This document shows, piece by piece, positions 1 to 64,000 of a stretch of 64,000 nucleotides of DNA. Location of the stretch: contig NZ_BNAS01000001.1 of the NCBI RefSeq assembly GCF_014653785.1, forward strand, positions 434,001-498,000. Direction: 5' to 3'. The stretch's first letter is position 1. Every line of letters starts with the position of its first letter. The DNA comes from Promicromonospora soli. GTDB lineage: Bacteria; Actinomycetota; Actinomycetes; Actinomycetales; Cellulomonadaceae. Position numbers and translations under genes: made by a program. The notes under the pieces are model-generated. The model was not told the DNA's origin. It saw nothing but the letters and a program-made list of their open reading frames with translations, and did not search any database.

Positions 1-567
1 CCGCAGGCGTTCCCGCCCGGCGAGCGGTTCGCCTACAACAATGGCGGATACGTAGTCCTGGCCCTGCTGGCCGAACGGGCGAGCGGGCGCGGCTTCCACG
101 AGCTCGTCGAGCAGGACGTGTGCGACCGAGCGCGGCTGGCGGCGACTCGGTTCCTGCGTTCCGACGAGCTGCCCGGCGACGCCGCGCTCGGCTACCTGCA
201 CGCCACCGGCTACCGCACGAACGTGCTGCACCTTCCCGTCCGCGGAAACGGCGACGGTGGCATCTACACCACCGCCAACGATCTGCACACGTTCTGGCAG
301 GCACTGACGGCAGGCCGCATCGTGTCGCCCGGGACGGTCGCCGAGATGAGCCGGCCCCGCCACGACGTGCCGGCCGAGAACCTCCGCTACGGCCTGGGCC
401 TGTGGCTGCACCACAGCGGGCCGGCCCTGGTCATCGAGGGCTACGACGCCGGCGTCTCGTTCCGCTCGACGCACGACCCCCGGACGCGGACCACCGCCAC
501 CGTCGTCGGCAACACCTCAGAGGGCGCGTGGCCGGTCATAGGCGCCGTCGCGCCGCTCTTCGACTGA
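1..567 (+). CDS. Serine hydrolase, beta-lactamase class C/PBP-like family (C-terminal part)
   Basis: The reading frame is open from the first base to the TGA at 565-567, so only the last 188 residues are in the window and the start lies outside. Near the left edge is YNNGGYVVLA, the Tyr-x-Asn motif of class C beta-lactamase/esterase-type serine hydrolases. The SxxK nucleophile motif would lie upstream. Further on, the stretch DGGIYTTANDLHTFWQAL is the usual 'GGLYSTAxDLxxF' block of this family. The enzymes hydrolyse amide or ester bonds (beta-lactams, D-amino-acid peptides or esters); the substrate cannot be told from this piece. No signal peptide can be judged because the N-terminus is missing. 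The next gene starts within about 70 bases on the same strand and could be cotranscribed. Confidence 0.85.
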   Translation, partial: PQAFPPGERFAYNNGGYVVLALLAERASGRGFHELVEQDVCDRARLAATRFLRSDELPGDAALGYLHATGYRTNVLHLPVRGNGDGGIYTTANDLHTFWQALTAGRIVSPGTVAEMSRPRHDVPAENLRYGLGLWLHHSGPALVIEGYDAGVSFRSTHDPRTRTTATVVGNTSEGAWPVIGAVAPLFD

Positions 568-637
568 CGCCACACGTGTCCCCGGGTGCACCCTGAGCGA
601 CCGGGAGGCGGAGCTCCTGGCGCTGGTCTACGGGGCC

Positions 638-1015
638 GTGACCACGCCGCGCGCGGCGAAGAAGCTGCTCACGCTGTACCAGCTGGTCCGGTTCGCGACG
701 AGGCCCGACGGCGACTTGCGGCCCGCCGCCCTCCTGCTGGCCCTGCTCGTGGGCGCTCCCGAGCAGACCGCGCAACTACTCGGCGAGCTCGAGGACCGGG
801 CCGACGCCGCGCACCTCACCGCCGTGATCGAGACCCTGGGCGGCCAGCACGCGTCCGCAGGCCACGAGCGGTGCGCCGCGTGCGCGGCATGGCGGCGGAT
901 GCACGGCGTCGCGGAGCGCGCAGCTGCCGCGGGAGTCCCCGCCGAGGTGGGCAGTTACCGCGCGTGGGTGCGCGAGGTGGCGCGGTTCAGCTTCCACACG
1001 ACGGAGCGGCACTGA
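638..1015 (+). CDS. Hypothetical protein with a HxxCxxC motif
   Basis: A 125-residue product when read from the GTG at 638. I do not recognise the family. It is mostly helical and Ala/Leu/Arg rich, with GHERCAACAAW near residues 76-86, a His-x2-Cys-x2-Cys arrangement that could bind a metal. The frame stays open and protein-like upstream of 638 (it reads LSDREAELLALVYGA), and the only good ribosome site, GGGAGG at 603-608, lies 30 bases before the GTG. The true start may therefore be upstream, perhaps a rare CTG at 617. It follows the serine hydrolase on the same strand. The function is unknown. Confidence 0.6.
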   Translation: MTTPRAAKKLLTLYQLVRFATRPDGDLRPAALLLALLVGAPEQTAQLLGELEDRADAAHLTAVIETLGGQHASAGHERCAACAAWRRMHGVAERAAAAGVPAEVGSYRAWVREVARFSFHTTERH

Positions 1016-1232
1016 CCTGGCGCAGCATTTCGTGCGCCTATGTGTTCCCGTCCGGGTACGAGGTCGTCTGCCAGCTAACGGCAGGTGTTCTGCTAGGCAT
1101 TCGCGGTTCAGTCGAGCAGCCTTCAATATCGTGGCAATGCGGTCATTTCTACATTAACTTGATTCGCGGCGGTGTTGTCTGAGGGGGCACGCACATCGCG
1201 CGCGACTTGGCGGTGCCCTCGAAAAGGGGCGC
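1016..1232. other. Intergenic leader of the wall-anchored protein gene
   Basis: About 217 bases, clearly more AT-rich than the surroundings between 1110 and 1180, as expected for a promoter region. An imperfect inverted repeat (GAGGGGGCAC around 1180 and GTGCCCTC around 1212) lies just before the ribosome site AAAAGGGG. No gene or recognisable operator was seen. Confidence 0.4.
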
Positions 1233-3938
1233 GTGATGGTGTGGAGTAGTGACAGGTCCGACGGCTGGCCAAGACGGTGGTTCGTCGGCATCCTGGCAGC
1301 GACGCTGGTGCTCTCGCCGGGCGTCGCGACAGCGTCAGCTTCCGGCTCGGTGCAGACAACGGCCTCGGACGACCAGGGCGGGGACCAGGACGGTCTCCTC
1401 GACGGACTTCTCGACGGGCTGGTCGGGCCAGGGGGCAAGGAGCCGGACCCGGGGAACGGCTCCACCGTTCCCAGCCCTTCCGGCAGCGAGGGCGAACCGG
1501 CGGTCGGCAGCACGCCGGACCCGACCGACGGCACCACCGAGCCGGGTGGGACGCGTGAGCGTCCCGCGGCTCAGGACGACCCGGACGACGTCGACCCGCT
1601 CGCCGCCCCGAAGGTACCCCGGACCTGCGACAAGACGTACAACATCAAGAACCCGCCCCGGCCCGGCACCCTGCCGGGCGAACGCCCGCCGGGCGCCTAC
1701 GAGTTCCGCAGCAGGGGGGACGTCGCGAGGACGTACGACCTCAACTGGCCCCGTCTGACACTGTCCGGCCTGAAGGCACCCACGGCCGCAGATCTCGCCA
1801 ACATCAGCCTGAAGAAGAAGTATGACAACGCGACGATCGAGCACGCCTACCAGTACTGGCAGAAGCATCTGAACGCGCACAAGAAGAAGGGCACGGACCC
1901 CGGCACGTGGGAGGACTACCTCGCGCACAGCTACATCAACGGTGAGGGGAACGGCCGCCGCGGCCCGGCATACGAGCAGGACGTCGCGGAGTTCATGGAG
2001 CTCGGCGGCGACGAGTGGTTCTGCCAGTACTCGATCAGGAACAACCACCCCGACCTCTTCAAGAAGATCCGCGACGAGATCCACAAGGACGAGATGGACC
2101 GGCACAAGCGGGCGGGCAAGACCGACGCCGAGGCCAGGAAGCTTGCCGACAAGTTCGTGAAAAAGGACCGGGTGGTCGACTTCGCCCGCCGAGACACCAC
2201 CAAGAACATCAAGCACGTGATGGACGCGAAGGCCGGCAAGGTACCGAACGCGTGGCAGGAGCGGTTCGACCAGAAGCTCGCGAAGGAGACCGGTGCCCGA
2301 GCGACCGTCGTCGGACGGAGCATCACCCCCGCTGACCAACAGCGGCTCGCCAGCCGGGGCATCGGGCACCACACGTACGCCCCGGTCGAGCGCAGGGTCT
2401 ACACGCCCACCAGCTCCACGGCGAAGCCGAGCGCGTTCCAGATACGACGGATCCCCGGGGGGAACCTGCACATGTTCCCCCAGAGCCCGGTGGCCGACCT
2501 CGCGCGCCAGTCCGGCAAGACCCCCACCGACGCCCGGCGCATCGCCGACGCGTTCCGCAGGGCGCCGAACGCGATGAACGCCGTCCGGGCCCCGGGTGGC
2601 ATCGACTGGACCTCGCTGGAGCTGCGGTACATCACCGAGCCCGCCGCGGGCGAAGGCATGGAGTACTCCTTCAAGGCGGGCCTGAACGACGACGAGGCCA
2701 ACCCGTCCTGGGGCGGCCAGGCCAAGCTCGACCTGGCGTCCGACTCGTTCTTCACCTGGCTCGCGCTGCACCCGAACCGGTTCTGGGTGAACCTGCACCC
2801 CGACCAGCCGGACGTGATCGTCGACGACAAGTTCGCGGAGACGGACGCGGGGCGTGTCCTGCTGGAGGCCGACCTGGAGATGAAGCACGACTTCGCCCGG
2901 CTGATGGCGCCGGGCAACCCGGTCGGCGACCGCTTCTGGGACTCCCTCGCCCACGAGAACGGGGCCCCGTGCTGGAGCGGGTACCGCATGTGGATCGAGC
3001 CCCACCCGGCGCAGGTCCGCGAGGAGGACGGCCGGTTCTACATCATCGACGCCCCGCTGAACGTGAGCGTCGAGCCGTGGGACTCGCTGCCCGGCCAGGC
3101 GTGCGACCAGCCGCAGTGGGTCCAGGACCACAACGACCGCCAGATCCAGGAGATCATCGCCCCTGAGGTGGAGGAGATCGTGAACGCCGACCTGCGGTAC
3201 GCCGACCTGCGGACGGTCTACACGTCCCGCGTGGCGGCGGAGTGGGTCAAGGAGCGCAACGCGGAACGTGCCGGTGCCTACAACTCGATCATCGGCTCCG
3301 ACGACGCTAGCGCGTGGCCGTCACGCGTCGAATGGGACCGGAACGCGATCTTCGCCGAGTATCGCAAGTCGTACTACGAGGGCGACTTCCACTTCACGCG
3401 GGAGTACGAGGAGGACGGCGTGGTGCTCGAGTACGAGTTCTACACCGGCGGGGTGATGTTCGACAAGCAGCCCAAGGAGAACATCAACCGGCTGCGCTTC
3501 CAGGCGGAACACCCGGAGATGCCGGTCACCACGAGCCAGTCGGCGAAGGAGACGGTGCGGTACGGCGACATCGACAGCACCACCGGCTATCTCGGCGGCG
3601 ACACCGCGGTCGTGACCGATCCCGGCCCGGCGCCCAGCCCGACGACGCCCCCGCCGTCCGGTCCGCCCACCCCGGCTCCGCCGCCCGACATGGGCGACGG
3701 ACGGGAGCCCGAGCCGTCGCCGACGAAGGACCCGGTGGGGCCCACGGACGGCGCGGACGGACCCGACGACGGTGAGCTCGCCGCGACCGGCCCATCAGGT
3801 ACCAGTTCTGCGGTGCTGGTCGCGATCCTGCTGATCGTCGCGGGCACGGCGTTCATCCTGTGGTCCCGGTACCAGCGCACCGCCAGGCTGGCCGAGACGA
3901 CGGCGCCGGGTTCCCCACGACCGCCCCAGGAGCCCTGA
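1233..3938 (+). CDS. Secreted, sortase-anchored (LAATG) surface protein with a possible PD-(D/E)XK-like region
   Basis: A 901-residue product. It begins with an N-terminal signal peptide (hydrophobic core about residues 15-37) and a low-complexity Asp/Gly/Pro linker (45-125). A conserved-looking globular body spans 130-790, followed by a Pro-rich stalk (about 795-845). The C-terminus holds the sorting signal LAATG (849-853), a membrane segment and a basic tail. LAxTG is the motif used by class E sortases of actinomycetes, so the protein is probably linked to peptidoglycan. In the body, GPAYEQDVAEF (244-254), VVDFARR (314-320, D316) and DAK (331-333) occur in the order and spacing of E, D and (D/E)xK residues of restriction-endonuclease-fold toxins; this is inference. 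The start at 1233 follows AAAAGGGG. No immunity gene stands next to it. The function is otherwise unknown. Confidence 0.75.
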   Translation: MMVWSSDRSDGWPRRWFVGILAATLVLSPGVATASASGSVQTTASDDQGGDQDGLLDGLLDGLVGPGGKEPDPGNGSTVPSPSGSEGEPAVGSTPDPTDGTTEPGGTRERPAAQDDPDDVDPLAAPKVPRTCDKTYNIKNPPRPGTLPGERPPGAYEFRSRGDVARTYDLNWPRLTLSGLKAPTAADLANISLKKKYDNATIEHAYQYWQKHLNAHKKKGTDPGTWEDYLAHSYINGEGNGRRGPAYEQDVAEFMELGGDEWFCQYSIRNNHPDLFKKIRDEIHKDEMDRHKRAGKTDAEARKLADKFVKKDRVVDFARRDTTKNIKHVMDAKAGKVPNAWQERFDQKLAKETGARATVVGRSITPADQQRLASRGIGHHTYAPVERRVYTPTSSTAKPSAFQIRRIPGGNLHMFPQSPVADLARQSGKTPTDARRIADAFRRAPNAMNAVRAPGGIDWTSLELRYITEPAAGEGMEYSFKAGLNDDEANPSWGGQAKLDLASDSFFTWLALHPNRFWVNLHPDQPDVIVDDKFAETDAGRVLLEADLEMKHDFARLMAPGNPVGDRFWDSLAHENGAPCWSGYRMWIEPHPAQVREEDGRFYIIDAPLNVSVEPWDSLPGQACDQPQWVQDHNDRQIQEIIAPEVEEIVNADLRYADLRTVYTSRVAAEWVKERNAERAGAYNSIIGSDDASAWPSRVEWDRNAIFAEYRKSYYEGDFHFTREYEEDGVVLEYEFYTGGVMFDKQPKENINRLRFQAEHPEMPVTTSQSAKETVRYGDIDSTTGYLGGDTAVVTDPGPAPSPTTPPPSGPPTPAPPPDMGDGREPEPSPTKDPVGPTDGADGPDDGELAATGPSGTSSAVLVAILLIVAGTAFILWSRYQRTARLAETTAPGSPRPPQEP

Positions 3939-3954
3939 CGTTCGGACCACTTGC

Positions 3955-4017
3955 CCGGCACCTGACCTGCGACAACGGTTGACTCGCGTCACCGATCGTC
4001 ACGGGGTCAGGTGCCGG
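3955..4017. terminator. Inverted repeat between convergent genes
   Basis: Perfect 13-bp arms, CCGGCACCTGACC (3955-3967) and its complement (4005-4017), flank a 37-base loop. The hairpin lies 17 bases after the surface protein stop and before the convergent DUF1269 gene, so it probably ends transcription from one or both sides. Confidence 0.55.
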
Positions 4018-4174
4018 AATCGAGGGGTGACTGGACGCGCATCGGACGGCCACGCGAGCGCTCCAAGTAGCGCGTCAGCACGGGTCGGCGCCGGGGATCG
4101 CCCGGCCGACCGCCGCTCAAGCCCCACCCTGGACAGCCGGACCTCGTCGGCCGGCTCCAGCCGGATCAACCAGG

Positions 4175-4660
4175 TCAGGGGCCGAACGTCTCCAGCAGGG
4201 TGGACCTCTCAGCTTCGGTGAGGTTGGTCGCGATCAGCTTGCCGCGGAAGCCGTGGAACCGCTCGCCGACGCGGTCGAGGTCCCCCTCCTGGGTCACGGC
4301 GAACAGCGCGGACGTGCCGGCCGTGACCTGCTCCCGGATCGTCTCGAGCTGCTTCCGGTCGATGCCGACGGCCTCGGTGTGCCTGGCCAGGGCGCCGATC
4401 GCCGCACCGGCAGCAGCGCCGATGATCGGCACGAAGAACAAGGTGCCGAGCAGCAGCCCCCAGAACGCGCCCAATCCGGTGCCGCGCCACTCGCTGTCGT
4501 GCGCCTGCTTGGTTGTCGGGTTCGCCTGCCCCTCGGGCCAGGACACCACGGCGTGATCGACCACGGTGATCAGCCCTTCCGACGCCGCCTGCTTGAGGTT
4601 CGCCGCGGCCGCTTCGGCGCCCCCGGGATCGTCGAACTTCCAAACGGTGAACGCGGTCAT
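4175..4660 (-). CDS. DUF1269 family membrane-associated protein
   Basis: A 161-residue protein starting MTAFTVWKFDDPGGAEAA, the characteristic opening of DUF1269 proteins. A Gly/Ala-rich hydrophobic hairpin, about residues 82-107 (FWGLLLGTLFFVPIIGAA), is followed by a conserved C-terminal half that ends in a segment comparing torque-like residues (GKLIATNLTEAER). The start at 4660 is chosen because the family begins there; earlier in-frame ATGs at 4669 and 4672 crowd the GAGAGG ribosome site. Members are small stress-related proteins of unclear biochemical function in actinobacteria. It stands alone and converges with the surface protein gene. Confidence 0.8.
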   Translation of the reverse strand: MTAFTVWKFDDPGGAEAAAANLKQAASEGLITVVDHAVVSWPEGQANPTTKQAHDSEWRGTGLGAFWGLLLGTLFFVPIIGAAAGAAIGALARHTEAVGIDRKQLETIREQVTAGTSALFAVTQEGDLDRVGERFHGFRGKLIATNLTEAERSTLLETFGP

Positions 4661-4807
4661 CGTGATCATCATCCTCTCGGGACGGTCCAGCCCCCGCCTT
4701 CCGATCGTCGCACCCGGGTGCCCACTGCGCACCCTCATCCACGGTGCCGCACCGGCGGTCCGGGAACCGCATCGAGAGGCGGCCGCTCGATCTCGACAGC
4801 GGGAGTA

Positions 4808-5707
4808 CTACGAGCGGGTCTGAGTATCGAAGTCGGGACCGGTGATCACCGCGACGATCCTCGTCCCCGCGGGGAACCTCCCCCGAGCGGCGAGTTCATG
4901 GACGCCGTACATCATCTTGGCCACGTAAACCCAGTCCAGCCGCGGTCCGTGGCGGGCTTGGAAGTCGTCGATGAACGCGACCAGCTCCGGCTTGGACTTG
5001 GCGTACCCGCCAAAGTGGTAACCGGTCTCGATCTCCCAATTTCTGGTCACCTCTCCGAGCGCGTCACGCTGGAGCGCACCTACGTCGTCGGACAGGAAGT
5101 CCCCGCCCTTCAGCGAGGAGAACCCGATCGCCCGCTGTCCGGGCCTGAGCCCTGCTGCTATGCCAGCCAGGGTCCCACCAGTGCCGACGCCACAGCAGAC
5201 GACATCGAAGCCCTCGGTGATCTCACTGACCATCTCGGCACACCCGTGTACGGCCAGGGCATTGGTGCCGCCCTCGGGCACCAGGTGGAACTCGCCGAAC
5301 TCTGCGTGGAGGCGGTCGACCACGTCGGGGTCGGTCTTGCGCCGGTACGTCTGACGGTCCAGGTACGTCAGGCGCATGCCGTGGTCCACAGCGAACCGCA
5401 GCGACAGGTTCAGCGGGTCGTATGCCTCGCCCCGGATAACGCCGATCGTCTCGAACCCGCACAACGCGCCCGCCGCGGCCACGGCCCGGATGTGGTTGGA
5501 GTACGCGCCGCCGAACGTCAGCAGGCGCGAGGCGCCGGCAGCCTGGGCTGCTTCGAGGTTGTACTTCAGCTTGCGCCACTTGTTGCCCGGCAGATCTGGA
5601 TGGATCAGATCGTCCCGCTTGATCAGCACCTGCACACCCGCGGCGTCGAGACGTTCGTCCTCGAGCAACTCGACCGGTGACGGGAGCAGCAACGAGGGCA
5701 CGGGCAT
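4808..5707 (-). CDS. PLP-dependent ACC deaminase/D-cysteine desulfhydrase family enzyme
   Basis: A 299-residue fold-type II pyridoxal phosphate enzyme. The PLP lysine is K43 in PGNKWRKLKYN, and GGAYSNH (67-73) is the Ser/Asn loop that binds the substrate carboxylate. GVGTGGTLAG is the glycine loop for the cofactor phosphate. Relatives either deaminate 1-aminocyclopropane-1-carboxylate to 2-oxobutanoate and ammonia or split D-cysteine to pyruvate, sulfide and ammonia; the sequence alone does not separate the two. The start at 5707 gives the family's usual length, although the open frame runs far upstream in another gene's shadow. It diverges from the DHFR-like gene at 5816. Confidence 0.85.
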   Translation of the reverse strand: MPVPSLLLPSPVELLEDERLDAAGVQVLIKRDDLIHPDLPGNKWRKLKYNLEAAQAAGASRLLTFGGAYSNHIRAVAAAGALCGFETIGVIRGEAYDPLNLSLRFAVDHGMRLTYLDRQTYRRKTDPDVVDRLHAEFGEFHLVPEGGTNALAVHGCAEMVSEITEGFDVVCCGVGTGGTLAGIAAGLRPGQRAIGFSSLKGGDFLSDDVGALQRDALGEVTRNWEIETGYHFGGYAKSKPELVAFIDDFQARHGPRLDWVYVAKMMYGVHELAARGRFPAGTRIVAVITGPDFDTQTRS

Positions 5708-5815
5708 ATCGGCAGTCTGGCACGGGACCCAAGCAGTGGAGGTCGACCGATGAGTTGTGCGCCGGGATCGGGTCTTCCCCTTGACCGCGCATCGTGCGCG
5801 AAGGAGGAGAACGCC

Positions 5816-6382
5816 ATGGCCAAGGTGATCGCGGGGGCGACGGTTTCGCTCGACGGTTTCGTCCAGGACGCCCACGGGAGCTTCGCGGCGCTGTATTCGG
5901 ACTACGACGAACTGATGGGCAGCGCGTACATGCGGGCGCTGCAGGACGAGACCGGCGCGGTGCTCATGGGCCGGCGCACGTTCGACCTCGCCGAGGACCC
6001 CGACAGCTACGCGGTGGACTACGAGTTCCAGGTGCCGATCTTCGTCGTGACGCACAACCCGCCGCCGGTCGAGCCGAAGCGCAACGAGCGGCTGTGGATC
6101 ACGTTCGTCACGGACGGTGTCGAGGCGGCCGTGAAGCGCGCAGTCGAGGCTGCCGGGGAGCGTGACGTGACGTTGATCGGCGGCGCCGACCTGTTCCACC
6201 AGCTTCTGGCGGCGGGTCTGGTCGACGAGCTGGCCGTCGACGTCATGCCGGTCCTGTTCGGCGACGGTGTGCGCCTGTTCGACGGCGACCCGCCGGCGAC
6301 CCTGGAGAAGGTGAGCGTCCAGGAGGTCGGAGTGCGCACGTGCCTGCGCTACCGCGTCGTCCCGGCGGCCGAGGCGGCGTAG
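5816..6382 (+). CDS. Dihydrofolate reductase/RibD C-terminal-like reductase
   Basis: 188 residues with the RibD C-terminal (DHFR-like) fold. It opens with AKVIAGATVSLDGFVQD, followed by the conserved GAVLMGRRTFD block and a late LIGGADLFHQLL block that holds the NADPH-binding glycines. A textbook AAGGAGGAG ribosome site (5801-5809) fixes the start at 5816. Family members are NADPH-dependent reductases, mostly of unknown substrate; these stand-alone actinobacterial forms are not the essential folate enzyme. A second, distant member of the same family lies at 49615. Confidence 0.85.
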   Translation: MAKVIAGATVSLDGFVQDAHGSFAALYSDYDELMGSAYMRALQDETGAVLMGRRTFDLAEDPDSYAVDYEFQVPIFVVTHNPPPVEPKRNERLWITFVTDGVEAAVKRAVEAAGERDVTLIGGADLFHQLLAAGLVDELAVDVMPVLFGDGVRLFDGDPPATLEKVSVQEVGVRTCLRYRVVPAAEAA

Positions 6383-6439
6383 CCAGGTCGCGCGACCTGA
6401 CCTGGTCCGCACTGTGGGGCGAGCACACCGGGCGGCGGC

Positions 6440-6475
6440 GGGGCGGCTCCGGGATCGCTGACCCGGAACCGCCCC
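6440..6475. terminator. Bidirectional hairpin terminator
   Basis: Arms GGGGCGGCTCCGGG (6440-6453) and CCCGGAACCGCCCC (6462-6475) pair over 14 positions with a single mismatch around an 8-base loop. It lies between the stops of the convergent DHFR-like and GH43 genes. Confidence 0.7.
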
Positions 6476-6487
6476 GCCCCCCGCGGG

Positions 6488-7978
6488 CTACTCGCCCGAC
6501 GGCGGCGTCAGCGTCGCGCCGCGCGAGACCGGCGTCCCGAAGTTCGGGGTGCCGTCGGAGTTCCAGGTGAACTTCTGCACGCGCGTCTCCCGCGTCGAGC
6601 CGCAGCCCTGGCTGGACGACGTGTTGCCGTGGTAGACGATCCAGCTCTCCGTGCCGTCCGGCGAGGTGAAGAATCCGTTGTGCCCGGGCCCGTAGGTGCC
6701 GTTGCCCTGCTGGAACACCGGCGTGGACCGCTTGGTCCACGACGCGGACAGCAGCGGGTTCGTCCCGGTGAGGGTCAACAGCCCCAGCTTGTAGTCGGCC
6801 GTGGTGCACGACGATGCGGAGTACGTGAGGAAGGTCCGCCCGTTGCGCTGCAGCACGACGGGGGCCTCGTTGACGCGCGCGCCCACGGTCTCCCACGAGT
6901 AGCTGGGCTGGGCGATCGTGTACTGGTTGCTCGAGACGGTCCACGGGTTCGACATCTGCGCGATACGGATCGACTGGTTGTCGCCGATCCATTCGGACCA
7001 CAGCAGGTAGAGGTTGTTGTTCAGCTCGAGGTAGGTCCCGTCGATGTTCCACTGGTTCGGCAGCGGGGTGCCCATGAACTCATAAGGACCCATCGGCGTG
7101 CTGCTGGTGGAGCGGAGCACGTGCATCCGCTGGCCGCCGAAGTCCGTCTGCGAGTTCCCCGACGTGTACATGAGATACCAGGTGCCGTTGATCCGGTGGA
7201 ACTCGGGAGCCCAGTGGCTGCAGCACCGGTTCGAGACGCCGGAGTCGTCCCACACCACGGTGTCCGTCGCGGTCTTGAGGCCGGCCAGGGTGGTCGCGCG
7301 GCGCATGATCACCGTCGAGTCCCACGTGGTCGTCGACATGTAGTAGAAGCCGTCCCAGTACTCGATCCAGGGGTCGGCCCCGTTGGAGCGGATCGGGTTG
7401 GACAGCGCGGGCGTACCGATCGGGTTCAGGATCCACCGCTGTGCGGCCAGCCCGTTGTACGTGAACTGCGAGACTCGGGCGCCTGCCGTCGTCGAGAAGT
7501 TCCACAGGTCCAGCGCCTTGCCCGAGAACCGGTTGATGAAGCTGTAGGTCCCGTTCGACTGTTCGGTGATCGACCACTGCTGGTTCGTGCCGTTCAGGTC
7601 CGTGTACTGGCCGACGGTGGCGCCGTCGGCGGCGTTCCGGCCGAGGACGTCGAGCACCTGGTTCGAGTGCCGGACCTGCAGGCGGAAGTAGCCGCCGCCG
7701 GAGTCCACGAGCCGGAACTGCTGGCTCGTCGCGTCGGTGCGGGGCTGCTGCACCAGCTCGGCGCTGGTGGCGGTCGAGCCGCCTGAGATCTGCAGGGCCA
7801 TCCCGGAGTGGGCACTGGTGATGGCGTACCACTGGCCCACGGTCGGCGTGGCCGCGGCCGGAGCGCCGGGCAGAGCTGTGAGGCCGATCGTGGCCGTGAC
7901 GGCGGCGAGAACGCCCGCGAGTAGGGTTCGGAGGCGGCGCGGCCGGGCGGGCACGCCGTCGTGCAGGGTTGTGCGCAT
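6488..7978 (-). CDS. Secreted GH43 alpha-L-arabinofuranosidase-like enzyme with ricin-B lectin domain
   Basis: 496 residues from the ATG at 7978, which follows GGGAGA. A signal peptide (to about residue 44, ending in PGAPAAA) precedes a ricin-type beta-trefoil domain (about 48-185) with repeats ending QQF, QQW and QRW, and then a five-bladed GH43 catalytic domain. Likely catalytic residues are D202 (ADPW, general base), D313 (NIDGT, pKa modulator) and E371 (VNEAP, acid). The strings VNEAPVVLQRNGRTFLTYSAS and YGPGHNGFF resemble the GH43 group that includes exo-1,5-alpha-L-arabinofuranosidases of Streptomyces. It probably trims arabinose from plant arabinan or arabinoxylan outside the cell while the lectin domain holds the polysaccharide. 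Confidence 0.88.
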   Translation of the reverse strand: MRTTLHDGVPARPRRLRTLLAGVLAAVTATIGLTALPGAPAAATPTVGQWYAITSAHSGMALQISGGSTATSAELVQQPRTDATSQQFRLVDSGGGYFRLQVRHSNQVLDVLGRNAADGATVGQYTDLNGTNQQWSITEQSNGTYSFINRFSGKALDLWNFSTTAGARVSQFTYNGLAAQRWILNPIGTPALSNPIRSNGADPWIEYWDGFYYMSTTTWDSTVIMRRATTLAGLKTATDTVVWDDSGVSNRCCSHWAPEFHRINGTWYLMYTSGNSQTDFGGQRMHVLRSTSSTPMGPYEFMGTPLPNQWNIDGTYLELNNNLYLLWSEWIGDNQSIRIAQMSNPWTVSSNQYTIAQPSYSWETVGARVNEAPVVLQRNGRTFLTYSASSCTTADYKLGLLTLTGTNPLLSASWTKRSTPVFQQGNGTYGPGHNGFFTSPDGTESWIVYHGNTSSSQGCGSTRETRVQKFTWNSDGTPNFGTPVSRGATLTPPSGE

Positions 7979-8086
7979 GGGGTCTCCCAGGACCTTCAAG
8001 TGGCCGGGCCGCTTTGGCCGGCGCGAAATGTTAGCGCGCACATTCCGCTTCGGCTGCAACGTGGCCAAAGCTCAGGTCCACCTTCG

Positions 8087-8773
8087 TCACGCCGCAGGCC
8101 GCGGCGCCCCCAACCGCACGTCGACGCCCGGGGACCAGTGGACCAGCGGCTGGCCCTCCGGCGGCGGCAGCCCGGCGTCGGTCAGCATGCTGGTACTGAG
8201 GCGCTCCAGCCGAGCTCGGTGCAGCGGCCACGGCTGGTGCTCGACCGGGACGCGCCAGAGCCGGCCGCGGTGCCGGGTGAACGTCGACCAGCGGCCGGTG
8301 AGCGACGTGACGAGGGCGTCAGGTTCCTCCCGGGGCCCGACCACGACGAGCGCGTGCGTACCCGCCGCCTCGTACGACGTCGCGTCCGCGGTCCTCTCGA
8401 CCCAGCCCGGTGAGTGCACGTACGGCAGGCCGAGGCCGGCCCGGAACGCCCCGACGACGAGGCGCCGGGCGCACAGCACCCGCAGGAACAGCACACCGTC
8501 GTGCTCGCCGTCCGACACGTAGGTGCGCAGGTTGAGCTCAGCGAACGTCGACCATCCCGGGACGGCCGGCAGGCCCGGCGCGCGCAGCCGTGCAAAGAGG
8601 AACGGCACGAACCCGACCCAGGCCGATCCGTCGATCTCCTGAACCTCGAGGCCCGCCGGCACGAACCGTCGCAGCGCTGAGGCTGGGTATCGCCAGTGGA
8701 CGAACGCCACGTGCTCCCAACGCTGGAGGCTCATCGGTCGGCGCACAGGCGCGTCGGGCAGGCGGCCGCTCAT
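8087..8773 (-). CDS. DUF2071 family protein
   Basis: 228 residues. It has the typical DUF2071 opening (RWEHVAFVHWRYPASALRRFVPAGLEV) followed by GSAWVGFVPF and FAELNLRTYV blocks. The fold is related to acetoacetate decarboxylase, but no enzyme activity is established for the family. The start at 8773 (MSGRLPDAPV) follows AGAGGGGAA about 11 bases upstream. A single-gene unit on the minus strand, next to but 79 bases from the siderophore importer. Confidence 0.85.
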   Translation of the reverse strand: MSGRLPDAPVRRPMSLQRWEHVAFVHWRYPASALRRFVPAGLEVQEIDGSAWVGFVPFLFARLRAPGLPAVPGWSTFAELNLRTYVSDGEHDGVLFLRVLCARRLVVGAFRAGLGLPYVHSPGWVERTADATSYEAAGTHALVVVGPREEPDALVTSLTGRWSTFTRHRGRLWRVPVEHQPWPLHRARLERLSTSMLTDAGLPPPEGQPLVHWSPGVDVRLGAPRPAA

Positions 8774-8856
8774 GCTCAAAGGTTCCCCTCTGGCGAGCTG
8801 GCTCGCGCGCCCAGGCGGCGGCTCAGAGGAGTGGGCCTGCCGAGACAAGCTCGCGT

Positions 8857-9678
8857 CTAGGCACTCCGGACCGACGTCGAGGCCTGCAAGGGCCGCAGAA
8901 CCTCGCCCTTCGGCGGTCCGGGCTGGAATGTCACGGTCGGGCGGCCCGTGTAGTCATCACGAGTCACATGTGCCCTGACGCCGTAGACATCGGCGATGAG
9001 TTCCGGGGTGAGAACCTCCGCCGGAGGGCCGGCGGTGATGACCCGACCGTGTTGCAGCACGACGACGGTGTCGCAGAACATCGCGGCCAGGTTGAGATCG
9101 TGCAGGGCGACGATCGCGGTCACTGGCAGCGCCGCAACGAGCTCGAGCAGCTCGAGCTGGTGGCGGATGTCCAGGTGGTTCGTCGGCTCGTCGAGCAGGA
9201 GCTCCCGCGGCTCCTGGGCCAGCGCCCGTGCGATGTGCGCGCGCTGACGTTCCCCGCCGGAGAGCGTGTGCCAGAGGCGATCCGCTTTCGCCGTGAGTCC
9301 GACGTGTTCAAGAGCCTCCGAGATGATGCGTTCATCCCGCGCGAGCTCGCCGCCGAACGGGGAACGGTGCGGAGTGCGGCCGAGCCGGACTACGTCGCGA
9401 ACCACGATGTCGACATCGGTGTCGGCGTGCTGGGTAACGCTCGCAACGGTCTGGGCGACCTCGCGGCGGCGCAGGAGAGCCAGGTCGGTGTCATCGAGCG
9501 TGATCGTCCCCGAGTCGGGCTTGGCGATCCCCTGGAGCAGCCTCAGGAGCGAGGACTTGCCCGAACCGTTGGGGCCCAGCAGTCCGACGGTCGACCCGGG
9601 CGCGGGTTGTAGTGTCACGCCGTCGACGACGAGTGTGCCTCCACGTCGCCACGAGACATGTTGGGCCTTGAGCGTCAT
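8857..9678 (-). CDS. Iron-siderophore ABC transporter ATP-binding protein (FecE/FepC-like)
   Basis: 273 residues. Walker A GPNGSGKS (35-42), signature LSGGE (139-143), Walker B LLLDEP (160-165) followed by TNHLD, and the switch histidine at about 193 are all present. It powers uptake of ferric siderophore (or haem/cobalamin) through the FecCD-type permease encoded just upstream. The start ATG overlaps the permease stop by 4 bases (9675-9678), so the two are translationally coupled. It is the last gene of a three-gene leftward operon that starts at the binding protein and carries an iron box. Confidence 0.92.
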   Translation of the reverse strand: MTLKAQHVSWRRGGTLVVDGVTLQPAPGSTVGLLGPNGSGKSSLLRLLQGIAKPDSGTITLDDTDLALLRRREVAQTVASVTQHADTDVDIVVRDVVRLGRTPHRSPFGGELARDERIISEALEHVGLTAKADRLWHTLSGGERQRAHIARALAQEPRELLLDEPTNHLDIRHQLELLELVAALPVTAIVALHDLNLAAMFCDTVVVLQHGRVITAGPPAEVLTPELIADVYGVRAHVTRDDYTGRPTVTFQPGPPKGEVLRPLQASTSVRSA

Positions 9679-10778
9679 GCGCGCCCCTTTCTGCGCAGCA
9701 GCAACAGCACGAACACCGGGACGCCGACGAGAGCGGTCCCGACACCGACCGGCAGCGGCGTCGGCGCGAAAGCGACTCGCGAGGCGGCATCCACCCAGAC
9801 CATGAACACCGCGCCGAGGACGATCGTTGCCGGGATCACCCGGGCATGTCGTTGCCCGAACAGCAACCGTGCCGCGTGCGGCAGGACGAGTCCCACGAAG
9901 CCGACGGCACCGGCGATGCTCACGAGCGTCGCGGTGAGCAGAGCCGTGAGGATCAGCAGCAGCACACGAGTCCGTGCCACCGGGATACCGAGGGACGCCG
10001 CGACGTCCTCACCGAAGGCGAAGGCATCCAGTGAGCGGGCCGAGGCGATGCAGACGATGGCGCCCACGCCGACGACGGCGGTGCTGAGACCGACGTCGTT
10101 CCAGCGCATCCCCTCCAGGGAGCCGAGGAGCCAGAACATCACCCCGCGGGCCTCGTCAGAGTCCGCGAACGCGAACATGATGAGGGAGGTCAGCGCCGAG
10201 AACAGCTGCGTGCTCGCCACTCCCGCGAGGATCACCCCGGAGGTGCCGCTGCTGGCGAAGCGTGCCAGCAGCAGAACGAGGCCGAAGGCGACGAGCGCGC
10301 CGAGGAACGCGCCGCCTGACAACCCGAGCGAGCTCCCGCCGAGGCCGAGCATGCCCACCGCGACTGCTCCCGTGGAGGCCCCGGACGAGACTCCGAGCAC
10401 GAACGGATCAGCCAGGGGGTTCCGCAGGAGGGATTGCAGGATCGCTCCGCACAGGCCCAGCCCAGCGCCGCAGGCAGCGGCGACGAGGGCCCGCGGCAGT
10501 CGCTCCTGCCACACGATGGCGTCCTCGGAGACCCGCACGGGGATCTCAGCCAGCCCCAGGTGGTTCAGGAGGATGTCCCGCACGTTCACGAGGGACACGT
10601 CGGCCGGACCCAACGTGACAGCGACACCGACCGACACTGCGAGGACGATGAGCCCGCCAAGTGTCAGAACTGACGCCGCACCGTAGCGCGACCACTGCCG
10701 TTCGCGCCGGGAAGGGGAATCAGCGGCGACGGGCAGCGTCAGGGCGTTCAGAGCTCGTCCTTGTTCGCCGACCACCAC
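9675..10778 (-). CDS. FecCD-type iron-siderophore ABC permease
   Basis: Up to 367 residues with about ten hydrophobic segments, the first near residues 37-57. It carries the FecCD signature RNPLADPFVLGVSSGAS and a late GLVLPHAARLLFG block that contacts the ATPase. The only canonical in-frame start before the first helix is the GTG at 10778, which would overlap the binding protein gene by 31 bases. A non-canonical CTG just after that gene's stop (AAGGACGAG lies before it) is also possible. One permease gene alone implies a homodimeric membrane pore. Confidence 0.9.
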   Translation of the reverse strand: MVVGEQGRALNALTLPVAADSPSRRERQWSRYGAASVLTLGGLIVLAVSVGVAVTLGPADVSLVNVRDILLNHLGLAEIPVRVSEDAIVWQERLPRALVAAACGAGLGLCGAILQSLLRNPLADPFVLGVSSGASTGAVAVGMLGLGGSSLGLSGGAFLGALVAFGLVLLLARFASSGTSGVILAGVASTQLFSALTSLIMFAFADSDEARGVMFWLLGSLEGMRWNDVGLSTAVVGVGAIVCIASARSLDAFAFGEDVAASLGIPVARTRVLLLILTALLTATLVSIAGAVGFVGLVLPHAARLLFGQRHARVIPATIVLGAVFMVWVDAASRVAFAPTPLPVGVGTALVGVPVFVLLLLRRKGRA

Positions 10779-11797
10779 GTCTGGATCTTCTCCAGACCGT
10801 CGACGAACCGGATGGACGGATTCATCTCCGCGCCGTGCAGCGCGATGAACCGCTCCTGGTCGACCGCGTCGAGCGTGCTGGTCAGCTCGTCCTGTGCGAG
10901 GAACTCGACCTTGTCATCGAGGAGGTCTCCCGGGAAACGGTCCCGCTGGAGGTCGCCCAGGACGAGGATGTCAGGGTCTGCCTCGACCACGCTCTCCCAT
11001 CCCACCGCCGGCCAGTCATCCGCTTCGCTCTTGAAGACGTTCTCCATCCCGGTCGTCGTCGCCAGAAGAGACGCCGAGCCCAACCCACCCGCGACGTAGG
11101 GGGTCTTGGTGTCGGCGAACCAGAACATGACGGTTCGCCCTTCGAAGTCGACGCCCTCCGTGGCGGCCGCCGCGCGCTCCTGCAGATCAGCGACCAGCCG
11201 CGCGCCACGGTCGGCGACATCGAAGATCTCCGCCAGCTCCCGGATCTCCTGGTACAGCGCATCGGTTGTCAGCGGTGCCGTCCGGGTGCCGCCACCGTTG
11301 ATGCTCTGACCGTTGTCACAGTCCGTCGGCGAGAGATACGAGCCGATACCGGTCTCCTCGAGACGCTCGCGCTCGACAACGCCCCCCTCGTTGTAATGAC
11401 GTCCGAACGACGCCGTGACGAAGTCTGGGTCCGCCCCGAGGAGCACCTCATAGGTCGGCGCATCGTCCGCGAGCCTCGGAACGTCCTCGTTCGCCTTGGC
11501 GAGAGAGTCGAGCACGGGGTCCGTCCATGACGCGGTACCGACGACCCGGTCTTCAAGTCCGAGCGACAGGAGAATCTCGGTGGAGTTCTGGTCAAGGGAC
11601 ACGACCCGGGCAGGGGCCGACTCGATGGTGACTTCCTGACCGCAGTTCTCCAGCGTGAGCGGGTACTCCGTGCGACCCTCACCGGTCGCGGCCGGTCGCT
11701 CCGCCTCCACCACCTCAGACGCACCGCATCCGGTGAGGCCGATAGCGACAGCGACGGCAAGCGTCGCCGCGCGCGTGCGTGATCCAGTGGTGGCCAC
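10748..11797 (-). CDS. Iron-siderophore ABC transporter substrate-binding lipoprotein
   Basis: 349 residues. The N-terminal signal ends in lipobox LTGC (lipidated C24). The periplasmic-binding fold (FepB/FhuD type) opens with SAPARVVSLDQNSTEILLSLG and closes with a C-terminal lobe that includes DDWPAVGWESVVEADPDILVLGD. It starts with GTG at 11797, preceded by AGGAG. The protein is anchored to the outer face of the membrane and delivers ferric siderophore to the FecCD/FecE pair encoded downstream. An iron box 48 bases before the start indicates repression by a DtxR/IdeR regulator when iron is plentiful. Confidence 0.92.
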   Translation of the reverse strand: MATTGSRTRAATLAVAVAIGLTGCGASEVVEAERPAATGEGRTEYPLTLENCGQEVTIESAPARVVSLDQNSTEILLSLGLEDRVVGTASWTDPVLDSLAKANEDVPRLADDAPTYEVLLGADPDFVTASFGRHYNEGGVVERERLEETGIGSYLSPTDCDNGQSINGGGTRTAPLTTDALYQEIRELAEIFDVADRGARLVADLQERAAAATEGVDFEGRTVMFWFADTKTPYVAGGLGSASLLATTTGMENVFKSEADDWPAVGWESVVEADPDILVLGDLQRDRFPGDLLDDKVEFLAQDELTSTLDAVDQERFIALHGAEMNPSIRFVDGLEKIQTWWSANKDEL

Positions 11798-11844
11798 GGG
11801 GTCTCCTGATCTCGTTGCAGTGCCCCGCGGTCACGGAGCTTTCC

Positions 11845-11863
11845 GGAGGTTAGGCTACCCTAA
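11845..11863. promoter_or_regulatory. DtxR/IdeR iron box
   Basis: The 19 bases GGAGGTTAGGCTACCCTAA match the consensus TTAGGTTAGGCTAACCTAA at 16 positions, with only the outer two and one inner base different. The site lies in the promoter region of the siderophore importer operon. Confidence 0.85.
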
Positions 11864-11986
11864 CCGTGCACCCGAAATGAGCGGTCGGAGTAACTCCGCC
11901 CGAACCGCGTGCAGCGTCGGGGCACCGTTCGGGGCGTCTTCTGGAACGGGCACAACCCTCCGGCCGCCTGCTGCGTCTGGGAAGCC

Positions 11987-12284
11987 ATGAGACACACACA
12001 TACGAAGGGGCGTTCCATCGTGCTGACGGCCGGCCTCGTCGTAGGCCTCACGACCGTTTCGACGACGATCGCCGTCGCCGACCCCGCACGAGGGCGCCTC
12101 GGAGGCCGTACTTGCGGCCGGGAAGTACGGGCGCTGGGCCGACCCGTCGGTCGAGGCCATCCAGTTCGAGGTCTACGTCCGGTCCGCGAGCACGGGCGTC
12201 GTCACCCGGTTCATGGCCGAGGTGCCCGCGGGCACGGAGGGCCAGTTCTTCCTGGACAACTTCGTTCCCACGATCCAGCCCTGA
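11987..12284 (+). pseudogene. Small secreted protein, frameshifted
   Basis: The ATG at 11987 (after GGGAAG) opens a clear signal peptide, MRHTHTKGRSIVLTAGLVVG and on to AVADP. That frame then turns into Arg/Gly-rich nonsense. From about 12090 a different frame reads as normal protein: HEGASEAVLAAGKYGRWADP, continuing to FFLDNFVPTIQP and a TGA at 12282-12284. A single +1 shift near the CCCCG at 12083-12088 would join the two. The mature part would be about 65 residues of unknown family. It could be a real pseudogene or one sequencing error. Confidence 0.6.
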
Positions 12285-12302
12285 TCCTGAGCGAATCCAT
12301 CA

Positions 12303-12337
12303 GAGGCGGGTCCTGGTGCCGTACCAGGGCCCGCCTC
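12303..12337. terminator. Hairpin terminator
   Basis: Arms GAGGCGGGTCCTGG (12303-12316) and CCAGGGCCCGCCTC (12324-12337) pair with one mismatch around a 7-base loop, 19 bases after the stop of the frameshifted secreted protein gene. Confidence 0.65.
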
Positions 12338-12444
12338 GGCCTGCCCGGCCCGGAGTGAACGGTTCGGAGTGCCCGGGATCAGGTGGGACTGGAGTGAGCC
12401 CAATTCATGGTGACCCACGCCGCCGATGGCGAGACGATGAGCAC

Positions 12445-12891
12445 ATGCCTTCACCCGTCCGCCCTGGTCTCACGGTCAGCCCCGCCCTGACGATTCCTCG
12501 GGCCGAGCTCACCGAGCGGTTCTCCCGCTCCTCCGGGCCGGGCGGTCAGGGCGTGAACACGACGGACTCGCGCGTCGAGCTGTCCTGGGACGCCAGCCGG
12601 TCCGCAGTCCTGAGCGAGGTGCAGCGCCAGCGCATCATGGATCGGCTCGCGGACCGCCTCGTCGACGGCGTCCTCACCGTTGTCGCCTCGGAGCACAGGG
12701 AGCAGCGGCGCAATCGCGACGCCGCAGCTCGGCGCCTGGCCGCCCTCGTGGTCGACGCTCTGGCCCCTCCCCCACGGAGCCGCCGCGCCACGCGTGCAAC
12801 CCGCGGTTCGCAGGAGCGGCGGCTGACCACCAAGAAGCAGCGGTCCGCGACCAAGCGGCTGCGCTCGTCGAAGCCCGGGCGCGAGGACTGA
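12445..12891 (+). CDS. arfB: Alternative ribosome-rescue factor ArfB (peptidyl-tRNA hydrolase)
   Basis: 148 residues with the class I release factor catalytic loop, SSGPGGQGVN, where GGQ is residues 33-35. A basic tail follows (GSQERRLTTKKQRSATKRLR), which in ArfB/YaeJ slots into the empty mRNA channel. It lacks the codon-recognition domains of RF1/RF2, and its length matches the ArfB family. It releases nascent chains from ribosomes stalled without a stop codon. The start ATG at 12445 is the first that gives the family N-terminus (LTVSPALTIPRAELTERFS). A stand-alone gene. Confidence 0.9.
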   Translation: MPSPVRPGLTVSPALTIPRAELTERFSRSSGPGGQGVNTTDSRVELSWDASRSAVLSEVQRQRIMDRLADRLVDGVLTVVASEHREQRRNRDAAARRLAALVVDALAPPPRSRRATRATRGSQERRLTTKKQRSATKRLRSSKPGRED

Positions 12892-13125
12892 CCGCCGCCC
12901 CGCGCGAGCGATCACACGACTGTGGCATGACGACTTTCAGTCGAGCCACAGGACGATGCCCATCCCGGCGTCGGCGGCCTCAACAAAGAATGTCGTGAGC
13001 CGTTCCAGATGCACAACCACCCGGGTGAAATCCGGGCGACGGAATCACGAACACTTATCCGGCGTGGACGGGTGATTAATCCGGACACGCTGGACAGAAC
13101 GGCCGGGCAGGGTGAGCATCAATGC

Positions 13126-13998
13126 ATGGCCGACACCAATGACGTTGTGGCAAGCGCAGCTCAGCCCCCGGCTGGCGACGCAGCCAATATTTTGGCACGC
13201 GAGACCTACCGCCACCTGCGACTCATGCTGGTGACGCTGACCGCGCTGATGTTTCTCGCGATCCTGATCCTTTCCTTCGCCGGACAGGTGGAAGGCTCCA
13301 TCAGCGCCTACTACCTGGGTCCGATCCGCGACGTCTTTGTTGGCGCCATGGTGGGCACCGGCGTGTGCCTGATCGTCTACCGAGGCTTTCCGCCATTCGA
13401 GGATTACACCCTCAATGTCGCCGGCGTCTATGCGATCTTCGTCGCCTTCGTGCCGACGGGGCTCGCGGAGACTCTCGCGTCCCTCGGGACCGAGGAACGC
13501 CGAGAGGCGGTATACGCGCTACGCACCACCATTGGTGCTGTCATCGTGATCGCTGTTGTCTTCGCACTCCTGGAATGGCGCTTCGGGCACTGGACTGTCC
13601 CCAACCTGCTGGAGCGGCGGGCAACCAAATGGGTGTTCATAACGACGAACGTGCTCGGCATCGCGTTTCTTGCTCTCATTGCCCTCCGCGGATTCGCGGA
13701 CGACAGCTTCCAGGGCGTGCACGTCGCCGCAGCCATATTGCTCTTCGTGAGCCTCGCGGCGGCGGTGGCCAGCCACGCTTGGCCGGGCCCGTTCGGCGGA
13801 ACAGGGCCGGGCGTCAACGGCTATCGCACGATCTTCTTCCTGATGCTCGCCGGGATCCCGCTCGCCGTTATTCTCGCGTTTCTGCAATCGCAATACACGG
13901 TGATCGTGCTCGAGGCCTGGGAGATCGCCTTGTTCTCAGCGTTCTGGGTACTGGAGGCGAAGCGCACGTGGCCGGCGGCCTCCAGCAGCAGTAGTTAG
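13126..13998 (+). CDS. Multi-pass membrane protein of unknown function
   Basis: 290 residues from the ATG at 13126. About seven hydrophobic segments are visible, beginning with LMLVTLTALMFLAILILSFAG. The conserved-looking signature SISAYYLGPIRDVFVGAMVG follows the first segment. I know of similar uncharacterised actinobacterial membrane proteins with a SxxYY..RDxFVG signature but no assigned function. Codon use is less GC-strict than its neighbours (for example ATATTG, GTATAC and TTTCTTGCT), which may mark a more recently acquired gene. An earlier in-frame ATG at 13009 would add 39 residues that look like non-coding sequence. Confidence 0.7.
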   Translation: MADTNDVVASAAQPPAGDAANILARETYRHLRLMLVTLTALMFLAILILSFAGQVEGSISAYYLGPIRDVFVGAMVGTGVCLIVYRGFPPFEDYTLNVAGVYAIFVAFVPTGLAETLASLGTEERREAVYALRTTIGAVIVIAVVFALLEWRFGHWTVPNLLERRATKWVFITTNVLGIAFLALIALRGFADDSFQGVHVAAAILLFVSLAAAVASHAWPGPFGGTGPGVNGYRTIFFLMLAGIPLAVILAFLQSQYTVIVLEAWEIALFSAFWVLEAKRTWPAASSSSS

Positions 13999-14018
13999 AG
14001 GCCGCCGACGCAAGCGGG

Positions 14019-14471
14019 TCAGGCGCGCGACAGCGGGATGACCGGGCAGGTGAACGACGCGACCACGCCGGCGTCGACGGCGAAGCCCGCGCCGATCGCG
14101 GCCGCGACCTCCTCGGCGCTGCCGAGCACGTCGTCGCCGTCCAGGTCGCCCGCCGCCAGTGCGTCGTCGTAGCCGGACGGGAACGACACGGCGTGGACCA
14201 TCCAGCGGCCGCCGTTGTAGTCGGTGTCGCCCGGCGCAGCCTGGGCCACGTTGAGCTGGTGGCCGCCGAGGTCGTAGATGACGTCGAACGAGTGAGCCGG
14301 CGCCCCGGTGCCGGACAGGTCGTTCGGCGTCGCGACGGTCCGGTACGCCACTCCGTCGACGTAGAACGCCGCCCCGCTCACACCGGCCTGGGCGGCCGCG
14401 GCGGGCAGCAGCACGGCTCCGGCCGCGAGGACGGCGGTGGCGACGGCGGTCAACGTGCGTGTGCGGTTCAT
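14019..14471 (-). CDS. Small secreted protein
   Basis: 150 residues starting at the ATG 14471 behind a strong GGAGGGAGA site. A signal peptide (MNRTRTLTAVATAVLAAGAV, ending about AAAAQA) is followed by a compact domain with FYVDGVAYRTVATPNDLSG and a Trp/Tyr-rich middle. It also has an Asp-rich stretch, AAGDLDGDDVLGSAEEV, that might bind calcium. No family is recognised. Converges with the membrane protein gene at 13998. Confidence 0.7.
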   Translation of the reverse strand: MNRTRTLTAVATAVLAAGAVLLPAAAAQAGVSGAAFYVDGVAYRTVATPNDLSGTGAPAHSFDVIYDLGGHQLNVAQAAPGDTDYNGGRWMVHAVSFPSGYDDALAAGDLDGDDVLGSAEEVAAAIGAGFAVDAGVVASFTCPVIPLSRA

Positions 14472-14620
14472 GATTCTCCCTCCGGCCGACCCGTGTGGCC
14501 GGCCCTCCTCCACCGAACCGCGCGAGGGCCGTCAGTTCCATGACGGCGGTCTTACGCCGCGCTTACGAGGTGGTGACGTGGCTGCCCACCCGAGTGGCGC
14601 GATCCGTCAAAAGATGGCGT

Positions 14621-16054
14621 TCACGCCATGGCGCCGGGGGCGCAAGGCAGCGCCGCTGCGGCTTCCTCGATCTGCCGGACCTGGACGTCGTCGAGCAGAC
14701 CCTTGCTCACAGCCAGGTCAAGGACTCCCCCACCCACCGAGTCCACCTCGACGGCGAGCTTGGTTGCCCGCGCGTAGCCGAGGACCGGGCTGAGGTGGGT
14801 CACGGTGACGAGGGAGTCCGGCACGAGATTCGCCAGGTGCTCGCGATTGACGGTGATGCCTGCGACGCAACGCTCCGCGAGAGCACGCACGGCCGCGGCG
14901 AGATGCGCCGCACCATCCAGCAGCGAACGTGCGATGACGGGCCCGAACGCGTTGAGCTGGAGCTGCCCGGCCTCCGCCGCGAGCGTCACGGTCAGGTCGT
15001 TGCCGATGACCTCGAACGCGACCTGGTTGACGAGCTCCGGGATGACCGGATTGACCTTACCGGGCATCATGCTCGATCCCGCCTGGACGGCCGGGAGACT
15101 GATCTCGTGGAGACCCGCACGCGGGCCCGAGCTCAGCAGCCGCAGGTCGTTGCAGATCTTGGAGAGCTTGACGGCCGCCTGTCTCATGACGCCGGACAGG
15201 TGGACGTAGGCTCCGGTGTCCTGGGTGGCCTCGACGAGGTCGGCCGCTGAGCCCAGCTCCGGGATGCCTGTGATGCTCCTCAGCTCCGCCAGCGCGTAGA
15301 CCCGGAAGTCGGGGTGCGCGTTGAGCGTCGTCCCGATCGCGGTTCCTCCCAGGTTCAGCTCGCACAGCTGCCGGCGGGCACCGGCCAGCGCAGTTCTCTC
15401 CTTCGCGAGCATGCCGGCGAAGGCGCCGAGCTCCTGGCCCAGCGTCATCGGGACGGCGTCCTGCAGCTGGGTACGACCGAGCTTGACCGTCGTCGCAAGA
15501 TCCTCAGCCTTGACTACGAAGGCTCGCTGCAGGAGCTCCAACGATTCCTGGAGGTCTCCCGCGGCTCGGTGCAGCGCAAGCTTGACCGCCGTGGGGTAGA
15601 CGTCGTTCGTGCTCTGTCCGAGGTTGACGTGCTCGAGCGGGTGCACGACGTCGTACGCGCCCCGGTCCCGCCCGAGACGTTCGAGGGCGAGGTTGGCAAT
15701 GACCTCGTTCGCGTTCATGTTCGTCGAGGTGCCGGCACCGCCCTGGAGGGGATCGACCACGAACTGGTCGTGGTGCTCACCCCGGCGCACCTGCTCGCAG
15801 GCGCCAATGATCGCTGTCGCGATCCTCGGGTCCAGCCGCCCGCACCGGCGGTTGGCCGCGGCCGCGGCCTGCTTGACCGCCGCCAGCGCCTCGATCAGCA
15901 GCGGGTAGCGCGCGAGCGTGTCACCGGTTATGTCGAAGTTCGCCAGCGCCCGGGCGGTGTGGACCCCGTAGAGCGCCGAGGCGGGTACGGCGTAGCCGCC
16001 GAGCAGATCGTGCTCGAGACGAACCTCGTCGGCGAGATCAGTGCTGGTACTCAT
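14621..16054 (-). CDS. aspA: Aspartate ammonia-lyase (aspartase)
   Basis: 477 residues, the normal aspartase length. Fumarase/aspartase superfamily regions are AGTSTNMN (107-114), GQSTND (146-151), GRTQLQDA (193-200) and the flexible signature loop GSSMMPGKVN (326-335). The reaction is L-aspartate to fumarate plus ammonia. It is the last gene of the leftward aminotransferase operon, and its start lies inside the preceding dehydrogenase gene (17-base overlap), a sign of translational coupling. In this context it would feed amino nitrogen-bearing C4 units into the citric acid cycle. Related lyases act on N-substituted aspartates, so the exact substrate is not proved. Confidence 0.88.
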   Translation of the reverse strand: MSTSTDLADEVRLEHDLLGGYAVPASALYGVHTARALANFDITGDTLARYPLLIEALAAVKQAAAAANRRCGRLDPRIATAIIGACEQVRRGEHHDQFVVDPLQGGAGTSTNMNANEVIANLALERLGRDRGAYDVVHPLEHVNLGQSTNDVYPTAVKLALHRAAGDLQESLELLQRAFVVKAEDLATTVKLGRTQLQDAVPMTLGQELGAFAGMLAKERTALAGARRQLCELNLGGTAIGTTLNAHPDFRVYALAELRSITGIPELGSAADLVEATQDTGAYVHLSGVMRQAAVKLSKICNDLRLLSSGPRAGLHEISLPAVQAGSSMMPGKVNPVIPELVNQVAFEVIGNDLTVTLAAEAGQLQLNAFGPVIARSLLDGAAHLAAAVRALAERCVAGITVNREHLANLVPDSLVTVTHLSPVLGYARATKLAVEVDSVGGGVLDLAVSKGLLDDVQVRQIEEAAAALPCAPGAMA

Positions 16055-17141
16055 GCGCGTCCTCGCCCTTGGTCGCGATCGCGTCCAGGCAGTGGCGCGT
16101 GATGGCGTCCGCGACCTCGGTCGTCGTGGCTGTGCCGCCCAGGTCAGCCGTTCGGACGCCGTCTGCCAGTGCCGACTCGATGCCGTCGACCAGGATCTGG
16201 GCGCCGAGGGGCTCGCCGAGGTGCTCGAGCATCATGGCTGATGCCCAGATCTGACCCACCGGGTTCGCGATGCCCCGGCCCGCGATGTCGGGCGCGGAAC
16301 CGTGCACCGGCTCGAACATCGACGGGTATTGCCGAGGCGGGTTCAGGTTGGCGCTCGGGGCCACGCCGATCGACCCGGCGACGGCGGCCGCCAGATCGGA
16401 GAGGATGTCGCCGAAGAGGTTCGACGCGACGATCACGTCGAGCGTCCGGGGCTTGAGCACGACCCGCGCGGCCAGAGCGTCGATCAGGACGCTCTCCAGC
16501 GTCACGCCAGGGCTCGCGTCGACGCACTCCCGGACGACCTCGTCCCAGAACGGCATCGTGTGGATGATGCCGTTGGACTTGGTCGCGGAGACGAGGCGTC
16601 CCTGGCGCCGGCTCGCGAGGTCGACGGCGTACTTGGCGACCCGCTCGATCCCGGTCCGGCTGAACACCGCCTCCTGGATGGCTGTCTCCTCCGGGCGCCC
16701 GCGGTAGACCCGGCCGCCGATCTCCGAGTACTCCCCCTCGACGTTCTCCCGGACGACGACGAGGTCGAGCTCGTCCAGGCCGGCGATGGGCGAGACCACG
16801 CCCGGGAGGATCCGTATCGGGCGCAGGTTGACGTACTGGTGGAACTCCCGGCGGATCGGGATCAGCAGCCCCCAGAGCGTGACGTCGTCCGGGATGTCGG
16901 GGGCGCCGACCGCACCCAGCAGGATGCCGTCACCGGTGGCGAGCTGGTCGAGGCCGTCCACCGGCATCATCCGGCCGTTGGCACGGTAGTGGTCGGAGCC
17001 CCACTGCCGGTCGCGCCAGGTGACCGTGAAGCCCAGGGCGGGAGCGATCGCGTCGATGCAGGTGATCGCCGCGGGCATGACCTCCTGGCCGATCCCGTCG
17101 CCGGCGATCACGTCGACGGTGTACGCGCGCGGGCCGCTCAT
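16038..17141 (-). CDS. Tartrate/D-malate-type dehydrogenase (isocitrate/isopropylmalate dehydrogenase family)
   Basis: 367 residues. It begins YTVDVIAGDGIGQEVMPAA and carries the family signature NLFGDILSDLAAAVAGSIG, with metal-binding aspartates. The string WGLLIPIRREFHQYVNLRPI fits the tartrate/D-malate dehydrogenase branch rather than LeuB or Icd, in which the arginine-rich helix differs. It oxidises a 2-hydroxyacid such as D-malate or tartrate with NAD+, decarboxylating it to pyruvate or a related keto acid. The ATG overlaps the upstream aldehyde dehydrogenase stop by 4 bases, and its 3' end overlaps aspA. Confidence 0.82.
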   Translation of the reverse strand: MSGPRAYTVDVIAGDGIGQEVMPAAITCIDAIAPALGFTVTWRDRQWGSDHYRANGRMMPVDGLDQLATGDGILLGAVGAPDIPDDVTLWGLLIPIRREFHQYVNLRPIRILPGVVSPIAGLDELDLVVVRENVEGEYSEIGGRVYRGRPEETAIQEAVFSRTGIERVAKYAVDLASRRQGRLVSATKSNGIIHTMPFWDEVVRECVDASPGVTLESVLIDALAARVVLKPRTLDVIVASNLFGDILSDLAAAVAGSIGVAPSANLNPPRQYPSMFEPVHGSAPDIAGRGIANPVGQIWASAMMLEHLGEPLGAQILVDGIESALADGVRTADLGGTATTTEVADAITRHCLDAIATKGEDAHEYQH

Positions 17142-18628
17142 GGCCGCACCGGGATCGAGATGTACTTGGTCTCGAGGAACTCGTCGATCCCGATCCGACC
17201 GCCCTCACGCCCGAGACCGGACTGCTTCACGCCGCCGAACGGCGCCGACGGCGTCGAGACGACGCCGGAGTTGATGCCTACCATGCCGACCTCCAGGCGT
17301 TCAGCCACGTTGAGTGCGTTGTCGAGGTCCTGGGTGGCGACGTACCCGACCAGGCCCCATTCGGTGTCGTTCGCCCGGCGGATCGCGTCGTCAAGGCTCG
17401 TGAAGGTCTGGATCGCGGCGACCGGCCCGAAGATCTCGGTGGAAGTCAGCGCGCTCCGGGGATCAGTACCCGTCAGCACCGTCGGTTCCACGAAGTACCC
17501 GGGTCCGTCGGGGCGACCGCCGCCGACGAGAACCGACGCACCACGGTCGACGGCGTCGTCGATCAGCACGCGCACCTTCTCGCGGCTGGGCTCGTCGATC
17601 AACGGTCCGACGTCGACGCCGTCGCGCGTGCCGTCACCGACCGTCAGGGCGCCCATGCGTTCGGCCAGCCGTCCCGCAAACTGCTCGGCGACGGTCGCGT
17701 GCACGAAGAACCGGTTGGCGGCCGTGCAGGCCTCGCCCATGTTCCGCATCTTCGCCTGGAACGCCGCGTCGACCGCGCGGTCGAGGTCCGCGTCCTCGAG
17801 CACCAGGAACGGCGCATTGCCGCCGAGCTCCATCGAGGTGCGCAGGACGTTGCGCGACGCCTGGGCGAGCAGGAGCTTGCCGACCTCGGTGGACCCGGTG
17901 AAGGACAGCTTGCGGATGACCCCGCTCTCCAGCATCGGCGTGACGACGTCCGCGGCCCGGCTGGTGGTCACGACGCTGAGCACGCCGTCCGGGAGGCCGG
18001 CCTCGGCGAGAATCTCCGCGAGCGCCAGCGAGCAGAGCGGCGTCTGCGGGGCGGGCTTCAGGATGCTGACGCAGCCGGCCGCGATCGCCGGACCAAGCTT
18101 TCGGGCACCCATCGCCAGCGGGAAGTTCCACGGGATGATCAGCAGGGATGGACCGACCGGCTGCCTGACCTGCAGGTTCCGCGCGGCCCCGTCGGGGCGG
18201 TGCGAGTAGCCCCCGTCGATCCGGACCGCCTCCTCGGCGAACCAGCGGAAGAACTCAGCGGCGTAGGCGACCTCGCCGCGCGCATCGGCCAGCGGCTTGC
18301 CCATCTCGAGCGTCATCAGGAGCGCCAGCTGCTCGGTGCGCTCGACGGTCAGCTCGAACGCGCGGTAGAGGATCTCCGATCGCGTCCGGGCGGAGGTACG
18401 GGCCCAGGACTCCTGAGCCCGCTCGGCCGCCTCCAGAGCGGCAAGGGCATCCCGTGCGCCGGCGTCGGCGACCTCCGTCAGCACCTCTTCGGTGGCGGGG
18501 TTGACCACCGGCATCCGATCCTTGTTCGCGGCGGGCACCCACCTGCCGCCGAGGAAGAGGTCTCGTGGCACGCCCGCCAGCACGTCGGTCACGTCGACGC
18601 GTGCTGGGGCGACTTCTGTCCGGGTCAT
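17138..18628 (-). CDS. NAD(P)-dependent aldehyde dehydrogenase, succinate-semialdehyde dehydrogenase-like
   Basis: 496 residues of the ALDH superfamily. General base E267 lies in MELGGNAPF, nucleophile C301 in GEACTAANRF, and the FTGSTEVGK cofactor turn at about 243-251. MELGGNAPF together with C-TAANRF is typical of GabD-type succinate-semialdehyde dehydrogenases. It sits directly after an omega-aminotransferase and alanine dehydrogenase, so it probably oxidises the semialdehyde made by that transaminase (from GABA, beta-alanine or another omega-amine). Start ATG 18628 follows GAAGGAGA. It shares little beyond family level with the second aldehyde dehydrogenase at 31972. Confidence 0.87.
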   Translation of the reverse strand: MTRTEVAPARVDVTDVLAGVPRDLFLGGRWVPAANKDRMPVVNPATEEVLTEVADAGARDALAALEAAERAQESWARTSARTRSEILYRAFELTVERTEQLALLMTLEMGKPLADARGEVAYAAEFFRWFAEEAVRIDGGYSHRPDGAARNLQVRQPVGPSLLIIPWNFPLAMGARKLGPAIAAGCVSILKPAPQTPLCSLALAEILAEAGLPDGVLSVVTTSRAADVVTPMLESGVIRKLSFTGSTEVGKLLLAQASRNVLRTSMELGGNAPFLVLEDADLDRAVDAAFQAKMRNMGEACTAANRFFVHATVAEQFAGRLAERMGALTVGDGTRDGVDVGPLIDEPSREKVRVLIDDAVDRGASVLVGGGRPDGPGYFVEPTVLTGTDPRSALTSTEIFGPVAAIQTFTSLDDAIRRANDTEWGLVGYVATQDLDNALNVAERLEVGMVGINSGVVSTPSAPFGGVKQSGLGREGGRIGIDEFLETKYISIPVRP

Positions 18629-18648
18629 TTCTGTCTCCTTCTCCGCAC

Positions 18649-19725
18649 TCAGCGGAATGCCGCGGCGACGGCGTCGTGGGTGATGGTCCCGGCTCGGGTG
18701 TTGAGGCCGCTCCGCAGGCCCGGGTCGCGCTCCAGCGCCTCGTCCACGCCGAGCCCGGCCAGGCGGCGCACGTAGGGCAGCGTCGCGTTCGTGAGCGCCC
18801 GGGTCGACGTGCGCGGGACGGCGCCTGGCATGTTGGCCACGCAGTAGTGGGTGATGCCGTCCACCACGTAGGTGGGTGCGTCGTGGGTGGTGGGCCGCGA
18901 CGTCTCGAAGCAGCCTCCCTGGTCGATGGCTACGTCGATGAGGAGGGCGTCCGGCTTGAGCAGGCCGAGGTCGCTACGTGTGAGGAGCTTCGGCGCTGCG
19001 GCTCCGGGTACGAGCACCGCTCCGATCACGACGTCGGCGTCCTGAAGAGCGCTGATCGCCGGTCCGCCTGCCGACTGCAGAACGTGCGCGGACCTCCCGA
19101 AGTGCTCCTCGAGCTCGCGCACCCGGCGCGACGAGGTGTCCAGGATCGTGACGTCGGCCCGCATGCCCACGGCGAGCGAGGCCGCCTGGGTGCCGACCAC
19201 TCCCCCGCCGAGCACGGTGACCTTGGCGGGCGGGACGCCGGGCGAGCCCCCGAGGAGCAGGCCGGGTCCACCGTACGGATGCATGAGGTACTGCCCAGCG
19301 GCGTGGGCGGCAAGGCGACCGGCGACCTCGCTCATCGGCTTGAGGAGCGGCAGCTCGCCGCGGTCGTCGACAACGGTCTCGTAGGCGATGGCCGTGACGC
19401 GGTTGTCGAGGAGCGCCTGGGTCAGTGGCCGGTCGGCGGCCAGGTGCAGGTAGGTGAAGAGGACGCTCTCCTCGCTCAGCAGGCCGTACTCGGCGGCCAC
19501 CGGCTCCTTGACCTTGACCACCAGCTCCGCCGCCCACGCGTCGTCGGTGCCGACGATCTTGGCCCCGGCTCGTTCGTAGGCCTCGTCCGGGATGCCCGAT
19601 CCGACGCCGGCCCCGCTCTCGACGAGCACCTCGTGGCCTTCCGCGACCAGAGCACGTGCCCCGGCGTCGGTCAGCGCCACGCGGCGCTCGGCCGGCTTGA
19701 TCTCCCTGACCACTGAGATACGCAT
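18649..19725 (-). CDS. ald: Alanine dehydrogenase
   Basis: 358 residues. Opens MRISVVREIKPAERRVALT. The conserved active-site residues fall at K73 (VKVKEP) and H94 (TYLHLA), with the Rossmann motif GGGVVG at 173-178 and IDVAIDQGG near 268. It interconverts L-alanine and NH4+ with pyruvate and NADH. Sitting between a class III aminotransferase and an aldehyde dehydrogenase, it can regenerate pyruvate as amino acceptor while releasing ammonia, the arrangement known from taurine and beta-alanine type pathways. Its AGGAGAAG ribosome site overlaps the aminotransferase stop codon (11-base gap). Confidence 0.93.
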   Translation of the reverse strand: MRISVVREIKPAERRVALTDAGARALVAEGHEVLVESGAGVGSGIPDEAYERAGAKIVGTDDAWAAELVVKVKEPVAAEYGLLSEESVLFTYLHLAADRPLTQALLDNRVTAIAYETVVDDRGELPLLKPMSEVAGRLAAHAAGQYLMHPYGGPGLLLGGSPGVPPAKVTVLGGGVVGTQAASLAVGMRADVTILDTSSRRVRELEEHFGRSAHVLQSAGGPAISALQDADVVIGAVLVPGAAAPKLLTRSDLGLLKPDALLIDVAIDQGGCFETSRPTTHDAPTYVVDGITHYCVANMPGAVPRTSTRALTNATLPYVRRLAGLGVDEALERDPGLRSGLNTRAGTITHDAVAAAFR

Positions 19726-19736
19726 GGATTCTTCTC

Positions 19737-20999
19737 CTAGTGCTGGTAGGCGTCGAGCGCCTGAGTGATGGTGTCGGCGATCAGCTCGACCTCGTCCTCG
19801 GTGGTGACGAAGGGCGGGCAGATCTGCAGGGTGTTGTCGTGGATGACCCGGACAAGCACTCCGGCATCGGTGCAGGCCTCGGCGATCGCGTCGCCGTTGA
19901 TGCCCTCGTGCAGGTGGACTCCCGCCATGAAGCCGGCTCCGGAACGCACCTCCTCGACCAGCTCGTGGTCACGCAGGGGCTCGACCGCCTTCGCCAGCAC
20001 GGTCTCGAGCCTGCCCGCCTGCTCGACCAGGCCCTCCTCGTCGATCACGTCCAGGTTGGCGAGGGCCACCGCGCAGGCCGTGGCGTGACCGGAGTACGTG
20101 AGGCCGTGACGGAAGATCGGCGCGTCCGCGCCCTCGAAGAACCGCTCGGAGATGCGTGGCGACACGAGGACCCCGCCCAGGGGGGCATAGCCGGAGGTGA
20201 TGCCCTTGGCCATCGTCACCATGTCCGGCTGGATGTCCCACCGGTGCGACGCGAACATCTTCCCGGTCCGGCCGAAGCCTGTGATCACCTCGTCGGCGAT
20301 GAACAGGATGTCGTGGCTCCGGCAGAGCTCCTGCAGCCCCTCGAGGTATCCCTCGGCGGGACCGATGACGCCCCCCGTGCCGATGACCGGCTCGGCGATG
20401 ATCGCGGCGATGTTCTCCGGGCCGATCTCGGCGACCGAGCGTCGGACCGCCGCGATGTCGTTGGTGGCGACCCGCGCCGTCTCCGGGACCAGCGAGGAGG
20501 TGCCGTAGCCGTCCCGGTTGTACTGGAGGCCGGCCACGCTGGTCCCGTAGGCGTGGAGACCGTGGTAGGCACCGACGCGGCTGAGGATCATCGTCTTCTC
20601 GGGGCGGCCCTCGAGCTGCCAGTGCCGGCGCGCCAGCTTGCACGCCAGGTCGACCGAGTCGGAGCCGCCACTGGTGAGCATGACCTTGGCGTCCGGCACC
20701 GGCCCGATCTCAGCGAGGCGGTCGGCGAGGTGGAGGGCAGGCTCGTTCGCGAAGCGACCGAACGTGTGGTACGTCTCCAGCTTCCGCATCTGGTGATATG
20801 CGACATCGGCGAGACGAGCCCGTCCGTGGCCGATGTTCGCGTGCCACAGGCTCGCGGTGGCGTCGAGGAGTCGCCGCCCCGTCGAGCTCGTCAGCCACGC
20901 ACCCTCACCTCCCGTCAGCACGAGGCGCTTGGCCCGTGCGGTCGGCATCTGTGCCTGCGGGTTCCAGAGCGCGTCGCCCGTTGGTTTCGTCGTTGCCAT
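19737..20999 (-). CDS. Class III (omega) aminotransferase, pyruvate-dependent type
   Basis: 420 residues. The PLP lysine is K265 (MAKGITSGYAPLG), D236 in IADEVITGFGRTG binds the pyridine nitrogen, and the phosphate-binding turn is SGGSDSVD (110-117). The N-terminal LDATASLWHANIGHGR is typical of omega-amino acid:pyruvate transaminases. First gene of the five-gene operon. No ribosome site precedes the ATG; a 10-bp palindrome begins two bases upstream of it, and a TACAGT box stands about eight bases upstream, so the message may be leaderless and repressed by the divergent GntR protein. The amino donor is unknown (beta-alanine, GABA, taurine and diamines are all possible). Confidence 0.88.
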   Translation of the reverse strand: MATTKPTGDALWNPQAQMPTARAKRLVLTGGEGAWLTSSTGRRLLDATASLWHANIGHGRARLADVAYHQMRKLETYHTFGRFANEPALHLADRLAEIGPVPDAKVMLTSGGSDSVDLACKLARRHWQLEGRPEKTMILSRVGAYHGLHAYGTSVAGLQYNRDGYGTSSLVPETARVATNDIAAVRRSVAEIGPENIAAIIAEPVIGTGGVIGPAEGYLEGLQELCRSHDILFIADEVITGFGRTGKMFASHRWDIQPDMVTMAKGITSGYAPLGGVLVSPRISERFFEGADAPIFRHGLTYSGHATACAVALANLDVIDEEGLVEQAGRLETVLAKAVEPLRDHELVEEVRSGAGFMAGVHLHEGINGDAIAEACTDAGVLVRVIHDNTLQICPPFVTTEDEVELIADTITQALDAYQH

Positions 21000-21001
21000 G
21001 T

Positions 21002-21024
21002 GCGCAACTGTAGGACAGTTGCGC
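21002..21024. promoter_or_regulatory. GntR operator between aminotransferase operon and its regulator
   Basis: A perfect inverted repeat: GCGCAACTGT (21002-21011), spacer AGG, ACAGTTGCGC (21015-21024). It lies in the 65-base divergent gap between the aminotransferase start (20999) and the GntR start (21065) and overlaps the likely -10 region of the leftward promoter. This is the expected place for autoregulation and repression of the operon. Confidence 0.75.
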
Positions 21025-21064
21025 TGTAGTGCACAAGACCCTCGGAGGGACTATTCTTCATGGC

Positions 21065-21736
21065 ATGTCAGCACTCGAAGGTCTGGTGGTACAGCGGTCC
21101 ACGGCCGCGCAGCAGTTGGCCGCGGGCCTCGCCTCGCGCATCGTCGCCGGCGCATTCGCGCCGGGCGACCGGCTTCGGGAGAGCGCGATAGCGACGGAGC
21201 TGGGTGTCGCCCGCAACACGGTGCGGGAGGCGGTCCGGATCCTCGAGCAGAGCGGGCTCGTGCAGTATCAGGTCAACCGCGGCGCCGTCGTCATCTCACC
21301 TACGCCGGAGAGGGTCGACGCCCTCTACACCGCCCGCGAGGTGCTGGAGACCGCGGCCGTTTCCGGCCCGGCGGGGAAGCCTGAGCTGGCGGCACTGAGG
21401 ACGGCGTACGACGAGCTCGTCGAGGCAGCGGCCTCGCACGACCCGCTTCGCATCGTCGACCTGGACCTGGCATTCCACTCCGCGATCGTCGCGATGTTGC
21501 GCAGCAGCCGCCTCGACGAGTTCTACGCCGAGCTCATGGTCGAGCTCCGCTTCTACCTGACCGTGCTGTCGTTGGAGGATCGCGAGTTCGAGCACCCCGA
21601 CGACATCCTCGCGGAGCACCGGGTGATCCTCGAGGCCATCGAGTCCGGCGACACCGCCACCGCAGTCCAGCAGGTTCGCAGCCACGTCGAGGAGAACGCC
21701 AGGCGGGTCATCGAGATCCTGAACGGTCGCGACTGA
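21065..21736 (+). CDS. GntR family regulator, FCD (FadR-type) subfamily
   Basis: 223 residues from ATG 21065. The winged helix-turn-helix is about residues 12-76 (RLRESAIATELGVARNTVRE). An all-helical FCD effector domain follows, whose metal ligands are visible as DLAFH (D134, H138), with later histidines in AEHRVIL and VRSHVEE. FCD regulators usually bind organic acids or amino acids. Divergent from the aminotransferase operon across a perfect palindrome, so it most likely represses that operon and itself until the substrate binds. GGAGGG lies 15 bases before the ATG, rather far; a GTG at 21029 in the same frame is an alternative start. Confidence 0.88.
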   Translation: MSALEGLVVQRSTAAQQLAAGLASRIVAGAFAPGDRLRESAIATELGVARNTVREAVRILEQSGLVQYQVNRGAVVISPTPERVDALYTAREVLETAAVSGPAGKPELAALRTAYDELVEAAASHDPLRIVDLDLAFHSAIVAMLRSSRLDEFYAELMVELRFYLTVLSLEDREFEHPDDILAEHRVILEAIESGDTATAVQQVRSHVEENARRVIEILNGRD

Positions 21737-21826
21737 GCTCGAAGCCGCAGCTTCCTCGCCGGCCAGTCTCCCCGGAAGGGGCAGTCACTTCGTTGCGCTG
21801 CGCCACCCGGGACGACCGGATCCCGG

Positions 21827-22981
21827 TCATCTGCTCGTCGATGGCTCCAGCAGATGCCGGCCGGGCGCCAGGAACGACACGTCCCGGCCGGTCGAACCAT
21901 TCGTGGCGAAGTCGGCGGCGATCTCGCCCATGACCGTGGCGAACTTGAAGCCGGAGCCCGAGAAACCACAGGCCACCACGAGCCGAGCATCGGAGGTGGC
22001 GGGACCGAGCAGCGGCATGCTGTCAGGGCTGAACCCCTCGACCCCCGTCTGGAGGCTGACCGGATCCGGGTGCAGGCCTGGGAAGAATTCGCGGACCGCG
22101 GCCGCCACCCGGGATGCGAACGCCGGGTCGACGACGCGGTCGACGTTGGCGAGATCGCGGACCTCCGGGTGCGTCTCGAACTTGATGCCGACCTTCACCG
22201 TGGCACCGTCGAGCGTGGGGAACCCGTACGCCTGGATGTCGCCTACGCGCTCGAAGACGCCGAACACGTCCGGGTGGTAGTCGCGCGGGCTCCGGGCGAG
22301 GTACCAGGCCTGCACGATCCGTCGGGGGACGACGCGCTGACCCGCCCCGGGGACGAGCTCGCCCGCCCACGGACCCGGTGCGAGCACGACGCGGTCGTAG
22401 ACCTGTTCGCCGCCCCGCGTCACGACCGCGACACCGGTTTCCCGCGGCTCGACCGCGACCACCTCGGTGTACGGGCTCACGGCGGCACCGAGGGCGGACG
22501 CGCGTTCCACGGCGGTGGCGACGCTCGCCTCGGGCCGTAGGTATCCCGCCAGGGGGTCGGTCACGCCGACGTCGCCGGCCCGTATCACGTGCTGCGGGAA
22601 ACGCGGGCCGAGGGCGGCGGCGTCGAGCACCTCGTGAGGAAGCCCGTTGTACCGGGCGGACGCGTTCGCAGCGAGGATCTCCGGAGTGCCCTCCGGCCCG
22701 AGTACCACACCGCCGGTCTGCCGGAGCAGCTCGCGCTCGGTGTGCTCCTCCAGCTCGCGCCACAAGCCGAGAGCCTCCACGGCCAGCGGCGTGAGGCGAG
22801 GCTCACGCTGGCTCTGTACCGAGAAGCGGCGAGTCTGACCCGCAGAGGCACCCCGGTCGTGCGCAATGCCGAAGCGCTCGTAGCCGTGGACGGTCACGCC
22901 CCGTTCCGCCAGGCGCCACAGGGTCATGGACCCGATCGCCCCCAGGCCGATCACGGCCACGTCGGCTCCACTCGTGCTCAT
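21827..22981 (-). CDS. SolA-like FAD-dependent amine/sarcosine oxidase
   Basis: 384 residues. The dinucleotide-binding motif is GLGAIG (12-17), with the family pattern GASAGQTRRFSVQSQRE next to the flavin and CGFSGSGFKFATVMGE near the C-terminus. This is the monomeric sarcosine oxidase/N-methyltryptophan oxidase group, which oxidises C-N bonds of N-methyl or cyclic amino acids to imines with H2O2 production. The cysteine that covalently holds FAD in monomeric sarcosine oxidase (CMYTxTPD) is replaced by glycine in GVEGFSPD, so FAD is probably not covalently bound. Start ATG 22981 follows GAGAGGACG. Divergent from the HAD hydrolase gene, with two GntR operator copies between them. Confidence 0.85.
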   Translation of the reverse strand: MSTSGADVAVIGLGAIGSMTLWRLAERGVTVHGYERFGIAHDRGASAGQTRRFSVQSQREPRLTPLAVEALGLWRELEEHTERELLRQTGGVVLGPEGTPEILAANASARYNGLPHEVLDAAALGPRFPQHVIRAGDVGVTDPLAGYLRPEASVATAVERASALGAAVSPYTEVVAVEPRETGVAVVTRGGEQVYDRVVLAPGPWAGELVPGAGQRVVPRRIVQAWYLARSPRDYHPDVFGVFERVGDIQAYGFPTLDGATVKVGIKFETHPEVRDLANVDRVVDPAFASRVAAAVREFFPGLHPDPVSLQTGVEGFSPDSMPLLGPATSDARLVVACGFSGSGFKFATVMGEIAADFATNGSTGRDVSFLAPGRHLLEPSTSR

Positions 22982-23108
22982 CCGCTCGTCCTCTCCCAAG
23001 ACAGTTGGGCGCTGGCGCCCTGATCACCGTCGGCCTCGTTGCCGGCGCTCGAGCTTCGGGCCGCCGGGTCGCGCCGGGCTCCCAACGCAACCTACGAGCG
23101 TCGGTGTC

Positions 23109-23119
23109 GATTGTCAACA
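23109..23119 (+). promoter_or_regulatory. Operator copy 1 of the HAD/flavin-oxidase regulon
   Basis: GATTGTCAACA, embedded in the near-palindrome ATTGTCAACAAT (23110-23121), lies 128 bases before the SolA-like gene start. The flanking 14 bases 23106-23119 recur exactly inverted at 23225-23238. Confidence 0.7.
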
Positions 23120-23224
23120 ATTTCAGCAGCACGCGCGGTTTGTCGTGGGACGCAGCGGCGCCTGGGTGCGGCAAGCCCAAGGGATCGCGGCCCCGGACCT
23201 GCACATCGCCCGCAGACTGTGGAC

Positions 23225-23235
23225 TGTTGACAATC
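23225..23235 (-). promoter_or_regulatory. Operator copy 2 of the HAD/flavin-oxidase regulon
   Basis: TGTTGACAATC, the exact inverse of copy 1, lies 59 bases before the HAD gene start at 23294. Its position suits repression of the rightward promoter. Confidence 0.7.
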
Positions 23236-23293
23236 GACGAGATAGGGCCATACGGTCCCTTCGGTAAACCCAGCACCCGAGAGGACCCCCCTG

Positions 23294-23968
23294 ATGAGCC
23301 ACCCGAACTTCAGGCCGAAGTACGTCTCGTTCGACTGCTACGGCACCTTGATCAGCTGGCCGATGACGCCCATCACCAAGGAGCTGGTCGGTGACCAGAT
23401 CCCCGCGGAGCACTGGGACCAGTTCGTCGCCGAGTTCCGCGGGTACCGCTACGACCAGGTCAGCGGGGAGTACTACCCCTACGAGCAGGTGCTGCAGGAC
23501 TCCTTCGAGCGGGTCTGCCGCAAGTGGGGGATCGAGGCCGACCCCAACGCCGGGAAGCGCTTCGCCGACGGCGTCAGGAGCTGGGGCCCGCACCCGGACG
23601 TGCCCGCGCCGCTGAAGAAGATGGGCGAGCACTACAAGCTGGTGATCCTCTCCAACGCCGACGACTCCTTCCTCGCCGAGAGCGTGCCCCGGCTCGGAGC
23701 CGACTTCCACGCCGTCTACACCGCCGAGCAGGCAGGCTTCTACAAGCCCCGGTACGCCGCGTTCGAGTACATGCTCGACCAGCTCGATGCATCGCCGGAG
23801 GACTTCGTGCACGTGTCGTCGCACACCCGCTATGACCCTCTGCCGATGCACGACATGGGTTTCCGCAACCTGGTGGTCCTGGACCGTGGCTGCGACCCGG
23901 TGCCGGACGGCTACGGCCTCGTGACGGTCAAGTCCCTGGACGAGCTCAACCTCATGCTCGGCATCTGA
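23294..23968 (+). CDS. HAD hydrolase, haloacid dehalogenase type II-like (paralogue 1)
   Basis: 224 residues. HAD motifs: nucleophile D14 (SFDCYGTL), S120 (LSNAD), K151 (FYKPR) and acidic D181. The overall length and cap match L-2-haloacid dehalogenases. The dehalogenase motif with an asparagine two residues after the serine (S175, N177 in L-DEX) reads SSH (175-177) here, so haloacid dehalogenation is doubtful and another C-X or phosphoester bond may be the target. The gene at 29982 is a gap-free paralogue, with more than half of residues identical by eye. ATG 23294 follows GAGAGGA. It diverges from the SolA-like oxidase with shared operators. Confidence 0.85.
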   Translation: MSHPNFRPKYVSFDCYGTLISWPMTPITKELVGDQIPAEHWDQFVAEFRGYRYDQVSGEYYPYEQVLQDSFERVCRKWGIEADPNAGKRFADGVRSWGPHPDVPAPLKKMGEHYKLVILSNADDSFLAESVPRLGADFHAVYTAEQAGFYKPRYAAFEYMLDQLDASPEDFVHVSSHTRYDPLPMHDMGFRNLVVLDRGCDPVPDGYGLVTVKSLDELNLMLGI

Positions 23969-24410
23969 CCAAGGACACGTCTTCGTAGGCGATCGGCTGC
24001 TGTCGGAGTCACCGCTGCGCGGTCATCCCCTGCCACTCTCGAGCCGGGAGCCCTGTCCATCCCGGTGTTTTCGAGCCCCAGCTCTGGAATGGCCCGGCTT
24101 GCATCGGTGCTTGCACAGGCTGCCGCCCCGCGGCGAGCTGTCCTTCTCCAGCGCCGAGCCGATCAGGTGGATTCGAGCCCGGCCTGGAAGACGACGAACC
24201 GCCGCCGTCATCGTCGTCGGCTGGGTGCAAGGCGCTGCACCGCCTGCCTGAACGCCGACGAACGTGAGGCGACCAACCGGCTTTGATGGTCGGATGGGAT
24301 CATGGAAGCCACCACTCCTTCGTCCTCCGGGGCGCCGCAGGAGGTAGTCCTGAGCCCGCGTGGCGTGCTGGACACGGCCTTGCCCCCGCAGCTCGAGACG
24401 GAGGCCGAGC
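23969..24410. other. 442-base gene-free stretch
   Basis: Between the HAD gene stop and the desaturase start. The frames are short and overlap on both strands with no protein-like composition. It holds no RNA gene, operator copy or strong hairpin that I could recognise. The last 15 bases contain the desaturase ribosome site (ACGGAGG). Confidence 0.5.
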
Positions 24411-25508
24411 GTGTCCGCTTCGAGTGAGAACCCCCAGGTTCCGGGGTCGGTCGAGCGCGTACGCCGGGCCGCGCGTCGGGTGACGAACGACTACTCGGTC
24501 CTCGCGCGCATCGTCCGCGAGTCCGGCCTGCTGCGACGGCGCCACGGCTACTACTGGACGCGGTTCGGCCTGACGATCGGCGCCCTGGCGGGTGTGTGGG
24601 TCTGGATCGTGCTGCTCGGCGAGTCGTGGTGGCAGCTGGCCCTTGCGGCAGCGATGGCGTTCGTCCTGGCGCAGCTCGCGTTCCTCGGGCACGACGCCGC
24701 GCACCGGCAGGTCTTCCGCTCACGGGCGTGGAACGACTGGGCCGCGCGCATCCTGGCGAACGCGTTCGTGGGGCTGAGCTACGGATGGTGGACGACCAAG
24801 CACAACGCGCACCACGCTGCGCCGAACCAGGAGGGACAGGACCCGGACATCTCACCAGGGGTCATCGCGTTCACTCGCGCGGTCATGGCCGGCCGCCGGG
24901 GCTGGCGGGGATGGCTGGCTCGCCGCCAGGGCTGGTTCTTCCTCCCCCTGCTCACGCTGGAGGGCCTCAACCTCCACGTCGCGAGCGTACGCACAGTTCT
25001 GGGCCGCGAACCGTTGCCCCATCGCTGGGTCGAGGCACCTGTCCTGCTCACGCGGCTCGCCATGTACGTCGGCGTCCTCTTCCTCCTGCTGCCACCACGG
25101 CTCGCGATCGCGTTCCTCGCGGTACAGCTCGCCGTGTTCGGCGTGCTCCTGGGCGGGGCGTTCGCCCCGAACCACAAGGGCATGCCGATCGTCCCGGCGA
25201 CCGCCGAGATCGACTTCCTCCGCCGGCAGGTGCTCATGTCCCGCAACATCCGGGGCGGCTGGGTGATCGACCTCCTGATGGGCGGGCTGAACCGGCAGAT
25301 CGAGCACCACCTGTTCCCCAGCATGCCCCGGCCCAACCTCAAGCACGCTCAGTCCCTCGTGCGTGAGTACTGCTCCCAGCTCGGCGTGGCCTACACCGAG
25401 GTCGGATTCTTCACGTCCTACCGGATCGTCATCTCCTACCTGAACAACGTGGAGCGACAAGCCCGCGACCCCTTCACCTGCCCCGTCGCGGGTATGTACG
25501 GTCGCTGA
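24411..25508 (+). CDS. Membrane acyl-lipid/acyl-CoA fatty acid desaturase
   Basis: 365 residues from a GTG behind ACGGAGG. The three histidine boxes of the diiron desaturases are present: GHDAAH (93-98), HNAHH (131-135) and QIEHH (296-300). The last, with Q in place of the first His, is characteristic of front-end and linoleoyl-type desaturases such as the DesA3 group. Pairs of hydrophobic helices lie between the boxes (about 52-90 and 205-250). It inserts a double bond into membrane lipid acyl chains using O2 and an electron donor, probably for fluidity control. No ferredoxin reductase gene is next to it. It looks unrelated to the surrounding amine cluster. Confidence 0.9.
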   Translation: MSASSENPQVPGSVERVRRAARRVTNDYSVLARIVRESGLLRRRHGYYWTRFGLTIGALAGVWVWIVLLGESWWQLALAAAMAFVLAQLAFLGHDAAHRQVFRSRAWNDWAARILANAFVGLSYGWWTTKHNAHHAAPNQEGQDPDISPGVIAFTRAVMAGRRGWRGWLARRQGWFFLPLLTLEGLNLHVASVRTVLGREPLPHRWVEAPVLLTRLAMYVGVLFLLLPPRLAIAFLAVQLAVFGVLLGGAFAPNHKGMPIVPATAEIDFLRRQVLMSRNIRGGWVIDLLMGGLNRQIEHHLFPSMPRPNLKHAQSLVREYCSQLGVAYTEVGFFTSYRIVISYLNNVERQARDPFTCPVAGMYGR

Positions 25509-25515
25509 GGCCCCC

Positions 25516-25538
25516 ACGCCCGGCCGCGCACCGGGCGT
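25516..25538. terminator. Hairpin after desaturase gene
   Basis: ACGCCCGG (25516-25523) and CCGGGCGT (25531-25538) form a perfect 8-bp stem with a 7-base loop, 7 bases after the desaturase stop. Confidence 0.55.
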
Positions 25539-25607
25539 AGGATCGGACTATCCGGGCGAACGCGCCCCAGCTGAGGTGCGCGGGCCCGGAACCGCAAGGA
25601 GGCCATC

Positions 25608-25943
25608 TTGGCCACCCACCCCCTCGGCGCCGCCACCAACGGTGATCCCGGCAGAGCAGTCCCCGGTCGAGACGCTGTGCCGCGTGCCGGCCGGAGGGCT
25701 CCACGCACTCGTGCGGGCGCGGCCTGGGTAGGGGTCTGCATCGCGGCCCTCGTCCTGGTCGCTCTGATCATCTTCATGCTGCAGAACACCGAGCTGGTGC
25801 TGGTGACGTTCCTCGGCATGCAGGGATCGGTGCCCCTTGCGCTCGCCCTTCTCATCGCGGGGATCGGCGTCGGGATCGTCGCCATGGTCATCGGCACCAT
25901 CCGCATCAGTCAGCTCCGACGACGCATCTCCCACAGCTCCTGA
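25608..25943 (+). CDS. LapA/DUF1049 family small membrane protein
   Basis: 111 residues. A polar Arg/Pro-rich N-terminus is followed by two membrane helices (about 39-58 and 72-95) with the LapA-domain core FMLQNTELVLVTFLG and a basic C-terminus, RISQLRRRISHSS. LapA (YciS-like) proteins help assemble envelope lipopolysaccharide in Gram-negatives; in actinomycetes their role is unknown. Translation most likely starts at a TTG (25608), because AAGGAGG lies 7 bases upstream and no ATG or GTG fits. Not obviously part of the amine cluster. Confidence 0.8.
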   Translation: MATHPLGAATNGDPGRAVPGRDAVPRAGRRAPRTRAGAAWVGVCIAALVLVALIIFMLQNTELVLVTFLGMQGSVPLALALLIAGIGVGIVAMVIGTIRISQLRRRISHSS

Positions 25944-26008
25944 CCGGGCACCGCCGGGGAGCTCACGGACCGCGCGAACCCGCGCGTCCTTGACCACCCC
26001 CGCACCGT

Positions 26009-26181
26009 TCGGAGTGTCATCCGGAACAGCCGAGTGTCGCCGCCCACGGCGCTGCGGGGGTGTGCGCCGGCGACGCAGCCTCGAAGCCGACCGCGGGGAC
26101 GCTCAGCTTCGAGGCCTGCCACAGCGCCATGGTGCCGACACTGCCGACGCCGATGACTGCGAGCGGACCGTCCGACGTCAC
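26009..26181 (-). pseudogene. Remnant of a SolA-like flavin oxidase gene
   Basis: A GTG at 26181 overlaps the stop of the ABC ATPase gene (GTGA), as in a coupled operon. It opens [20 protein letters not shown], a GxGxxG FAD-binding start that lines up with VAVIGLGAIGSMTLW of the intact oxidase at 21827-22981. After VGFEAASPAH the frame shifts at five Cs (26056-26060). The next frame reads PRSAVGGDTRLFRMTLR, the equivalent of the flavin-proximal loop GASAGQTRRF. Similarity ends near 26009 and the rest of the gene is gone. It shows that the transporter operon once ended with its own oxidase. Confidence 0.7.
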
Positions 26182-26945
26182 AGCACTTTTTCCAGGAACT
26201 TCTGCGTCCGTGGTTCCTTGGGGTTGCCCAGCACCTCAGTGGGCGGTCCTTGCTCCACGACCACGCCGCCGTCCATGAACATCACGGTGTCGGCCACCTC
26301 CTTGGCGAAGCCCATCTCGTGAGTGGCCACGAGCATGGTCATCCCCCGCTCGGCCAGGCCCTTCATGACGGCGAGGACCTCCCCGACCCGCTCCGGGTCC
26401 AGGGCACTGGTCGGCTCGTCAAAGAGCATCACGTTCGGATCCATGGCGAGGGCACGGGCGATCGCCACGCGCTGCTTCTGGCCGCCCGAGAGCTGCCACG
26501 GATAGTGGTCGCCGTGTCCGGACAGGCCGACGTCTGCCAGCAGCGAGTCCGCTCGCAGGGCTGCCGTCTTCTTGGCGACACCCTTGACCAGCACCGGGCC
26601 GGCCATCACGTTCTCCCGCGCGGTCATGTTCGGGAACAGGTTGAACTGCTGGAAGACCATGCCGATCCGGGTGCGCTGCATCGCCACCTCCTTGCGGTTG
26701 CGCGCGCGGTAGGCGGTCTCGGTCTCGACGAACCCGAGGTCCTCGCCGTTCACCCTGAGGATCCCCCGGTCGGCCTCCTCGAGCCCGTCGATGCAACGGA
26801 GCAGCGTGGATTTGCCCGACCCGCTGGGGCCGATGACGCACACGATCTCGCCACACTTGACGTCCAGGTCGATGCTGCCGAGCACCACCCGGTCGCCGTA
26901 GCACTTGCGCAGCCCGCGGGCGTAGACGGTTCCGTCGCCGTTCAT
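26178..26945 (-). CDS. Polar amino acid-type ABC transporter ATP-binding protein (GlnQ/HisP family)
   Basis: 255 residues. Walker A GPSGSGKS (39-46), Q-loop [10 protein letters not shown], signature [15 protein letters not shown], Walker [12 protein letters not shown], and the switch histidine in VATHEMGF. It energises import through the permease encoded just upstream; the ATGA start/stop overlap (26942-26945) indicates coupling. It belongs to the three-gene leftward importer transcribed from the binding protein gene at 28817, whose promoter carries a copy of the GATTGTC(A/G)ACA operator. The substrate is probably an amino compound consumed by the flavin oxidases of the cluster. Confidence 0.92.
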
Positions 26946-27826
26946 CGCGCCTCACCACCCAGCGGCACAGGGTCGACCGCGGCCTCGCTGCTCACCCGGG
27001 ATTTCACGAGGGAATACCTCTTCTCGATCAAGGACTGGGGGTAGCTGAGGGCCAGCGTCATGATGAGGTACCACAGACAGGCCACGATCAGCAGCGGGAT
27101 GGTCTGGTAGGTGCGGGCATAGATCAGCTGGGTGCTCTGCAGCAGCTCGGCCACACCCAGCACGCTGACCAACGACGTCTCCTTGAACATCCCGATCATC
27201 TGGTTCCCGGTCGCCGGGACGACGGTGGGCATCGCCTGCGGGATGATCACCCGGAACAGCTTCTTCCGGGCGCTCATCCCGAGCGAGTCGGCCGCCTCGA
27301 TCTGGCCCTTGTCCACCGACGCGAAGCCACCCCGGATGATCTCTGCGAGATAGGCCGCCTCGTTGAGCGACAGGCCGATGATCGCCGCGGTGGTCGCACT
27401 CATCAGCGCGTTCACGTCGACCGCTTGCGAGATGCCGGTGAACGGGATCCCGACCGCGATGTTCGGGTACAACGCGGCGATGTTGAACCAGAAGATCAGC
27501 TGCACCAGTACCGGGGTTCCCCGGAAGAAGGTGATGTAGCCCGACGCCAGGAGCTGGACCGGGCGCACCGTCGAGGCCCGCATCACTGCGACGACCATGC
27601 CCAGGATGCCCCCGAAGAGCATCGCCAGGATCGTCAGAACGATGGTCAGCCGTAGGCCTTCCAAGATGGTCGGAGCCGTGAAGTACTGGCCCACCACGTC
27701 CCACTGATAGTTCTCGTTCGTGACCAGGGTATGGGCCAGCCCGCCGGCAACCAGCACGCACACCGCCCAGGCCACGTACTCGAGCGGTCCGCGCCTGTGC
27801 AGCCGCGGCTTGTCAGTGGCATCCAT
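26942..27826 (-). CDS. Polar amino acid-type ABC transporter permease
   Basis: 294 residues from ATG 27826 (GAGGAGG eight bases upstream). About five to six membrane helices, beginning with [15 protein letters not shown], and the His/Glu-type permease EAA loop [20 protein letters not shown], which docks on the ATPase. The string [16 protein letters not shown] is typical of the HisM/GlnP family. A single permease gene suggests a homodimer. An upstream GTG-type start at 27880 would add 18 polar residues but has a poorer ribosome site. Confidence 0.9.
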
Positions 27827-27884
27827 AGCCTTCGCCTCCTCAGTTCGGTCGCGTTCGACCAGGCCGGTATCTGGAGCCATCGGT

Positions 27885-28817
27885 CTAGTTCAGAATGTTC
27901 GAGGTGGGAATGGCCCCCGCGCCCAGCCCCCACCGGTCCAGCGCGGCCTGGTACGCCCCGTTGTCGATCAGGTGCTGCATCGCGGCATGCAACGCCGGGG
28001 TGAGCGGGGAGTCGTTGGGAAGGCCGAGGGCGACGATGGAGTCGCCCTCCTTCTTCTGGTACTGGGGCGAGAGCAGCTCGAACGCCTGCGGCTGCTGCTG
28101 CGCCGCCCAGGCCAGCTGCGAGGTGTCGGAGAAGATGCCGTCAATGCGCTTCGACGCGAGCTGGGTGAGCGCACCCTGGATGTCCGCCAGGACCACGGCG
28201 TCGACAGCGTCCTCGCCGTTGGCCTCACACGTCTGGGAGATCTCGGGCAGGAACGTCTCCTGTTGCGTGCTGCCCGACATCACCGAGATCTTCTTGCCAC
28301 AGATGGACTGGTCGGCCAGACTCAGGCCCTGGGGGTTGCCAGTCGCCACGATGAGGGACGACCCGGCCTCCCAGTAGGTGATCATGTCCAGCACCTCGAG
28401 CCTCTCGGGGGTCGGACTCATGTTGGTGGCGGTGAAGTCGTAGCGGTGAGCGGCGATGCCGGGGATCACTCCGTCCCAGGTCACGTTCTTGACCTCGACC
28501 TCGAGCCCGAGCGCCTCACCCAACAGGTGGGCGACGTCGACGTTGTAGCCGACGGGCGTCTTGTTGTCCTCGGCGAGGAACGAGGTGGGCGGGTAGTGCA
28601 GGTCCGCGGCCATGGTGATCGTGCCGCCCTCCTGCAGGTCTCCCGGCAGCAGCTTGATCGCCTCGGGGTCGGGCTGTACCTGCGGCAGCTCCTCGGCGGA
28701 GCCGGCGTCGGCGCCAGGCGCCTCCTGGGTGGCGGCGGGGGCGCTGCACCCGCTGGCCGTCATCAGCAGCGCGGCGCCAAAGACTGACGCGGCGAGCTTG
28801 CTTCGTTGCACTCTCAT
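27885..28817 (-). CDS. Polar amino acid-type ABC transporter substrate-binding lipoprotein
   Basis: 310 residues. A signal peptide ends in the lipobox-like ASGC, followed by an Ala/Glu-rich linker and a family 3 solute-binding fold (TITMAADLHYPPTSFLAEDN, then VGYNVDVAHLLGEALG). These are the typical entry strands of amino acid-binding proteins. Start ATG 28817 follows GAAGGGAA. It captures the substrate outside the membrane for the permease and ATPase encoded downstream. An operator copy lies 55 bases upstream of the start. Confidence 0.9.
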   Translation of the reverse strand: MRVQRSKLAASVFGAALLMTASGCSAPAATQEAPGADAGSAEELPQVQPDPEAIKLLPGDLQEGGTITMAADLHYPPTSFLAEDNKTPVGYNVDVAHLLGEALGLEVEVKNVTWDGVIPGIAAHRYDFTATNMSPTPERLEVLDMITYWEAGSSLIVATGNPQGLSLADQSICGKKISVMSGSTQQETFLPEISQTCEANGEDAVDAVVLADIQGALTQLASKRIDGIFSDTSQLAWAAQQQPQAFELLSPQYQKKEGDSIVALGLPNDSPLTPALHAAMQHLIDNGAYQAALDRWGLGAGAIPTSNILN

Positions 28818-28871
28818 GTCGTTTCCCTTCAGGCGGTGAATGGCTTGCCACATACAACCATGATGATCGCC

Positions 28872-28882
28872 GATTGTCGACA
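28872..28882 (+). promoter_or_regulatory. Operator copy 3 of the HAD/flavin-oxidase regulon
   Basis: GATTGTCGACA, one base different from copies 1 and 2 and the exact inverse of copy 4, stands 55 bases before the importer operon's first start codon. Confidence 0.7.
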
Positions 28883-28961
28883 CTCGCCTGTAAACATCTC
28901 GTTTCACTGGAGCTTGAGCGCGCCCGGAGTTCGGGAGCAGCCCTACGCCACTCGAACGACG

Positions 28962-29016
28962 GACGCCCGTCACCGGGAGATCGACAGAAAACTGAGGATC
29001 TCCGGGGACGGGCGTC
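28962..29016. terminator. Long hairpin terminator after the GntR gene
   Basis: GACGCCCGTCACCGGGAGATC (28962-28982, about 21 bases) pairs with 28997-29016 almost fully, with one bulge, around a 14-base A-rich loop. It lies 81 bases beyond the stop of the leftward GntR gene and would keep its transcript out of the importer promoter. Confidence 0.65.
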
Positions 29017-29097
29017 GTGGTAGTGGCTCGCGCACGAGTCGCGCCTACGCGGATCAGTGCCCGGCGAGCGCCGGGGCAGCCAGGTTCGCGCGCGGGG

Positions 29098-29787
29098 TCA
29101 GTTGCTAGAGGGCTGCGACCCGGTGAGATGGCTCGCGGCCAGGGTCAGGTGGTCGTTGATGGCCTTGAGCAACGTCTCTCGCTCACCGGCCGCGAGGGCG
29201 TCGATGAGGACGCCGTGCTCGTCGACGAGCTCTTCGCCGGACGGGAGTGCGATCTCGAGCCTGTTGATGCACGCCAGGGTCTGAGCCGAGAGGATCGAGT
29301 AGGCGTCGTCGAGGCGCGAGTTGCCCGCAGAGGCAACCAGCGTGGTGTGAAACTCCAGGTCAATGGCCGATATCTTCCGGCGATCGCCCTGCTTCAGAGC
29401 GATGCGCAGCCTGTCCAGCACCGCCCGCAAGGCGTCAGTCGCACGGGCCCGAGTGCCCGGCCCGCCGTCGATGATCCTTCCGGCAGCGTGGCTCTCGATC
29501 GCGCATCGTGCGTCGTAGATCTCCCAGATGTCCGAAGCCGTGAAAGCCGCCACCGAGACACCCCGGTTGCGCGCAGAGACCAGCAGCTTCTGCTGGACGA
29601 GCTGCTGGAGCGCCTCGCGCACCGGGGCACGGGACACGTCGAGCAGCTCGGCGATCCGAGTTTCAGCCAGCGGTTCGCCGGGCCTGAGCCGCCCCTCGAT
29701 GATCATCTGCCGCAGCTCTTCGCTGATGCGATCAGAGGTCGACTTCCGCTCGAACGTCTTCAGCCCACTTAGACCCGACACAGCCAC
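29098..29787 (-). CDS. GntR family regulator, FCD subfamily (regulator of the HAD/flavin-oxidase cluster)
   Basis: 229 residues from GTG 29787 (GAGGGGAG upstream). The winged helix-turn-helix is about 14-78, with recognition helix VSRAPVREALQQLV. The FCD domain carries DLEFH (D143, H147) and later histidines for a metal and effector. The gene lies between the importer operon and the second HAD operon. Copies of one 11-base motif sit in its own promoter and in front of the importer, both HAD genes and the SolA-like oxidase, so this protein is the likely common repressor. The effector is probably the imported compound or a breakdown product. Confidence 0.88.
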   Translation of the reverse strand: MAVSGLSGLKTFERKSTSDRISEELRQMIIEGRLRPGEPLAETRIAELLDVSRAPVREALQQLVQQKLLVSARNRGVSVAAFTASDIWEIYDARCAIESHAAGRIIDGGPGTRARATDALRAVLDRLRIALKQGDRRKISAIDLEFHTTLVASAGNSRLDDAYSILSAQTLACINRLEIALPSGEELVDEHGVLIDALAAGERETLLKAINDHLTLAASHLTGSQPSSN

Positions 29788-29870
29788 GATCGACTCCCCT
29801 CGGTCACCGCCGGCACCGCTGGTCGGCCGCCGCCACGTTGCCTCCAGCATTCTCTGCCCCCAGCAGGCAA

Positions 29871-29903
29871 CTGTCAACAGCGTTCTGCCGACTGTCGACA
29901 ATC
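29871..29903. promoter_or_regulatory. Operator copy 4 plus a related half-site
   Basis: TGTCGACAATC (29893-29903) is the exact inverse of copy 3. CTGTCAACAG (29871-29880) is a related palindrome on the same DNA face, about two turns away. They lie between the divergent GntR gene (start 29787) and second HAD gene (start 29982), fitting joint control of both. Confidence 0.7.
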
Positions 29904-29981
29904 GTCAGGTCTTGCGCTATGTTCGGTGCACGCCGACGACGGCGCCCGCACGACCGCTCCGCACACCGACTGGAACGAACG

Positions 29982-30656
29982 ATGTCGACCTCAATCCCCC
30001 GCCCGCAGTACGTGTCCTTCGACTGCTACGGCACGCTGATCTCCTTCGAGATCGTCAGCACCACCCGTCGCCTGCTCGGCGACCGTCTGACCGAGGACCA
30101 GATCGAAATCTTCCTCACTGACTTCCGCAAGTACCGCTACGACCAGGTCTGCGGCGAGTTCTACGCCTACGACCAGGTCCTGCACGACGCCTACGCACGT
30201 ACCTGCAAGAAGTGGGGGCTCGAGGTCAACGAGGACGCCGGCCAGCAGCTGGCCGCCGCGGTGTACTCCTGGGAGCCGCACGACGACGTTCCCGCGCCGC
30301 TGAAGAAGCTCGGCGACAACTTCGCCCTCGTGATCCTGTCGAACGCCGACACCAAGTACCTCGACGTCTCCGTCCCCAAGCTGGGGGCGGACTTCCACGC
30401 GGTCTACACCGCGGAGCAGGCCGGCTTCTACAAGCCGCGCTACCAGGCGTTCGAGTACATGCTCGACCAGCTCGGGGCCAAGCCGGAGGACTTCCTCCAC
30501 GTCTCCTCGCACGTGCGCTACGACCTGATGCCCGCCGACGACCTCGGGTTCACGAACAAGGTCTACCTCGACCGCGGCTACGACGTTCAGAGCCCGGCCT
30601 ACAACTACACCACCGTAAAGTCCCTGGACGAGCTCAACTCGCTCCTCGGCATCTGA
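29982..30656 (+). CDS. HAD hydrolase, haloacid dehalogenase type II-like (paralogue 2)
   Basis: 224 residues, collinear without gaps with the HAD protein at 23294. Identical blocks include VSFDCYGTLIS, DVPAPLKK, LSNAD, FHAVYTAEQAGFYKPRY, FEYMLDQL and TVKSLDELN. Nucleophile D14, K151 and the same SSH (175-177) substitution of the dehalogenase Ser-x-Asn pattern are kept, so both copies share an unusual active site. It heads a rightward operon with an OrdL-like oxidase and an aldehyde dehydrogenase. Start ATG 29982 has only a weak GGAACGA site. Its role may be to remove a halogen, phosphate or other leaving group before or after amine oxidation. Confidence 0.85.
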   Translation: MSTSIPRPQYVSFDCYGTLISFEIVSTTRRLLGDRLTEDQIEIFLTDFRKYRYDQVCGEFYAYDQVLHDAYARTCKKWGLEVNEDAGQQLAAAVYSWEPHDDVPAPLKKLGDNFALVILSNADTKYLDVSVPKLGADFHAVYTAEQAGFYKPRYQAFEYMLDQLGAKPEDFLHVSSHVRYDLMPADDLGFTNKVYLDRGYDVQSPAYNYTTVKSLDELNSLLGI

Positions 30657-30679
30657 CCCGGCGCACCTCAGGAGGAAAT

Positions 30680-31957
30680 GTGAAGCTCACGCCCTACTGG
30701 CTCGACACCGCGACGCCGTCCGGTGACTACCGCCGGACCCCCGTGCCCGAGCGCGCGGACATCGCCATCGTCGGCGCCGGCTTCACCGGCCTGTCCGCTG
30801 CCCTCGAGGCCGCGCAGCACGGCGCATCCGTGGTCGTGCTCGACTCGCACACGGTCGGCTGGGGCGCATCCGGTCGCAACGGCGGTATGGCCACGACCGG
30901 TCTCGCGATCGGGCTCGGCAAGGCCATCAAGCGATACGGCCAGGCCCGTGGCCTCGAGATGTTCTCGGAGTACAACCAGGCCATCGACACGATCGAGGAG
31001 CTGGTGAAGGAGCACTCGATCGACTGCGACTTCCAGCGCTCCGGCAAGCTGACGCTGGCCATGAACGCCAAGCAGGTCGGCCAGATGCGTCAGACGCAGG
31101 AGACGCTGGCGAAGCTCGCGGACTACTCCGTGACCGTCGTCGACAAGCCGGACCTCCACAGCGAGATCGGCACCGACTTCTACGCCGGCGGCATGGTGGA
31201 CCCGTTGGGGGCTGGGGTCCATGTCGGCAAGTTCGTGCACGGGCTCGCCGAGGCCGGCACCCGGGCAGGGGTCACGATCTGCGAGGACGCCCAGGTCACC
31301 GAGCTGGCCGCCCGTCCCGGAGGCGGTCACGCGGTCCGCACGACGCGCGGCGTGATCGACGTCGACCGGGTCCTGGTCGCGACCAGCGGCTACACCGGAT
31401 CGCTGACGCCGTGGCTGCAGCGGCGGACCATCCCGGTCGGCAGCTTCATCATCGTGACGGAGCCTCTGCCGCTCGAGACGGCCCAGCGGATCCTGCCTCG
31501 CAACCGGCAGGCCGCCGACAACAAGATGCTCACGTACTACTTCCGCCTGACGCCGGACAACCGCCTGCTCTTCGGAGGCCGGGCCAGGTTCGCGCTGTCC
31601 AGCCCGGACTCCGACCTCAAGAGTGCCGAGATCCTCAAGCGCGCAATGAGCACGTTGTTCCCCTATCTCTCCTCGGCGCGCGTCGACTACACCTGGGGCG
31701 GGCTCGTCGACCTCACCATGGACCAGATGGTGCATGCCGGGGAGCGCAACGGGGTGCACTACTCGCTCGGCTACAGCGGCCACGGGGTCCAGATGGCGAC
31801 CTACATGGGCAAGCAGATGGCGCTGTCGATGCTCGGGAAGCCGTCGCGGAACCTGTGGGAGCACCTGCCGTACCCCGCCGTCCCCGGCCACTTCGGACCG
31901 CCTTGGTTCCTTCCGATCATCGGCGGGTACGCCAAGGTCGTCGACCGGTTCAGCTGA
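30680..31957 (+). CDS. FAD-dependent amine oxidoreductase, OrdL/PuuB (gamma-glutamylputrescine oxidase)-like
   Basis: 425 residues starting at GTG 30680 behind AGGAGG. The FAD motif is GAGFTG (32-37), and the hallmark GWGASGRNGG (60-69) matches OrdL/PuuB/DadA-type oxidases; GYSGHGVQMATYMGK near the C-terminus binds the flavin. These enzymes oxidise a primary or secondary amine to imine or aldehyde. It lies 23 bases after HAD paralogue 2 and 14 bases before an aldehyde dehydrogenase, so the likely sequence is amine to aldehyde to acid. There is no gamma-glutamylputrescine synthetase gene here, which argues against the standard Puu pathway. Confidence 0.88.
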   Translation: MKLTPYWLDTATPSGDYRRTPVPERADIAIVGAGFTGLSAALEAAQHGASVVVLDSHTVGWGASGRNGGMATTGLAIGLGKAIKRYGQARGLEMFSEYNQAIDTIEELVKEHSIDCDFQRSGKLTLAMNAKQVGQMRQTQETLAKLADYSVTVVDKPDLHSEIGTDFYAGGMVDPLGAGVHVGKFVHGLAEAGTRAGVTICEDAQVTELAARPGGGHAVRTTRGVIDVDRVLVATSGYTGSLTPWLQRRTIPVGSFIIVTEPLPLETAQRILPRNRQAADNKMLTYYFRLTPDNRLLFGGRARFALSSPDSDLKSAEILKRAMSTLFPYLSSARVDYTWGGLVDLTMDQMVHAGERNGVHYSLGYSGHGVQMATYMGKQMALSMLGKPSRNLWEHLPYPAVPGHFGPPWFLPIIGGYAKVVDRFS

Positions 31958-31971
31958 CGAGGAGTCCAGAC

Positions 31972-33474
31972 ATGAGCGCATCAAACCAGTGGGTGGTGAC
32001 CGAGGACGTCGCCGCCGAGCCTCGGCTCGTCAGCGATCCTGCCCCCGACCTGTCCGTGCCCGGCGGGGCTTTCATCGACGGCTCCTGGCAGCGCGACGAC
32101 CTCAGGCTTCCGGTTACCGATCCGGAGGACGGTCGGCTGCTGGGGTACGTCGCTGACTCGACCCCGGCGGACGTCGCGGCTGCGGTGTCCGGCGTCCAGG
32201 AGTCGCTCGGAGGAGAGGACTGGCCGCTGTGGGCCCGCAGCGAGGCACTCCACCAGGCGTCACGGCTGCTGGCGCAGGACTCGGCCCGGTTCGCCCACCT
32301 CATCGCCTCCGAAGGTGTCAAGACGCTCGCGGAAGCGCGGCGCGAGGTGGTCCGCTGTGTGGAGACCCTGCGGCTCTCCGCCGAAGCCGGGCCGGTCCTC
32401 ACCGGTGAGACGATCCCGTTCTCGGCGAGCCGGAGCGGTCGCGGCAGGGTCGGCTGGTTCACCCGCGAGCCCGTCGGCGTGGTCGCCGCGCTCACCTCGT
32501 TCAACGACCCTCTCAACCTGGTGGCGCACAAGCTCGGGCCGGCGCTGATCGGCGGCAACGGCGTCGTCCTCAAGCCCTCGGACCACACGCCGCTCACTTC
32601 GTTGGCGTTCGTCGATCTCCTGCTCTCGGCCGGCGTGCCGGCGGGACGAGTCGCCGTGGTCTGCGGGAGCGCCCGGGCCGGGCAGGCACTGGTTACCGAC
32701 GAGCGGGTCGCGCTCGTGTCCTTCACCGGTGGGCCGAGGACCGCGGCGAAGATCACCGCGGCCGCGGGACCGCGGAAGATGCTGATGGAGCTCGGCGGGA
32801 ACAACCCGACGATCGTGTGCGCGGACGCGGTCCTCTCCGACGCCGTCGAGGCTGTGGTCGACGGCGCGTTCGGCGTCGCCGGGCAGAACTGTCTGTCGGT
32901 CCAGCGTGTCTACGTCCATGCCTCGGTCTACGAGGAGTTCCTCCAGGACACCGTCGCCCGAACCAGGCGGCTCAGGGTCGGCAGCAAGCATGACCCGGGG
33001 ACGGACGTCGGTCCGCTCGTCAGCGAGGCGGAGGCACAACGCGTCGAGCTGTGGGTCGGCGGGGCGGTCGCAGACGGAGCGACGGTCCACGCGGGCGGGA
33101 TCCGACGCGGCGCCTTCTACGAGCCGACGGTCCTCACCGGCGTCGCCGACGGCTCGCAGGTGCTCACCGACGAGGTCTTCGGCCCGGTCGTGACGATCAT
33201 CCCCTTCGAGGACCTCGACATCGCGATCTCGGCATCCAACAACACTGAGTACGCGCTCCAGGCGGGGGTCTTCACCCAGTCCGTCGAGACGGCGTTCGCT
33301 GTGTCCGCTCGGCTGGTCGTGGGGGCCGTCGTCGTCAACGGCACGAGCGACCTGCGCGTGGACTCCATGCCGTTCGGCGGCTTCAAGAACTCGGGCATCG
33401 GACGAGAAGGGGTGCAGTTCGCCGTCGAGGCCATGACGGAACCGAAGGCCACGATCGTGAACCTGGTCTCATGA
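31972..33474 (+). CDS. NAD-dependent aldehyde dehydrogenase
   Basis: 500 residues. ALDH catalytic residues: N178 (TSFNDP), K201 (LKPSDH), E273 (MELGGNNP) and nucleophile C307 (GQNCLSVQRV). The GQNC-LSVQR pattern is nearer to lactaldehyde/glyceraldehyde-type and phosphonoacetaldehyde-type ALDHs than to GabD. ATG 31972 follows GAGGAG by 8 bases. It ends the operon HAD, flavin oxidase, ALDH and probably oxidises the aldehyde released by that oxidase. The start has an extra N-terminal stretch of about 30 residues before the usual ALDH opening (FIDGSW). Confidence 0.9.
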   Translation: MSASNQWVVTEDVAAEPRLVSDPAPDLSVPGGAFIDGSWQRDDLRLPVTDPEDGRLLGYVADSTPADVAAAVSGVQESLGGEDWPLWARSEALHQASRLLAQDSARFAHLIASEGVKTLAEARREVVRCVETLRLSAEAGPVLTGETIPFSASRSGRGRVGWFTREPVGVVAALTSFNDPLNLVAHKLGPALIGGNGVVLKPSDHTPLTSLAFVDLLLSAGVPAGRVAVVCGSARAGQALVTDERVALVSFTGGPRTAAKITAAAGPRKMLMELGGNNPTIVCADAVLSDAVEAVVDGAFGVAGQNCLSVQRVYVHASVYEEFLQDTVARTRRLRVGSKHDPGTDVGPLVSEAEAQRVELWVGGAVADGATVHAGGIRRGAFYEPTVLTGVADGSQVLTDEVFGPVVTIIPFEDLDIAISASNNTEYALQAGVFTQSVETAFAVSARLVVGAVVVNGTSDLRVDSMPFGGFKNSGIGREGVQFAVEAMTEPKATIVNLVS

Positions 33475-33516
33475 CGTGCGGCCGCCGTCCGGCGGGCGGC
33501 GGTCTACCGTGGACGT

Positions 33517-35166
33517 GTGGGGTCGAAAGGTCCTGACCAGCGAGCTCTGATCGAGCAGGCACGCGCCGCGCACCGGGAGCACCGGTATGACGTGGCCTAC
33601 GACGCGTTGCGCGCCGCCCGCGAGCTCGGCGCCCTGGGCCCCGAAGACGTGCACCGGCTCGCCGACGCCGCGTGGTGGCTGGGCCTTCTGCCCGAGTGCC
33701 TGCGCCTCACGGAGCTGGCGCACCGGGACTTCCTCGCTACCGGGCACCTCGACCGGGCCGCCACCCAGGCGCTCGACATCGGCGGCATGCTCGCGATGCG
33801 CGGCGAGCCGGCCCTCGCGTCCGCCTGGCTCAGCCGGGCGCGCCGCCTGCTCGAAGGGCTCCCGGTCGGGCCTGCGCACGGCACCCTCTGGTACGTCGAC
33901 CTGTCGTTCGCGCTCGAGGAGGGCCGGCTCGACGAAGCCGCGCGGACGGCGGAGGAGCTGCGTCGGCTGGGTCAGGCGCACGGCCATGACGAGTACGTCG
34001 CGCTCGGCCACCTCGGCCAAGGACTCGTCCTGCTCCGCCGCGGCCGAGTGACAGAGGCGTTCGGGCAGATGGACGAGGCGATGCTGCTCGTCGTCGGCGG
34101 CCAGGTCGACCCCGAATGGGCCGGTCACATCTGCTGCATGATCGTGTCCGCGTGCCTGGACGTCGCGGACCTGAACCGTGCGCGGCTCTGCTCCGAGGCC
34201 GCGTACAGGTGGCTCGAGGACTTCGAGCACGCTGTCATGTTCACCGGCGTATGCCGCGCGCACGACGTCGACCTGCTGGTCATCGAGGGCGACTGGGCTG
34301 CGGCCGAGCGCAAGGCGGAGCTGGTCGTGCGAGACCTGGCGGACCTGAATGTCGAGGCGGTCGCCGAGGTCGAGTACCAGCGGGGCGAGTGTCATCGCCT
34401 GCGCGGTGAGTACAACGAGGCGGAGGTCTCGTACGGGCGCGCGGCGGCGCTCGGCTGCGAACCCCAGCCGGGCACTGCTCTCCTCGCGCTGGCGCGCGGT
34501 GACGTGGCGACTGCCTGGGAGACGGTCTGCGACGCGGCTGCCCGCGCGGCCACGGACCCGTTCCGGAGCGCCAGGCTGCTACGTGCACTGGTGGAGATCG
34601 GCGTGGCGGCCGGGCACCCCGACGCAGCAGCGAATGCCGCGGTGCGGCTGCGCGAGCTCGCCGACACCTTCGGAACTCCCGGCTTCCAGGCCTGGGCCGC
34701 TCACTGTTACGGCGTCGTCGCCCTTGCGCGCGGCGACGCGGCCGGCGCGCTCGCTCCCCTGGTGCGCGCCTCCTCGGACTTCCGCCGGATGCGCGCATGG
34801 TGCGACGCCGCCGCGGCGGACCTGCTCTTGTCCGACGTGCACGCCACCCTCGGCGACGCCGCGAAGGCCGAGCAGTATCGGGACTCTGCCGTGGCCGTGT
34901 TCCACCGGCTGGGGATGCCCACGCCCACCGTGATGCCACGACCGCGCAGCGAGCTCGACGGTGTGCTGACCGCCCGTGAGGCGGAGATCCTGGCCCGGGT
35001 CGCGACCGGCGCCGCCAACCGCGACGTCGCGGAGTCGCTGTCGATCAGCGAGGCGACCGTCCGACGGCACCTGGCGAACATCTACCTCAAGCTCGAGGTC
35101 CGCACCCGCACGGCGGCGTCCGCCTGGGCGTACCGGCACGGGCTGGTCCCCGAGGCGCGCGCCTGA
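33517..35166 (+). CDS. TPR-type LuxR family transcriptional regulator
   Basis: 549 residues. Residues 1-475 are Ala/Leu/Glu-rich helical pairs of TPR type (for example YDALRAARELGAL and ALGHLGQGLVLLRRGRVTEAF). A C-terminal LuxR helix-turn-helix follows, about 484-545 (LTAREAEILARVATGAANRD, then VRRHLANIYLKL). It lacks the N-terminal ATPase of the LAL/MalT family, so it seems to be a short TPR-HTH form. Start GTG 33517 has no strong ribosome site. It follows the catabolic operon by 42 bases on the same strand, but a regulatory link is only a guess. Confidence 0.85.
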   Translation: MGSKGPDQRALIEQARAAHREHRYDVAYDALRAARELGALGPEDVHRLADAAWWLGLLPECLRLTELAHRDFLATGHLDRAATQALDIGGMLAMRGEPALASAWLSRARRLLEGLPVGPAHGTLWYVDLSFALEEGRLDEAARTAEELRRLGQAHGHDEYVALGHLGQGLVLLRRGRVTEAFGQMDEAMLLVVGGQVDPEWAGHICCMIVSACLDVADLNRARLCSEAAYRWLEDFEHAVMFTGVCRAHDVDLLVIEGDWAAAERKAELVVRDLADLNVEAVAEVEYQRGECHRLRGEYNEAEVSYGRAAALGCEPQPGTALLALARGDVATAWETVCDAAARAATDPFRSARLLRALVEIGVAAGHPDAAANAAVRLRELADTFGTPGFQAWAAHCYGVVALARGDAAGALAPLVRASSDFRRMRAWCDAAAADLLLSDVHATLGDAAKAEQYRDSAVAVFHRLGMPTPTVMPRPRSELDGVLTAREAEILARVATGAANRDVAESLSISEATVRRHLANIYLKLEVRTRTAASAWAYRHGLVPEARA

Positions 35167-35319
35167 CGGCCTGGATCGGTCCCGCGGGGTCCGGCATACA
35201 TCATCCGGACCATGGGCCCGGACCAGGACTCACCGTATGGTCGATGCGCCCGGGAGACCTGGTGGACGACGCTCGAAGTCGACGGCCCGCAAACGGCGGG
35301 CCCCGACCGAGGAGCCGAC

Positions 35320-36399
35320 ATGACTGCACTCGAGACCTCTCCCGATCCGACGGCCGTCGAGGCGTTCGGCGACCGCATGGTCCAGATGCTGAACGAGGCC
35401 CTCACCGGGCTGCTGGTCAGCCTCGGCCACCAAGCTGGGCTGTTCGACACGCTGGCGGCCATCGGGCCGGCAACCAGTACGCAGCTCGCCGAGGCTGCGG
35501 GCTGCGACGAGCGCTACGTCCGCGAGTGGCTGGGCGGCTTGACCGTGTCCGGCATCGTGCGTCACAACCCAGAGGCGGACACCTACCGGCTGCCGCCCGA
35601 GCACGCCGCGTGGCTGACCGCCGACGCCGGCCCCAACAACATGGCGCGCACCCTGCAGTTCGTCCCGATGCTGGCCGAGGTCGAGCAGGACATCCTGACC
35701 TGCTTCCGCGACGGCGGAGGCCTGTCCTACGACAGGTACCCCCGGTTCCACGCCTGGATGGACTCCGAGAGTCGTGCGACGGTTGACGTGGCTCTGCTCG
35801 ACGTCGTAGTGCCGCTGGTACCCGGTCTCGACGAGCGGCTTCGGGCCGGGATCGACGTCGCTGACGTCGGGTGCGGCAGCGGACACGCGATCAATGTGCT
35901 GGCCCAGGCTTACCCGGCGAGCCGGCTGGTCGGCTACGACTTCTCCGAGGAGGCGATCGCCCGGGCGCGAGCCGAGGCGACCCAGCTCGGACTGACCAAC
36001 GCACGGTTCGAGGTGCGCGACGTCGCCGAGCTGGACGAGCCGGGGCGCTTCGACCTGGTCACCGCGTTCGATGCGATCCACGACCAGGCATTCCCCGCGC
36101 GGGTGCTGGCCGAGGTGTCTCGTGCATTGCGCCCTGGCGGAACGTTCCTGATGGTCGACATCAAGGCGTCGAGCAGCGTCGACGACAACATCGAGAACCC
36201 GTTCGCCCCTGGCCTCTACGCGTTCTCGGTCTTCCATTGCCTGAGCGTCTCGCTGGGCCTCGGAGGGGTCGGCCTGGGCACGGTGTGGGGCCGTCAGCTC
36301 GCCACGTCGATGCTGCACGACGCCGGGTTCGCATCCGTCGAGATACGGGAGATCGAGGACGATCCGTTCAACGACTTCTACGTCTGCAGCAAAGCGTGA
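35320..36399 (+). CDS. SAM-dependent methyltransferase with N-terminal winged-helix domain
   Basis: 359 residues from ATG 35320 (GAGGAG 7 bases upstream). The N-terminal winged-helix/dimerisation part (about 15-100, QLAEAAGCDERYVREWLGGL) precedes a Rossmann methyltransferase domain. Motif I is DVADVGCGSGHA (179-190), followed by GYDFSEEAIARAR and LRPGGTFLMVDI. This layout is seen in rRNA/O-methyltransferase-like proteins of actinomycetes and in homologues of animal methyltransferase-like proteins. The substrate is unknown. It is preceded by about 150 bases with no other gene. Confidence 0.85.
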   Translation: MTALETSPDPTAVEAFGDRMVQMLNEALTGLLVSLGHQAGLFDTLAAIGPATSTQLAEAAGCDERYVREWLGGLTVSGIVRHNPEADTYRLPPEHAAWLTADAGPNNMARTLQFVPMLAEVEQDILTCFRDGGGLSYDRYPRFHAWMDSESRATVDVALLDVVVPLVPGLDERLRAGIDVADVGCGSGHAINVLAQAYPASRLVGYDFSEEAIARARAEATQLGLTNARFEVRDVAELDEPGRFDLVTAFDAIHDQAFPARVLAEVSRALRPGGTFLMVDIKASSSVDDNIENPFAPGLYAFSVFHCLSVSLGLGGVGLGTVWGRQLATSMLHDAGFASVEIREIEDDPFNDFYVCSKA

Positions 36400-36432
36400 G
36401 CGGTGGCCTGCGTCGCCCCGCTCCGATGACGG

Positions 36433-36837
36433 TCAGCGGCTGAGCTCGATCAGCGCGAGCAGGGCCTGCCCGTAGGCGTCGGCGGGTTCCGGGTCGGCAA
36501 AGACCTGACGCCGGCCAAGGGTCTCGACCTCGACCTCGAAGCCGCCGTCGGTGCGGCGCAGGGCGCGGAAGCTCGATCGCAGGAGCGCGCGCAGCTGGTC
36601 TTCGCGCGGCAGCCAGAGGGCGTCCTCGATCGCTACCGAGTCGAGCGCCCACTCGGTGGTGCCGTTGAAGCCGAGGATCGTGCCCGTCGGGTACGCGTGC
36701 GCCTCGATGGTCATGGTGCTCACGGTGAAGACGTCGCTCGCGAGCTCGGGCGAGGCAATGCGGAACTGATCGCCGTCGACCGGGTTCCAGACCAGGCCGG
36801 CGTCGCGCAGCTTCGCGGCGAGCTCGGTAGAGATCAC
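36433..36837 (-). CDS. Conserved hypothetical protein
   Basis: 134 residues from GTG 36837. It has a compact alpha/beta composition with ELAAKLRDAGLVWNPVDGD at the start, EAHAYPTGTILGFNGTTEWALDS in the middle and LWLPREDQLRALL next. I have seen this pattern in short actinobacterial proteins of unknown function, sometimes labelled pilus assembly protein without evidence. No catalytic motif, signal peptide or membrane helix is visible. Converges with the methyltransferase gene (33-base gap). Confidence 0.75.
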   Translation of the reverse strand: MISTELAAKLRDAGLVWNPVDGDQFRIASPELASDVFTVSTMTIEAHAYPTGTILGFNGTTEWALDSVAIEDALWLPREDQLRALLRSSFRALRRTDGGFEVEVETLGRRQVFADPEPADAYGQALLALIELSR

Positions 36838-37004
36838 CGACCCATTATGCCCGCGCCCGGCCTCACCGTTTTCGGGTGAGGTACCCCCGCACCACCGCTC
36901 CCAGAGTGGAGAGGTCCCATCTGCCCGTCGCGATGGAGCGGAGCCAACCATGCGTCCCGACCCGCACGTCCGCACGATGCTGGCACGGCAGTAGGCGCGC
37001 CACC

Positions 37005-37526
37005 GTGCCGACCGACAGGCAAGATCCACGCCGCATCGACCCGGTCCACACACCGGACGAGTCGTACCAGCACCGCTCGGCCTACCTGTACGGACTGGTG
37101 ATCACCGGCTCGGTCCTCGCAGCCGCGCCAGAGGACAGCGGACTCGTCCGGATCGTGGCGCTGCTGGGCGGCACCCTGGTCGTCTACTGGTGCGCCGAGA
37201 CCTACGCCGACCTGATCACCGCGCGAACTCGCGCGCGCCGGCCCCTGCTCGCGACCGAACGCCGGGAGCTGCTCGCCGAAGGGCTGCCGCTCGTCGCCGC
37301 CTGCGCCGTGCCCGTTGTGGTGCTGCTGGTCGAGGCACTACTGCGCGTGCGGACCTCGGTCGCGGTCGACGTGGCCCTCATGGTCAACCTCGCACTGCTG
37401 CTGGTCGTGGGGTGGCGCATGAGCACCGCCGGCGGGATGACGGGCGTCCGCCGCCTGTGGTCGACGGCCATCGCGGGGCTGCTTGGTGTCGCCATGATCG
37501 TGCTGAAGCTGTCGCTGCACCACTAG
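37005..37526 (+). CDS. Four-helix integral membrane protein, hypothetical
   Basis: 173 residues from GTG 37005. Four hydrophobic helices are visible: about 26-48 (LYGLVITGSVLAAA), 50-68, 87-108 (GLPLVAACAVPVVVLLVEALL) and 116-133, with a last one to the C-terminus. An Arg-rich loop (ARTRARRPL) predicts its cytosolic side. Unknown function; similar short membrane proteins are common in actinomycetes. Earlier in-frame starts would add 43 residues of atypical Pro/Arg-rich sequence, so I prefer the GTG. Confidence 0.7.
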   Translation: MPTDRQDPRRIDPVHTPDESYQHRSAYLYGLVITGSVLAAAPEDSGLVRIVALLGGTLVVYWCAETYADLITARTRARRPLLATERRELLAEGLPLVAACAVPVVVLLVEALLRVRTSVAVDVALMVNLALLLVVGWRMSTAGGMTGVRRLWSTAIAGLLGVAMIVLKLSLHH

Positions 37527-37533
37527 AGCCTGG

Positions 37534-38055
37534 TCACGGCAGAGCTCGCTCGCGGTGCCTCCGTACGGCTGCTCGGTTGGCACAGCGCACCGAGCAGTAC
37601 CGCTGTCGCCCGTTGCGCGTGACGTCGACCACCACCGCGGTGCACGGCTCGGATGCGCAGCGCCCCAGCCGGTGCATCCCACGCGTGACCAGGTGGAGCG
37701 AGGTCCCCACGCTGATCACGGCGCGCAGGACCGAGGACAGAACCTGGTTCTCGTCCCGGTAGTGCAGGTGCCACCCCTCGCCGTCGTGATCGGTGAGACG
37801 TGGATAGGCCGCGGTGGCGGCCATCTGGGCGTTCAGCAGCGCGGCACGCCGACCGGGATCGGACGCATCTACGATGCGCAGCCAGTCGTCGATGACGAGG
37901 CGCGAGCGAGCGTGGTCCTCCGGTTCCGCCTGGAACTCCATGGTCATGCCGAACTCGCGCGTCCGCTCCTCGATCCCCGCACGGTCGTCGGGCCATTCGT
38001 TGGCGAGCGATGCGGCAAGCAGGACCGCGTACTCACCGTAAGGGTTGAGATGCAC
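37534..38055 (-). CDS. ABATE/CGNR zinc-finger-type regulator
   Basis: 173 residues. The N-terminal two thirds match the ABATE domain (EYAVLLAASLANEWP start). The C-terminal zinc finger has C133 and C138 (GRCASEPC) and C154 and C158 in YCSVRCANRAAVRRHR; the family signature CGNR reads CANR here. Such proteins are thought to be DNA- or RNA-binding regulators. Start GTG 38055 has no ribosome site and lies 26 bases from the divergent start of a small CxxC protein, so overlapping promoters or a leaderless message are likely. Confidence 0.88.
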   Translation of the reverse strand: MHLNPYGEYAVLLAASLANEWPDDRAGIEERTREFGMTMEFQAEPEDHARSRLVIDDWLRIVDASDPGRRAALLNAQMAATAAYPRLTDHDGEGWHLHYRDENQVLSSVLRAVISVGTSLHLVTRGMHRLGRCASEPCTAVVVDVTRNGRQRYCSVRCANRAAVRRHRERALP

Positions 38056-38081
38056 AATGCCATTACATCATCGTGGGGTGC

Positions 38082-38294
38082 ATGACCACGATCGATACCT
38101 GCCCGACACGGCTCATCAGCGCCCGCGATGCCCAGCACGAGCACTCGTGGGCGACGGAGTCACGCCACCCGACGTCGGTGGGATACGTGCTGTACGTGAG
38201 ATGCACGGCGTGCGGCACTCATCGCGTGGATCTCCAGGGTCACCGGGATGCGCCGCCCGCGCCGCTGAGCAGAGTGGTGGGCAGCTGGTCGTAG
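38082..38294 (+). CDS. Small CxxC protein
   Basis: 70 residues from ATG 38082 with GTGGGG just upstream. It contains EHSWATESRHPTSVGYVLYV, then RCTACGTHRVDLQ, a compact zinc-ribbon-like half with a single CxxC. Short proteins with this HSW...SRH...VRCxxCG pattern are frequent in actinomycetes and have no known role. Divergent from the CGNR-type regulator across 26 bases, which may mean shared control. Confidence 0.65.
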   Translation: MTTIDTCPTRLISARDAQHEHSWATESRHPTSVGYVLYVRCTACGTHRVDLQGHRDAPPAPLSRVVGSWS

Positions 38295-38428
38295 CTGTCG
38301 CACGTGACATTGCGACGGCATCCCACCCGGTCTAGGTTCGAACGGATTCCCTGACATCGAAGTGCCGAACCTGATGACGAGCGAGGCGCACGCAGAGCGC
38401 CGGCACGGAGGGCGCCCATAGGCGCGTG

Positions 38429-39185
38429 GTCGAGATCGCCGAGAAGCTCAAGGCGCCGATCGTGCACGCGCTGCGCGGCAAGGAGTTCCTCGAGTACGAC
38501 AACCCTACGACGTCGGCATGACGGGGCTGCTCGGCTTCGCCTCGGGCTACCGCGCCATGGAGAGCTGTGATGCGCTGCTGATGCTCGGCACCGACTTTCC
38601 CTACCAGCAGTTCTATCCGTCGAAGGCGAAGATCGTGCAGGTCGACATCCGGGGCGAGCAGCTCGGGCGCCGCACGCCGATCGACCTAGGGCTGGTGGGC
38701 GGCGTCGGCGACACCATCGACGCCCTGCTGCCCCTGCTCGACGACCGCGCCAACCGCAAGCACCTCGACACGTCGCTCAAGCACTACGCGAAGGCGCGGA
38801 AGGACCTCGACGAGCTAGCCGACAACGACCGCAACCGCGAGCCGATCCATCCGCAGTACCTCGCGCGGCTGGTGAGCGAGCTGGCCAGCGACGACGCGGT
38901 GTTCATCCCGGACGTCGGCTCCCCCGTCGTCTGGGCGGCCCGCTATCTGGAGATGAACGGCGCGCGCCGGCTGATCGGGTCGTTCTGCGCGCGGCTTTCG
39001 ACCACGACGGCCCGGCGCTCGTCGACGTCGTCACCGCCCGGCAGGAACTGTCGATCCCGCCGGCGATCTCGGCCCAGCAGGTGAAGGGCTTCACGCTGTA
39101 CGCGATCCGGACGATCATGTCGGGGTGCGGCGACGAGCTCGTCGACCTCGCCGACACGAACGTGTTCCGGCGCCTGTTCGACTGA
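38429..39185 (+). pseudogene. poxB: Decayed pyruvate dehydrogenase (quinone)/pyruvate oxidase, poxB-like
   Basis: The central and C-terminal pieces of a thiamine diphosphate enzyme survive. Frame 2 reads [20 protein letters not shown], then one missing C at about 38505 (CCTACGAC for CCCTACGAC) shifts to [20 protein letters not shown] and on to VFIPDVGSPVVWAARYLEMN. At about 38983 sequence is missing. The tail resumes in a third frame as LRAAFDHDGPALVDVVTARQ and ends FRRLFD with TGA 39183. The N-terminal PYR domain and most of the TPP-binding half, including the GDG...N segment, are absent, so no active enzyme is possible. Confidence 0.85.
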
Positions 39186-39206
39186 CCGCGACCAGCCCAG
39201 GGCAGC

Positions 39207-41837
39207 TCACTCCTGGGTGGCCGCGAGACGCACGCTGCTCAGGACCGGGGACTCCTCCCCCACCGTGCCGCGGACCAGGAACCGGATCGACCCGGCATTC
39301 CACGCGGCAGGCAGCCACAACCGGCCGGCGTCGCCGCCCGTGAAGCGTGGCCGTGCAGGATCGTCGAGCCAGACCCTGCCCAGGAGCTCCCCGCCGGCGA
39401 ACGCGCTGACCCGGACCTGGGCACCCTCGAACCTGAGCGAGAGCCCGCCCGGGGGAACCGCCGCGTCGAACCACCGCTCCTCGCCGGTTTCCAGCTCCAG
39501 CGGCAGCGGCACGGTCGCACCTGCGGCGTCGGCGCGCGCGAGGTCGAGGATCGCCTCGTCCGGCTGCGGTTCCACGTCCCAGCCGAGAACCGGTTCAAGC
39601 CGCAACAGCTCGGCGACCAGCGAGCCCCCCGGCAGGTGCGGCACGGTGATCGCGACGTCGTGGCCCTCGCCGGGTGCCAGGTGAAGCCACGGGTCATCCT
39701 CGGTCACGGTGCGCGCCGCGCCGTCCACTGTCATCTGGACCGACCCGGCGACCCCGCCCAGGCGCAACGCATGGTGGTGCATCCCGTCCACGGGAAGGCC
39801 GCGCGAGTATGTGGTCGACTCTCCGGCACGGGTGCTGCTCCATCCTGCGAGCGAGCGCAGCGGGGCCGGCTCGCCCGGCCAGCCGCCCGCGGCGCTCACA
39901 TGCCACAGAGCGGACACGTCGGACCGGCCGACGACCGACCACACTCGGCCGAGCCCGCGCAGCGACCCGAGCTGCAGGGCCGGTAGCCGGACGTCGTCGA
40001 AGTTCGCGTGCCCCCAGGTCTCGACGGTCGCGTCCAGGCGTCCCGCCCCGGCCACGGGCAGGAGGAACGTGGCCCCGAAGCGGGCGATCGTGGGCAGCGC
40101 CGCGCCGTCGAGCGCGATGTCGACGATGTCGGACGCGCGCTCGACCAGCAGCTCGTCCACTCCGGCGAGGCCGGCCGCGTAGTGCGTGCGCCCGCGGTGG
40201 ACGCCCAGCTCCTCCGACGACGGCGGCAAGTCGTGCCGGGTGGTGAACCCGCTGCGCGTGGCGAGATCGAGCCTGGTCAGGGCCGTGACCGGCGGGTGCT
40301 CGGCCGCCACCGGACCGGCGTCCGCCCCTGCCGGGCCGGAAGCGCCGACCGGATCGGCAGCGCCGCCCGACGGCGCGGCCACGTCCCGGGGGTGGCGGAC
40401 GACGACGTCCCACGCCACGCCGGGGGCCCCGGCCTCGACCCGGGCCTGGACCGGCGCACCGGGCGCAGGGGCGCCGAGCTCCACCAGCACGGGCTCACCG
40501 TCCGGGGCCGCCAGCACGATCGCGCTAGCGCCCGCCGCCGAGAGCTCGAGCCCGTCCGGCCCGGCACCGACGAGGTCGGCGCTCGCCAGTCGCAGGGTCC
40601 CCGGCAGCCCGAACCGGTCCAGCGGCAGGTCGCGGAGCACCAGCAGGCACGACGCCGCGGGCAGCGGCACCGCCACCTCGGGGCCGCCGGGCCAGGCCAG
40701 GAGCGTCGCCGTCCCGGCGTCGTCGGTCAGGTTCGGGACGCCGATCAGCTCGCCACCGCCGTCGAGCAGGAGCCGCGACGGTGAGGCGCTGGTGGCGACG
40801 TCGGCGGTGTACGCGTCGTCGGCGGGGGCGGTGGTCGCCATGGCGAGGGCCGGGCCGAGCGTGCGCAGGACGGCTGACAGGACGCGCGCCTCCGCGTGCT
40901 CGGGGCGCGCGCCGCCGACGGGGTCGAGGTATCCGCCGAAGTCGTAGTCGTGCGACATGAAGCCGCCGGGGTCGCCCCAGTTGCCCACCGAGGGCGTGTA
41001 CCCGAAGTCGAATCCGGACGCCTGCAGGTACGGCGCGACGACCTTGGCCCCGCTGACGACCAGCCGCCGGAGTGTGGCGTGCAGCCGGTTCGTCTCGGTG
41101 ACGAGGAGCGGCAGACCGCTGTCCGCGACGAGGTCCGCGTAGCGCCGGACCTCGGGCTCGATGAACGCCGAGCGGTCGTCCGGGTAGAAGTTGAAGGCGG
41201 GCACGACGTCGTCGACGTCCCCCGTGGCGCCGTTCAGGTCGCCCTGGCCCGCGCACGCGACGAGCGGGACGCTGATCCCGTGCCGCAGGGCGAGGTCACG
41301 CAGCCGGCCGACGTACCCGGCGCGGTCCGCGCAGTCGAAGAAGTCGAGCTCGTTCTCGAGCTGGACCGCCACCACCGCGCCGCCGCGCCCGTGCTCGCGC
41401 GCGGCGATCAGAGGCAGGACCTGGTCGAACCAGGCTTCCACGTGGGCAAGGTAGCGCGGCTCGGCCTGCCGGAGCCGCAGCCCTTCCTCGAGGGTGAGCC
41501 ATGCGGGCAGGGCGCCACCGTCCCACTCCGAGCAGATGTACGGGCCCGGACGGGCGATCACCCGCAGGCCCGCGGCGTGCGCGAGGTCGAGGAACGCCGC
41601 GACGTCGCGCCGCCCCTCGAAGTCCCACCGCCCGGGGGCGATCTCGTGGAAGTTCCAGGGGACGTAGACGTCGACGAGGTCGTAGCCCGACGCCCGCACG
41701 GCCTCGAGGCGTGAGGCCCACGACTCGCGCGGGATGCGGAAGTAGAACAGAGAGGCGCACAGGCGCACCTGCTCGCCGCCGTCGAGCACGAGCCCCGACG
41801 GGCCGAGGGTGACGGCGGTCGCGGTGATCTCGGTCAA
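39207..41837 (-). CDS. Glycoside hydrolase family 35 beta-galactosidase
   Basis: 876 residues. A TIM-barrel catalytic domain occupies about 1-330, with NFHEIAPGRWDFEGRRDVAAF, RPGPYICSEWDGG, acid/base E163 in QLENEL and nucleophile E248 in LLVTETN. It continues into several beta-sandwich domains. There is no signal peptide, so it acts in the cytoplasm on short galactosides brought in by the ABC importer of the same operon. The start is a TTG (41837) whose bases overlap the TGA of the DUF624 gene, with GGAG just upstream, so the two are translationally coupled. Last gene of the leftward operon. Confidence 0.9.
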   Translation of the reverse strand: MTEITATAVTLGPSGLVLDGGEQVRLCASLFYFRIPRESWASRLEAVRASGYDLVDVYVPWNFHEIAPGRWDFEGRRDVAAFLDLAHAAGLRVIARPGPYICSEWDGGALPAWLTLEEGLRLRQAEPRYLAHVEAWFDQVLPLIAAREHGRGGAVVAVQLENELDFFDCADRAGYVGRLRDLALRHGISVPLVACAGQGDLNGATGDVDDVVPAFNFYPDDRSAFIEPEVRRYADLVADSGLPLLVTETNRLHATLRRLVVSGAKVVAPYLQASGFDFGYTPSVGNWGDPGGFMSHDYDFGGYLDPVGGARPEHAEARVLSAVLRTLGPALAMATTAPADDAYTADVATSASPSRLLLDGGGELIGVPNLTDDAGTATLLAWPGGPEVAVPLPAASCLLVLRDLPLDRFGLPGTLRLASADLVGAGPDGLELSAAGASAIVLAAPDGEPVLVELGAPAPGAPVQARVEAGAPGVAWDVVVRHPRDVAAPSGGAADPVGASGPAGADAGPVAAEHPPVTALTRLDLATRSGFTTRHDLPPSSEELGVHRGRTHYAAGLAGVDELLVERASDIVDIALDGAALPTIARFGATFLLPVAGAGRLDATVETWGHANFDDVRLPALQLGSLRGLGRVWSVVGRSDVSALWHVSAAGGWPGEPAPLRSLAGWSSTRAGESTTYSRGLPVDGMHHHALRLGGVAGSVQMTVDGAARTVTEDDPWLHLAPGEGHDVAITVPHLPGGSLVAELLRLEPVLGWDVEPQPDEAILDLARADAAGATVPLPLELETGEERWFDAAVPPGGLSLRFEGAQVRVSAFAGGELLGRVWLDDPARPRFTGGDAGRLWLPAAWNAGSIRFLVRGTVGEESPVLSSVRLAATQE

Positions 41838-42499
41838 TTCACTCCTGCGCTTTCCACGGAGACGGTCGCCTCGGGTTCGATGTACTTGCCGAAGATGCTC
41901 GTGAACACGGACCCGTTCACGAAGGCCGTTCCCGCGAAGCCGATCAGGAACCAGAGCAGGCCGTAGACCGTGGCCGCCGGATAGAAGACCGTGATGACGA
42001 CGGGCAGCGCGGTGACGACGAGGACGGTCAGCGACGCGAACAGATGCCGGAGCGACATCAGGCGCGAGTTGTTCAGCACGTCCCGCACGCTGTTGTCGAA
42101 CTTCGCCAGGTAGGGAAACGCATACAGGGCGACCAGCACGACCCTGAAAGCCACCAGGTAACAGATCGCCTGCAGGAGGAACCGAGCGACGGCGGAGAGG
42201 TCAAGAATCTCCACGGCCACGTACCAGGCTGCGAGGACCAGCGCGAGGAACGCCACGGCCAGCCCCAGGAGGGTCGCCTGCCTGAAGTTCGCCCGGAACG
42301 ACCTGAAGTAGTCGCCCGTCACGGACTCGCACTCGTTCGAGCCGATCTTCATGGCGGTGTAGTTGAGGGCGGTCAGCGATGCCCCCAGCGTGACGACCGG
42401 GACGGACGTGGCGACAAACACCACGTTGAGGATCATCAGGTCCGCGACCCTGGTCAGGAACCGCAGGAGCGGTGAGTTCGCGTCGAAGATGCTGCGCAC
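41834..42499 (-). CDS. DUF624 (YesL-like) membrane protein
   Basis: 221 residues with about five to six hydrophobic helices (DLMILNVVFVATSVPVVTLG is the first). It has the DUF624 hallmark ALNYTAMKIGSNECESVTGDYFRSFRANFRQA. These proteins always travel with CUT1 sugar importers of the LplBC/YtcP type and are thought to assist them, though no function is proved. Start GTG 42499. A 15-bp hairpin lies between it and the binding protein gene, and the beta-galactosidase gene overlaps its stop. Confidence 0.88.
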   Translation of the reverse strand: MRSIFDANSPLLRFLTRVADLMILNVVFVATSVPVVTLGASLTALNYTAMKIGSNECESVTGDYFRSFRANFRQATLLGLAVAFLALVLAAWYVAVEILDLSAVARFLLQAICYLVAFRVVLVALYAFPYLAKFDNSVRDVLNNSRLMSLRHLFASLTVLVVTALPVVITVFYPAATVYGLLWFLIGFAGTAFVNGSVFTSIFGKYIEPEATVSVESAGVN

Positions 42500-42535
42500 G
42501 ATCGCCCTGTCTGTCGGAACGGCTGTAGGTACGGG

Positions 42536-42578
42536 CTGTGCGGGCCCGCGCGCGGTCTGCGCACGCGGGCCCGCACAG
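42536..42578. terminator. Strong intra-operon hairpin
   Basis: Arms CTGTGCGGGCCCGCG (42536-42550) and its exact complement (42564-42578) surround a 13-base loop. It lies between the binding lipoprotein stop and the DUF624 start, all on the minus strand. It may partly end transcription or protect the upstream mRNA, giving more transporter than hydrolase. Confidence 0.65.
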
Positions 42579-42599
42579 CGTCATGGAATCGGCAGCGGC

Positions 42600-44153
42600 T
42601 TAGCCCTGCGACTCCGCCCAGGCGTCCAGGTCGGTCTGGATGGAGTCCCGCGCGTCCTCGTAGCCCGCGTCGATCAGCTTCTGCCGCATCTCGTCGATGG
42701 CGGCGGCCGGGTCGTCGAACTTCCCGTACTGGAGCTGCGGGATGTACTCGGAGAGCACCCCGCCCATGGCCGCCAGCGTGGGATCGATCAGATCCTTGTT
42801 CACGATGAGGGTCGAGTACGGGTAGTCCTTCGCCGAGGCGTCGAGCTGGTCGTAGATCTCCTGCTTGTTCGGCGCGTCCGTGACCCGGTCCGGCTCGAAC
42901 TCGTCCATGCGGCCGGCCCAGAAGTTAGACCCCAGGGCGTCGGTGGAAGAGTCGTAGCCCTCCGGGTAGCCGAGCTTGCCGTCGTCGGTCATGACGTAGT
43001 CAGTGCCCTCGATGCCGAAGTTCAGCAGCTTGTAGGCCTCCTCGTCGTTCCGCAGGACGTCGTAGACCTCGAGCGCCTTCTCGGGGTTCTGCGAGGTGGC
43101 GTTCACGGCCATGGCGCCGTGCGTGAGGATGTCCCTGAAGTAGTTCCCGTTCTCCTGACCCCAGTAGAAGAACTTCGGGTCCGACCCGGGCTGCTTCTTG
43201 GTCATGTTGTCGACGATCGAGCCGACGAAGGTCTGCGTGTGGTGCTGGTCCGTTCCGGAGAGGCCCGCGTAGAACTCCTCGCGCGTGTCGCCGTCATAGT
43301 TCAGCGCGTCCTCGCGCCAGACGCCGAGCTCGTTCCACTCCTTCGCCAGCTCGGCAGCCTCCAGCAGCTCGTCACCCTCCATGTACCAGGACCCCACGGT
43401 GTTGGGGTCGGACTCAGTGGTCTGGAACGGGAAGTAGTTGCCGGCGCTGACCTGCTGGATCGTCTGGCCGTCGGTGTGCCCCTGGAGGTACCCGGTCAGC
43501 GCGACGTCGCTGGCTCCCGCGGCGGCGTCCCAGGGGTAGGCCTCCTTCTGGTTCTCCTTGACCCACTCGAAGTAGGTGGTGAAGTCCTCGAACTTCGTGA
43601 TCGTGCCGTCCTCGAAGCCGGCCTCGGTGGCCCAGTCGCCGCGGTAGAAGAACCCATGGTTGGTCCACTGGGTGAAGTTGTCCTCGGGGATGAACTGGAT
43701 CTCCCCGTCGAGCTTGGTCAGCTCCCAGTGCCCCTCCGCGTCGACCTGCTCCCAGGTCCTCGGCGCGTGCTCCTGCAGCATCTCCTCGGACAGCGGGAGG
43801 AAGGCGCCCTTCTCGGCGTTCTCCCAGGCGAAGAGCCAGTCCGTCGCGGTGGTGATCAGGTCGATGCTGTCGTCGCCGGAGAGGAGCTGGGTGTTGTACT
43901 GGGTCTGCCAGTCGGCCCACTCCACGTAGAACAGGTCGAGGTTGGCGTTCGCCTCCTCCTCGAGGCGCACGTTGAGCTTCTCCAGCATCGCCTCCAGGCG
44001 ACCGTTGGTGGGCTTGTCGCCCAGCACGAGCATCGTGATCGTTGTCGGTTCCCCGGACTCCTCGGCTTCGCCCGGGCTACAGGCAGCGAGGGCCGTCACG
44101 CTCATGGCCAGGGTGAGGGCGGCGGCGCCGGCCCTGGCGAGAGACTTCCTCAT
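42600..44153 (-). CDS. CUT1-type oligosaccharide-binding lipoprotein
   Basis: 517 residues. The signal ends with lipobox LAAC, followed by PTTITMLVLGDKPTNGRLEAML and a large extracellular solute-binding family 1 fold. The size and the Lys/Glu/Asp-rich C-terminal domain match the YtcQ/LipO group that pairs with LplB/LplC permeases and DUF624. It binds an oligosaccharide, probably galactose-containing given the GH35 enzyme downstream. ATG 44153 follows AAGGGAG. Three copies of a 12-base repeat lie just before it. Confidence 0.9.
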   Translation of the reverse strand: MRKSLARAGAAALTLAMSVTALAACSPGEAEESGEPTTITMLVLGDKPTNGRLEAMLEKLNVRLEEEANANLDLFYVEWADWQTQYNTQLLSGDDSIDLITTATDWLFAWENAEKGAFLPLSEEMLQEHAPRTWEQVDAEGHWELTKLDGEIQFIPEDNFTQWTNHGFFYRGDWATEAGFEDGTITKFEDFTTYFEWVKENQKEAYPWDAAAGASDVALTGYLQGHTDGQTIQQVSAGNYFPFQTTESDPNTVGSWYMEGDELLEAAELAKEWNELGVWREDALNYDGDTREEFYAGLSGTDQHHTQTFVGSIVDNMTKKQPGSDPKFFYWGQENGNYFRDILTHGAMAVNATSQNPEKALEVYDVLRNDEEAYKLLNFGIEGTDYVMTDDGKLGYPEGYDSSTDALGSNFWAGRMDEFEPDRVTDAPNKQEIYDQLDASAKDYPYSTLIVNKDLIDPTLAAMGGVLSEYIPQLQYGKFDDPAAAIDEMRQKLIDAGYEDARDSIQTDLDAWAESQG

Positions 44154-44174
44154 CGTTGAGACTCCCTTGATCTG

Positions 44175-44210
44175 ATTCGTTCGGTGATTCGTTCGGTGAT
44201 TAGTTCGGTG
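44175..44210. repeat. Three tandem 12-bp repeats
   Basis: ATTCGTTCGGTG occurs twice in a row (44175-44186, 44187-44198) and once more with one change as ATTAGTTCGGTG (44199-44210). It lies in the leader between the permease stop (44236) and the binding protein ribosome site. Confidence 0.85.
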
Positions 44211-44235
44211 CTGCAGTCCTTGCCGTCGCGGGCGG

Positions 44236-45153
44236 TCAGCCCTTGACCGCGCCGACGGTGATACCGCTGACGAAGTACTTCTGGACGAACGGGTAGAGCA
44301 GGACGATCGGCCCTGTCGCCACCACGGCGCTCGCCATCTTCAGGGTGTTGCTCGGAAGATCCGTGATGCTGACGTTCGAGCCGGCAACGGAATTCCTCAG
44401 CGCATTGGCCGTGTTGATGATGTTGTACAGGTGGTATTGGAGTGGTTTGAACTCCACGGTGCTGCCGAGGTAGAGCGAGGACAGATACCACTCGTTCCAG
44501 TACCCCAAGGCCAGGAAAAGGCCGCAGGTGGCCAGCGCGGGCTTCATCATGGGCAGCACCAGCTGGAGAAAGATCCGGAAGTCGCCGGCCCCGTCCACCT
44601 TTCCCGACTCGACGACCTCGTAGGGGACGGACCGCACGAAGTTCTTCATGAGGATGATGAGCCACGGGGTCATCAACAGCTGGAGGAACACCGCCAGGTA
44701 GCTACCCTTCAGCTCGAGGTAGCGCGCGACCCAGATGTAGGTGGGCGCGAGCCCCGCCGAGAAGAGGGTCGTGAAGTAGATGAAGAACGAGATGCTGTTC
44801 CTGAACGGGAAGTCCTTCCGCTGCAGGGCGTAACCCGTCATGGCGATGACGAACAGCCCGATCGCCGTACCCGAGACCGTCATCACGATCGTGACGACGT
44901 ACGAGCCGATGATCTGCCTGGGTGCCTGGAAGATGTACTCGTACGCAGCGAACGTGAACTCCTTGGGCAGCAGCCCGAAGCCGTCCTTCATGATCGCGGC
45001 CTCGCTGGAGAAGGACGCCGAGACGATCAGGATGAAGGGCAGCGCGCAGAAGGCGGCGAACACTGCGACCGAGGCGTACGAGATGCCCCGTAGCGCATAG
45101 TCGCTCCTGTCGAGCCTGACCTTCCGCGGCTTCGTTGCCACAGCGGCGCTCAT
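44236..45153 (-). CDS. CUT1 carbohydrate ABC permease (LplC/YtcP-like)
   Basis: 305 residues from ATG 45153 (GAGAGGGGG upstream). Six membrane helices, the first near 24-47, and the ATPase-docking EAA loop VVESGKVDGAGDFRIFLQLVLPMMKP. The C-terminal PFVQKYFVSGITVGAVKG is the signature end of this permease group. It forms the transport pore with the LplB-like protein encoded 15 bases upstream. No ATPase gene is in the operon; such importers usually borrow a shared MsmK-type ATPase. Confidence 0.92.
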   Translation of the reverse strand: MSAAVATKPRKVRLDRSDYALRGISYASVAVFAAFCALPFILIVSASFSSEAAIMKDGFGLLPKEFTFAAYEYIFQAPRQIIGSYVVTIVMTVSGTAIGLFVIAMTGYALQRKDFPFRNSISFFIYFTTLFSAGLAPTYIWVARYLELKGSYLAVFLQLLMTPWLIILMKNFVRSVPYEVVESGKVDGAGDFRIFLQLVLPMMKPALATCGLFLALGYWNEWYLSSLYLGSTVEFKPLQYHLYNIINTANALRNSVAGSNVSITDLPSNTLKMASAVVATGPIVLLYPFVQKYFVSGITVGAVKG

Positions 45154-45168
45154 CACGCCCCCTCTCTG

Positions 45169-46143
45169 TTAGAACAACGCATAGTCCTCGTTGATCCTTC
45201 GGACGATCCAGTTGGCCAGCATGACGATCGCAAACCCGAACAGGGATTGGTACAGGCCGACCGCTGCGGATGACGTGAAATTGTTCTGAGAAATGATCAT
45301 GCGGTACACGGAGGTCTCGATGATGTCGGTGGTCTGATAGAGCGCCGCATTGTTTCCGACCAGGTTCCAGAAGAGCCCGAAGTTCCCCTTCATGATCCCG
45401 CCGAGCGAGAACAGGAGAAGGATGATGAACGTGGGCTTCAGGCTCGGGAGGATGATGTACCGGATGCGCTGCCAGGCCGAGGCCCCGTCGATCGCGGCCG
45501 CCTCGAACAGGGAGTTGTCGATGCCCATGATCGCGGCGAAGTAGACGATGGATCCGTACCCGGTGCTCTGCCAGAGGTGGAAGGCAATGATGATGATCGG
45601 CCAGGCCCCGGCGATGCTGTAGATCTTGATCGGGTCCCCGCCGGTCTGCTCGATGAGCGCGTTGAGGGCACCCGTGTCGAAGTTGAGCAGGTTGAAGGCG
45701 ATGACGCCGACGAGGACGACCGAGATGAAGTACGGCAAGAACATGACAGCCTGGCTGATCTTCTTGAAGTACTTCGACCTGATCTCGTTCAGCATGATGG
45801 CGAGCGCGACCTGAAGGATGTTTCCCAGGACGATGAACGCCAGGTTGTAGAGCAGCGTGTTCTTCGTCAGCAGCCACAGCTGCCCTGACTGGATGAGGAA
45901 TTCGAAGTTCCGCATGCCCACGAAGGGGCTCCCGAAGATCCCGTCCCGATAGTTGAAGTTCGTGAATGCGATCCACGCCCCCGGGAGCGGGATGTAGTTG
46001 AAGACGATGAAGAACACGATGGCCGGCAGGCACATCAGGAGCAGCGTCTTGTTACGGCTGATCCTGCTGAGCAGCGACCTCGGCTTGTCTGTCGTCGGTG
46101 CCTCGCGCAGCTGGACGCGCGCCGGCGTCAGCGCGGCAACCAT
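45169..46143 (-). CDS. CUT1 carbohydrate ABC permease (LplB-like)
   Basis: 324 residues. Six hydrophobic segments, starting LLLMCLPAIVFFIVFNYIPLPG, and an EAA-type loop LFEAAAIDGASAWQRIRYIILPSLKP. The sequence FNYRDGIFGSPFVGMRNFEFL after the first helix is characteristic of LplB. First gene of the operon LplB, LplC, binding lipoprotein, DUF624, GH35. The start ATG 46143 has no strong ribosome site. A LacI-type operator lies about 90-110 bases upstream. Confidence 0.92.
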   Translation of the reverse strand: MVAALTPARVQLREAPTTDKPRSLLSRISRNKTLLLMCLPAIVFFIVFNYIPLPGAWIAFTNFNYRDGIFGSPFVGMRNFEFLIQSGQLWLLTKNTLLYNLAFIVLGNILQVALAIMLNEIRSKYFKKISQAVMFLPYFISVVLVGVIAFNLLNFDTGALNALIEQTGGDPIKIYSIAGAWPIIIIAFHLWQSTGYGSIVYFAAIMGIDNSLFEAAAIDGASAWQRIRYIILPSLKPTFIILLLFSLGGIMKGNFGLFWNLVGNNAALYQTTDIIETSVYRMIISQNNFTSSAAVGLYQSLFGFAIVMLANWIVRRINEDYALF

Positions 46144-46234
46144 GGCGATCGCTGTTCAGCCGGCTCGCTGACCGGGTTGTCTTTCATGTGCCACTCTCCG
46201 TTGAAGGCCCTACCGAGCGTCGTCGCTCGCCGAT

Positions 46235-46253
46235 GTTAACGATAACAGTTAAC
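46235..46253. promoter_or_regulatory. LacI-type operator in front of the GH35 operon
   Basis: GTTAACGATAAC (46235-46246) is palindromic at 10 of 12 positions around a central CG, and is followed by a further GTTAAC (46248-46253). The AT-rich patch stands out from the GC-rich surroundings and lies in the promoter region of the LplB-led operon. Its LacI regulator is not adjacent. Confidence 0.6.
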
Positions 46254-46358
46254 GTGAACATCAGGGTAGGCCGTGGCATTCGTCCGGTCAAGCACGCCCA
46301 ATCACGGTTCTGTAACTTTGGTAGTGGTATGCCCGAACCGTCTACTCCGCGACAGATG

Positions 46359-46395
46359 CGAGTGGCCGGCACGTCGTCGACGCACCGGCCACTCG
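46359..46395. terminator. Terminator of the gamma-glutamyltransferase gene
   Basis: CGAGTGGCCGG (46359-46369) and its exact complement (46385-46395) form an 11-bp stem with a 15-base loop, 7 bases beyond the ggt stop on the minus strand. Confidence 0.7.
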
Positions 46396-46402
46396 AACTA
46401 GG

Positions 46403-48226
46403 TCAGTGCCCCGCCGGCCACACCACGCGGGCGGATCCGCCGCCGAGCCGCGTCGGCTCCGCCACGGCGGTGAGCAGGCCGCCGGGGCCGATCTCGATGG
46501 CGGTCGCCGCGCCGATCGCGTTCGCGGTCGGTCGGAGTGTGTGCCCGTACCCGGTCAGCGCCGTGCCGTAGCTGTCGACGAACGCCTGCTCCGCCGTCGT
46601 GCGCACCGAGTTCTGCGGCGCCGCCCGCGGGGCGGCGATCGCCTCCTCGATCGTCATGCCGAGGTCGATCCGGTTGATCAGCATCTGCGTGACCGTGTTG
46701 ATGATCTGCGACCCGCCCGGCGAACCGAGTGCGAGCACCGGACGCCCGTCGGCCAGGACGATCGTCGGCGACATGGACGAACGCGGGCGCTTGCCCGCCT
46801 CGATCCGGTTCGGGTCTTCAGCGTCGTACTCGATGCTGAAGTCCGTGAGCTCGTTGTTCAGCAGGAACCCGCGTCCGGGCACCACGATCCCCGACCCGCC
46901 GATCTGCTCGATCGTCAGCGTGTACTCGACCACGTTGCCCCACCGGTCGACGGCCGTCAGGTTCGTGGTCGACGTGCTCTCGGTGTCCTCGGGGTTGATG
47001 CCCTCCGCGGCGGGCTCCGCGCACACTCCGTCGTACGACCTGGCGTCGCCGGCCGCCACCGGCTTGGCAGCCGCAACCTCCGGGTTCAGCAGGCAGGCCC
47101 GCTCCTTTGCGAACGTGTCGTCGAGCAGCCCGGCCACCGGAACGTCCACGAAGTCGCCGTCGCCCAGGTAGGCAGCGCGGTCCGCGTATGCCAGAGCGCT
47201 CGCCTCGATGTAGTGGTGCATCGCGGCCGGGTCCTCCAGGGACCCCAGGTCGAACTGCTCCAGGATATTGAGCGCCTCACCCACGGTGGTCCCGCCCGAC
47301 GCCGGCGGCGCCATCCCGAAGATGTCGTACCCGCGGTACGAGACGGCGGTCGGGTCCCGGTCCACGACCTCGTACGACGCGAGGTCCTCGGCGGTCATCG
47401 ATCCGACCGGCACCGGGAGCTCGGTGTCGTCCGTGACAGGCGGCGCCTGCACCGCGTCCACGACATCCTGCGCGAGCTCCCCCTCGTAGAACGCCTCCAC
47501 ACCTCCGCGGGCGAGCGTCCGGTACGTCGCCGCGAGGTCCGGGTTGCGGAAGACCGACCCGACCTCGGGCGCCTCGCCGCCCGGCAGGAACAGCTCGCTC
47601 GTCGAGGTCAGTGCCTCGAACCGCCCCTGGTTGACCACGGTCTGGTCGTGAAAGAGCTGGTCGACGACGAAGCCCTCCTCCGCAACGGTCGTCGCAGGCC
47701 GGAGTGCCTGGCTCAGCGATGTCGTACCCCACCGCTCCAGCGCGCGCTCCCACGTGGCAGGCGTGCCCGGGACGCCGACGCTGACGCCGCCGGTGACGAG
47801 GTCCGGGTAGAAGGGGTACGGCTCTCCGGTCGCCGGGTCGACGAACGCGTCGTGCTCCATCGCCGCCGGCGCGGTCTCGCGCCCGTCGATCGTCTCGACC
47901 TGGCCGGTCGCGGCGTCGTAGTGCACGAAGAACCCGCCGCCGCCGATTCCGGCGCTGTACGGATCGGTCACCCCGATCGCCGCGGCCATAGCGACCGCGG
48001 CGTCGGTGGCGTTGCCGCCCTGACGCAGCACTTTCAGGCCCACGTCGGACACGACCGGGTCGAGGGAGCTGACTGCGCCGCCATAGCCGATCGAGGTCGG
48101 CACCCGCGGCGAATCCTGCTCCGAGCCGGCGGTCGCGGCGTCGGCAGGGCTCGCCGAGACGGCGCCGGCCAGCACCATGGCCAGCGCGCTCGTGAACGCT
48201 GACGAACGAGTAAATCTCCTGCTCAT
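46403..48226 (-). CDS. ggt: Gamma-glutamyltransferase, secreted precursor
   Basis: 607 residues. A signal peptide (to about residue 31) precedes an Ntn-hydrolase proenzyme. The autocleavage site lies before T420 in STTNLTAVD, whose threonine becomes the nucleophile of the small subunit; the usual TTH reads TTN here. GGSQIINTV forms the oxyanion region, and RPRSSMSPT is the conserved gamma-glutamyl-binding stretch. It cleaves glutathione and other gamma-glutamyl compounds outside the membrane. ATG 48226 follows GAGGAGG. Divergent from a membrane protein gene; its own hairpin terminator follows. Confidence 0.93.
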   Translation of the reverse strand: MSRRFTRSSAFTSALAMVLAGAVSASPADAATAGSEQDSPRVPTSIGYGGAVSSLDPVVSDVGLKVLRQGGNATDAAVAMAAAIGVTDPYSAGIGGGGFFVHYDAATGQVETIDGRETAPAAMEHDAFVDPATGEPYPFYPDLVTGGVSVGVPGTPATWERALERWGTTSLSQALRPATTVAEEGFVVDQLFHDQTVVNQGRFEALTSTSELFLPGGEAPEVGSVFRNPDLAATYRTLARGGVEAFYEGELAQDVVDAVQAPPVTDDTELPVPVGSMTAEDLASYEVVDRDPTAVSYRGYDIFGMAPPASGGTTVGEALNILEQFDLGSLEDPAAMHHYIEASALAYADRAAYLGDGDFVDVPVAGLLDDTFAKERACLLNPEVAAAKPVAAGDARSYDGVCAEPAAEGINPEDTESTSTTNLTAVDRWGNVVEYTLTIEQIGGSGIVVPGRGFLLNNELTDFSIEYDAEDPNRIEAGKRPRSSMSPTIVLADGRPVLALGSPGGSQIINTVTQMLINRIDLGMTIEEAIAAPRAAPQNSVRTTAEQAFVDSYGTALTGYGHTLRPTANAIGAATAIEIGPGGLLTAVAEPTRLGGGSARVVWPAGH

Positions 48227-48464
48227 AGGGGCAGGTCCTCCTCAGGGTGTGTGGCTCAACCCGTTGTGGGCCGGCACGGAGTATGACGTCGCGAACCTAC
48301 CCAAAGGTTGCATATCCGGCCCAACTGCCCTCGCCGAGAGCGCGGCAGCACGGCGGTCGTCGCGTTCGTGGAGAGTGGAATCCGCCGCCCGGATGCGTTC
48401 TCCGTGCGGAAGGATGCACCGTGGAGAAGCCGGCCCCTGTGCGGCCGGCGCGAGGGGAGACGGC

Positions 48465-49520
48465 GTGACGAACGAGCTGACGACCGAACCAGGCGGCCTC
48501 GCCGGCCGCGGCCACCTGCTGCGCCTCGGTGCGCCGCGTGACACGGCGGCCGTGCGGCACCTGGTCACCTTCCTCGTGGCGAGTGTCGTGACCGTTCTGG
48601 TGACGCGTGCCTACCTGGCCGCGATGGACTACCCGCAGATCGGCGGAGGCGGGCTGCACCTCGCCCACGTCCTGTGGGGCGGGCTCCTCATGGCTCTGGC
48701 GATGATGCTGCTGCTGTCGTACGTGGGGCCGGCGCCGCGGTCGCTCGGGGCGGTGCTCGGCGGGATCGGCTTCGGACTGTTCATCGACGAGGTCGGCAAG
48801 TTCGTCACGTCCGACAACGACTACTTCTATGCGCCCACCGCCGCGATCATCTACTTCGTCACCGTGCTGCTCGTCCTGGTCGTCGAGGGGATGCACGGCC
48901 GCCGGGCACACCACCCGGCCGAGTACCTCGCCGTGGCGGCCGACCGGCTCACCGCTGGTCTGGCCGGCGGGTTCACACCGGCCGCACGCCACGAGGCGCG
49001 GGCCCTCGCCGCCAGGGGCGCCGGCGAGCCCGGCGCCGACCTGGTCGCCGGGTTGATCGACGCCGTGCCCGACGACGACACCGACGTGCCCGACCCGGTC
49101 CGCGGCGGCGTCGACCGCGTCGTGCGGTGGCTGGACGCGCTCGTGGACCGGGCGTGGGCGGCGTGGCTGGTGATCTCTGTGCTCCTGCTGGTTGGCGCGA
49201 TCGAGGCGAGAGTGGGCGTTCGCGTCGTGCGCGGGCTGGTGCCCGGACTGCCGGAGTGGACCGGCATCGCGATCCTCGCGGCCGTCGGGACGTCCGTCGT
49301 GCTGCTGGCCGTCGGCGTCGTCGTCGGCCGTCGGGACCACCTCGGTGGTGCGGTCTGGGTGCGCCGTGCGGTGCTCATCAGCCTGCTGTTCACCCAGCTG
49401 CTGGTGTTCCGCGCGGTGCAGTGGACGGCGGCGTTCGGGCTCCTCCTGGACGTGCTGGCCTTCATGGTGCTGGAGGTGGCGCTCCGCGAGGAACGGATGC
49501 TGAAGGTCCGAGCCACCTGA
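48465..49520 (+). CDS. Multi-pass membrane protein, hypothetical
   Basis: 351 residues from GTG 48465 (GAGGGGAG upstream). Four hydrophobic helices in the N-terminal half (including HLVTFLVASVVTVLV and GGIGFGLFIDEVGKFVTS) are followed by a charged cytosolic loop of about 80 residues and four more helices. The motif GFGLFIDEVGKF resembles a conserved stretch of uncharacterised actinobacterial membrane proteins. No function can be assigned. Flanked by ggt (divergent) and a DHFR-like gene. Confidence 0.75.
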   Translation: MTNELTTEPGGLAGRGHLLRLGAPRDTAAVRHLVTFLVASVVTVLVTRAYLAAMDYPQIGGGGLHLAHVLWGGLLMALAMMLLLSYVGPAPRSLGAVLGGIGFGLFIDEVGKFVTSDNDYFYAPTAAIIYFVTVLLVLVVEGMHGRRAHHPAEYLAVAADRLTAGLAGGFTPAARHEARALAARGAGEPGADLVAGLIDAVPDDDTDVPDPVRGGVDRVVRWLDALVDRAWAAWLVISVLLLVGAIEARVGVRVVRGLVPGLPEWTGIAILAAVGTSVVLLAVGVVVGRRDHLGGAVWVRRAVLISLLFTQLLVFRAVQWTAAFGLLLDVLAFMVLEVALREERMLKVRAT

Positions 49521-49614
49521 GCGGGAGCCGGGGCAGATGAGTTTGCCGGTGCCCACAGGTCTTCCCTCTTGACCGATTGACCAAGCACACACACTCATCG
49601 GGAGTGAACGAACC

Positions 49615-50259
49615 ATGGGCATCATCCAGATCGAGCTGTTCGCAACCCTCGACCTCGTCGGGCAAGCGCCCGGCAGCCCCGAGGAGGACCCGGTCGAGTT
49701 CCCGTTCGGCGGCTGGCAGGCACCCCTGCTCGACGACGTCGTCGGGGCGCAGGTCGGCGCCGCGTACGAGGGCACGGACGCCCTCCTGCTCGGCCGGCGG
49801 ACGTACGACATCTTCGCCGCCTACTGGCCGCACCAGGAGGGTGGCGAGGACAACGAGATCGCCACCCTCTTCAACCGTGTCCCGAAGTACGTCGCCTCCC
49901 GCGGCACGCCCAGCCTGCCGTGGGCCGGGTCCACGCAGCTCGGCCCCGACCTGGCGAGCGCGGTGCGCGAGATCCGCGACCGGCACGAGCACGTGAAGGT
50001 CGTCGGGAGCCTGAACCTGGTCCAGACCCTCCTGCGCGAAAAGCTCTTCGACCGCCTCGACCTCTGGGTGCACCCGATCATGCTCGGCGTCGGCAAGAAG
50101 GTGTTCGACGGCGGCGAGGTTCCCACCAACGTCACCCTCCTCGAACCACCTGTGGCCAGCCCCAAGGGCACCGTGTACCTGCGCTACGAGCTCGCCGGCG
50201 GCACGCCGGCGACGGGAGACATGGCCGCGCCCGACCGCGGCGTCGGACGCGGCGACTGA
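49615..50259 (+). CDS. Dihydrofolate reductase/RibD C-terminal-like reductase (second copy)
   Basis: 214 residues. It opens MGIIQIELFATLDLVGQAPG and carries ALLLGRRTYDIFAAYWP, the NADPH-loop block VKVVGSLNLVQTLL and HPIMLGVGKKVFDGG, all typical of the stand-alone RibD C-terminal family. It differs much from the copy at 5816 and has an extra polar C-terminal tail of about 20 residues. ATG 49615 has a GGGAGTGAA site. Substrate unknown. Confidence 0.85.
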   Translation: MGIIQIELFATLDLVGQAPGSPEEDPVEFPFGGWQAPLLDDVVGAQVGAAYEGTDALLLGRRTYDIFAAYWPHQEGGEDNEIATLFNRVPKYVASRGTPSLPWAGSTQLGPDLASAVREIRDRHEHVKVVGSLNLVQTLLREKLFDRLDLWVHPIMLGVGKKVFDGGEVPTNVTLLEPPVASPKGTVYLRYELAGGTPATGDMAAPDRGVGRGD

Positions 50260-50337
50260 AACCGCCCCCGCCTGGACGTGCATTCTCGCCGCCTGACGCG
50301 CCATCATGTCGGGTAGCACCCAATGGCGGGAGGCCTC

Positions 50338-52428
50338 ATGGAGCCGGTATCGACAACCACCCACCGGACCGTCGCCCTCGTCGGCGCGTCGGGCGCGGGC
50401 AAGACGACGCTCACCGAGGCGCTTCTGCACCGCGCCGGCGCGATCCCCCGCGCCGGCCGCGTGGAGGACGGCACCACGGTGACCGACCACGAGCCCGAGG
50501 AGGTCGCGCGCGGGATCTCGCTCGGCCTCGCGCTCGGGACGCTGACCTGGACGTGTCCCGACGGCACCGTGCGCACGCTGACACTGGCCGACGCGCCGGG
50601 GCACCCGGACTTCGCGGGCGCCTTCGACACTGCCCTGTCCGTCGCGGACCTCGCGCTCGTCGTCGTCAGCGCGGTCGACGGCGTGCAGCCGGGCACCCGG
50701 GCCGCGTGGGCGACCGCCGAGGCGCTCGGCGTGCCGCGCCTCGTCGTCGTGACGCAGGAGGACCGGGCCCGCGCAGACTTCCGGCAAGTGCTCGCCGAGC
50801 TGCGCGAGGCCTTCGGCGGGCACCTGTGGCCCATCGAGCTACCGCTCGGCGAGGAGCAAGCGTTCCGCTCCATCGCCGACGTGCTCGGCGAGCACGCCCT
50901 CGTCTACGACGACGCAGGCCGCCACCACGACGAGGACCTGCCGGCCGAGGTCGTCGACGAGGAGCACCGGATGCACGTCGACGTGACCGAGGAGCTCGTG
51001 TCGCACGACGACGAGCAGCTCGACGCGTACCTGTCGGGACATGAGCCGGCCGCTGCCGACCTCGAGCGGACGCTCGCGCACGAGGTCGCCACGGGCGAGG
51101 CGGTGCCCGTCGTCGTCGCGTCCGGCGTCACCGCCACCGGCGTCGACCGCCTCATCGACCTGCTGTGCGAGCTGGCGCCGGCGCCGACCGACCGCGACAG
51201 CCGGATCGTCGTCGGCTCGGGCTCCGACAACGGCAACGGCAACGGCGGCGCCGGTGACGCGGGGCGCACCGTCGCGGTGGCCGCCGACCCGTCCGGCGAG
51301 CCGCTCGTGCACATCTTCCGCACCGTGGTCGACCCCTTCGTGGGCCAGGTCTCGATGCTCAAGGTGCTCTCCGGGGTCGTACGGACCTCCGACCGGTTGC
51401 GCAACGCGACCACCGGCGCCGACGAGCGCATCCACGGCCTGTTCCGGCTGCAGGGCAAGGAGCACATCCCGGTCGGCGAGCTCGCCGCGGGCGAGGTCGG
51501 CGCCGTCGCCAAGCTGGGCGGCTCGCCGACGGGCACGCTGCTCTGGTCGCGGCCCTCGGGCCGTGCCCGGCCCTTCCTTCCACCGCCGCGCCAGCCCGTC
51601 TACGCCGCGGCGCTGGTGCCGGCTTCCCAGTCCGACGACGAGCACATGTCGACGGCGCTGGCCCGGCTCGTCGCCGAGGACCCGACGCTCGTCGTCGACC
51701 GCGTCGGGGATGCGACGGTGCTGCGCGGCCTCGGTGACACGCACCTCGACGTCGCGGTCGAGCGGCTCGCGCGGGTGTTCGGCGTCCATGTCGAGACCGG
51801 GCCGGTGCCCGTGGCCTACCGGGAGACGATCGCGCGGCCCACGCAGGCCGAGGGCAAGGTCAAGAAGCAGTCGGGCGGGCACGGCCAGTTCGCCGTCGTC
51901 CAGCTGCGGGTCGGGCCCCTGCGTGAGGGCGGGTTCGAGTTCGTCGACTCGGTGGTCGGCGGCGCGGTGCCCCGGCAGTACATCTCGGCCGTCGAGAAGG
52001 GGGCGCACGACGCCATGGCCGCCGGAGGGCCGCAGGGCCACCCCGTCGTGGACCTGCGCGTCGAGGTGTACGACGGCAAGGCGCACTCGGTGGACTCCTC
52101 CGACATGGCGTTCCGCATCGCGACGGCCGCGGGTGTCAGGGCGGCCCTGGCCGACGCCGGGACGGTGCTGCTCGAACCCGTCTCGACCGTGACCGTGACC
52201 CTCCCGCCTGAGCACCAGGGTGCGGTGCTCACCGACCTGTCGGGGCGCCGCGGGCGCGTCTCGGCGACCGAGCTGGCCGACGACGGCCGAGCGCGCCTCG
52301 TCGCGACTGTGCCGGAGGCGGAGCTCAGCCGTTACGTCCTCGACCTGCGGTCGCTGACCGGGGGCCGTGCCGAGCTCACGATCGAGCCTGCCGGCTACGA
52401 ACGGGCGGCGAGCGCCGCGCGGGGTTGA
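50338..52428 (+). CDS. Elongation factor G-like GTPase (FusA2-type paralogue)
   Basis: 696 residues with EF-G domain order. P-loop GASGAGKT (16-23; true EF-G has AHxDxGKT) and G3 DAPGH (85-89). The G4 position reads TQED (139-142) instead of NKxD. Domain II follows, then a C-terminal EF-G part (VKKQSGGHGQFAVVQLRVGP, DMAFRIATAAGVR). The G1/domain I insert is short, and a Gly/Asn linker (SGSDNGNGNGG) replaces part of domain I/II. Actinobacterial 'EF-G-like' proteins of this kind do not replace EF-G; roles in ribosome recycling or stress are suspected only. ATG 50338 is preferred for GGGAGG just upstream; ATG 50323 is possible. Confidence 0.85.
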   Translation: MEPVSTTTHRTVALVGASGAGKTTLTEALLHRAGAIPRAGRVEDGTTVTDHEPEEVARGISLGLALGTLTWTCPDGTVRTLTLADAPGHPDFAGAFDTALSVADLALVVVSAVDGVQPGTRAAWATAEALGVPRLVVVTQEDRARADFRQVLAELREAFGGHLWPIELPLGEEQAFRSIADVLGEHALVYDDAGRHHDEDLPAEVVDEEHRMHVDVTEELVSHDDEQLDAYLSGHEPAAADLERTLAHEVATGEAVPVVVASGVTATGVDRLIDLLCELAPAPTDRDSRIVVGSGSDNGNGNGGAGDAGRTVAVAADPSGEPLVHIFRTVVDPFVGQVSMLKVLSGVVRTSDRLRNATTGADERIHGLFRLQGKEHIPVGELAAGEVGAVAKLGGSPTGTLLWSRPSGRARPFLPPPRQPVYAAALVPASQSDDEHMSTALARLVAEDPTLVVDRVGDATVLRGLGDTHLDVAVERLARVFGVHVETGPVPVAYRETIARPTQAEGKVKKQSGGHGQFAVVQLRVGPLREGGFEFVDSVVGGAVPRQYISAVEKGAHDAMAAGGPQGHPVVDLRVEVYDGKAHSVDSSDMAFRIATAAGVRAALADAGTVLLEPVSTVTVTLPPEHQGAVLTDLSGRRGRVSATELADDGRARLVATVPEAELSRYVLDLRSLTGGRAELTIEPAGYERAASAARG

Positions 52429-52465
52429 GCCAACCCGCGCTGCTCCCCCACACCGAAGGAATGCC

Positions 52466-53323
52466 ATGCCCGTTCGCATCATCAGCGCCGTACCCGTCCC
52501 GTTCACCACCGACGGCTCGCTGGACCTGGCCACCTACGACGCCGCGCTCGCCGCGCTCGCGCCGCACGTGGGCGGCGCGCTGGTCGCGGGGACCATGGGT
52601 GAGTTCCCCGCGCTCGACGACGACGAGCGCGTCGAGCTGTTCCGGCGGGCCGCGGACGTGCTGGGCACGGAGCGCGTCATCGCACACCTGGGGCACGGGA
52701 GCACTCGCCAGGTCCTGCGACTGGCCGACGCCGCAGCGGCGACGGGGATCCGTCGCCTCGCCCTACTCAGCCCGTACTACCTGCCGACCGACGACGACGG
52801 CGTCGTCGAGTTCTACCGGGCTCTCACGGAGGCGCACCCGCAGGCCGAGGTCTACGCCTACATCTTCCCGGAGCGAACCGGGATGGACGTCCCGCCCGAG
52901 ACGCTCGCGCGCGTCCTCGCGCTGCCCGGGTTGGTCGGCGTGAAGCTGTCGGGCGGGGCAGCCGCGCAGCTGCCCGACTACGCCGCGGTGCTCGGTCCCG
53001 ACCATGAGCTCTACTCGGGCGACGACTCGACGCTCCCGGCCGTGCTCGCGTTGGGCGGGACGGGAGTCGTCTCGGGCGTGTCGAGTGCGTTCCCCGAGAC
53101 GTTCGCCGCGCTCGCCCGGGCGCTCGACGCCGGGAGCCCCGAGGCCGAAGCCGTCCAGGCCGTGGTCGAGGAAATCGTCCCGCTCGCCGGTTCCACGGTC
53201 CCGCGGCTCAAAGCTGCCATGTCCGCACGTGACGGCGCGCCGTGGGCGTGCCGCATGGCACTCCCCGCGGTCGACGACGCGACGCTCGAGGCGATCCGCG
53301 ACGCGGTCGCGGCGCACCGCTGA
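52466..53323 (+). CDS. Dihydrodipicolinate synthase/N-acetylneuraminate lyase family aldolase
   Basis: 285 residues of the DapA/NanA TIM-barrel class I aldolases. GTMGEF (42-47, usually GTTGE), Y132 in YAYIFP and Schiff-base K160 in GVKLSG are in place. It cleaves or forms 2-keto acids such as 2-keto-3-deoxy sugars. It is probably not the biosynthetic DapA, since it starts differently and lies outside a lysine context. The neighbouring convergent operon carries sugar importer and dehydrogenase genes that might supply its substrate. ATG 52466 follows GAAGGA. Confidence 0.82.
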   Translation: MPVRIISAVPVPFTTDGSLDLATYDAALAALAPHVGGALVAGTMGEFPALDDDERVELFRRAADVLGTERVIAHLGHGSTRQVLRLADAAAATGIRRLALLSPYYLPTDDDGVVEFYRALTEAHPQAEVYAYIFPERTGMDVPPETLARVLALPGLVGVKLSGGAAAQLPDYAAVLGPDHELYSGDDSTLPAVLALGGTGVVSGVSSAFPETFAALARALDAGSPEAEAVQAVVEEIVPLAGSTVPRLKAAMSARDGAPWACRMALPAVDDATLEAIRDAVAAHR

Positions 53324-53330
53324 CCCCCGG

Positions 53331-53399
53331 GTTTGTTGTGGGCGCGATCGTTGCGACTACCTGCCCGGTTTAGGCGCAACGATCGCGCCCACAACAAAC
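53331..53399. terminator. Perfect 25-bp inverted repeat between convergent genes
   Basis: The 25 bases 53331-53355 (starting GTTTGTTGTGGGCGCG) are exactly complementary to 53375-53399, with a 19-base loop. The repeat begins 8 bases after the aldolase stop and ends 2 bases before the convergent dehydrogenase stop, so it can terminate both strands. The length and perfection exceed those of the other hairpins in the window. Confidence 0.75.
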
Positions 53400-53401
53400 G
53401 G

Positions 53402-54475
53402 TTACGGGGTGAGGAGTCTTGCGCTCTGCTGGGCCAGGACGCTGAGCTCGGCGGCCTTGAACGCGTGTTCCTGTGTCATGGCGGTCTCCGTGCGCTCGAG
53501 GCAGTCGAGGACGAGCCGGCCGAAGAAGGGGTAGCCCACGTTCCCGTCGGCCACCAGGTGGTGCTCCCCGCGTCCGTCGACGAGGAACACGTGGCCGGGC
53601 CCCTGTTCCGTGGCGACGTTGACGTACTTGCGCAGCTCCAGGTATCCCTCGGTACCCAGCACGAAGGTCCGCCCGTCCCCCCAGGTGCTGAGGCCGTCCG
53701 GGGTGAACCAGTCGACCCGGCAGTAGCCGGTGGCGCCGTTGTCCATGACGATCGACGCCTCGCCGAAGTCGTCCAGGCCGGGATGCTCGGGATGGTGGTA
53801 GTTCGCGATCGCCGAGTACGCGACCTCGGCGTCCTTCGCTCCCGCGTAGAAAAGCATCTGCTCGAAGTTGTGGCTGCCGATGTCGCACAGGATCCCGCCG
53901 TACTTCTCCTTCTCGAAGAACCAGTCGGGGCGGCCGGTGCCGAGCCGGTGCGGACCGAGTCCCATCACCTGCAGGACGCGGCCGATCGCCCCCTGGTCGA
54001 TGAGCTGTCCGGCGAGCACGGCGGCCTCGACATGGATCCGTTCGGAGTAGTACACGGCGTACTTGAGCCCGGTCCTCGAGGTCGCCTGCCGGGCCGCCTC
54101 GAGCTGGTCGAGGGTGGTGAGCGGCGCCTTGTCGGTGAAGTAGTCCTTGCCCGCCTCGATGGCACGCAGGCCCAGCGCACAGCGCTCCGACGTGACCGCG
54201 GCGCCGGCGACGAGGCGGACGTCCTCGTCGTCGAGCACCTCCTCCTCGCTCCGGGCGACTCGCACGTCGGGGAACCGCTCGCAGAACTCGGCGACCTTCG
54301 CGGGGTCCGGGTCGTAGACCCACTTGAGCGTCGCGCCGGCGGAGACCAGCCCCTCGCTCATCCCGTAGATGTGCCCGTGGTCGAGACGCACCGCGGCGAA
54401 GTGGAAGTCTCCGGGACCCACGACGGGTGCGGGTATGGGTTCCGGCGCATAGGCGGCGCCGCTGGTCGTCGTCAT
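53402..54475 (-). CDS. Gfo/Idh/MocA family oxidoreductase (divergent nucleotide site)
   Basis: 357 residues. The Rossmann half has FHFAAVRLDHGHIYGMSEGL and KWVYDPDPAKVAEF in place of the usual GxGxxG and EKP (it reads DKAPLTTLDQL). The C-terminal half keeps GGILCDIGSHNFEQML, the family's catalytic D..H block. These are NAD(P)-dependent sugar or inositol dehydrogenases. Last gene of the leftward operon LacI-regulated importer, MocA-like 2, MocA-like 1. ATG 54475 is preceded by only a weak ribosome site. Confidence 0.82.
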   Translation of the reverse strand: MTTTSGAAYAPEPIPAPVVGPGDFHFAAVRLDHGHIYGMSEGLVSAGATLKWVYDPDPAKVAEFCERFPDVRVARSEEEVLDDEDVRLVAGAAVTSERCALGLRAIEAGKDYFTDKAPLTTLDQLEAARQATSRTGLKYAVYYSERIHVEAAVLAGQLIDQGAIGRVLQVMGLGPHRLGTGRPDWFFEKEKYGGILCDIGSHNFEQMLFYAGAKDAEVAYSAIANYHHPEHPGLDDFGEASIVMDNGATGYCRVDWFTPDGLSTWGDGRTFVLGTEGYLELRKYVNVATEQGPGHVFLVDGRGEHHLVADGNVGYPFFGRLVLDCLERTETAMTQEHAFKAAELSVLAQQSARLLTP

Positions 54476-54509
54476 GAAGTCTCTGGTCCTGTTCTCGCGG
54501 GAGGGGTCG

Positions 54510-55676
54510 TCAGTCGTCGATGGCCGAGCTGCTGCCGACGGTGATCGCACCGGGCAGGTCGGCCACCGCCGTCGTCTTCTCGAAGAAGTGCGGCGCGCGC
54601 TCGACGAGCGTGCCCGCGCGGTAGTACGGGTCGTCCGCCGACACCGGCAGGTCGACGGTGCGCCGCTCGATGCCCGCCTGGTAGATAGCGGTCACGAGCT
54701 CGATGGCACGGCGTCCGTCCGTGCCGTCCACGGCGGGCCGACGGCGCTCGCGAACCGCCCCGAGCATGTCGCCGATCTGCCCGGGGTGGCCCACGTGCTC
54801 CAGGGCGCGGTGCGACGCAGCGAGCGCCTCGATCTTGGCGACGCGACCGGGGTCTCCGCCGGGGACGGGGAACCCGTTGGGTTCGGCGGCGTCGGCGACG
54901 ACCTTCCACGGCTGGGACACGCGGGCATGCCGCCCGTGCACGACGATCGCCTGCTCCTCCCCGTGGTGCACCACTGAGCTGGTGACCTCGGCCAGCGCCC
55001 GGTCGTACTGGAGGACGGCCACCGACAGGTCCTCGACCTCCGAGTTCTCGTGTGCGGCGTTGGTCAGCACCGCGGTGACGGCGCGGGGCGCGCCGAGCAG
55101 CCAGAGGGTGAGGTCCAGGTGGTGGATCGCGTGGTTGAGGGTGCACCCGCCGCCCTCGGACTCCCACGTGCCGCGCCACCACAGGTCGTAGTAGGCGGTA
55201 CCGCGCCACCAGGCCGAGGAGACCTGTGCGTGGGAGACGGGGCCGATCAGGCCGGAGTCCAGCACCTCCTTCAGGGTGGCCATGTCGTCGCGGAAGCGGT
55301 TCTGCGCGACGACGGACAGGATCCGGTCGTTCTCGGTAGCGGCCGCGATCATGGCGTCGCACTCCTCGAGCGACGGCGCCATCGGCTTCTCGACGAGCAC
55401 GTCGACGCCGGCTCGCAGGGCGGCGATCGTCAGCTCGGCGTGGGTCGACGGCGGCGTCGCGATGCTGACGAGGTCCAGGTTCTCGGCCGCGAGCATGTCC
55501 TCGACCCGCTCGTACGCTCGCGCCGACGTCAGGCCGGGCTGGGCGCGCAGTGCGGCGGCCCTGCCGGGTGCGACGTCGCACAGGGCGACGATCTCGCACT
55601 CGTCCGCGAAGCGCCGGTAGCCGTCGATGTGGGCGGCGGCGATGCCGCCGGTCCCGATGATGCCGATCTTGAGCAC
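54510..55676 (-). CDS. Gfo/Idh/MocA family dehydrogenase
   Basis: 388 residues. GIIGTGGIAAAHIDGY, VEKPMAPSLEE and GGGCTLNHAIHHLDLTLWLLG carry the nucleotide-binding, EKP lysine and catalytic H..HxxD features. It uses NAD(P) to oxidise a sugar, sugar acid or polyol. GTG 55676 is chosen because GGAGG lies 4 bases upstream; the earlier GTG at 55691 overlaps the binding protein stop and precedes that ribosome site. Two MocA-type genes together suggest a two-step oxidation or epimerisation of the imported sugar. Confidence 0.88.
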   Translation of the reverse strand: MLKIGIIGTGGIAAAHIDGYRRFADECEIVALCDVAPGRAAALRAQPGLTSARAYERVEDMLAAENLDLVSIATPPSTHAELTIAALRAGVDVLVEKPMAPSLEECDAMIAAATENDRILSVVAQNRFRDDMATLKEVLDSGLIGPVSHAQVSSAWWRGTAYYDLWWRGTWESEGGGCTLNHAIHHLDLTLWLLGAPRAVTAVLTNAAHENSEVEDLSVAVLQYDRALAEVTSSVVHHGEEQAIVVHGRHARVSQPWKVVADAAEPNGFPVPGGDPGRVAKIEALAASHRALEHVGHPGQIGDMLGAVRERRRPAVDGTDGRRAIELVTAIYQAGIERRTVDLPVSADDPYYRAGTLVERAPHFFEKTTAVADLPGAITVGSSSAIDD

Positions 55677-55687
55677 TGTTCCTCCGG

Positions 55688-56989
55688 TCACTTGGCGGCG
55701 TTGGTGGAGCTCTGGACCTCGGCGATCAGGGCGTTCGCCGCGTCCAGCGGTGTCTGGCGTTCGAATACGACGTCCTGCAGGTAGCGCAGCAGGATGGTCT
55801 CGATGTCCGAGGCGCCGTTCGGGACGATCGCCGGCGCGTCGCCCAGGTGCGGCTCGCGCTGCTCGGCGAAGTCGGCGGCCTTGCGCTCCTCGGCCGTGAG
55901 GTCCTCGCCGAGCGACTCGAGCGACTTGGCGTTGGCCGGGATGCCGCGCTCGGTGCCGATGATCTTGGCCGCCTCGGGGTCGTTGACCAGGAAGTCCACG
56001 AGCAGCGCCGCCTCAGCGGGGTGCTCGGACTTGGACGACACCGACCAGTACATCCCCGGCTTGTAGTAGTCGTACTTGGCGGTGTCCTCGTCGGGGGTCG
56101 GCAGCGGCACGAGCTCGAGCTCGGCCCCGCTGGCCGCCGCATACGCCGTGATCATGGTCGAGGGCGTGAAGATCGCCGCGGTCTTGCCGGTCGTGAAGAG
56201 GGTCTGGTCGAGCGGCAGGCTGATGGTCTCCGCGGTGGTCGACGCCGACGGCGCGGCGCCGCTCTTGGTCCAGTCGAGCGCGAGCTGGAAGTAGTCGGCC
56301 AGTGTCTCGGGCCGGATCACTATGTCGTCCTCGGAGAAGAGCTGGTCTCCGTGCTGGCGGGCGAAGAGCTGCAGGGAGAACTCGTTGTAGATGACGTTCG
56401 TGCCGTACGTGCCCTCCGGCGACTTCTCGGTGACCTCCTGGGCCCAGGCCTCGAACTCGTCCCAGGTCCAGGTCGAGGTGTCAGGCAGCGGGACACCGAT
56501 CTCCTCGACGAGGTCCGTGTTCACCAGCAGGCCGGTCGAGGTGGTCGAGATCGGCATCCCGTACAGGGTGTCGTTCCACGAACCCATGTCCAGCACGGGC
56601 TGCTCCAGACCCGACGTGTCGAGCTGGGACAGGGAGCCGAGGTCCGTGAGGCTGCCGCGCGAGGCGTACGAGGAGAGGTAGAGCTGGTCCATCTGGATGA
56701 CGTCGGCCGCGTTGCCGCCCGCCGTGGCGGTGGCGAGCTTCTCCCAGTAGCCGCTCCAGTCGGAGAACTCCGGTTCGATCGTGACGTTGGGGTACTGCTC
56801 CTCGAAGAGGTCGAAGACCTCCTGGGTGCGGGCGTGGCGGGTGTCGCCGCCCCACCACGTGACGCGCAGGGTGACGGGCTCGTCGGCGAGCTCGGCCGAT
56901 CCCTGGGGCTGAGCCACGCCGCACGCGGCGAGCGTCAGCGTCAGGGCCGCGGCGACGCTGCCGGCGGCGGTACGACGGATCCGGTTCAT
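55688..56989 (-). CDS. CUT1-type sugar-binding lipoprotein
   Basis: 433 residues. Signal peptide with lipobox LAAC, then VTLRVTWWGGDTRHARTQEV and the family 1 solute-binding fold (DVIQMDQLYLSSYASRGSL). It captures a sugar for the two permeases encoded upstream in the same leftward operon. ATG 56989 lies 25 bases after the second permease stop, with AAGGAACC just before it. As in the GH35 operon, no ATPase gene is present. Confidence 0.92.
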   Translation of the reverse strand: MNRIRRTAAGSVAAALTLTLAACGVAQPQGSAELADEPVTLRVTWWGGDTRHARTQEVFDLFEEQYPNVTIEPEFSDWSGYWEKLATATAGGNAADVIQMDQLYLSSYASRGSLTDLGSLSQLDTSGLEQPVLDMGSWNDTLYGMPISTTSTGLLVNTDLVEEIGVPLPDTSTWTWDEFEAWAQEVTEKSPEGTYGTNVIYNEFSLQLFARQHGDQLFSEDDIVIRPETLADYFQLALDWTKSGAAPSASTTAETISLPLDQTLFTTGKTAAIFTPSTMITAYAAASGAELELVPLPTPDEDTAKYDYYKPGMYWSVSSKSEHPAEAALLVDFLVNDPEAAKIIGTERGIPANAKSLESLGEDLTAEERKAADFAEQREPHLGDAPAIVPNGASDIETILLRYLQDVVFERQTPLDAANALIAEVQSSTNAAK

Positions 56990-57014
56990 GGCGGGTTCCT
57001 TCTCGTGTGGGGGC

Positions 57015-57947
57015 TTACTTGAGCCCGGTGGTGGCGATGCCCTGGACCAGGTACTTCTGGCCGAGGGCGAAGGCGAGGACGAGGGGCACGATGGTGACGA
57101 CGCTCATCGCGAACATCCCGCCGAACGACGACGTCGACTGCGCGTCGATGAACGAGCGCAGCGCGATCGGGACGGTGTAGAGCTGCGGGTCGGTCAGGTA
57201 GATGAGCTGGGAGAAGAAGTCGTTCCACGTCCAGATGAACGTGAAGATCGCGGTGGTGGCGAGGGCCGGCTTCATCAGCGGCAGGATGATCAGGAAGAAG
57301 ATCCGGCCGTGCCCGGCCCCGTCGATGCGGGCGGCCTCGTCCAGCTCGCGGGGCAGCCCGCGGATGAACTGGACCATGAGGAAGATGAAGAACGCGTCGG
57401 TGGCCAGCAGCTTGGGCACGATGAGCGGCAGGAACGAGTTCACGAGCCCCGCCTGCGCCCACAGGATGTACTGCGGCACGATCACGACGTGCACGGGCAG
57501 CATGATCGTGATGAGCATGTAGGCGAACGCCGGCCGCTGGAACCGGAAGCGCAGGCGGGCGAACGCGTAGGCGGCCATCGAGCAGCTCACGAGGTTGCCG
57601 ATGATCGAGCCGATCACGACGAGCGCCGAGTTGAGCAGGTACGCGCTGAAGGGCCTGCCCAGAGCCGTCCACCCGTAGGTGTAGTTCTCCACGTGGAGGG
57701 TCGTCAGCAGGAGCGACGGGTTGCCGAAGATCTGGCCGTCGGGCCGCAGCGAGCTGACGACCATCCACAGCACCGGGTACAGGGTGGTGAGGACGCCCAG
57801 GATCAGCAGGACGTGCTTGGCACCCCTGCGGAGCGCCTGCCTGACCTGGCGGCCGTCCGGACTGCGCGGGGCGGCCTCCGGCGGCGCGGTTCTGGCGGTC
57901 GCGGCGACGTCGTGCTGCGCGCTTCGGGTCGTGGACTCAGTTGTCAT
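57015..57947 (-). CDS. CUT1 carbohydrate ABC permease (MalG-like)
   Basis: 310 residues. A long polar N-terminus (to about 45) is followed by six membrane helices (first VLLILGVLTTLYPVLWMVVS) and the EAA loop ELDEAARIDGAGHGRIFFLIILPLMKPALA. It ends QKYLVQGIATTGLK, the usual end of MalG-type permeases. Its first codons overlap the 3' end of the MalF-like gene by 11 bases (57937-57947). Confidence 0.92.
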   Translation of the reverse strand: MTTESTTRSAQHDVAATARTAPPEAAPRSPDGRQVRQALRRGAKHVLLILGVLTTLYPVLWMVVSSLRPDGQIFGNPSLLLTTLHVENYTYGWTALGRPFSAYLLNSALVVIGSIIGNLVSCSMAAYAFARLRFRFQRPAFAYMLITIMLPVHVVIVPQYILWAQAGLVNSFLPLIVPKLLATDAFFIFLMVQFIRGLPRELDEAARIDGAGHGRIFFLIILPLMKPALATTAIFTFIWTWNDFFSQLIYLTDPQLYTVPIALRSFIDAQSTSSFGGMFAMSVVTIVPLVLAFALGQKYLVQGIATTGLK

Positions 57948-58866
57948 AGTGCACCCAGTACTTCGAGAGCCAGAAGTTGACAGCGGTGAGCGCGCCGATG
58001 ATCAGGACGAGCAGCCAGGCGAGCGCCGACGCGTACCCCATGCGGAAGGACGAGAAGCCCTCCTGGTAGAGGTAGAGCGTGTAGAAGAGCAGCGAGTCGG
58101 ACGGCCCTCCTGATCCCCCCGAGACGATGAACGCCTGGGTGAAGGAGGAGAACGAGTTGATGATCGCCAGCACGAGGTTGAAGAAGATGATCGGGGTCAG
58201 CAGCGGCAGCGTGATGGCGCGGAACCGGAGCCACGGGCCCGCGCCGTCGGTGGCGGCGGCCTCGTAGAGCTCGACCGGGATCTGCCGCAGGCCGGCCAGG
58301 AAGATCACCATCGGCGACCCGAACGTCCAGATGTGCAGCAGGATGATCGTGCCCAGGGCCGTGTCGGGGCTGCCGATCCAGCTCGTGGTGGTGTGGATGC
58401 CGACGAGGCCGAGCATCGCGTTGACGAGACCCTGTCCCCCGAACACCAGGCGCCACAGCACCGCGATCGCCACCGAGGCGCCGAGCAGGCTGGGCAGGTA
58501 GAAGGCCGAGCGGTAGATCGCCCGGCCGCGTAGCCCGCGGTCGAGCAGCAGCGCCAGAGCGAGCGCCACGAGGAGCTGGCCCGGCACCCCCACCAGCACG
58601 TAGACGAACGTGACGACCAGCGAGTGGTGCAGCCGCGTGTCGGTGAGCATTCGCTCGAAGTTGGCGAGCCCGATCCAGTTCGCGTTCTGCAGCAGGTTGT
58701 AGTCGGTGAACGACAGGTACAGGGAAGCGATGATCGGCCCGAGGGTCAGCGCGAGCGCGCCGAGCACCCACGGCCCCAGGAACGCGAGCGCCGCCTTGTT
58801 GTCCGGCGTGGCCTGCGGGGTGCGTGGGGATCTTCGTGCCAGCCGTTGTAGCTCAGCGACAGACAT
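57937..58866 (-). CDS. CUT1 carbohydrate ABC permease (MalF-like)
   Basis: 309 residues from ATG 58866, with AAGGAGGAGG about six bases upstream. Six hydrophobic helices (first ALAFLGPWVLGALALTLG) and the EAA loop LYEAAATDGAGPWLRFRAITLPLL. First gene of the operon MalF, MalG, binding protein, two MocA-like dehydrogenases. Two tandem LacI-type operators lie 48-77 bases upstream, in the gap shared with the divergent LacI gene. Confidence 0.92.
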   Translation of the reverse strand: MSVAELQRLARRSPRTPQATPDNKAALAFLGPWVLGALALTLGPIIASLYLSFTDYNLLQNANWIGLANFERMLTDTRLHHSLVVTFVYVLVGVPGQLLVALALALLLDRGLRGRAIYRSAFYLPSLLGASVAIAVLWRLVFGGQGLVNAMLGLVGIHTTTSWIGSPDTALGTIILLHIWTFGSPMVIFLAGLRQIPVELYEAAATDGAGPWLRFRAITLPLLTPIIFFNLVLAIINSFSSFTQAFIVSGGSGGPSDSLLFYTLYLYQEGFSSFRMGYASALAWLLVLIIGALTAVNFWLSKYWVHYDN

Positions 58867-58913
58867 GGACACCTCCTCCTTGAGGGGTCACGGCCCGCAT
58901 TCGGGCGACGTCG

Positions 58914-58943
58914 GTGATACGTGTCACCAGTGATACGTGTCAC
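58914..58943. promoter_or_regulatory. Two tandem LacI-type operators
   Basis: GTGATACGTGTCAC occurs exactly twice (58914-58927 and 58930-58943). Each copy is palindromic at 12 of 14 positions around a central CG. Centre spacing is 16 bases. They lie between the divergent importer operon and the LacI gene, so both are probably repressed together until the sugar inducer appears. Confidence 0.85.
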
Positions 58944-58988
58944 TATGGTTGTGGGCTGAGCGGGCCACTGTCAAGGGGATGGAGAATT

Positions 58989-59993
58989 GTGAGCGTGTCA
59001 CTCCCACCAACGAGCCGCGACGTCGCGCGCATCGCCGGCGTCTCGCAGACGACGGTGTCCTACGTCCTCACCGGGAAAGGCTCGATCTCCCCCGCCACCC
59101 GCGAGCACGTCCTGCAGGTCGCCGAGTCGATCGGCTACCGCCCGAACCTCGCGGCACGGTCGATGCGTACCCGCCGCTCCGGGCGCCTCGCCGCGATCAC
59201 CGGCGTCGCCATCGACAACCAGATGCGCATGCTCAACGGCGCGGCCCACGTGGCCAACGAGGCCGGCTACGTCATGGAGACCCATAGCTTCGACGGCACC
59301 GTGGAGGACCGGACCGAACGGGTGCTCGAGCTGACGGCCGGCGGGCAGTACGAAGGCATCCTGACCTTCGTCCCGGTTCTTTCCGCGGCACTGTCGAACG
59401 GCCCGGGCACGCCTCCGGTCCTGGCCGCGACGGCGTTCGACGACAAGATGCACAGCCTTGGCGAGCTGGCCGACGCCAGCCTGCTGGAGGTGTTCATCAG
59501 TGCGCTCGTGGCGGCCGGCCACCGCCGGTTCGCGCACGTCGCCGGGCCCCAGGACTACGCTTCCGGCCGCGCACGCGCCGAGACCTACCTCGCCTGCGTC
59601 GAGCGCCTCGGCGTCGAATCACTCGGTGTGCTCGGCGGGGAGTGGACCGCGGAGGCCGGCCGGCAGGCCGTCCTCGCGCTACCCGACGACGCGCCTCCGG
59701 TCGCCGTGATCGCGGGCAACGACATCCTGGCGGTGGGCGTCTTCCGCGGCGCCGCCGAGCGCGGGTGGTCGATACCGGACGACCTCGTCGTGACCGGATG
59801 GGACAACGCGGAGTTCGGCGCCTACACCACGCCGTCGCTCACGACCGTCGACGTCGACTTCGAGGCGGCCGGACGCCACGCGATGCACCTCCTCGTCGCG
59901 GCGCTGCGCGGCGAAGAACCACCGCCGCGTGCATCCGCCCTCCAGCGCATCGTCTGGCGGGAGTCGACAGGACGGGCCGAGCCGCCGCGATGA
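58989..59993 (+). CDS. LacI family sugar-responsive repressor
   Basis: 334 residues from GTG 58989 (GGATGGAGA upstream). The LacI helix-turn-helix is about 8-28 (TSRDVARIAGVSQTTVSYVL) and the hinge helix RPNLAARSMRTRR. The periplasmic-binding-like effector domain ends in DNAEFGAYTTPSLTTVDVDF, the typical C-terminal block. Divergent from a sugar importer operon with two matched operators between them, so it is that operon's repressor. The start region GTGAGCGTGTCAC also resembles the operator with one base missing. Confidence 0.93.
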   Translation: MSVSLPPTSRDVARIAGVSQTTVSYVLTGKGSISPATREHVLQVAESIGYRPNLAARSMRTRRSGRLAAITGVAIDNQMRMLNGAAHVANEAGYVMETHSFDGTVEDRTERVLELTAGGQYEGILTFVPVLSAALSNGPGTPPVLAATAFDDKMHSLGELADASLLEVFISALVAAGHRRFAHVAGPQDYASGRARAETYLACVERLGVESLGVLGGEWTAEAGRQAVLALPDDAPPVAVIAGNDILAVGVFRGAAERGWSIPDDLVVTGWDNAEFGAYTTPSLTTVDVDFEAAGRHAMHLLVAALRGEEPPPRASALQRIVWRESTGRAEPPR

Positions 59994-60004
59994 CGGCGTG
60001 CACG

Positions 60005-60046
60005 AACGACTCGTCGACGCCGGGCCGTCGTCCGGCGAGAGTCGTT
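60005..60046. terminator. Nested hairpin after the LacI gene
   Basis: AACGACTC (60005-60012) pairs with GAGTCGTT (60039-60046), and inside it CGCCGG (60018-60023) pairs with CCGGCG (60032-60037). It lies 12 bases after the LacI stop. Confidence 0.6.
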
Positions 60047-60077
60047 GCCGCGGCTAACTATCTGGCAGGATGACAGC

Positions 60078-61280
60078 GTGACGGGAACGGGCGACGCAGG
60101 CGAAGATCCGATGTTTCGCTTCCGCGATATCGCCGTCGTCGCCTACCTGCCGTCCGTCGTCAGCTCGATCGGCCACGGTGCCGTGCTGCCGGTGCTGGCG
60201 ATCCATGCCGGCAACCTGGGTGCGACCACGGCCCTGGCCGCACTGGTGGTCGCGCTCCTCGGTATCGGGCAGCTGGCCAACTCGCTTCCGTCGGGCGCGA
60301 TCGTGGCGCGGCTCGGCGAGCGCCGCACCCTGGTGATCGCCGGGCTGGTCGACGCGGTGGCGATGCTGGCCGCCTTCTTTGTCCCCTCGGTCTGGCTGCT
60401 CTGCGTGTGCGTCTTCGTCAGCGGCATGAGCTGGACGGCGTTCCTGCAGGGCCGCCAGGGGTTCCTGATCGACGCTGTGCCGATCACCCACCGGGCGCGG
60501 GCGATGGCGCTGCTGGGCGGGTCGATGCGCCTGGGTGTCCTGGTCGGTCCGCTGCTGGGGGCGCTGCTGATCCACCTGTTCGGGATCCGCTCCGTGTTCG
60601 TGCTCGCGGCGTGCGCATCGTTCGCCTCGGCCCTGATCGTGACGCGGATGCCGGACTTCGGACGGGCGGGACGCGGCATCACCCCGCTGCCGGTGCGCAC
60701 GGTGCTGTGGGAGCACCGGCGCACGCTGCTCACCCTCGGCGTTGCCGTCGTCATCATCGGTGCGTCCCGGTCGGTGCGTACCGGCCTGCTGCCGCTGTGG
60801 GCCGATCACATCCACATCTCCGCCGCGGTCGTCTCCCTGCTCTTCGCGGTCGCCGCGACCATAGACATCGCGCTCACCCTTCCGGGCGGCTGGCTGCTGG
60901 ACACGCGCGGACGCCGGGTGGTGGCGGTGCCGGTGGTCCTCGCCGTCGGCGTCGGCTGCCTGCTGCTGCCGCTGACGGACTCCGCGCTCGGCGTCGGCCT
61001 GGTGATGGCGCTCATCGCGTTCGGCAACGGGCTCGGCTCAGGGATCGTGATGACCCTCGGCGCCGATGCGGCGCCTGAGAAGGGCCGCGCACAGTTCCTC
61101 GGCGGCTGGCGGCTGTGCGGGGACATCGGCAACACCGGAGGGCCGCTGCTCGTCTCCGCGGTGGCGGCCGTCGCGCCGCTCGCCGCCGCGCCGGTAGTGA
61201 TCGGCCTGCTGGCACTGGCCGGCGCGGTCTGGGTCGGGCACTGGACGGGGAAGGCAGACCGCCACCGCCGGAGGCAGTAG
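60078..61280 (+). CDS. Major facilitator superfamily transporter
   Basis: 400 residues from GTG 60078; ATG 60111 is a possible alternative. Twelve hydrophobic segments in two halves. Motif A between helices 2 and 3 reads GAIVARLGERRTL, a close relative of GxxxDRxGRR, and its echo in the second half is GGWLLDTRGRRVV. It resembles drug or metabolite exporters of the DHA type, driven by proton exchange. Substrate unknown. Preceded by the LacI gene's hairpin, so it is probably a separate unit. Confidence 0.88.
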   Translation: MTGTGDAGEDPMFRFRDIAVVAYLPSVVSSIGHGAVLPVLAIHAGNLGATTALAALVVALLGIGQLANSLPSGAIVARLGERRTLVIAGLVDAVAMLAAFFVPSVWLLCVCVFVSGMSWTAFLQGRQGFLIDAVPITHRARAMALLGGSMRLGVLVGPLLGALLIHLFGIRSVFVLAACASFASALIVTRMPDFGRAGRGITPLPVRTVLWEHRRTLLTLGVAVVIIGASRSVRTGLLPLWADHIHISAAVVSLLFAVAATIDIALTLPGGWLLDTRGRRVVAVPVVLAVGVGCLLLPLTDSALGVGLVMALIAFGNGLGSGIVMTLGADAAPEKGRAQFLGGWRLCGDIGNTGGPLLVSAVAAVAPLAAAPVVIGLLALAGAVWVGHWTGKADRHRRRQ

Positions 61281-61306
61281 GTGCGCGCGACAGCCGAGAC
61301 GGTGGT

Positions 61307-62062
61307 CTATCCGCGGCCCGGGCTCGGCACGGCCGTGTCGTCCGACGTGGCTCCGGGTTTGGTGTGGAGGATCTCGCGGGCCTGCTCCGCGGCGCGGACG
61401 AGGCTCTCGCTGACGAAGTCCATGAAGCGTGCGATGTTCTCGAGCCGGACGGCGGCAGGGGTGCCGTGGACGAGGACGCTGACGCCCTGTCGTGCGGTCT
61501 CGGCGAGCTGGGCGTTGGACCGGGCGGTGGAGATCATCGACTGGTACCAGACGTCGTTGTCGGCGACGTAGCGCTCGCGGCGGCCCTCGCCGGGCTCGCG
61601 GCGGACGAGGCCTTGACCCTCGAGGAACGAGACCGCCTTGGACACGGACGCCGGGCTGACATCGAGGCGCTGGGCGAGCTCGGCCGCGGTGACACTGCCC
61701 GCGTCGGTGGTGAAGAGGCAGGTCAGCACCCCCGCTCCGATACGTGGTACGCCCGACTGCATGAAGAGGGTGGTGAAGGCCTCCTCGAACTCGCGCACGG
61801 CGTCGGCGTCGCGCCCATAGGGCTGAGTGGCCCGCCCGGGCCCTCGGTCGGACGCGACCCGGCGTTTGTGCGTGCGGCGTTCGGTGGCCCGGTGCGCCAG
61901 GTCGGCATGGTACGTGGTGGGGCCGCCGTTGCGCATCACCTCACGCGTGACCGTCGAGGTCGGACGGTCCAGACGCCTGGCGATCTCCGCGTAGGGGAGG
62001 TCGTCGGCCAGCCCCAGCGCGATCTGCTGACGCTCCTGCTTGGTGAGCCTGCCTCCCGGCAT
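61307..62062 (-). CDS. HTH_38-MarR/GbsR fusion transcriptional regulator
   Basis: 251 residues from ATG 62062 (AAGGAGAT upstream). The N-terminus (about 5-46) is an IS30-type helix-turn-helix (RLTKQERQQIALGLADDLPY, then AEIARRLDRPTSTVTREV). The rest is a GbsR/MarR winged helix (VTAAELAQRLDVSPASVSKA, then EGRRERYVADND wing) with a helical C-terminus. Two DNA-binding units in one protein are unusual but known in actinomycetes. Divergent from a DUF4097 gene; the AT-rich gap is full of GTTGCA/TGCAAC elements, so it probably controls that operon and itself. Confidence 0.85.
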   Translation of the reverse strand: MPGGRLTKQERQQIALGLADDLPYAEIARRLDRPTSTVTREVMRNGGPTTYHADLAHRATERRTHKRRVASDRGPGRATQPYGRDADAVREFEEAFTTLFMQSGVPRIGAGVLTCLFTTDAGSVTAAELAQRLDVSPASVSKAVSFLEGQGLVRREPGEGRRERYVADNDVWYQSMISTARSNAQLAETARQGVSVLVHGTPAAVRLENIARFMDFVSESLVRAAEQAREILHTKPGATSDDTAVPSPGRG

Positions 62063-62127
62063 CGCGATCTCCTTCGTGGTTCCTCGTCGTGCCCCCCGCT
62101 CGCCCACCATAGCGTTCACTCCTCCTC

Positions 62128-62259
62128 ATTGCAACGCCCGAAGCGGCTAACGTTGCATTATTCTCTGATCCATTGCAACATTTTCCATGCTTTGACCTGC
62201 GCATACGTCACTCCAGCGCAACAACTATGTTGCCTGTGTCGCGAACGCAACGTAGCGTT
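62128..62259. promoter_or_regulatory. Cluster of TTGCAAC-type operator elements
   Basis: In this AT-richer divergent gap are ATTGCAAC (62128-62135), GTTGCATT (62152-62159), ATTGCAAC (62172-62179), GCAAC-N6-GTTGC (62218-62233) and AACGC-N6-GCGTT (62244-62259). They lie between the HTH_38-MarR gene and the DUF4097 operon. The motif repeats suggest a multimeric regulator binding several sites. Confidence 0.6.
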
Positions 62260-62307
62260 TGCGATATCAGAAACACAGAGCACCACCAAGCACAGGAGCC
62301 GATCGCC

Positions 62308-62973
62308 ATGAACACGTTCAACACGCCCGCCCCGATCTCCGCCGTCCTGAACATCCCCGCCGGACGCGTCCAGCTCATCGCCGCCGACCGCGCGGACACC
62401 ACCGTCGAGGTCCGGCCCGCCGACCCCGCCAAGGCCCGCGACGTGAAGGTGGCGGAGCAGACCACCGTCGCTTACGCCGACGGTGTCCTGCGGATCAGCA
62501 CCCCCGAGCCCAAGAGCCGGCTCGTCGGTCCCTCCGGTTCCGTCGAGGTGACGGTCCAGCTGCCCGCCGGCTCCCACGTGGAGGCCAGGTCCGCCAGCTC
62601 CGAGCTGCGCGGCGTCGGCCGCCTGGGGGACGTCGTCTTCGAAGGCGTGTACCGCCAGATCAAGATCGACGAGGCCGCGAGCGCCCGCCTCAGCGCGGTC
62701 GACGGCGACGTCGAGGTCGGCCGGCTGGGCGGCCCCGCGGAGATCTCCACCACCCGGGGCGACATCCGGATCGCCGAGGCGGTGCGCGGCACGGTCGTGC
62801 TCAGCACCCAGTCCGGCAACATCTCGGTCGACGCCGCCGCCGGCGTCTCCGCCGCCCTGGACGCCGGCACCACCCTGGGCCGCATCAGCAACGCCCTCAA
62901 GAACGGCGGTACCGCCGAGCTCGAGATCCGCGCCACCACCATGCAGGGCGACATCACCGCCCGCAGCCTCTGA
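62308..62973 (+). CDS. DUF4097 family beta-helix-like protein
   Basis: 221 residues. Repeated short strands with Gly/Asp turns (LRISTPEPKS, ARLSAVDGDVEVGRLGGPAE, STTRGDIRIAEAVRG, STQSGNISV) give the right-handed beta-helix look of DUF4097 ('putative adhesin') proteins. No signal peptide or anchor, so it is cytoplasmic. Function unknown; the family is often next to HTH or MarR regulators. ATG 62308 follows AGGAGCC. An alpha/beta hydrolase gene lies 73 bases downstream. Confidence 0.85.
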   Translation: MNTFNTPAPISAVLNIPAGRVQLIAADRADTTVEVRPADPAKARDVKVAEQTTVAYADGVLRISTPEPKSRLVGPSGSVEVTVQLPAGSHVEARSASSELRGVGRLGDVVFEGVYRQIKIDEAASARLSAVDGDVEVGRLGGPAEISTTRGDIRIAEAVRGTVVLSTQSGNISVDAAAGVSAALDAGTTLGRISNALKNGGTAELEIRATTMQGDITARSL

Positions 62974-62977
62974 GGCC

Positions 62978-63009
62978 GGTCCGGGCCTGCGACCCAGCAG
63001 GCCCGGGCC
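62978..63009. terminator. Hairpin between DUF4097 and hydrolase genes
   Basis: GGTCCGGGCCTGC (62978-62990) and GCAGGCCCGGGCC (62997-63009) pair at 12 of 13 positions around a 6-base loop. It may lower read-through into the hydrolase gene. Confidence 0.5.
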
Positions 63010-63046
63010 AGTCGTCCGGCACGTCCCACCCGACCAGGAGAAGAAG

Positions 63047-63865
63047 ATGACCAACGACAACGCTCTTTCGACCGACTCGAAGTGGACCGGCTTGGTGCCG
63101 GTCGACGACACGGCCCTGGCCGTCACCGACACCGGGGGCCCAGGCATCCCCGTGATCTACCTCAACGGCCAGTTCGCCACGCAGGGCTACTGGCGGCGGA
63201 CCATCGCCGAGCTCGGCCCCGGCTTCCGCCACATCACCTACGACGAGCGGGCTCGCGGCAGGAAGTCGAAGACCTCGGCGGACTACTCCTTCGAGGCCGC
63301 CGTCCGGGATGTCGACGCCGTCCTCGCGGCTCGGGGCGTGGACCGGGCCGTGCTGGTGGGCTGGTCCTACGGAGCGGTCGTCGCGGCCCACTGGGCAGCC
63401 CGCAATCCGGACCGCGCGCTGGGTGCGGTACTGGTCGACGGCGCGTTCCCGCACGACTGGCTCGACGACGCCATGGAGCAGCGGATCCGCAAGCTGTTCC
63501 GCCGGCTGCGCTGGCTCACGGTGCCGATGCGCCTCACCGGCCTGGCCCCGCGGCTGACCGCCGACCAGCAGGCCGACAGCAACATCGAGCTCGGCAAGAT
63601 CTCCCGGGCGGCCGAGCTCGGCCCGGTGCTGGACGGCATCACCATCCCGACGCGGTACGTGGTCGCCTCGGGGACGTCGCTCGGCAGCAAGGGCGACGAA
63701 CAAGAGGTGATCCGCGCCAGCCTCGACGCGGTGACCGCCCGCAACCCGAACATCAGGATCGGCGCGAAGGTCGCCAGCAACCACGGTGCGATCCTGAAGA
63801 AGGACTTCCTGGCCGTCGCCGGATCAGTGCGCGAGGTGGCCGCCCTGGCCCGCGAGGGTCACTGA
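63047..63865 (+). CDS. Alpha/beta hydrolase
   Basis: 272 residues. The nucleophile elbow GWSYGA places S107. The oxyanion strand is VIYLNGQFATQGYW, and the acid and base are probably in the GAFPHDW to TRYVVASG region and H246 (ASNHGAIL). ATG 63047 follows AGGAGAAG. Family members hydrolyse esters, lactones or C-C bonds; no substrate is visible. It probably belongs to the DUF4097 operon under the HTH_38-MarR regulator, a common neighbourhood in actinomycetes. Confidence 0.88.
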   Translation: MTNDNALSTDSKWTGLVPVDDTALAVTDTGGPGIPVIYLNGQFATQGYWRRTIAELGPGFRHITYDERARGRKSKTSADYSFEAAVRDVDAVLAARGVDRAVLVGWSYGAVVAAHWAARNPDRALGAVLVDGAFPHDWLDDAMEQRIRKLFRRLRWLTVPMRLTGLAPRLTADQQADSNIELGKISRAAELGPVLDGITIPTRYVVASGTSLGSKGDEQEVIRASLDAVTARNPNIRIGAKVASNHGAILKKDFLAVAGSVREVAALAREGH

Positions 63866-63934
63866 ACCAGGTCCGACCACCTTCACCCGTGGCGCCCGTT
63901 GACTCCCCAGCGTGGCGATGTTGCAGTGAACGGT

Positions 63935-64000
63935 ATGGCGCACGCCGTGGAGTCGGACTACCTGGTCGTGGGCGCCGGGGCCGCCGGGATGGCGTTCGTC
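63935..64000 (+). CDS. FAD/NAD(P)-binding oxidoreductase (N-terminal 22 residues, cut by window edge)
   Basis: ATG 63935 opens MAHAVESDYLVVGAGAAGMA, a classic GxGxxG Rossmann start of flavoprotein monooxygenases or oxidoreductases. The gene continues past the right edge, so substrate and full length are unknown. It is 69 bases after the hydrolase stop on the same strand. Confidence 0.75.
   Translation, partial: MAHAVESDYLVVGAGAAGMAFV

Follow-up and report, generated by a model that had tools for sequence, protein, structure and literature searches.

L-Azetidine-2-carboxylate hydrolase (PDB 3smv, 8ywo; the AC-hydrolase of Pseudomonas) is the described enzyme closest to the two HAD proteins, HAD1 and HAD2, encoded in the window, a 64,000-nucleotide stretch of the Promicromonospora soli genome. 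The type II fold and the FDCYGTLI, SN and YKP blocks are shared, and in both the hydrolase and these HADs the last motif is one residue longer than in the aligned controls. The HADs here are about 30% identical to the azetidine hydrolase, have other residues in the last motif and, unlike it, are encoded next to genes for N-alkyl-type oxidases, an ABC importer and a predicted D-malate route. Detoxification and assimilation of azetidine-2-carboxylate has precedents in a Pseudomonas soil strain and in Aspergillus (AzhA). L-2-Haloacid dehalogenase, in which the SSNxxD last motif has a role in catalysis, shares the HAD_type_II model (TIGR01428) and the overall fold; however, S[SG]NxxD is absent from the HADs here, and the control HADs that carry it stand apart from them in the tree.

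Other described systems resemble the surrounding genes. The iminodiacetate oxidase IdaA (PDB 6pxs) of aminopolycarboxylate chelator degradation has the same fold as the OrdL-like oxidase of the cluster, at 19% identity in the alignment. IdaA is likewise a flavin oxidase and acts on a chelator fragment, in which it cuts a C-N bond of the secondary amine; that degradation is not known to involve a HAD or a beta-decarboxylating tartrate/D-malate dehydrogenase (TTC). Genes related to those of the beta-hydroxyaspartate cycle and hydroxyectoine enzymes (BhcB/BhcC/BhcD, EutB/EutC) lie beside other HAD copies, at scores below the curated cut-offs; none was seen in the window's cluster. The end of the L-carnitine pathway (malic semialdehyde dehydrogenase plus D-malate dehydrogenase), in the excerpt of its description, has in common with the proposed route a C-N cleavage, a C4 hydroxy-aldehyde, an aldehyde dehydrogenase, a beta-decarboxylating D-malate dehydrogenase and pyruvate (PMC11353897). 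Carnitine yields the other malate semialdehyde isomer after cleavage by the monooxygenase CntA/CntB, whereas a hydrolase and a transaminase are proposed here.

Gene content of the cluster

A minus-strand operon forms one side of the cluster. It had been described as encoding a transaminase, alanine dehydrogenase, aldehyde dehydrogenase and aspartase; the operon is real, but a fifth gene, that of TTC, had been missed, and it reaches out to 14621, further than had been reported. The aspartate ammonia-lyase (Lyase_1 family; 14621-16054, -) scored 645.7 bits against NF008909 (cut-off 510) and did not reach TIGR00839 (564.1 of 681.2 bits); its counterparts occupy the same place in two relatives and are 94% (G433) and 87% (G403) identical. 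TTC (16038-17141, -) scored 484.7 bits against TIGR02089 (cut-off 470.4) and fell short of NF006048 (480.4 of 501 bits), and its top PDB match was the tartrate dehydrogenase/decarboxylase 3flk (E 2.3e-104). D-malate may be its substrate, the one precedent for this prediction being the carnitine pathway. Aldehyde dehydrogenase 1 (17138-18628, -; Pfam Aldedh) is succinate-semialdehyde-dehydrogenase-like, with such enzymes as its best PDB matches. It is followed by alanine dehydrogenase (18649-19725, -; TIGR00518 479.1 bits, cut-off 391.85) and a class III aminotransferase (19737-20999, -; Pfam Aminotran_3), an omega-transaminase relative whose PDB relatives are mostly amine and omega transaminases.

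The first HAD module lies beyond a GntR/FCD regulator (GntR1; 21029-21736, +; Pfam GntR and FCD). A SolA-like flavin amine oxidase (21827-22999, -) and HAD1 (23294-23968, +; HAD_type_II 137.4 bits, cut-off 125.4) are divergently oriented. The oxidase passed the N-methyltryptophan oxidase model (PRK11259, NF008425; 269.3 bits, cut-off 257), which says little on its substrate; its PDB relatives are sarcosine oxidase, NikD and N-methyltryptophan oxidase, and it is 57% identical to an oxidase of the cluster in genome G085. A fatty-acid desaturase domain protein (24360-25508, +; Pfam FA_desaturase) follows, and then the remnant of a resident sarcosine-oxidase-like gene (25951-26178, -), recognised by its matches to a longer oxidase in the two relatives.

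The amino-acid-type ABC importer (26178-28817, -) was assigned by model matches and comprises an ATPase (26178-26945, -), a permease (26942-27880, -) and a substrate-binding lipoprotein (SBP_bac_3; 27885-28817, -), whose start was moved from the ORF start at 28973 given its signal and lipobox. A second GntR-type regulator (GntR2; about 29098-29781, -, start approximate) is 30% identical to GntR1 over 217 aa (tblastn) and 83-89% identical to its counterparts in G403 and G433. It is transcribed divergently from HAD2 (29982-30656, +; HAD_type_II 150 bits, cut-off 125.4). The OrdL-like flavin oxidase (30680-31957, +; Pfam DAO) begins after a gap of 23 bp and has the glycine/sarcosine/iminodiacetate oxidase fold; comparison of its model (mean pLDDT 90.6) returned glycine, sarcosine, dimethylglycine and iminodiacetate oxidases. 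It stayed under the NCBIfam pipecolate and aminophosphonate oxidase cut-offs (closest approach 182.4 bits against 632.8, and 178.4 against 600). Aldehyde dehydrogenase 2 (31972-33474, +; Pfam Aldedh) is 37% identical to aldehyde dehydrogenase 1. An aminophosphonate pathway was rejected, as the phn-type model matches of the GntR, OrdL and aldehyde dehydrogenase proteins were all below cut-offs.

The two gap-free HAD genes, the flavin oxidase beside each, the importer, the aldehyde dehydrogenase at 31972 and the decayed third oxidase of the preliminary description were thus all recovered; the two GntR-type regulators and the desaturase are added to its gene list.

Origin and relationship of the two HAD proteins

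Both relatives (G403 and G433) carry one contiguous cluster with a single HAD. Collinearity with them in blastn ends at 21740 and restarts at 25951 (60 bp) and 26009, so that about 4.2 kb (21741-25950), holding the SolA-like oxidase, HAD1 and the desaturase, is without a collinear counterpart. This stretch looks like an insertion or replacement, with the desaturase maybe a passenger, and judging from the alignments it cut the resident oxidase down to its remnant. What is left of that gene is 39 residues of the start, an inner stretch of 23 residues (83%) and 60 bp of matching DNA (85%), and the remainder is absent; the 39 residues sit in a 146-residue alignment with G433 at 86% identity, the first part of which falls within the ATPase gene, read in another frame. 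The other cluster genes keep their order in both relatives at 76-97% identity, the resident oxidase excepted.

HAD1 and HAD2 are 62% identical over 229 aa. In a midpoint-rooted tree of 70 rows, two of them partial reference rows and with a tool warning of joined long branches, HAD1 grouped with Nocardioides and Streptomyces proteins and HAD2 branched separately, at a fork with Amycolatopsis and the other sequences that the tree does not resolve. Given this tree and the single-HAD clusters, module 1 looks like the insertion of an already distinct lineage. Recent tandem duplication is rejected on the same two grounds, and the earlier description as duplicated modules is not supported.

By sequence, L-azetidine-2-carboxylate hydrolase (E 2.4e-25) is the solved relative nearest to the HADs; haloacid dehalogenase 7arp (1.3e-9) and cis-epoxysuccinate hydrolase (5.6e-8) are further off, and the latter was rejected as closest sequence relative. 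By fold the margin is small and does not discriminate, with E-values of 6.8e-17 for azetidine hydrolase, 4.6e-16 for epoxysuccinate hydrolases and 3.5e-15 for dehalogenases. In the tree, the HAD clade is nearer to azetidine hydrolase than either is to eight control type II HADs. The catalytic frame of type II HADs (nucleophile Asp, Ser-Asn, Lys) is present. In all 80 loci examined (the best 80 of 543 relatives), the last motif is HVSS[HS]xRYD or closely similar. In the controls, 30 sequences were entered (27 controls and three of our own) and 16 were readable; S[SG]NxxD was read in 11 of these 16 and AAHxxD in three, while two were without the motif. The corresponding residues are SSHVRYD in HAD2, SSHTRYD in HAD1 and AESLYHD in 3smv, which agree in length and mostly differ in identity; the HADs are therefore called azetidine-hydrolase-like, not members. 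With no more than about 30% identity to that enzyme and another last motif, HAD2 may have a substrate other than azetidine carboxylate.

The Foldseek list for HAD2 includes 8hp7, titled as trapped with (2R)-4-amino-2-hydroxybutanoic acid. This entry falls in the same small clade as azetidine hydrolase, yet 8hp5 and 8hp7 bear the depositors' name haloacid dehalogenase. The R product of 8hp7 would become D-malate. Because S[SG]NxxD is absent and azetidine-2-carboxylate hydrolase is the nearest solved relative, the HADs probably act as azetidine-ring C-N hydrolases and not as halide removers, and a canonical dehalogenase identity is disfavoured although the TIGR01428 cut-off is passed. The earlier expectation of halide removal or cleavage of similar bonds is accordingly replaced by the probable hydrolysis of a ring C-N bond.

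Conserved neighbourhood and operator-like sites

Neighbouring genes were sought by tblastn (at least 60 bits) with references from the window and from named plasmid clusters, a search that unlike proteins would escape, around the best 80 of at least 543 confirmed relatives. These loci span 32 genera or MAG groups and, being the best matches, do not sample the relatives fairly; 21 are cut by contig ends and 59 are at full length. A flavin oxidase was present in 71 of the 80 loci, an aldehyde dehydrogenase in 58, a class III transaminase in 49 and TTC in 43 (51, 49, 40 and 34, respectively, of the 59 full-length loci). An oxidase lay within 1.5 kb in 63 of these best 80 relatives versus none of 27 other type II HADs, the control loci being from one phylum and some cut short; among actinobacterial members only, the figure was 23/31 versus 0/27. 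The Fisher value of 4e-14 overstates independence, given kinship among the 80 loci; an oxidase accompanies one or more of the loci in 31 of the 32 genera or MAG groups. The HAD-flavin oxidase pairing is real and beyond chance, as the preliminary description had supposed, and HAD homologues found mostly without oxidases, its refuting case, were not what was seen.

No oxidase was found in nine of these best 80 loci (of which 21 are contig-cut), and TTC was absent from 37, including all four Pseudomonas loci. Aspartase occurred in two of the 80 and alanine dehydrogenase in none, and from this rarity both look like lineage additions. Three different importer types recur beside HAD relatives, 43 of the 49 proteobacterial loci have GNAT-annotated genes close to the HAD, and a like gene set recurs in Arthrobacter, Rhodococcus and Sinomonas. 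Relatives of 3-hydroxyaspartate enzymes accompany other HAD copies. Plasmid matches at 47-50% identity are in many cases annotated 'haloacid dehalogenase type II'. Carriers include Alteromonas and Litchfieldella, which are not obviously rhizosphere organisms; the search for viral carriers of the HAD gave one pattern match and no relative.

TTGTnnACAA-like sites are common for the GntR-type regulator class. A pattern search located operator-like palindromes between the solA-like and HAD1 genes (23108-23123), upstream of HAD1 (23221-23236), about 50 bp upstream of the binding-protein gene (28871-28886; same place in G403 and G433) and, as a weak (29868-29883) and a strong (29889-29904) site, between GntR2 and HAD2. 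Only the strong member of this last pair passed in the relatives and in the genome scan. With at most one mismatch, the genome holds 12 distinct places, four in this region and four beside a third HAD module (contig C4), and each of the four full matches belongs to one or other of these loci. Because the window's own sites were the source of the pattern, only those on C4 are independent; on this evidence one operator-like pattern marks both HADs, the importer and the third HAD module. Among 14 actinobacterial loci scanned, six were without a site and two (L034, L048) had one weak site each, away from the HAD; no operator-like site was found near the HAD in the Streptomyces and Saccharothrix loci scanned. 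A shuffle control, which kept single-base composition only, used the four loci richest in sites of the 14. The kept gene order and the shared operator-like sites bear out the view of one regulated catabolic region.

Proposed pathway, substrate and alternatives

We infer the following reactions, their substrate and the regulator that binds. The ABC importer would take up an N-alkyl azetidine-2-carboxylate, and the SolA- and OrdL-type oxidases would remove its 3-amino-3-carboxypropyl arms by cleavage at the N-CH2 bonds, releasing aspartate semialdehyde and finally leaving L-azetidine-2-carboxylate; in an alternative order, ring opening by the HAD would come first and the oxidases after. The HAD would break the C2-N bond by hydrolysis, inverting the configuration and yielding (R)-4-amino-2-hydroxybutyrate, from which the class III transaminase, with pyruvate, would form 2-hydroxy-4-oxobutyrate, while alanine dehydrogenase recycled the alanine. 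The succinate-semialdehyde-dehydrogenase-like enzyme would then yield D-malate, and the tartrate/D-malate dehydrogenase, whose presence points to the likely intermediates, would convert it to pyruvate and CO2. Aspartate semialdehyde from the arms would pass to aspartate (aldehyde dehydrogenase) and on to fumarate (aspartase), and a putative GntR-type regulator would control the cluster at ATTGTCRACAAT-like sites. The amino-acid-type importer agrees with the imported amino compound proposed earlier, the previously suggested end products (fumarate, pyruvate and ammonia) are plausible, and no named pathway with this gene set was found.

Our leading, still tentative reading is that the cluster serves imported N-alkylated azetidine-2-carboxylates, most likely the plant metallophores nicotianamine and mugineic acids, and was later enlarged by the inserted module. 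Breakdown of one azetidine with two aminocarboxypropyl arms would call for two oxidases, two aldehyde dehydrogenases and an aspartase, as present here, and the 3-hydroxyaspartate-enzyme relatives beside other HAD copies match what a hydroxylated mugineic acid would require. A metallophore of this kind as the substrate is a possibility we hold with some reserve.

A cluster for free azetidine-2-carboxylate or simple derivatives, combining detoxification and assimilation, with oxidases serving a co-occurring amine, would draw on the same HAD kinship and on a known route to 2-hydroxy-4-aminobutyrate followed by transamination, as given in the excerpt of PMC8016842. The Mpr1 acetyltransferase detoxifies azetidine-2-carboxylate according to that excerpt, and the proteobacterial GNAT genes are candidates for Mpr1-like enzymes. 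Free azetidine carboxylate, however, needs no N-alkyl oxidase, aspartase, or peptide- or polyamine-type importer, whereas the oxidase is the most constant partner in the best 80 of 543 loci and three importer types recur; we judge this account unlikely. Equally hard to favour is a general pathway for secondary amines or N-alkyl amino acids (opine-like or aminopolycarboxylate), without an azetidine ring and with the HAD hydrolysing another bond. The OrdL model matches and the N-methyltryptophan oxidase score of the SolA-like protein speak for it, as do the weak relatives of an Acidovorax binding protein, which include nickel/metallophore binders and the opine binder AgaA, but it leaves unexplained both TTC and an azetidine-hydrolase-like HAD as the shared member.

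True dehalogenases or epoxysuccinate-type hydrolases, delivering a hydroxy acid or tartrate to the tartrate dehydrogenase, would be near the first reading of the locus. Both HADs exceed the HAD_type_II cut-off, their fold is close to that of cis-epoxysuccinate hydrolases, the name haloacid dehalogenase is given to the nearest other solved relatives (8hp5-8hp7), and the TTC family includes tartrate dehydrogenase. This is nevertheless very improbable, as S[SG]NxxD is missing in all of the best 80 of 543 relatives, azetidine hydrolase leads the next out-of-clade dehalogenase by about 16 orders of magnitude in E-value, and such a role is at odds with the presence of an amine transaminase, amine oxidases and an amino-acid importer. 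That unrelated catabolic islands lie together by chance could be argued from the inserted module and the separate lineage of HAD1; the order and identity kept in G403 and G433, the shared operator-like sites and the like set in three other genera make it the least credible account.

The reading as N-alkylated azetidine-2-carboxylate catabolism touches on reported phytosiderophore loss. In the excerpts concerned, soil microbes readily degrade mugineic acids, and a proline-ring analogue seemed longer-lasting in soil, judged by leaf greenness; the biodegradation assay described there did not include a natural phytosiderophore (PMC7946895). P. fluorescens SBW25 is reported in the excerpt of PMC7786132 to consume phytosiderophores by unknown genes; judged by annotation, neither a HAD nor a flavin oxidase is among the four genes given there as up without iron, and only one other study is said to have described degrading isolates, without genetic information. 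Among the matches listed from open-licence PMC literature, no bacterial genes for nicotianamine or mugineic acid breakdown were found.

The cluster may, with considerable reservation, be the first set of genes found to underlie the breakdown of nicotianamine and mugineic acid family phytosiderophores by bacteria. It would combine an azetidine-ring hydrolase, N-alkyl oxidases and a D-malate route, be patchily distributed in soil and root bacteria (including on symbiosis plasmids) that eat host plant chelators, and have extra HAD, kinase/phospho-lyase and 3-hydroxyaspartate-type modules for hydroxylated members. Phytosiderophore consumption by soil microbes bears on grass iron supply and chelator fertiliser use, as far as the excerpts of PMC7946895 and PMC7786132 go. 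With a defined set of genes, a marker enzyme and operator-like sites, the question of phytosiderophore degradation becomes directly testable. If the reading is true, the plasmid matches at 47-50% identity, many of them now named 'haloacid dehalogenase type II', would act by opening a strained amine ring and not by removing halide.

Gene content and history of the cluster

Gene families were assigned across 14621-33474 of the window, whose source genome is 5.38 Mb, using Pfam and NCBIfam. From 14621, the minus strand carries an aspartase, a tartrate/D-malate dehydrogenase (TTC; 16038-17141), an SSADH-like aldehyde dehydrogenase, an alanine dehydrogenase and a class III transaminase, with the regulator gene GntR1 beyond the transaminase. 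A SolA-like oxidase (minus strand) and the HAD type II gene HAD1 (plus strand, 23294-23968) form a divergent pair, and beside HAD1 lies a desaturase with a fatty-acid desaturase domain (24360-25508), for which no link to the pathway proposed below was seen. The minus strand also encodes an amino-acid ABC importer and, before HAD2, a GntR-type regulator recognised from its 30% likeness to GntR1 (GntR2). HAD2 (29982-30656), an OrdL-like oxidase and a second aldehyde dehydrogenase follow on the plus strand to 33474. The gene list of the preliminary description was mostly correct but omitted TTC, and its boundary fell within the operon, which reaches 14621.

Two relatives, G403 from within the genus and G433 from elsewhere in the family, carry a contiguous set with a single HAD, in the order aspartase, TTC, aldehyde dehydrogenase, alanine dehydrogenase, transaminase, GntR1, oxidase, importer, GntR2, HAD2, OrdL and aldehyde dehydrogenase. 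The genes common to the window and these genomes are 76-97% identical; the SolA-like protein shares only 38-39% identity with their oxidase. DNA collinearity ends at 21740, just past GntR1, and restarts at 25951 (60 bp) and 26009. The non-collinear stretch (module 1) carries the SolA-like oxidase, HAD1 and the desaturase. Leftovers of the resident oxidase, comprising the gene start and a short inner piece, are present at 25951-26178. The start contributes 39 residues of the oxidase proper within an 86%-identical, 146-residue alignment to G433, whose first part falls within the ATPase gene in a different frame; the inner piece is a 23-residue match at 83%, with a 60-bp match at 85%. In the HAD tree, HAD1 clusters with Nocardioides and Streptomyces, and HAD2 branches off alone, at a fork that leaves its order relative to Amycolatopsis and the remaining sequences unresolved.

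The decayed third oxidase of the preliminary description is thus a real remnant and, judging from the collinearity break and the leftover pieces, it is the resident gene broken at the insertion. The HAD-oxidase modules had also been described as duplicates; given the tree and the single-HAD clusters of G403 and G433, module 1 is instead assigned to a separate lineage. The resident oxidase beside the importer on contig C61 of G433 (L155) contains one in-frame stop, and the G403 copy is open. The gene may be dispensable, because it is interrupted in G433 and broken in the window.

Predicted operator sites

Copies of a ATTGTCRACAAT-like palindrome lie ahead of the SolA-like gene and HAD1 and ahead of the binding-protein gene, as well as in the stretch separating GntR2 from HAD2. 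A 16-base pattern was derived from these sites of the window itself, where it has eight matches (one outside the cluster region) against 2.2 expected, with none of 100 shuffles reaching eight; independent support comes from the sites on contig C4 of the same genome only. Allowing up to one mismatch, the whole genome contains 12 distinct places: four here, four at a third HAD-OrdL module on C4, and four elsewhere. The four full matches all lie at the window cluster and the C4 module. When reversed as a control, the pattern was matched 3 and 3 times, where the real one had 8 and 11 matches. In G403 and G433, too, the binding-protein gene and HAD2 are each preceded by the site at the equivalent position, and four Arthrobacter, Rhodococcus and Sinomonas loci contained 19 sites, compared with 0.05 in single-base shuffles. 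Among 14 actinobacterial loci scanned, six had no site and two had a single, weak site remote from the HAD; no operator was identified near the HAD in the Streptomyces and Saccharothrix loci scanned. The co-occurrence of sites in the window, on C4, in G403 and G433 and in the Arthrobacter, Rhodococcus and Sinomonas loci suggests that in this genome a single predicted regulon unites the importer with the two window modules and with the C4 module elsewhere.

The C4 module (L018:9418-14902) also includes a GntR gene, a D-threonine-aldolase/BhcC-like gene, an SDR and a small protein in the position of an annotated L-PSP endoribonuclease on the Arthrobacter Hiyo8 plasmid. Similar modules were observed in G433 (L157), in another compared genome, G023 (L023), and on the Hiyo8 plasmid (L012).

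The HAD family and its neighbours

The best solved relative of the HADs by sequence is L-azetidine-2-carboxylate hydrolase (3smv/8ywo, E 2.4e-25), followed by 8hp5 (3e-24), which its depositors call an (S)-2-haloacid dehalogenase; 7arp, the next entry named as a dehalogenase (1.3e-9), and a cis-epoxysuccinate hydrolase (5.6e-8) come after. A 70-row tree, with a midpoint root only, two partial references and a warning of joined long branches, resolved three well-supported groups: one comprises the cluster HADs, a second, small one unites 3smv and 8hp5 with three distant proteobacterial HADs, and the third holds the eight control type II HADs on a longer stem. The FDCYGTLI, LSN and YKP blocks are common to the HADs and the references. 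The last motif, HVSS[HS]xRYD or a near variant, was present in 80/80 relatives (the best 80 of 543), and S[SG]NxxD in 11/16 readable control sequences; in 3smv and 8hp5 this motif is equally longer, with different residues. The HAD2 model (mean pLDDT 93.5) ranked the azetidine hydrolase first, but the fold alone does not decide function, since epoxysuccinate hydrolases and dehalogenases scored close behind. The HAD probably opens an azetidine-type ring. The entry title of 8hp7, a mutant of 8hp5, describes it as trapped with (2R)-4-amino-2-hydroxybutanoic acid, and the ring-opened product is therefore expected to have the R configuration. Some proteobacterial clusters (L084:4943-5683, L017:6492-7202, L061) also contain another, more distant lineage of type II HADs, which the tree places with the azetidine hydrolase references on long branches.

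The family is patchy, with matches at E 1e-25 in 4/396 genomes of a phylum sample and 5/99 of a relatives sample, own genome counted in each. A scan of named genomes gave 543 relatives, the best 80 of which, from Actinobacteria, Burkholderiales, Rhizobiales, Pseudomonas, Alteromonas and others, were analysed as loci. Within up to 10 kb on each side, 71 of these 80 have a flavin oxidase, 58 an aldehyde dehydrogenase, 49 an AT-type class III aminotransferase and 43 TTC; all four occur together at 27 loci from 18 genera or groups. An OrdL-type oxidase was the next labelled downstream gene, within 300 bp, in 44/80, and an oxidase lay within 1.5 kb in 63/80 compared with 0/27 other type II HADs. 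Homologues lying mostly apart from oxidases would speak against the pairing first proposed; these counts favour a real one.

Among the matches listed, the loci closest to the window's set were from Arthrobacter, Rhodococcus koreensis and Sinomonas (L031, L033, L038, L042), where a regulator, an aldehyde dehydrogenase, a transaminase, an oxidase and an importer precede HAD, OrdL, another aldehyde dehydrogenase and TTC; aspartase was present in L031 and L033. The Arthrobacter plasmid locus L012 carries importer, HAD, OrdL, TTC, aspartase, aldehyde dehydrogenase and aminotransferase, and lacks the SolA type. Proteobacterial loci have a peptide-type importer (SBP5, 44/49) and GNAT (43/49), and several Streptomyces and Saccharothrix loci a polyamine-type importer.

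One compared genome (G085:C1:1112000-1171700; L019-L021) has four HAD copies within ~34 kb, accompanied by an importer of the peptide type, TTC, a BhcC-like aldolase, aldehyde dehydrogenases and two each of oxidases and aminotransferases. HAD2 relatives (E up to 1e-20) were present on 340 plasmid records, including 213 from Rhizobium/Sinorhizobium and 16 from Klebsiella; Sinorhizobium meliloti Rm41 is among the strains listed. A PRK06148-like pair, an aminoglycoside-phosphotransferase-type kinase and a class III PLP enzyme, lies beside a HAD copy in L013:10879-13409, L027:6131-8439, L028 and L030:10727-13035, and might act as kinase and phospho-lyase on hydroxylated amino acids. BhcC, BhcB/EutB and BhcD/EutC relatives, all below curated cut-offs, accompany other HAD copies.

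Proposed pathway and substrate

The observations concern genes, and every reaction is inferred from protein family. The HAD would open the azetidine ring with inversion to (R)-4-amino-2-hydroxybutyrate, which the transaminase with alanine dehydrogenase would convert to 2-hydroxy-4-oxobutyrate; the SSADH-like aldehyde dehydrogenase would yield D-malate, and TTC pyruvate. We favour this D-malate route slightly less firmly than the ring opening itself. Carnitine breakdown ends alike, with malic semialdehyde dehydrogenase giving D-malate and a beta-decarboxylating dehydrogenase giving pyruvate, but does so from the other semialdehyde isomer (PMC11353897).

In nicotianamine, an azetidine carboxylate carries a chain of two aminobutyrate units (PMC10341464). 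N-CH2 oxidation of these units would give aspartate semialdehyde, aspartate and then fumarate, and hydroxylated mugineic acids would give 3-hydroxyaspartate-type units, which would fit the BhcC, BhcB/EutB and BhcD/EutC relatives near other HAD copies. Nicotianamine or mugineic acid is tentatively proposed as the substrate. Free azetidine carboxylate is one alternative, and HAD hydrolases for it are already known (PMC8016842); with this substrate, the oxidases, aspartase and varied importers would be superfluous. Several findings count against this overall reading of pathway and substrate: identity to the reference enzyme is moderate, the motif residues differ, and 8hp5 was named a dehalogenase by its depositors. 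Among the best 80 of 543 relatives, TTC is missing from 37, aspartase is present in only two and alanine dehydrogenase in none; the Streptomyces loci scanned have no operator near the HAD, and some carriers are marine.

Mugineic acids are described as readily degraded by soil microbes, and a chelate with a proline ring in place of azetidine was judged, from leaf greenness, to last longer in soil; the biodegradation assay of that report did not include the natural chelator (PMC7946895). Strain SBW25 is reported to consume phytosiderophores, and Table 2 of that report gives four genes that rise in the absence of iron, with no HAD or flavin oxidase among their annotations; according to its authors, degrading isolates had been described in just one other study, without genetics (PMC7786132). 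There are also P. putida strains that reportedly do not degrade these compounds. No bacterial genes for nicotianamine or mugineic acid breakdown were found among the matches listed from the open-access literature, searched by titles and abstract openings. Because azetidine hydrolases are known and such breakdown genes were not found in the literature searched, the putative combination of an azetidine hydrolase with chelator-type oxidases is rated as a variant on known enzymes. If the substrate is confirmed, the cluster would represent a new named pathway.
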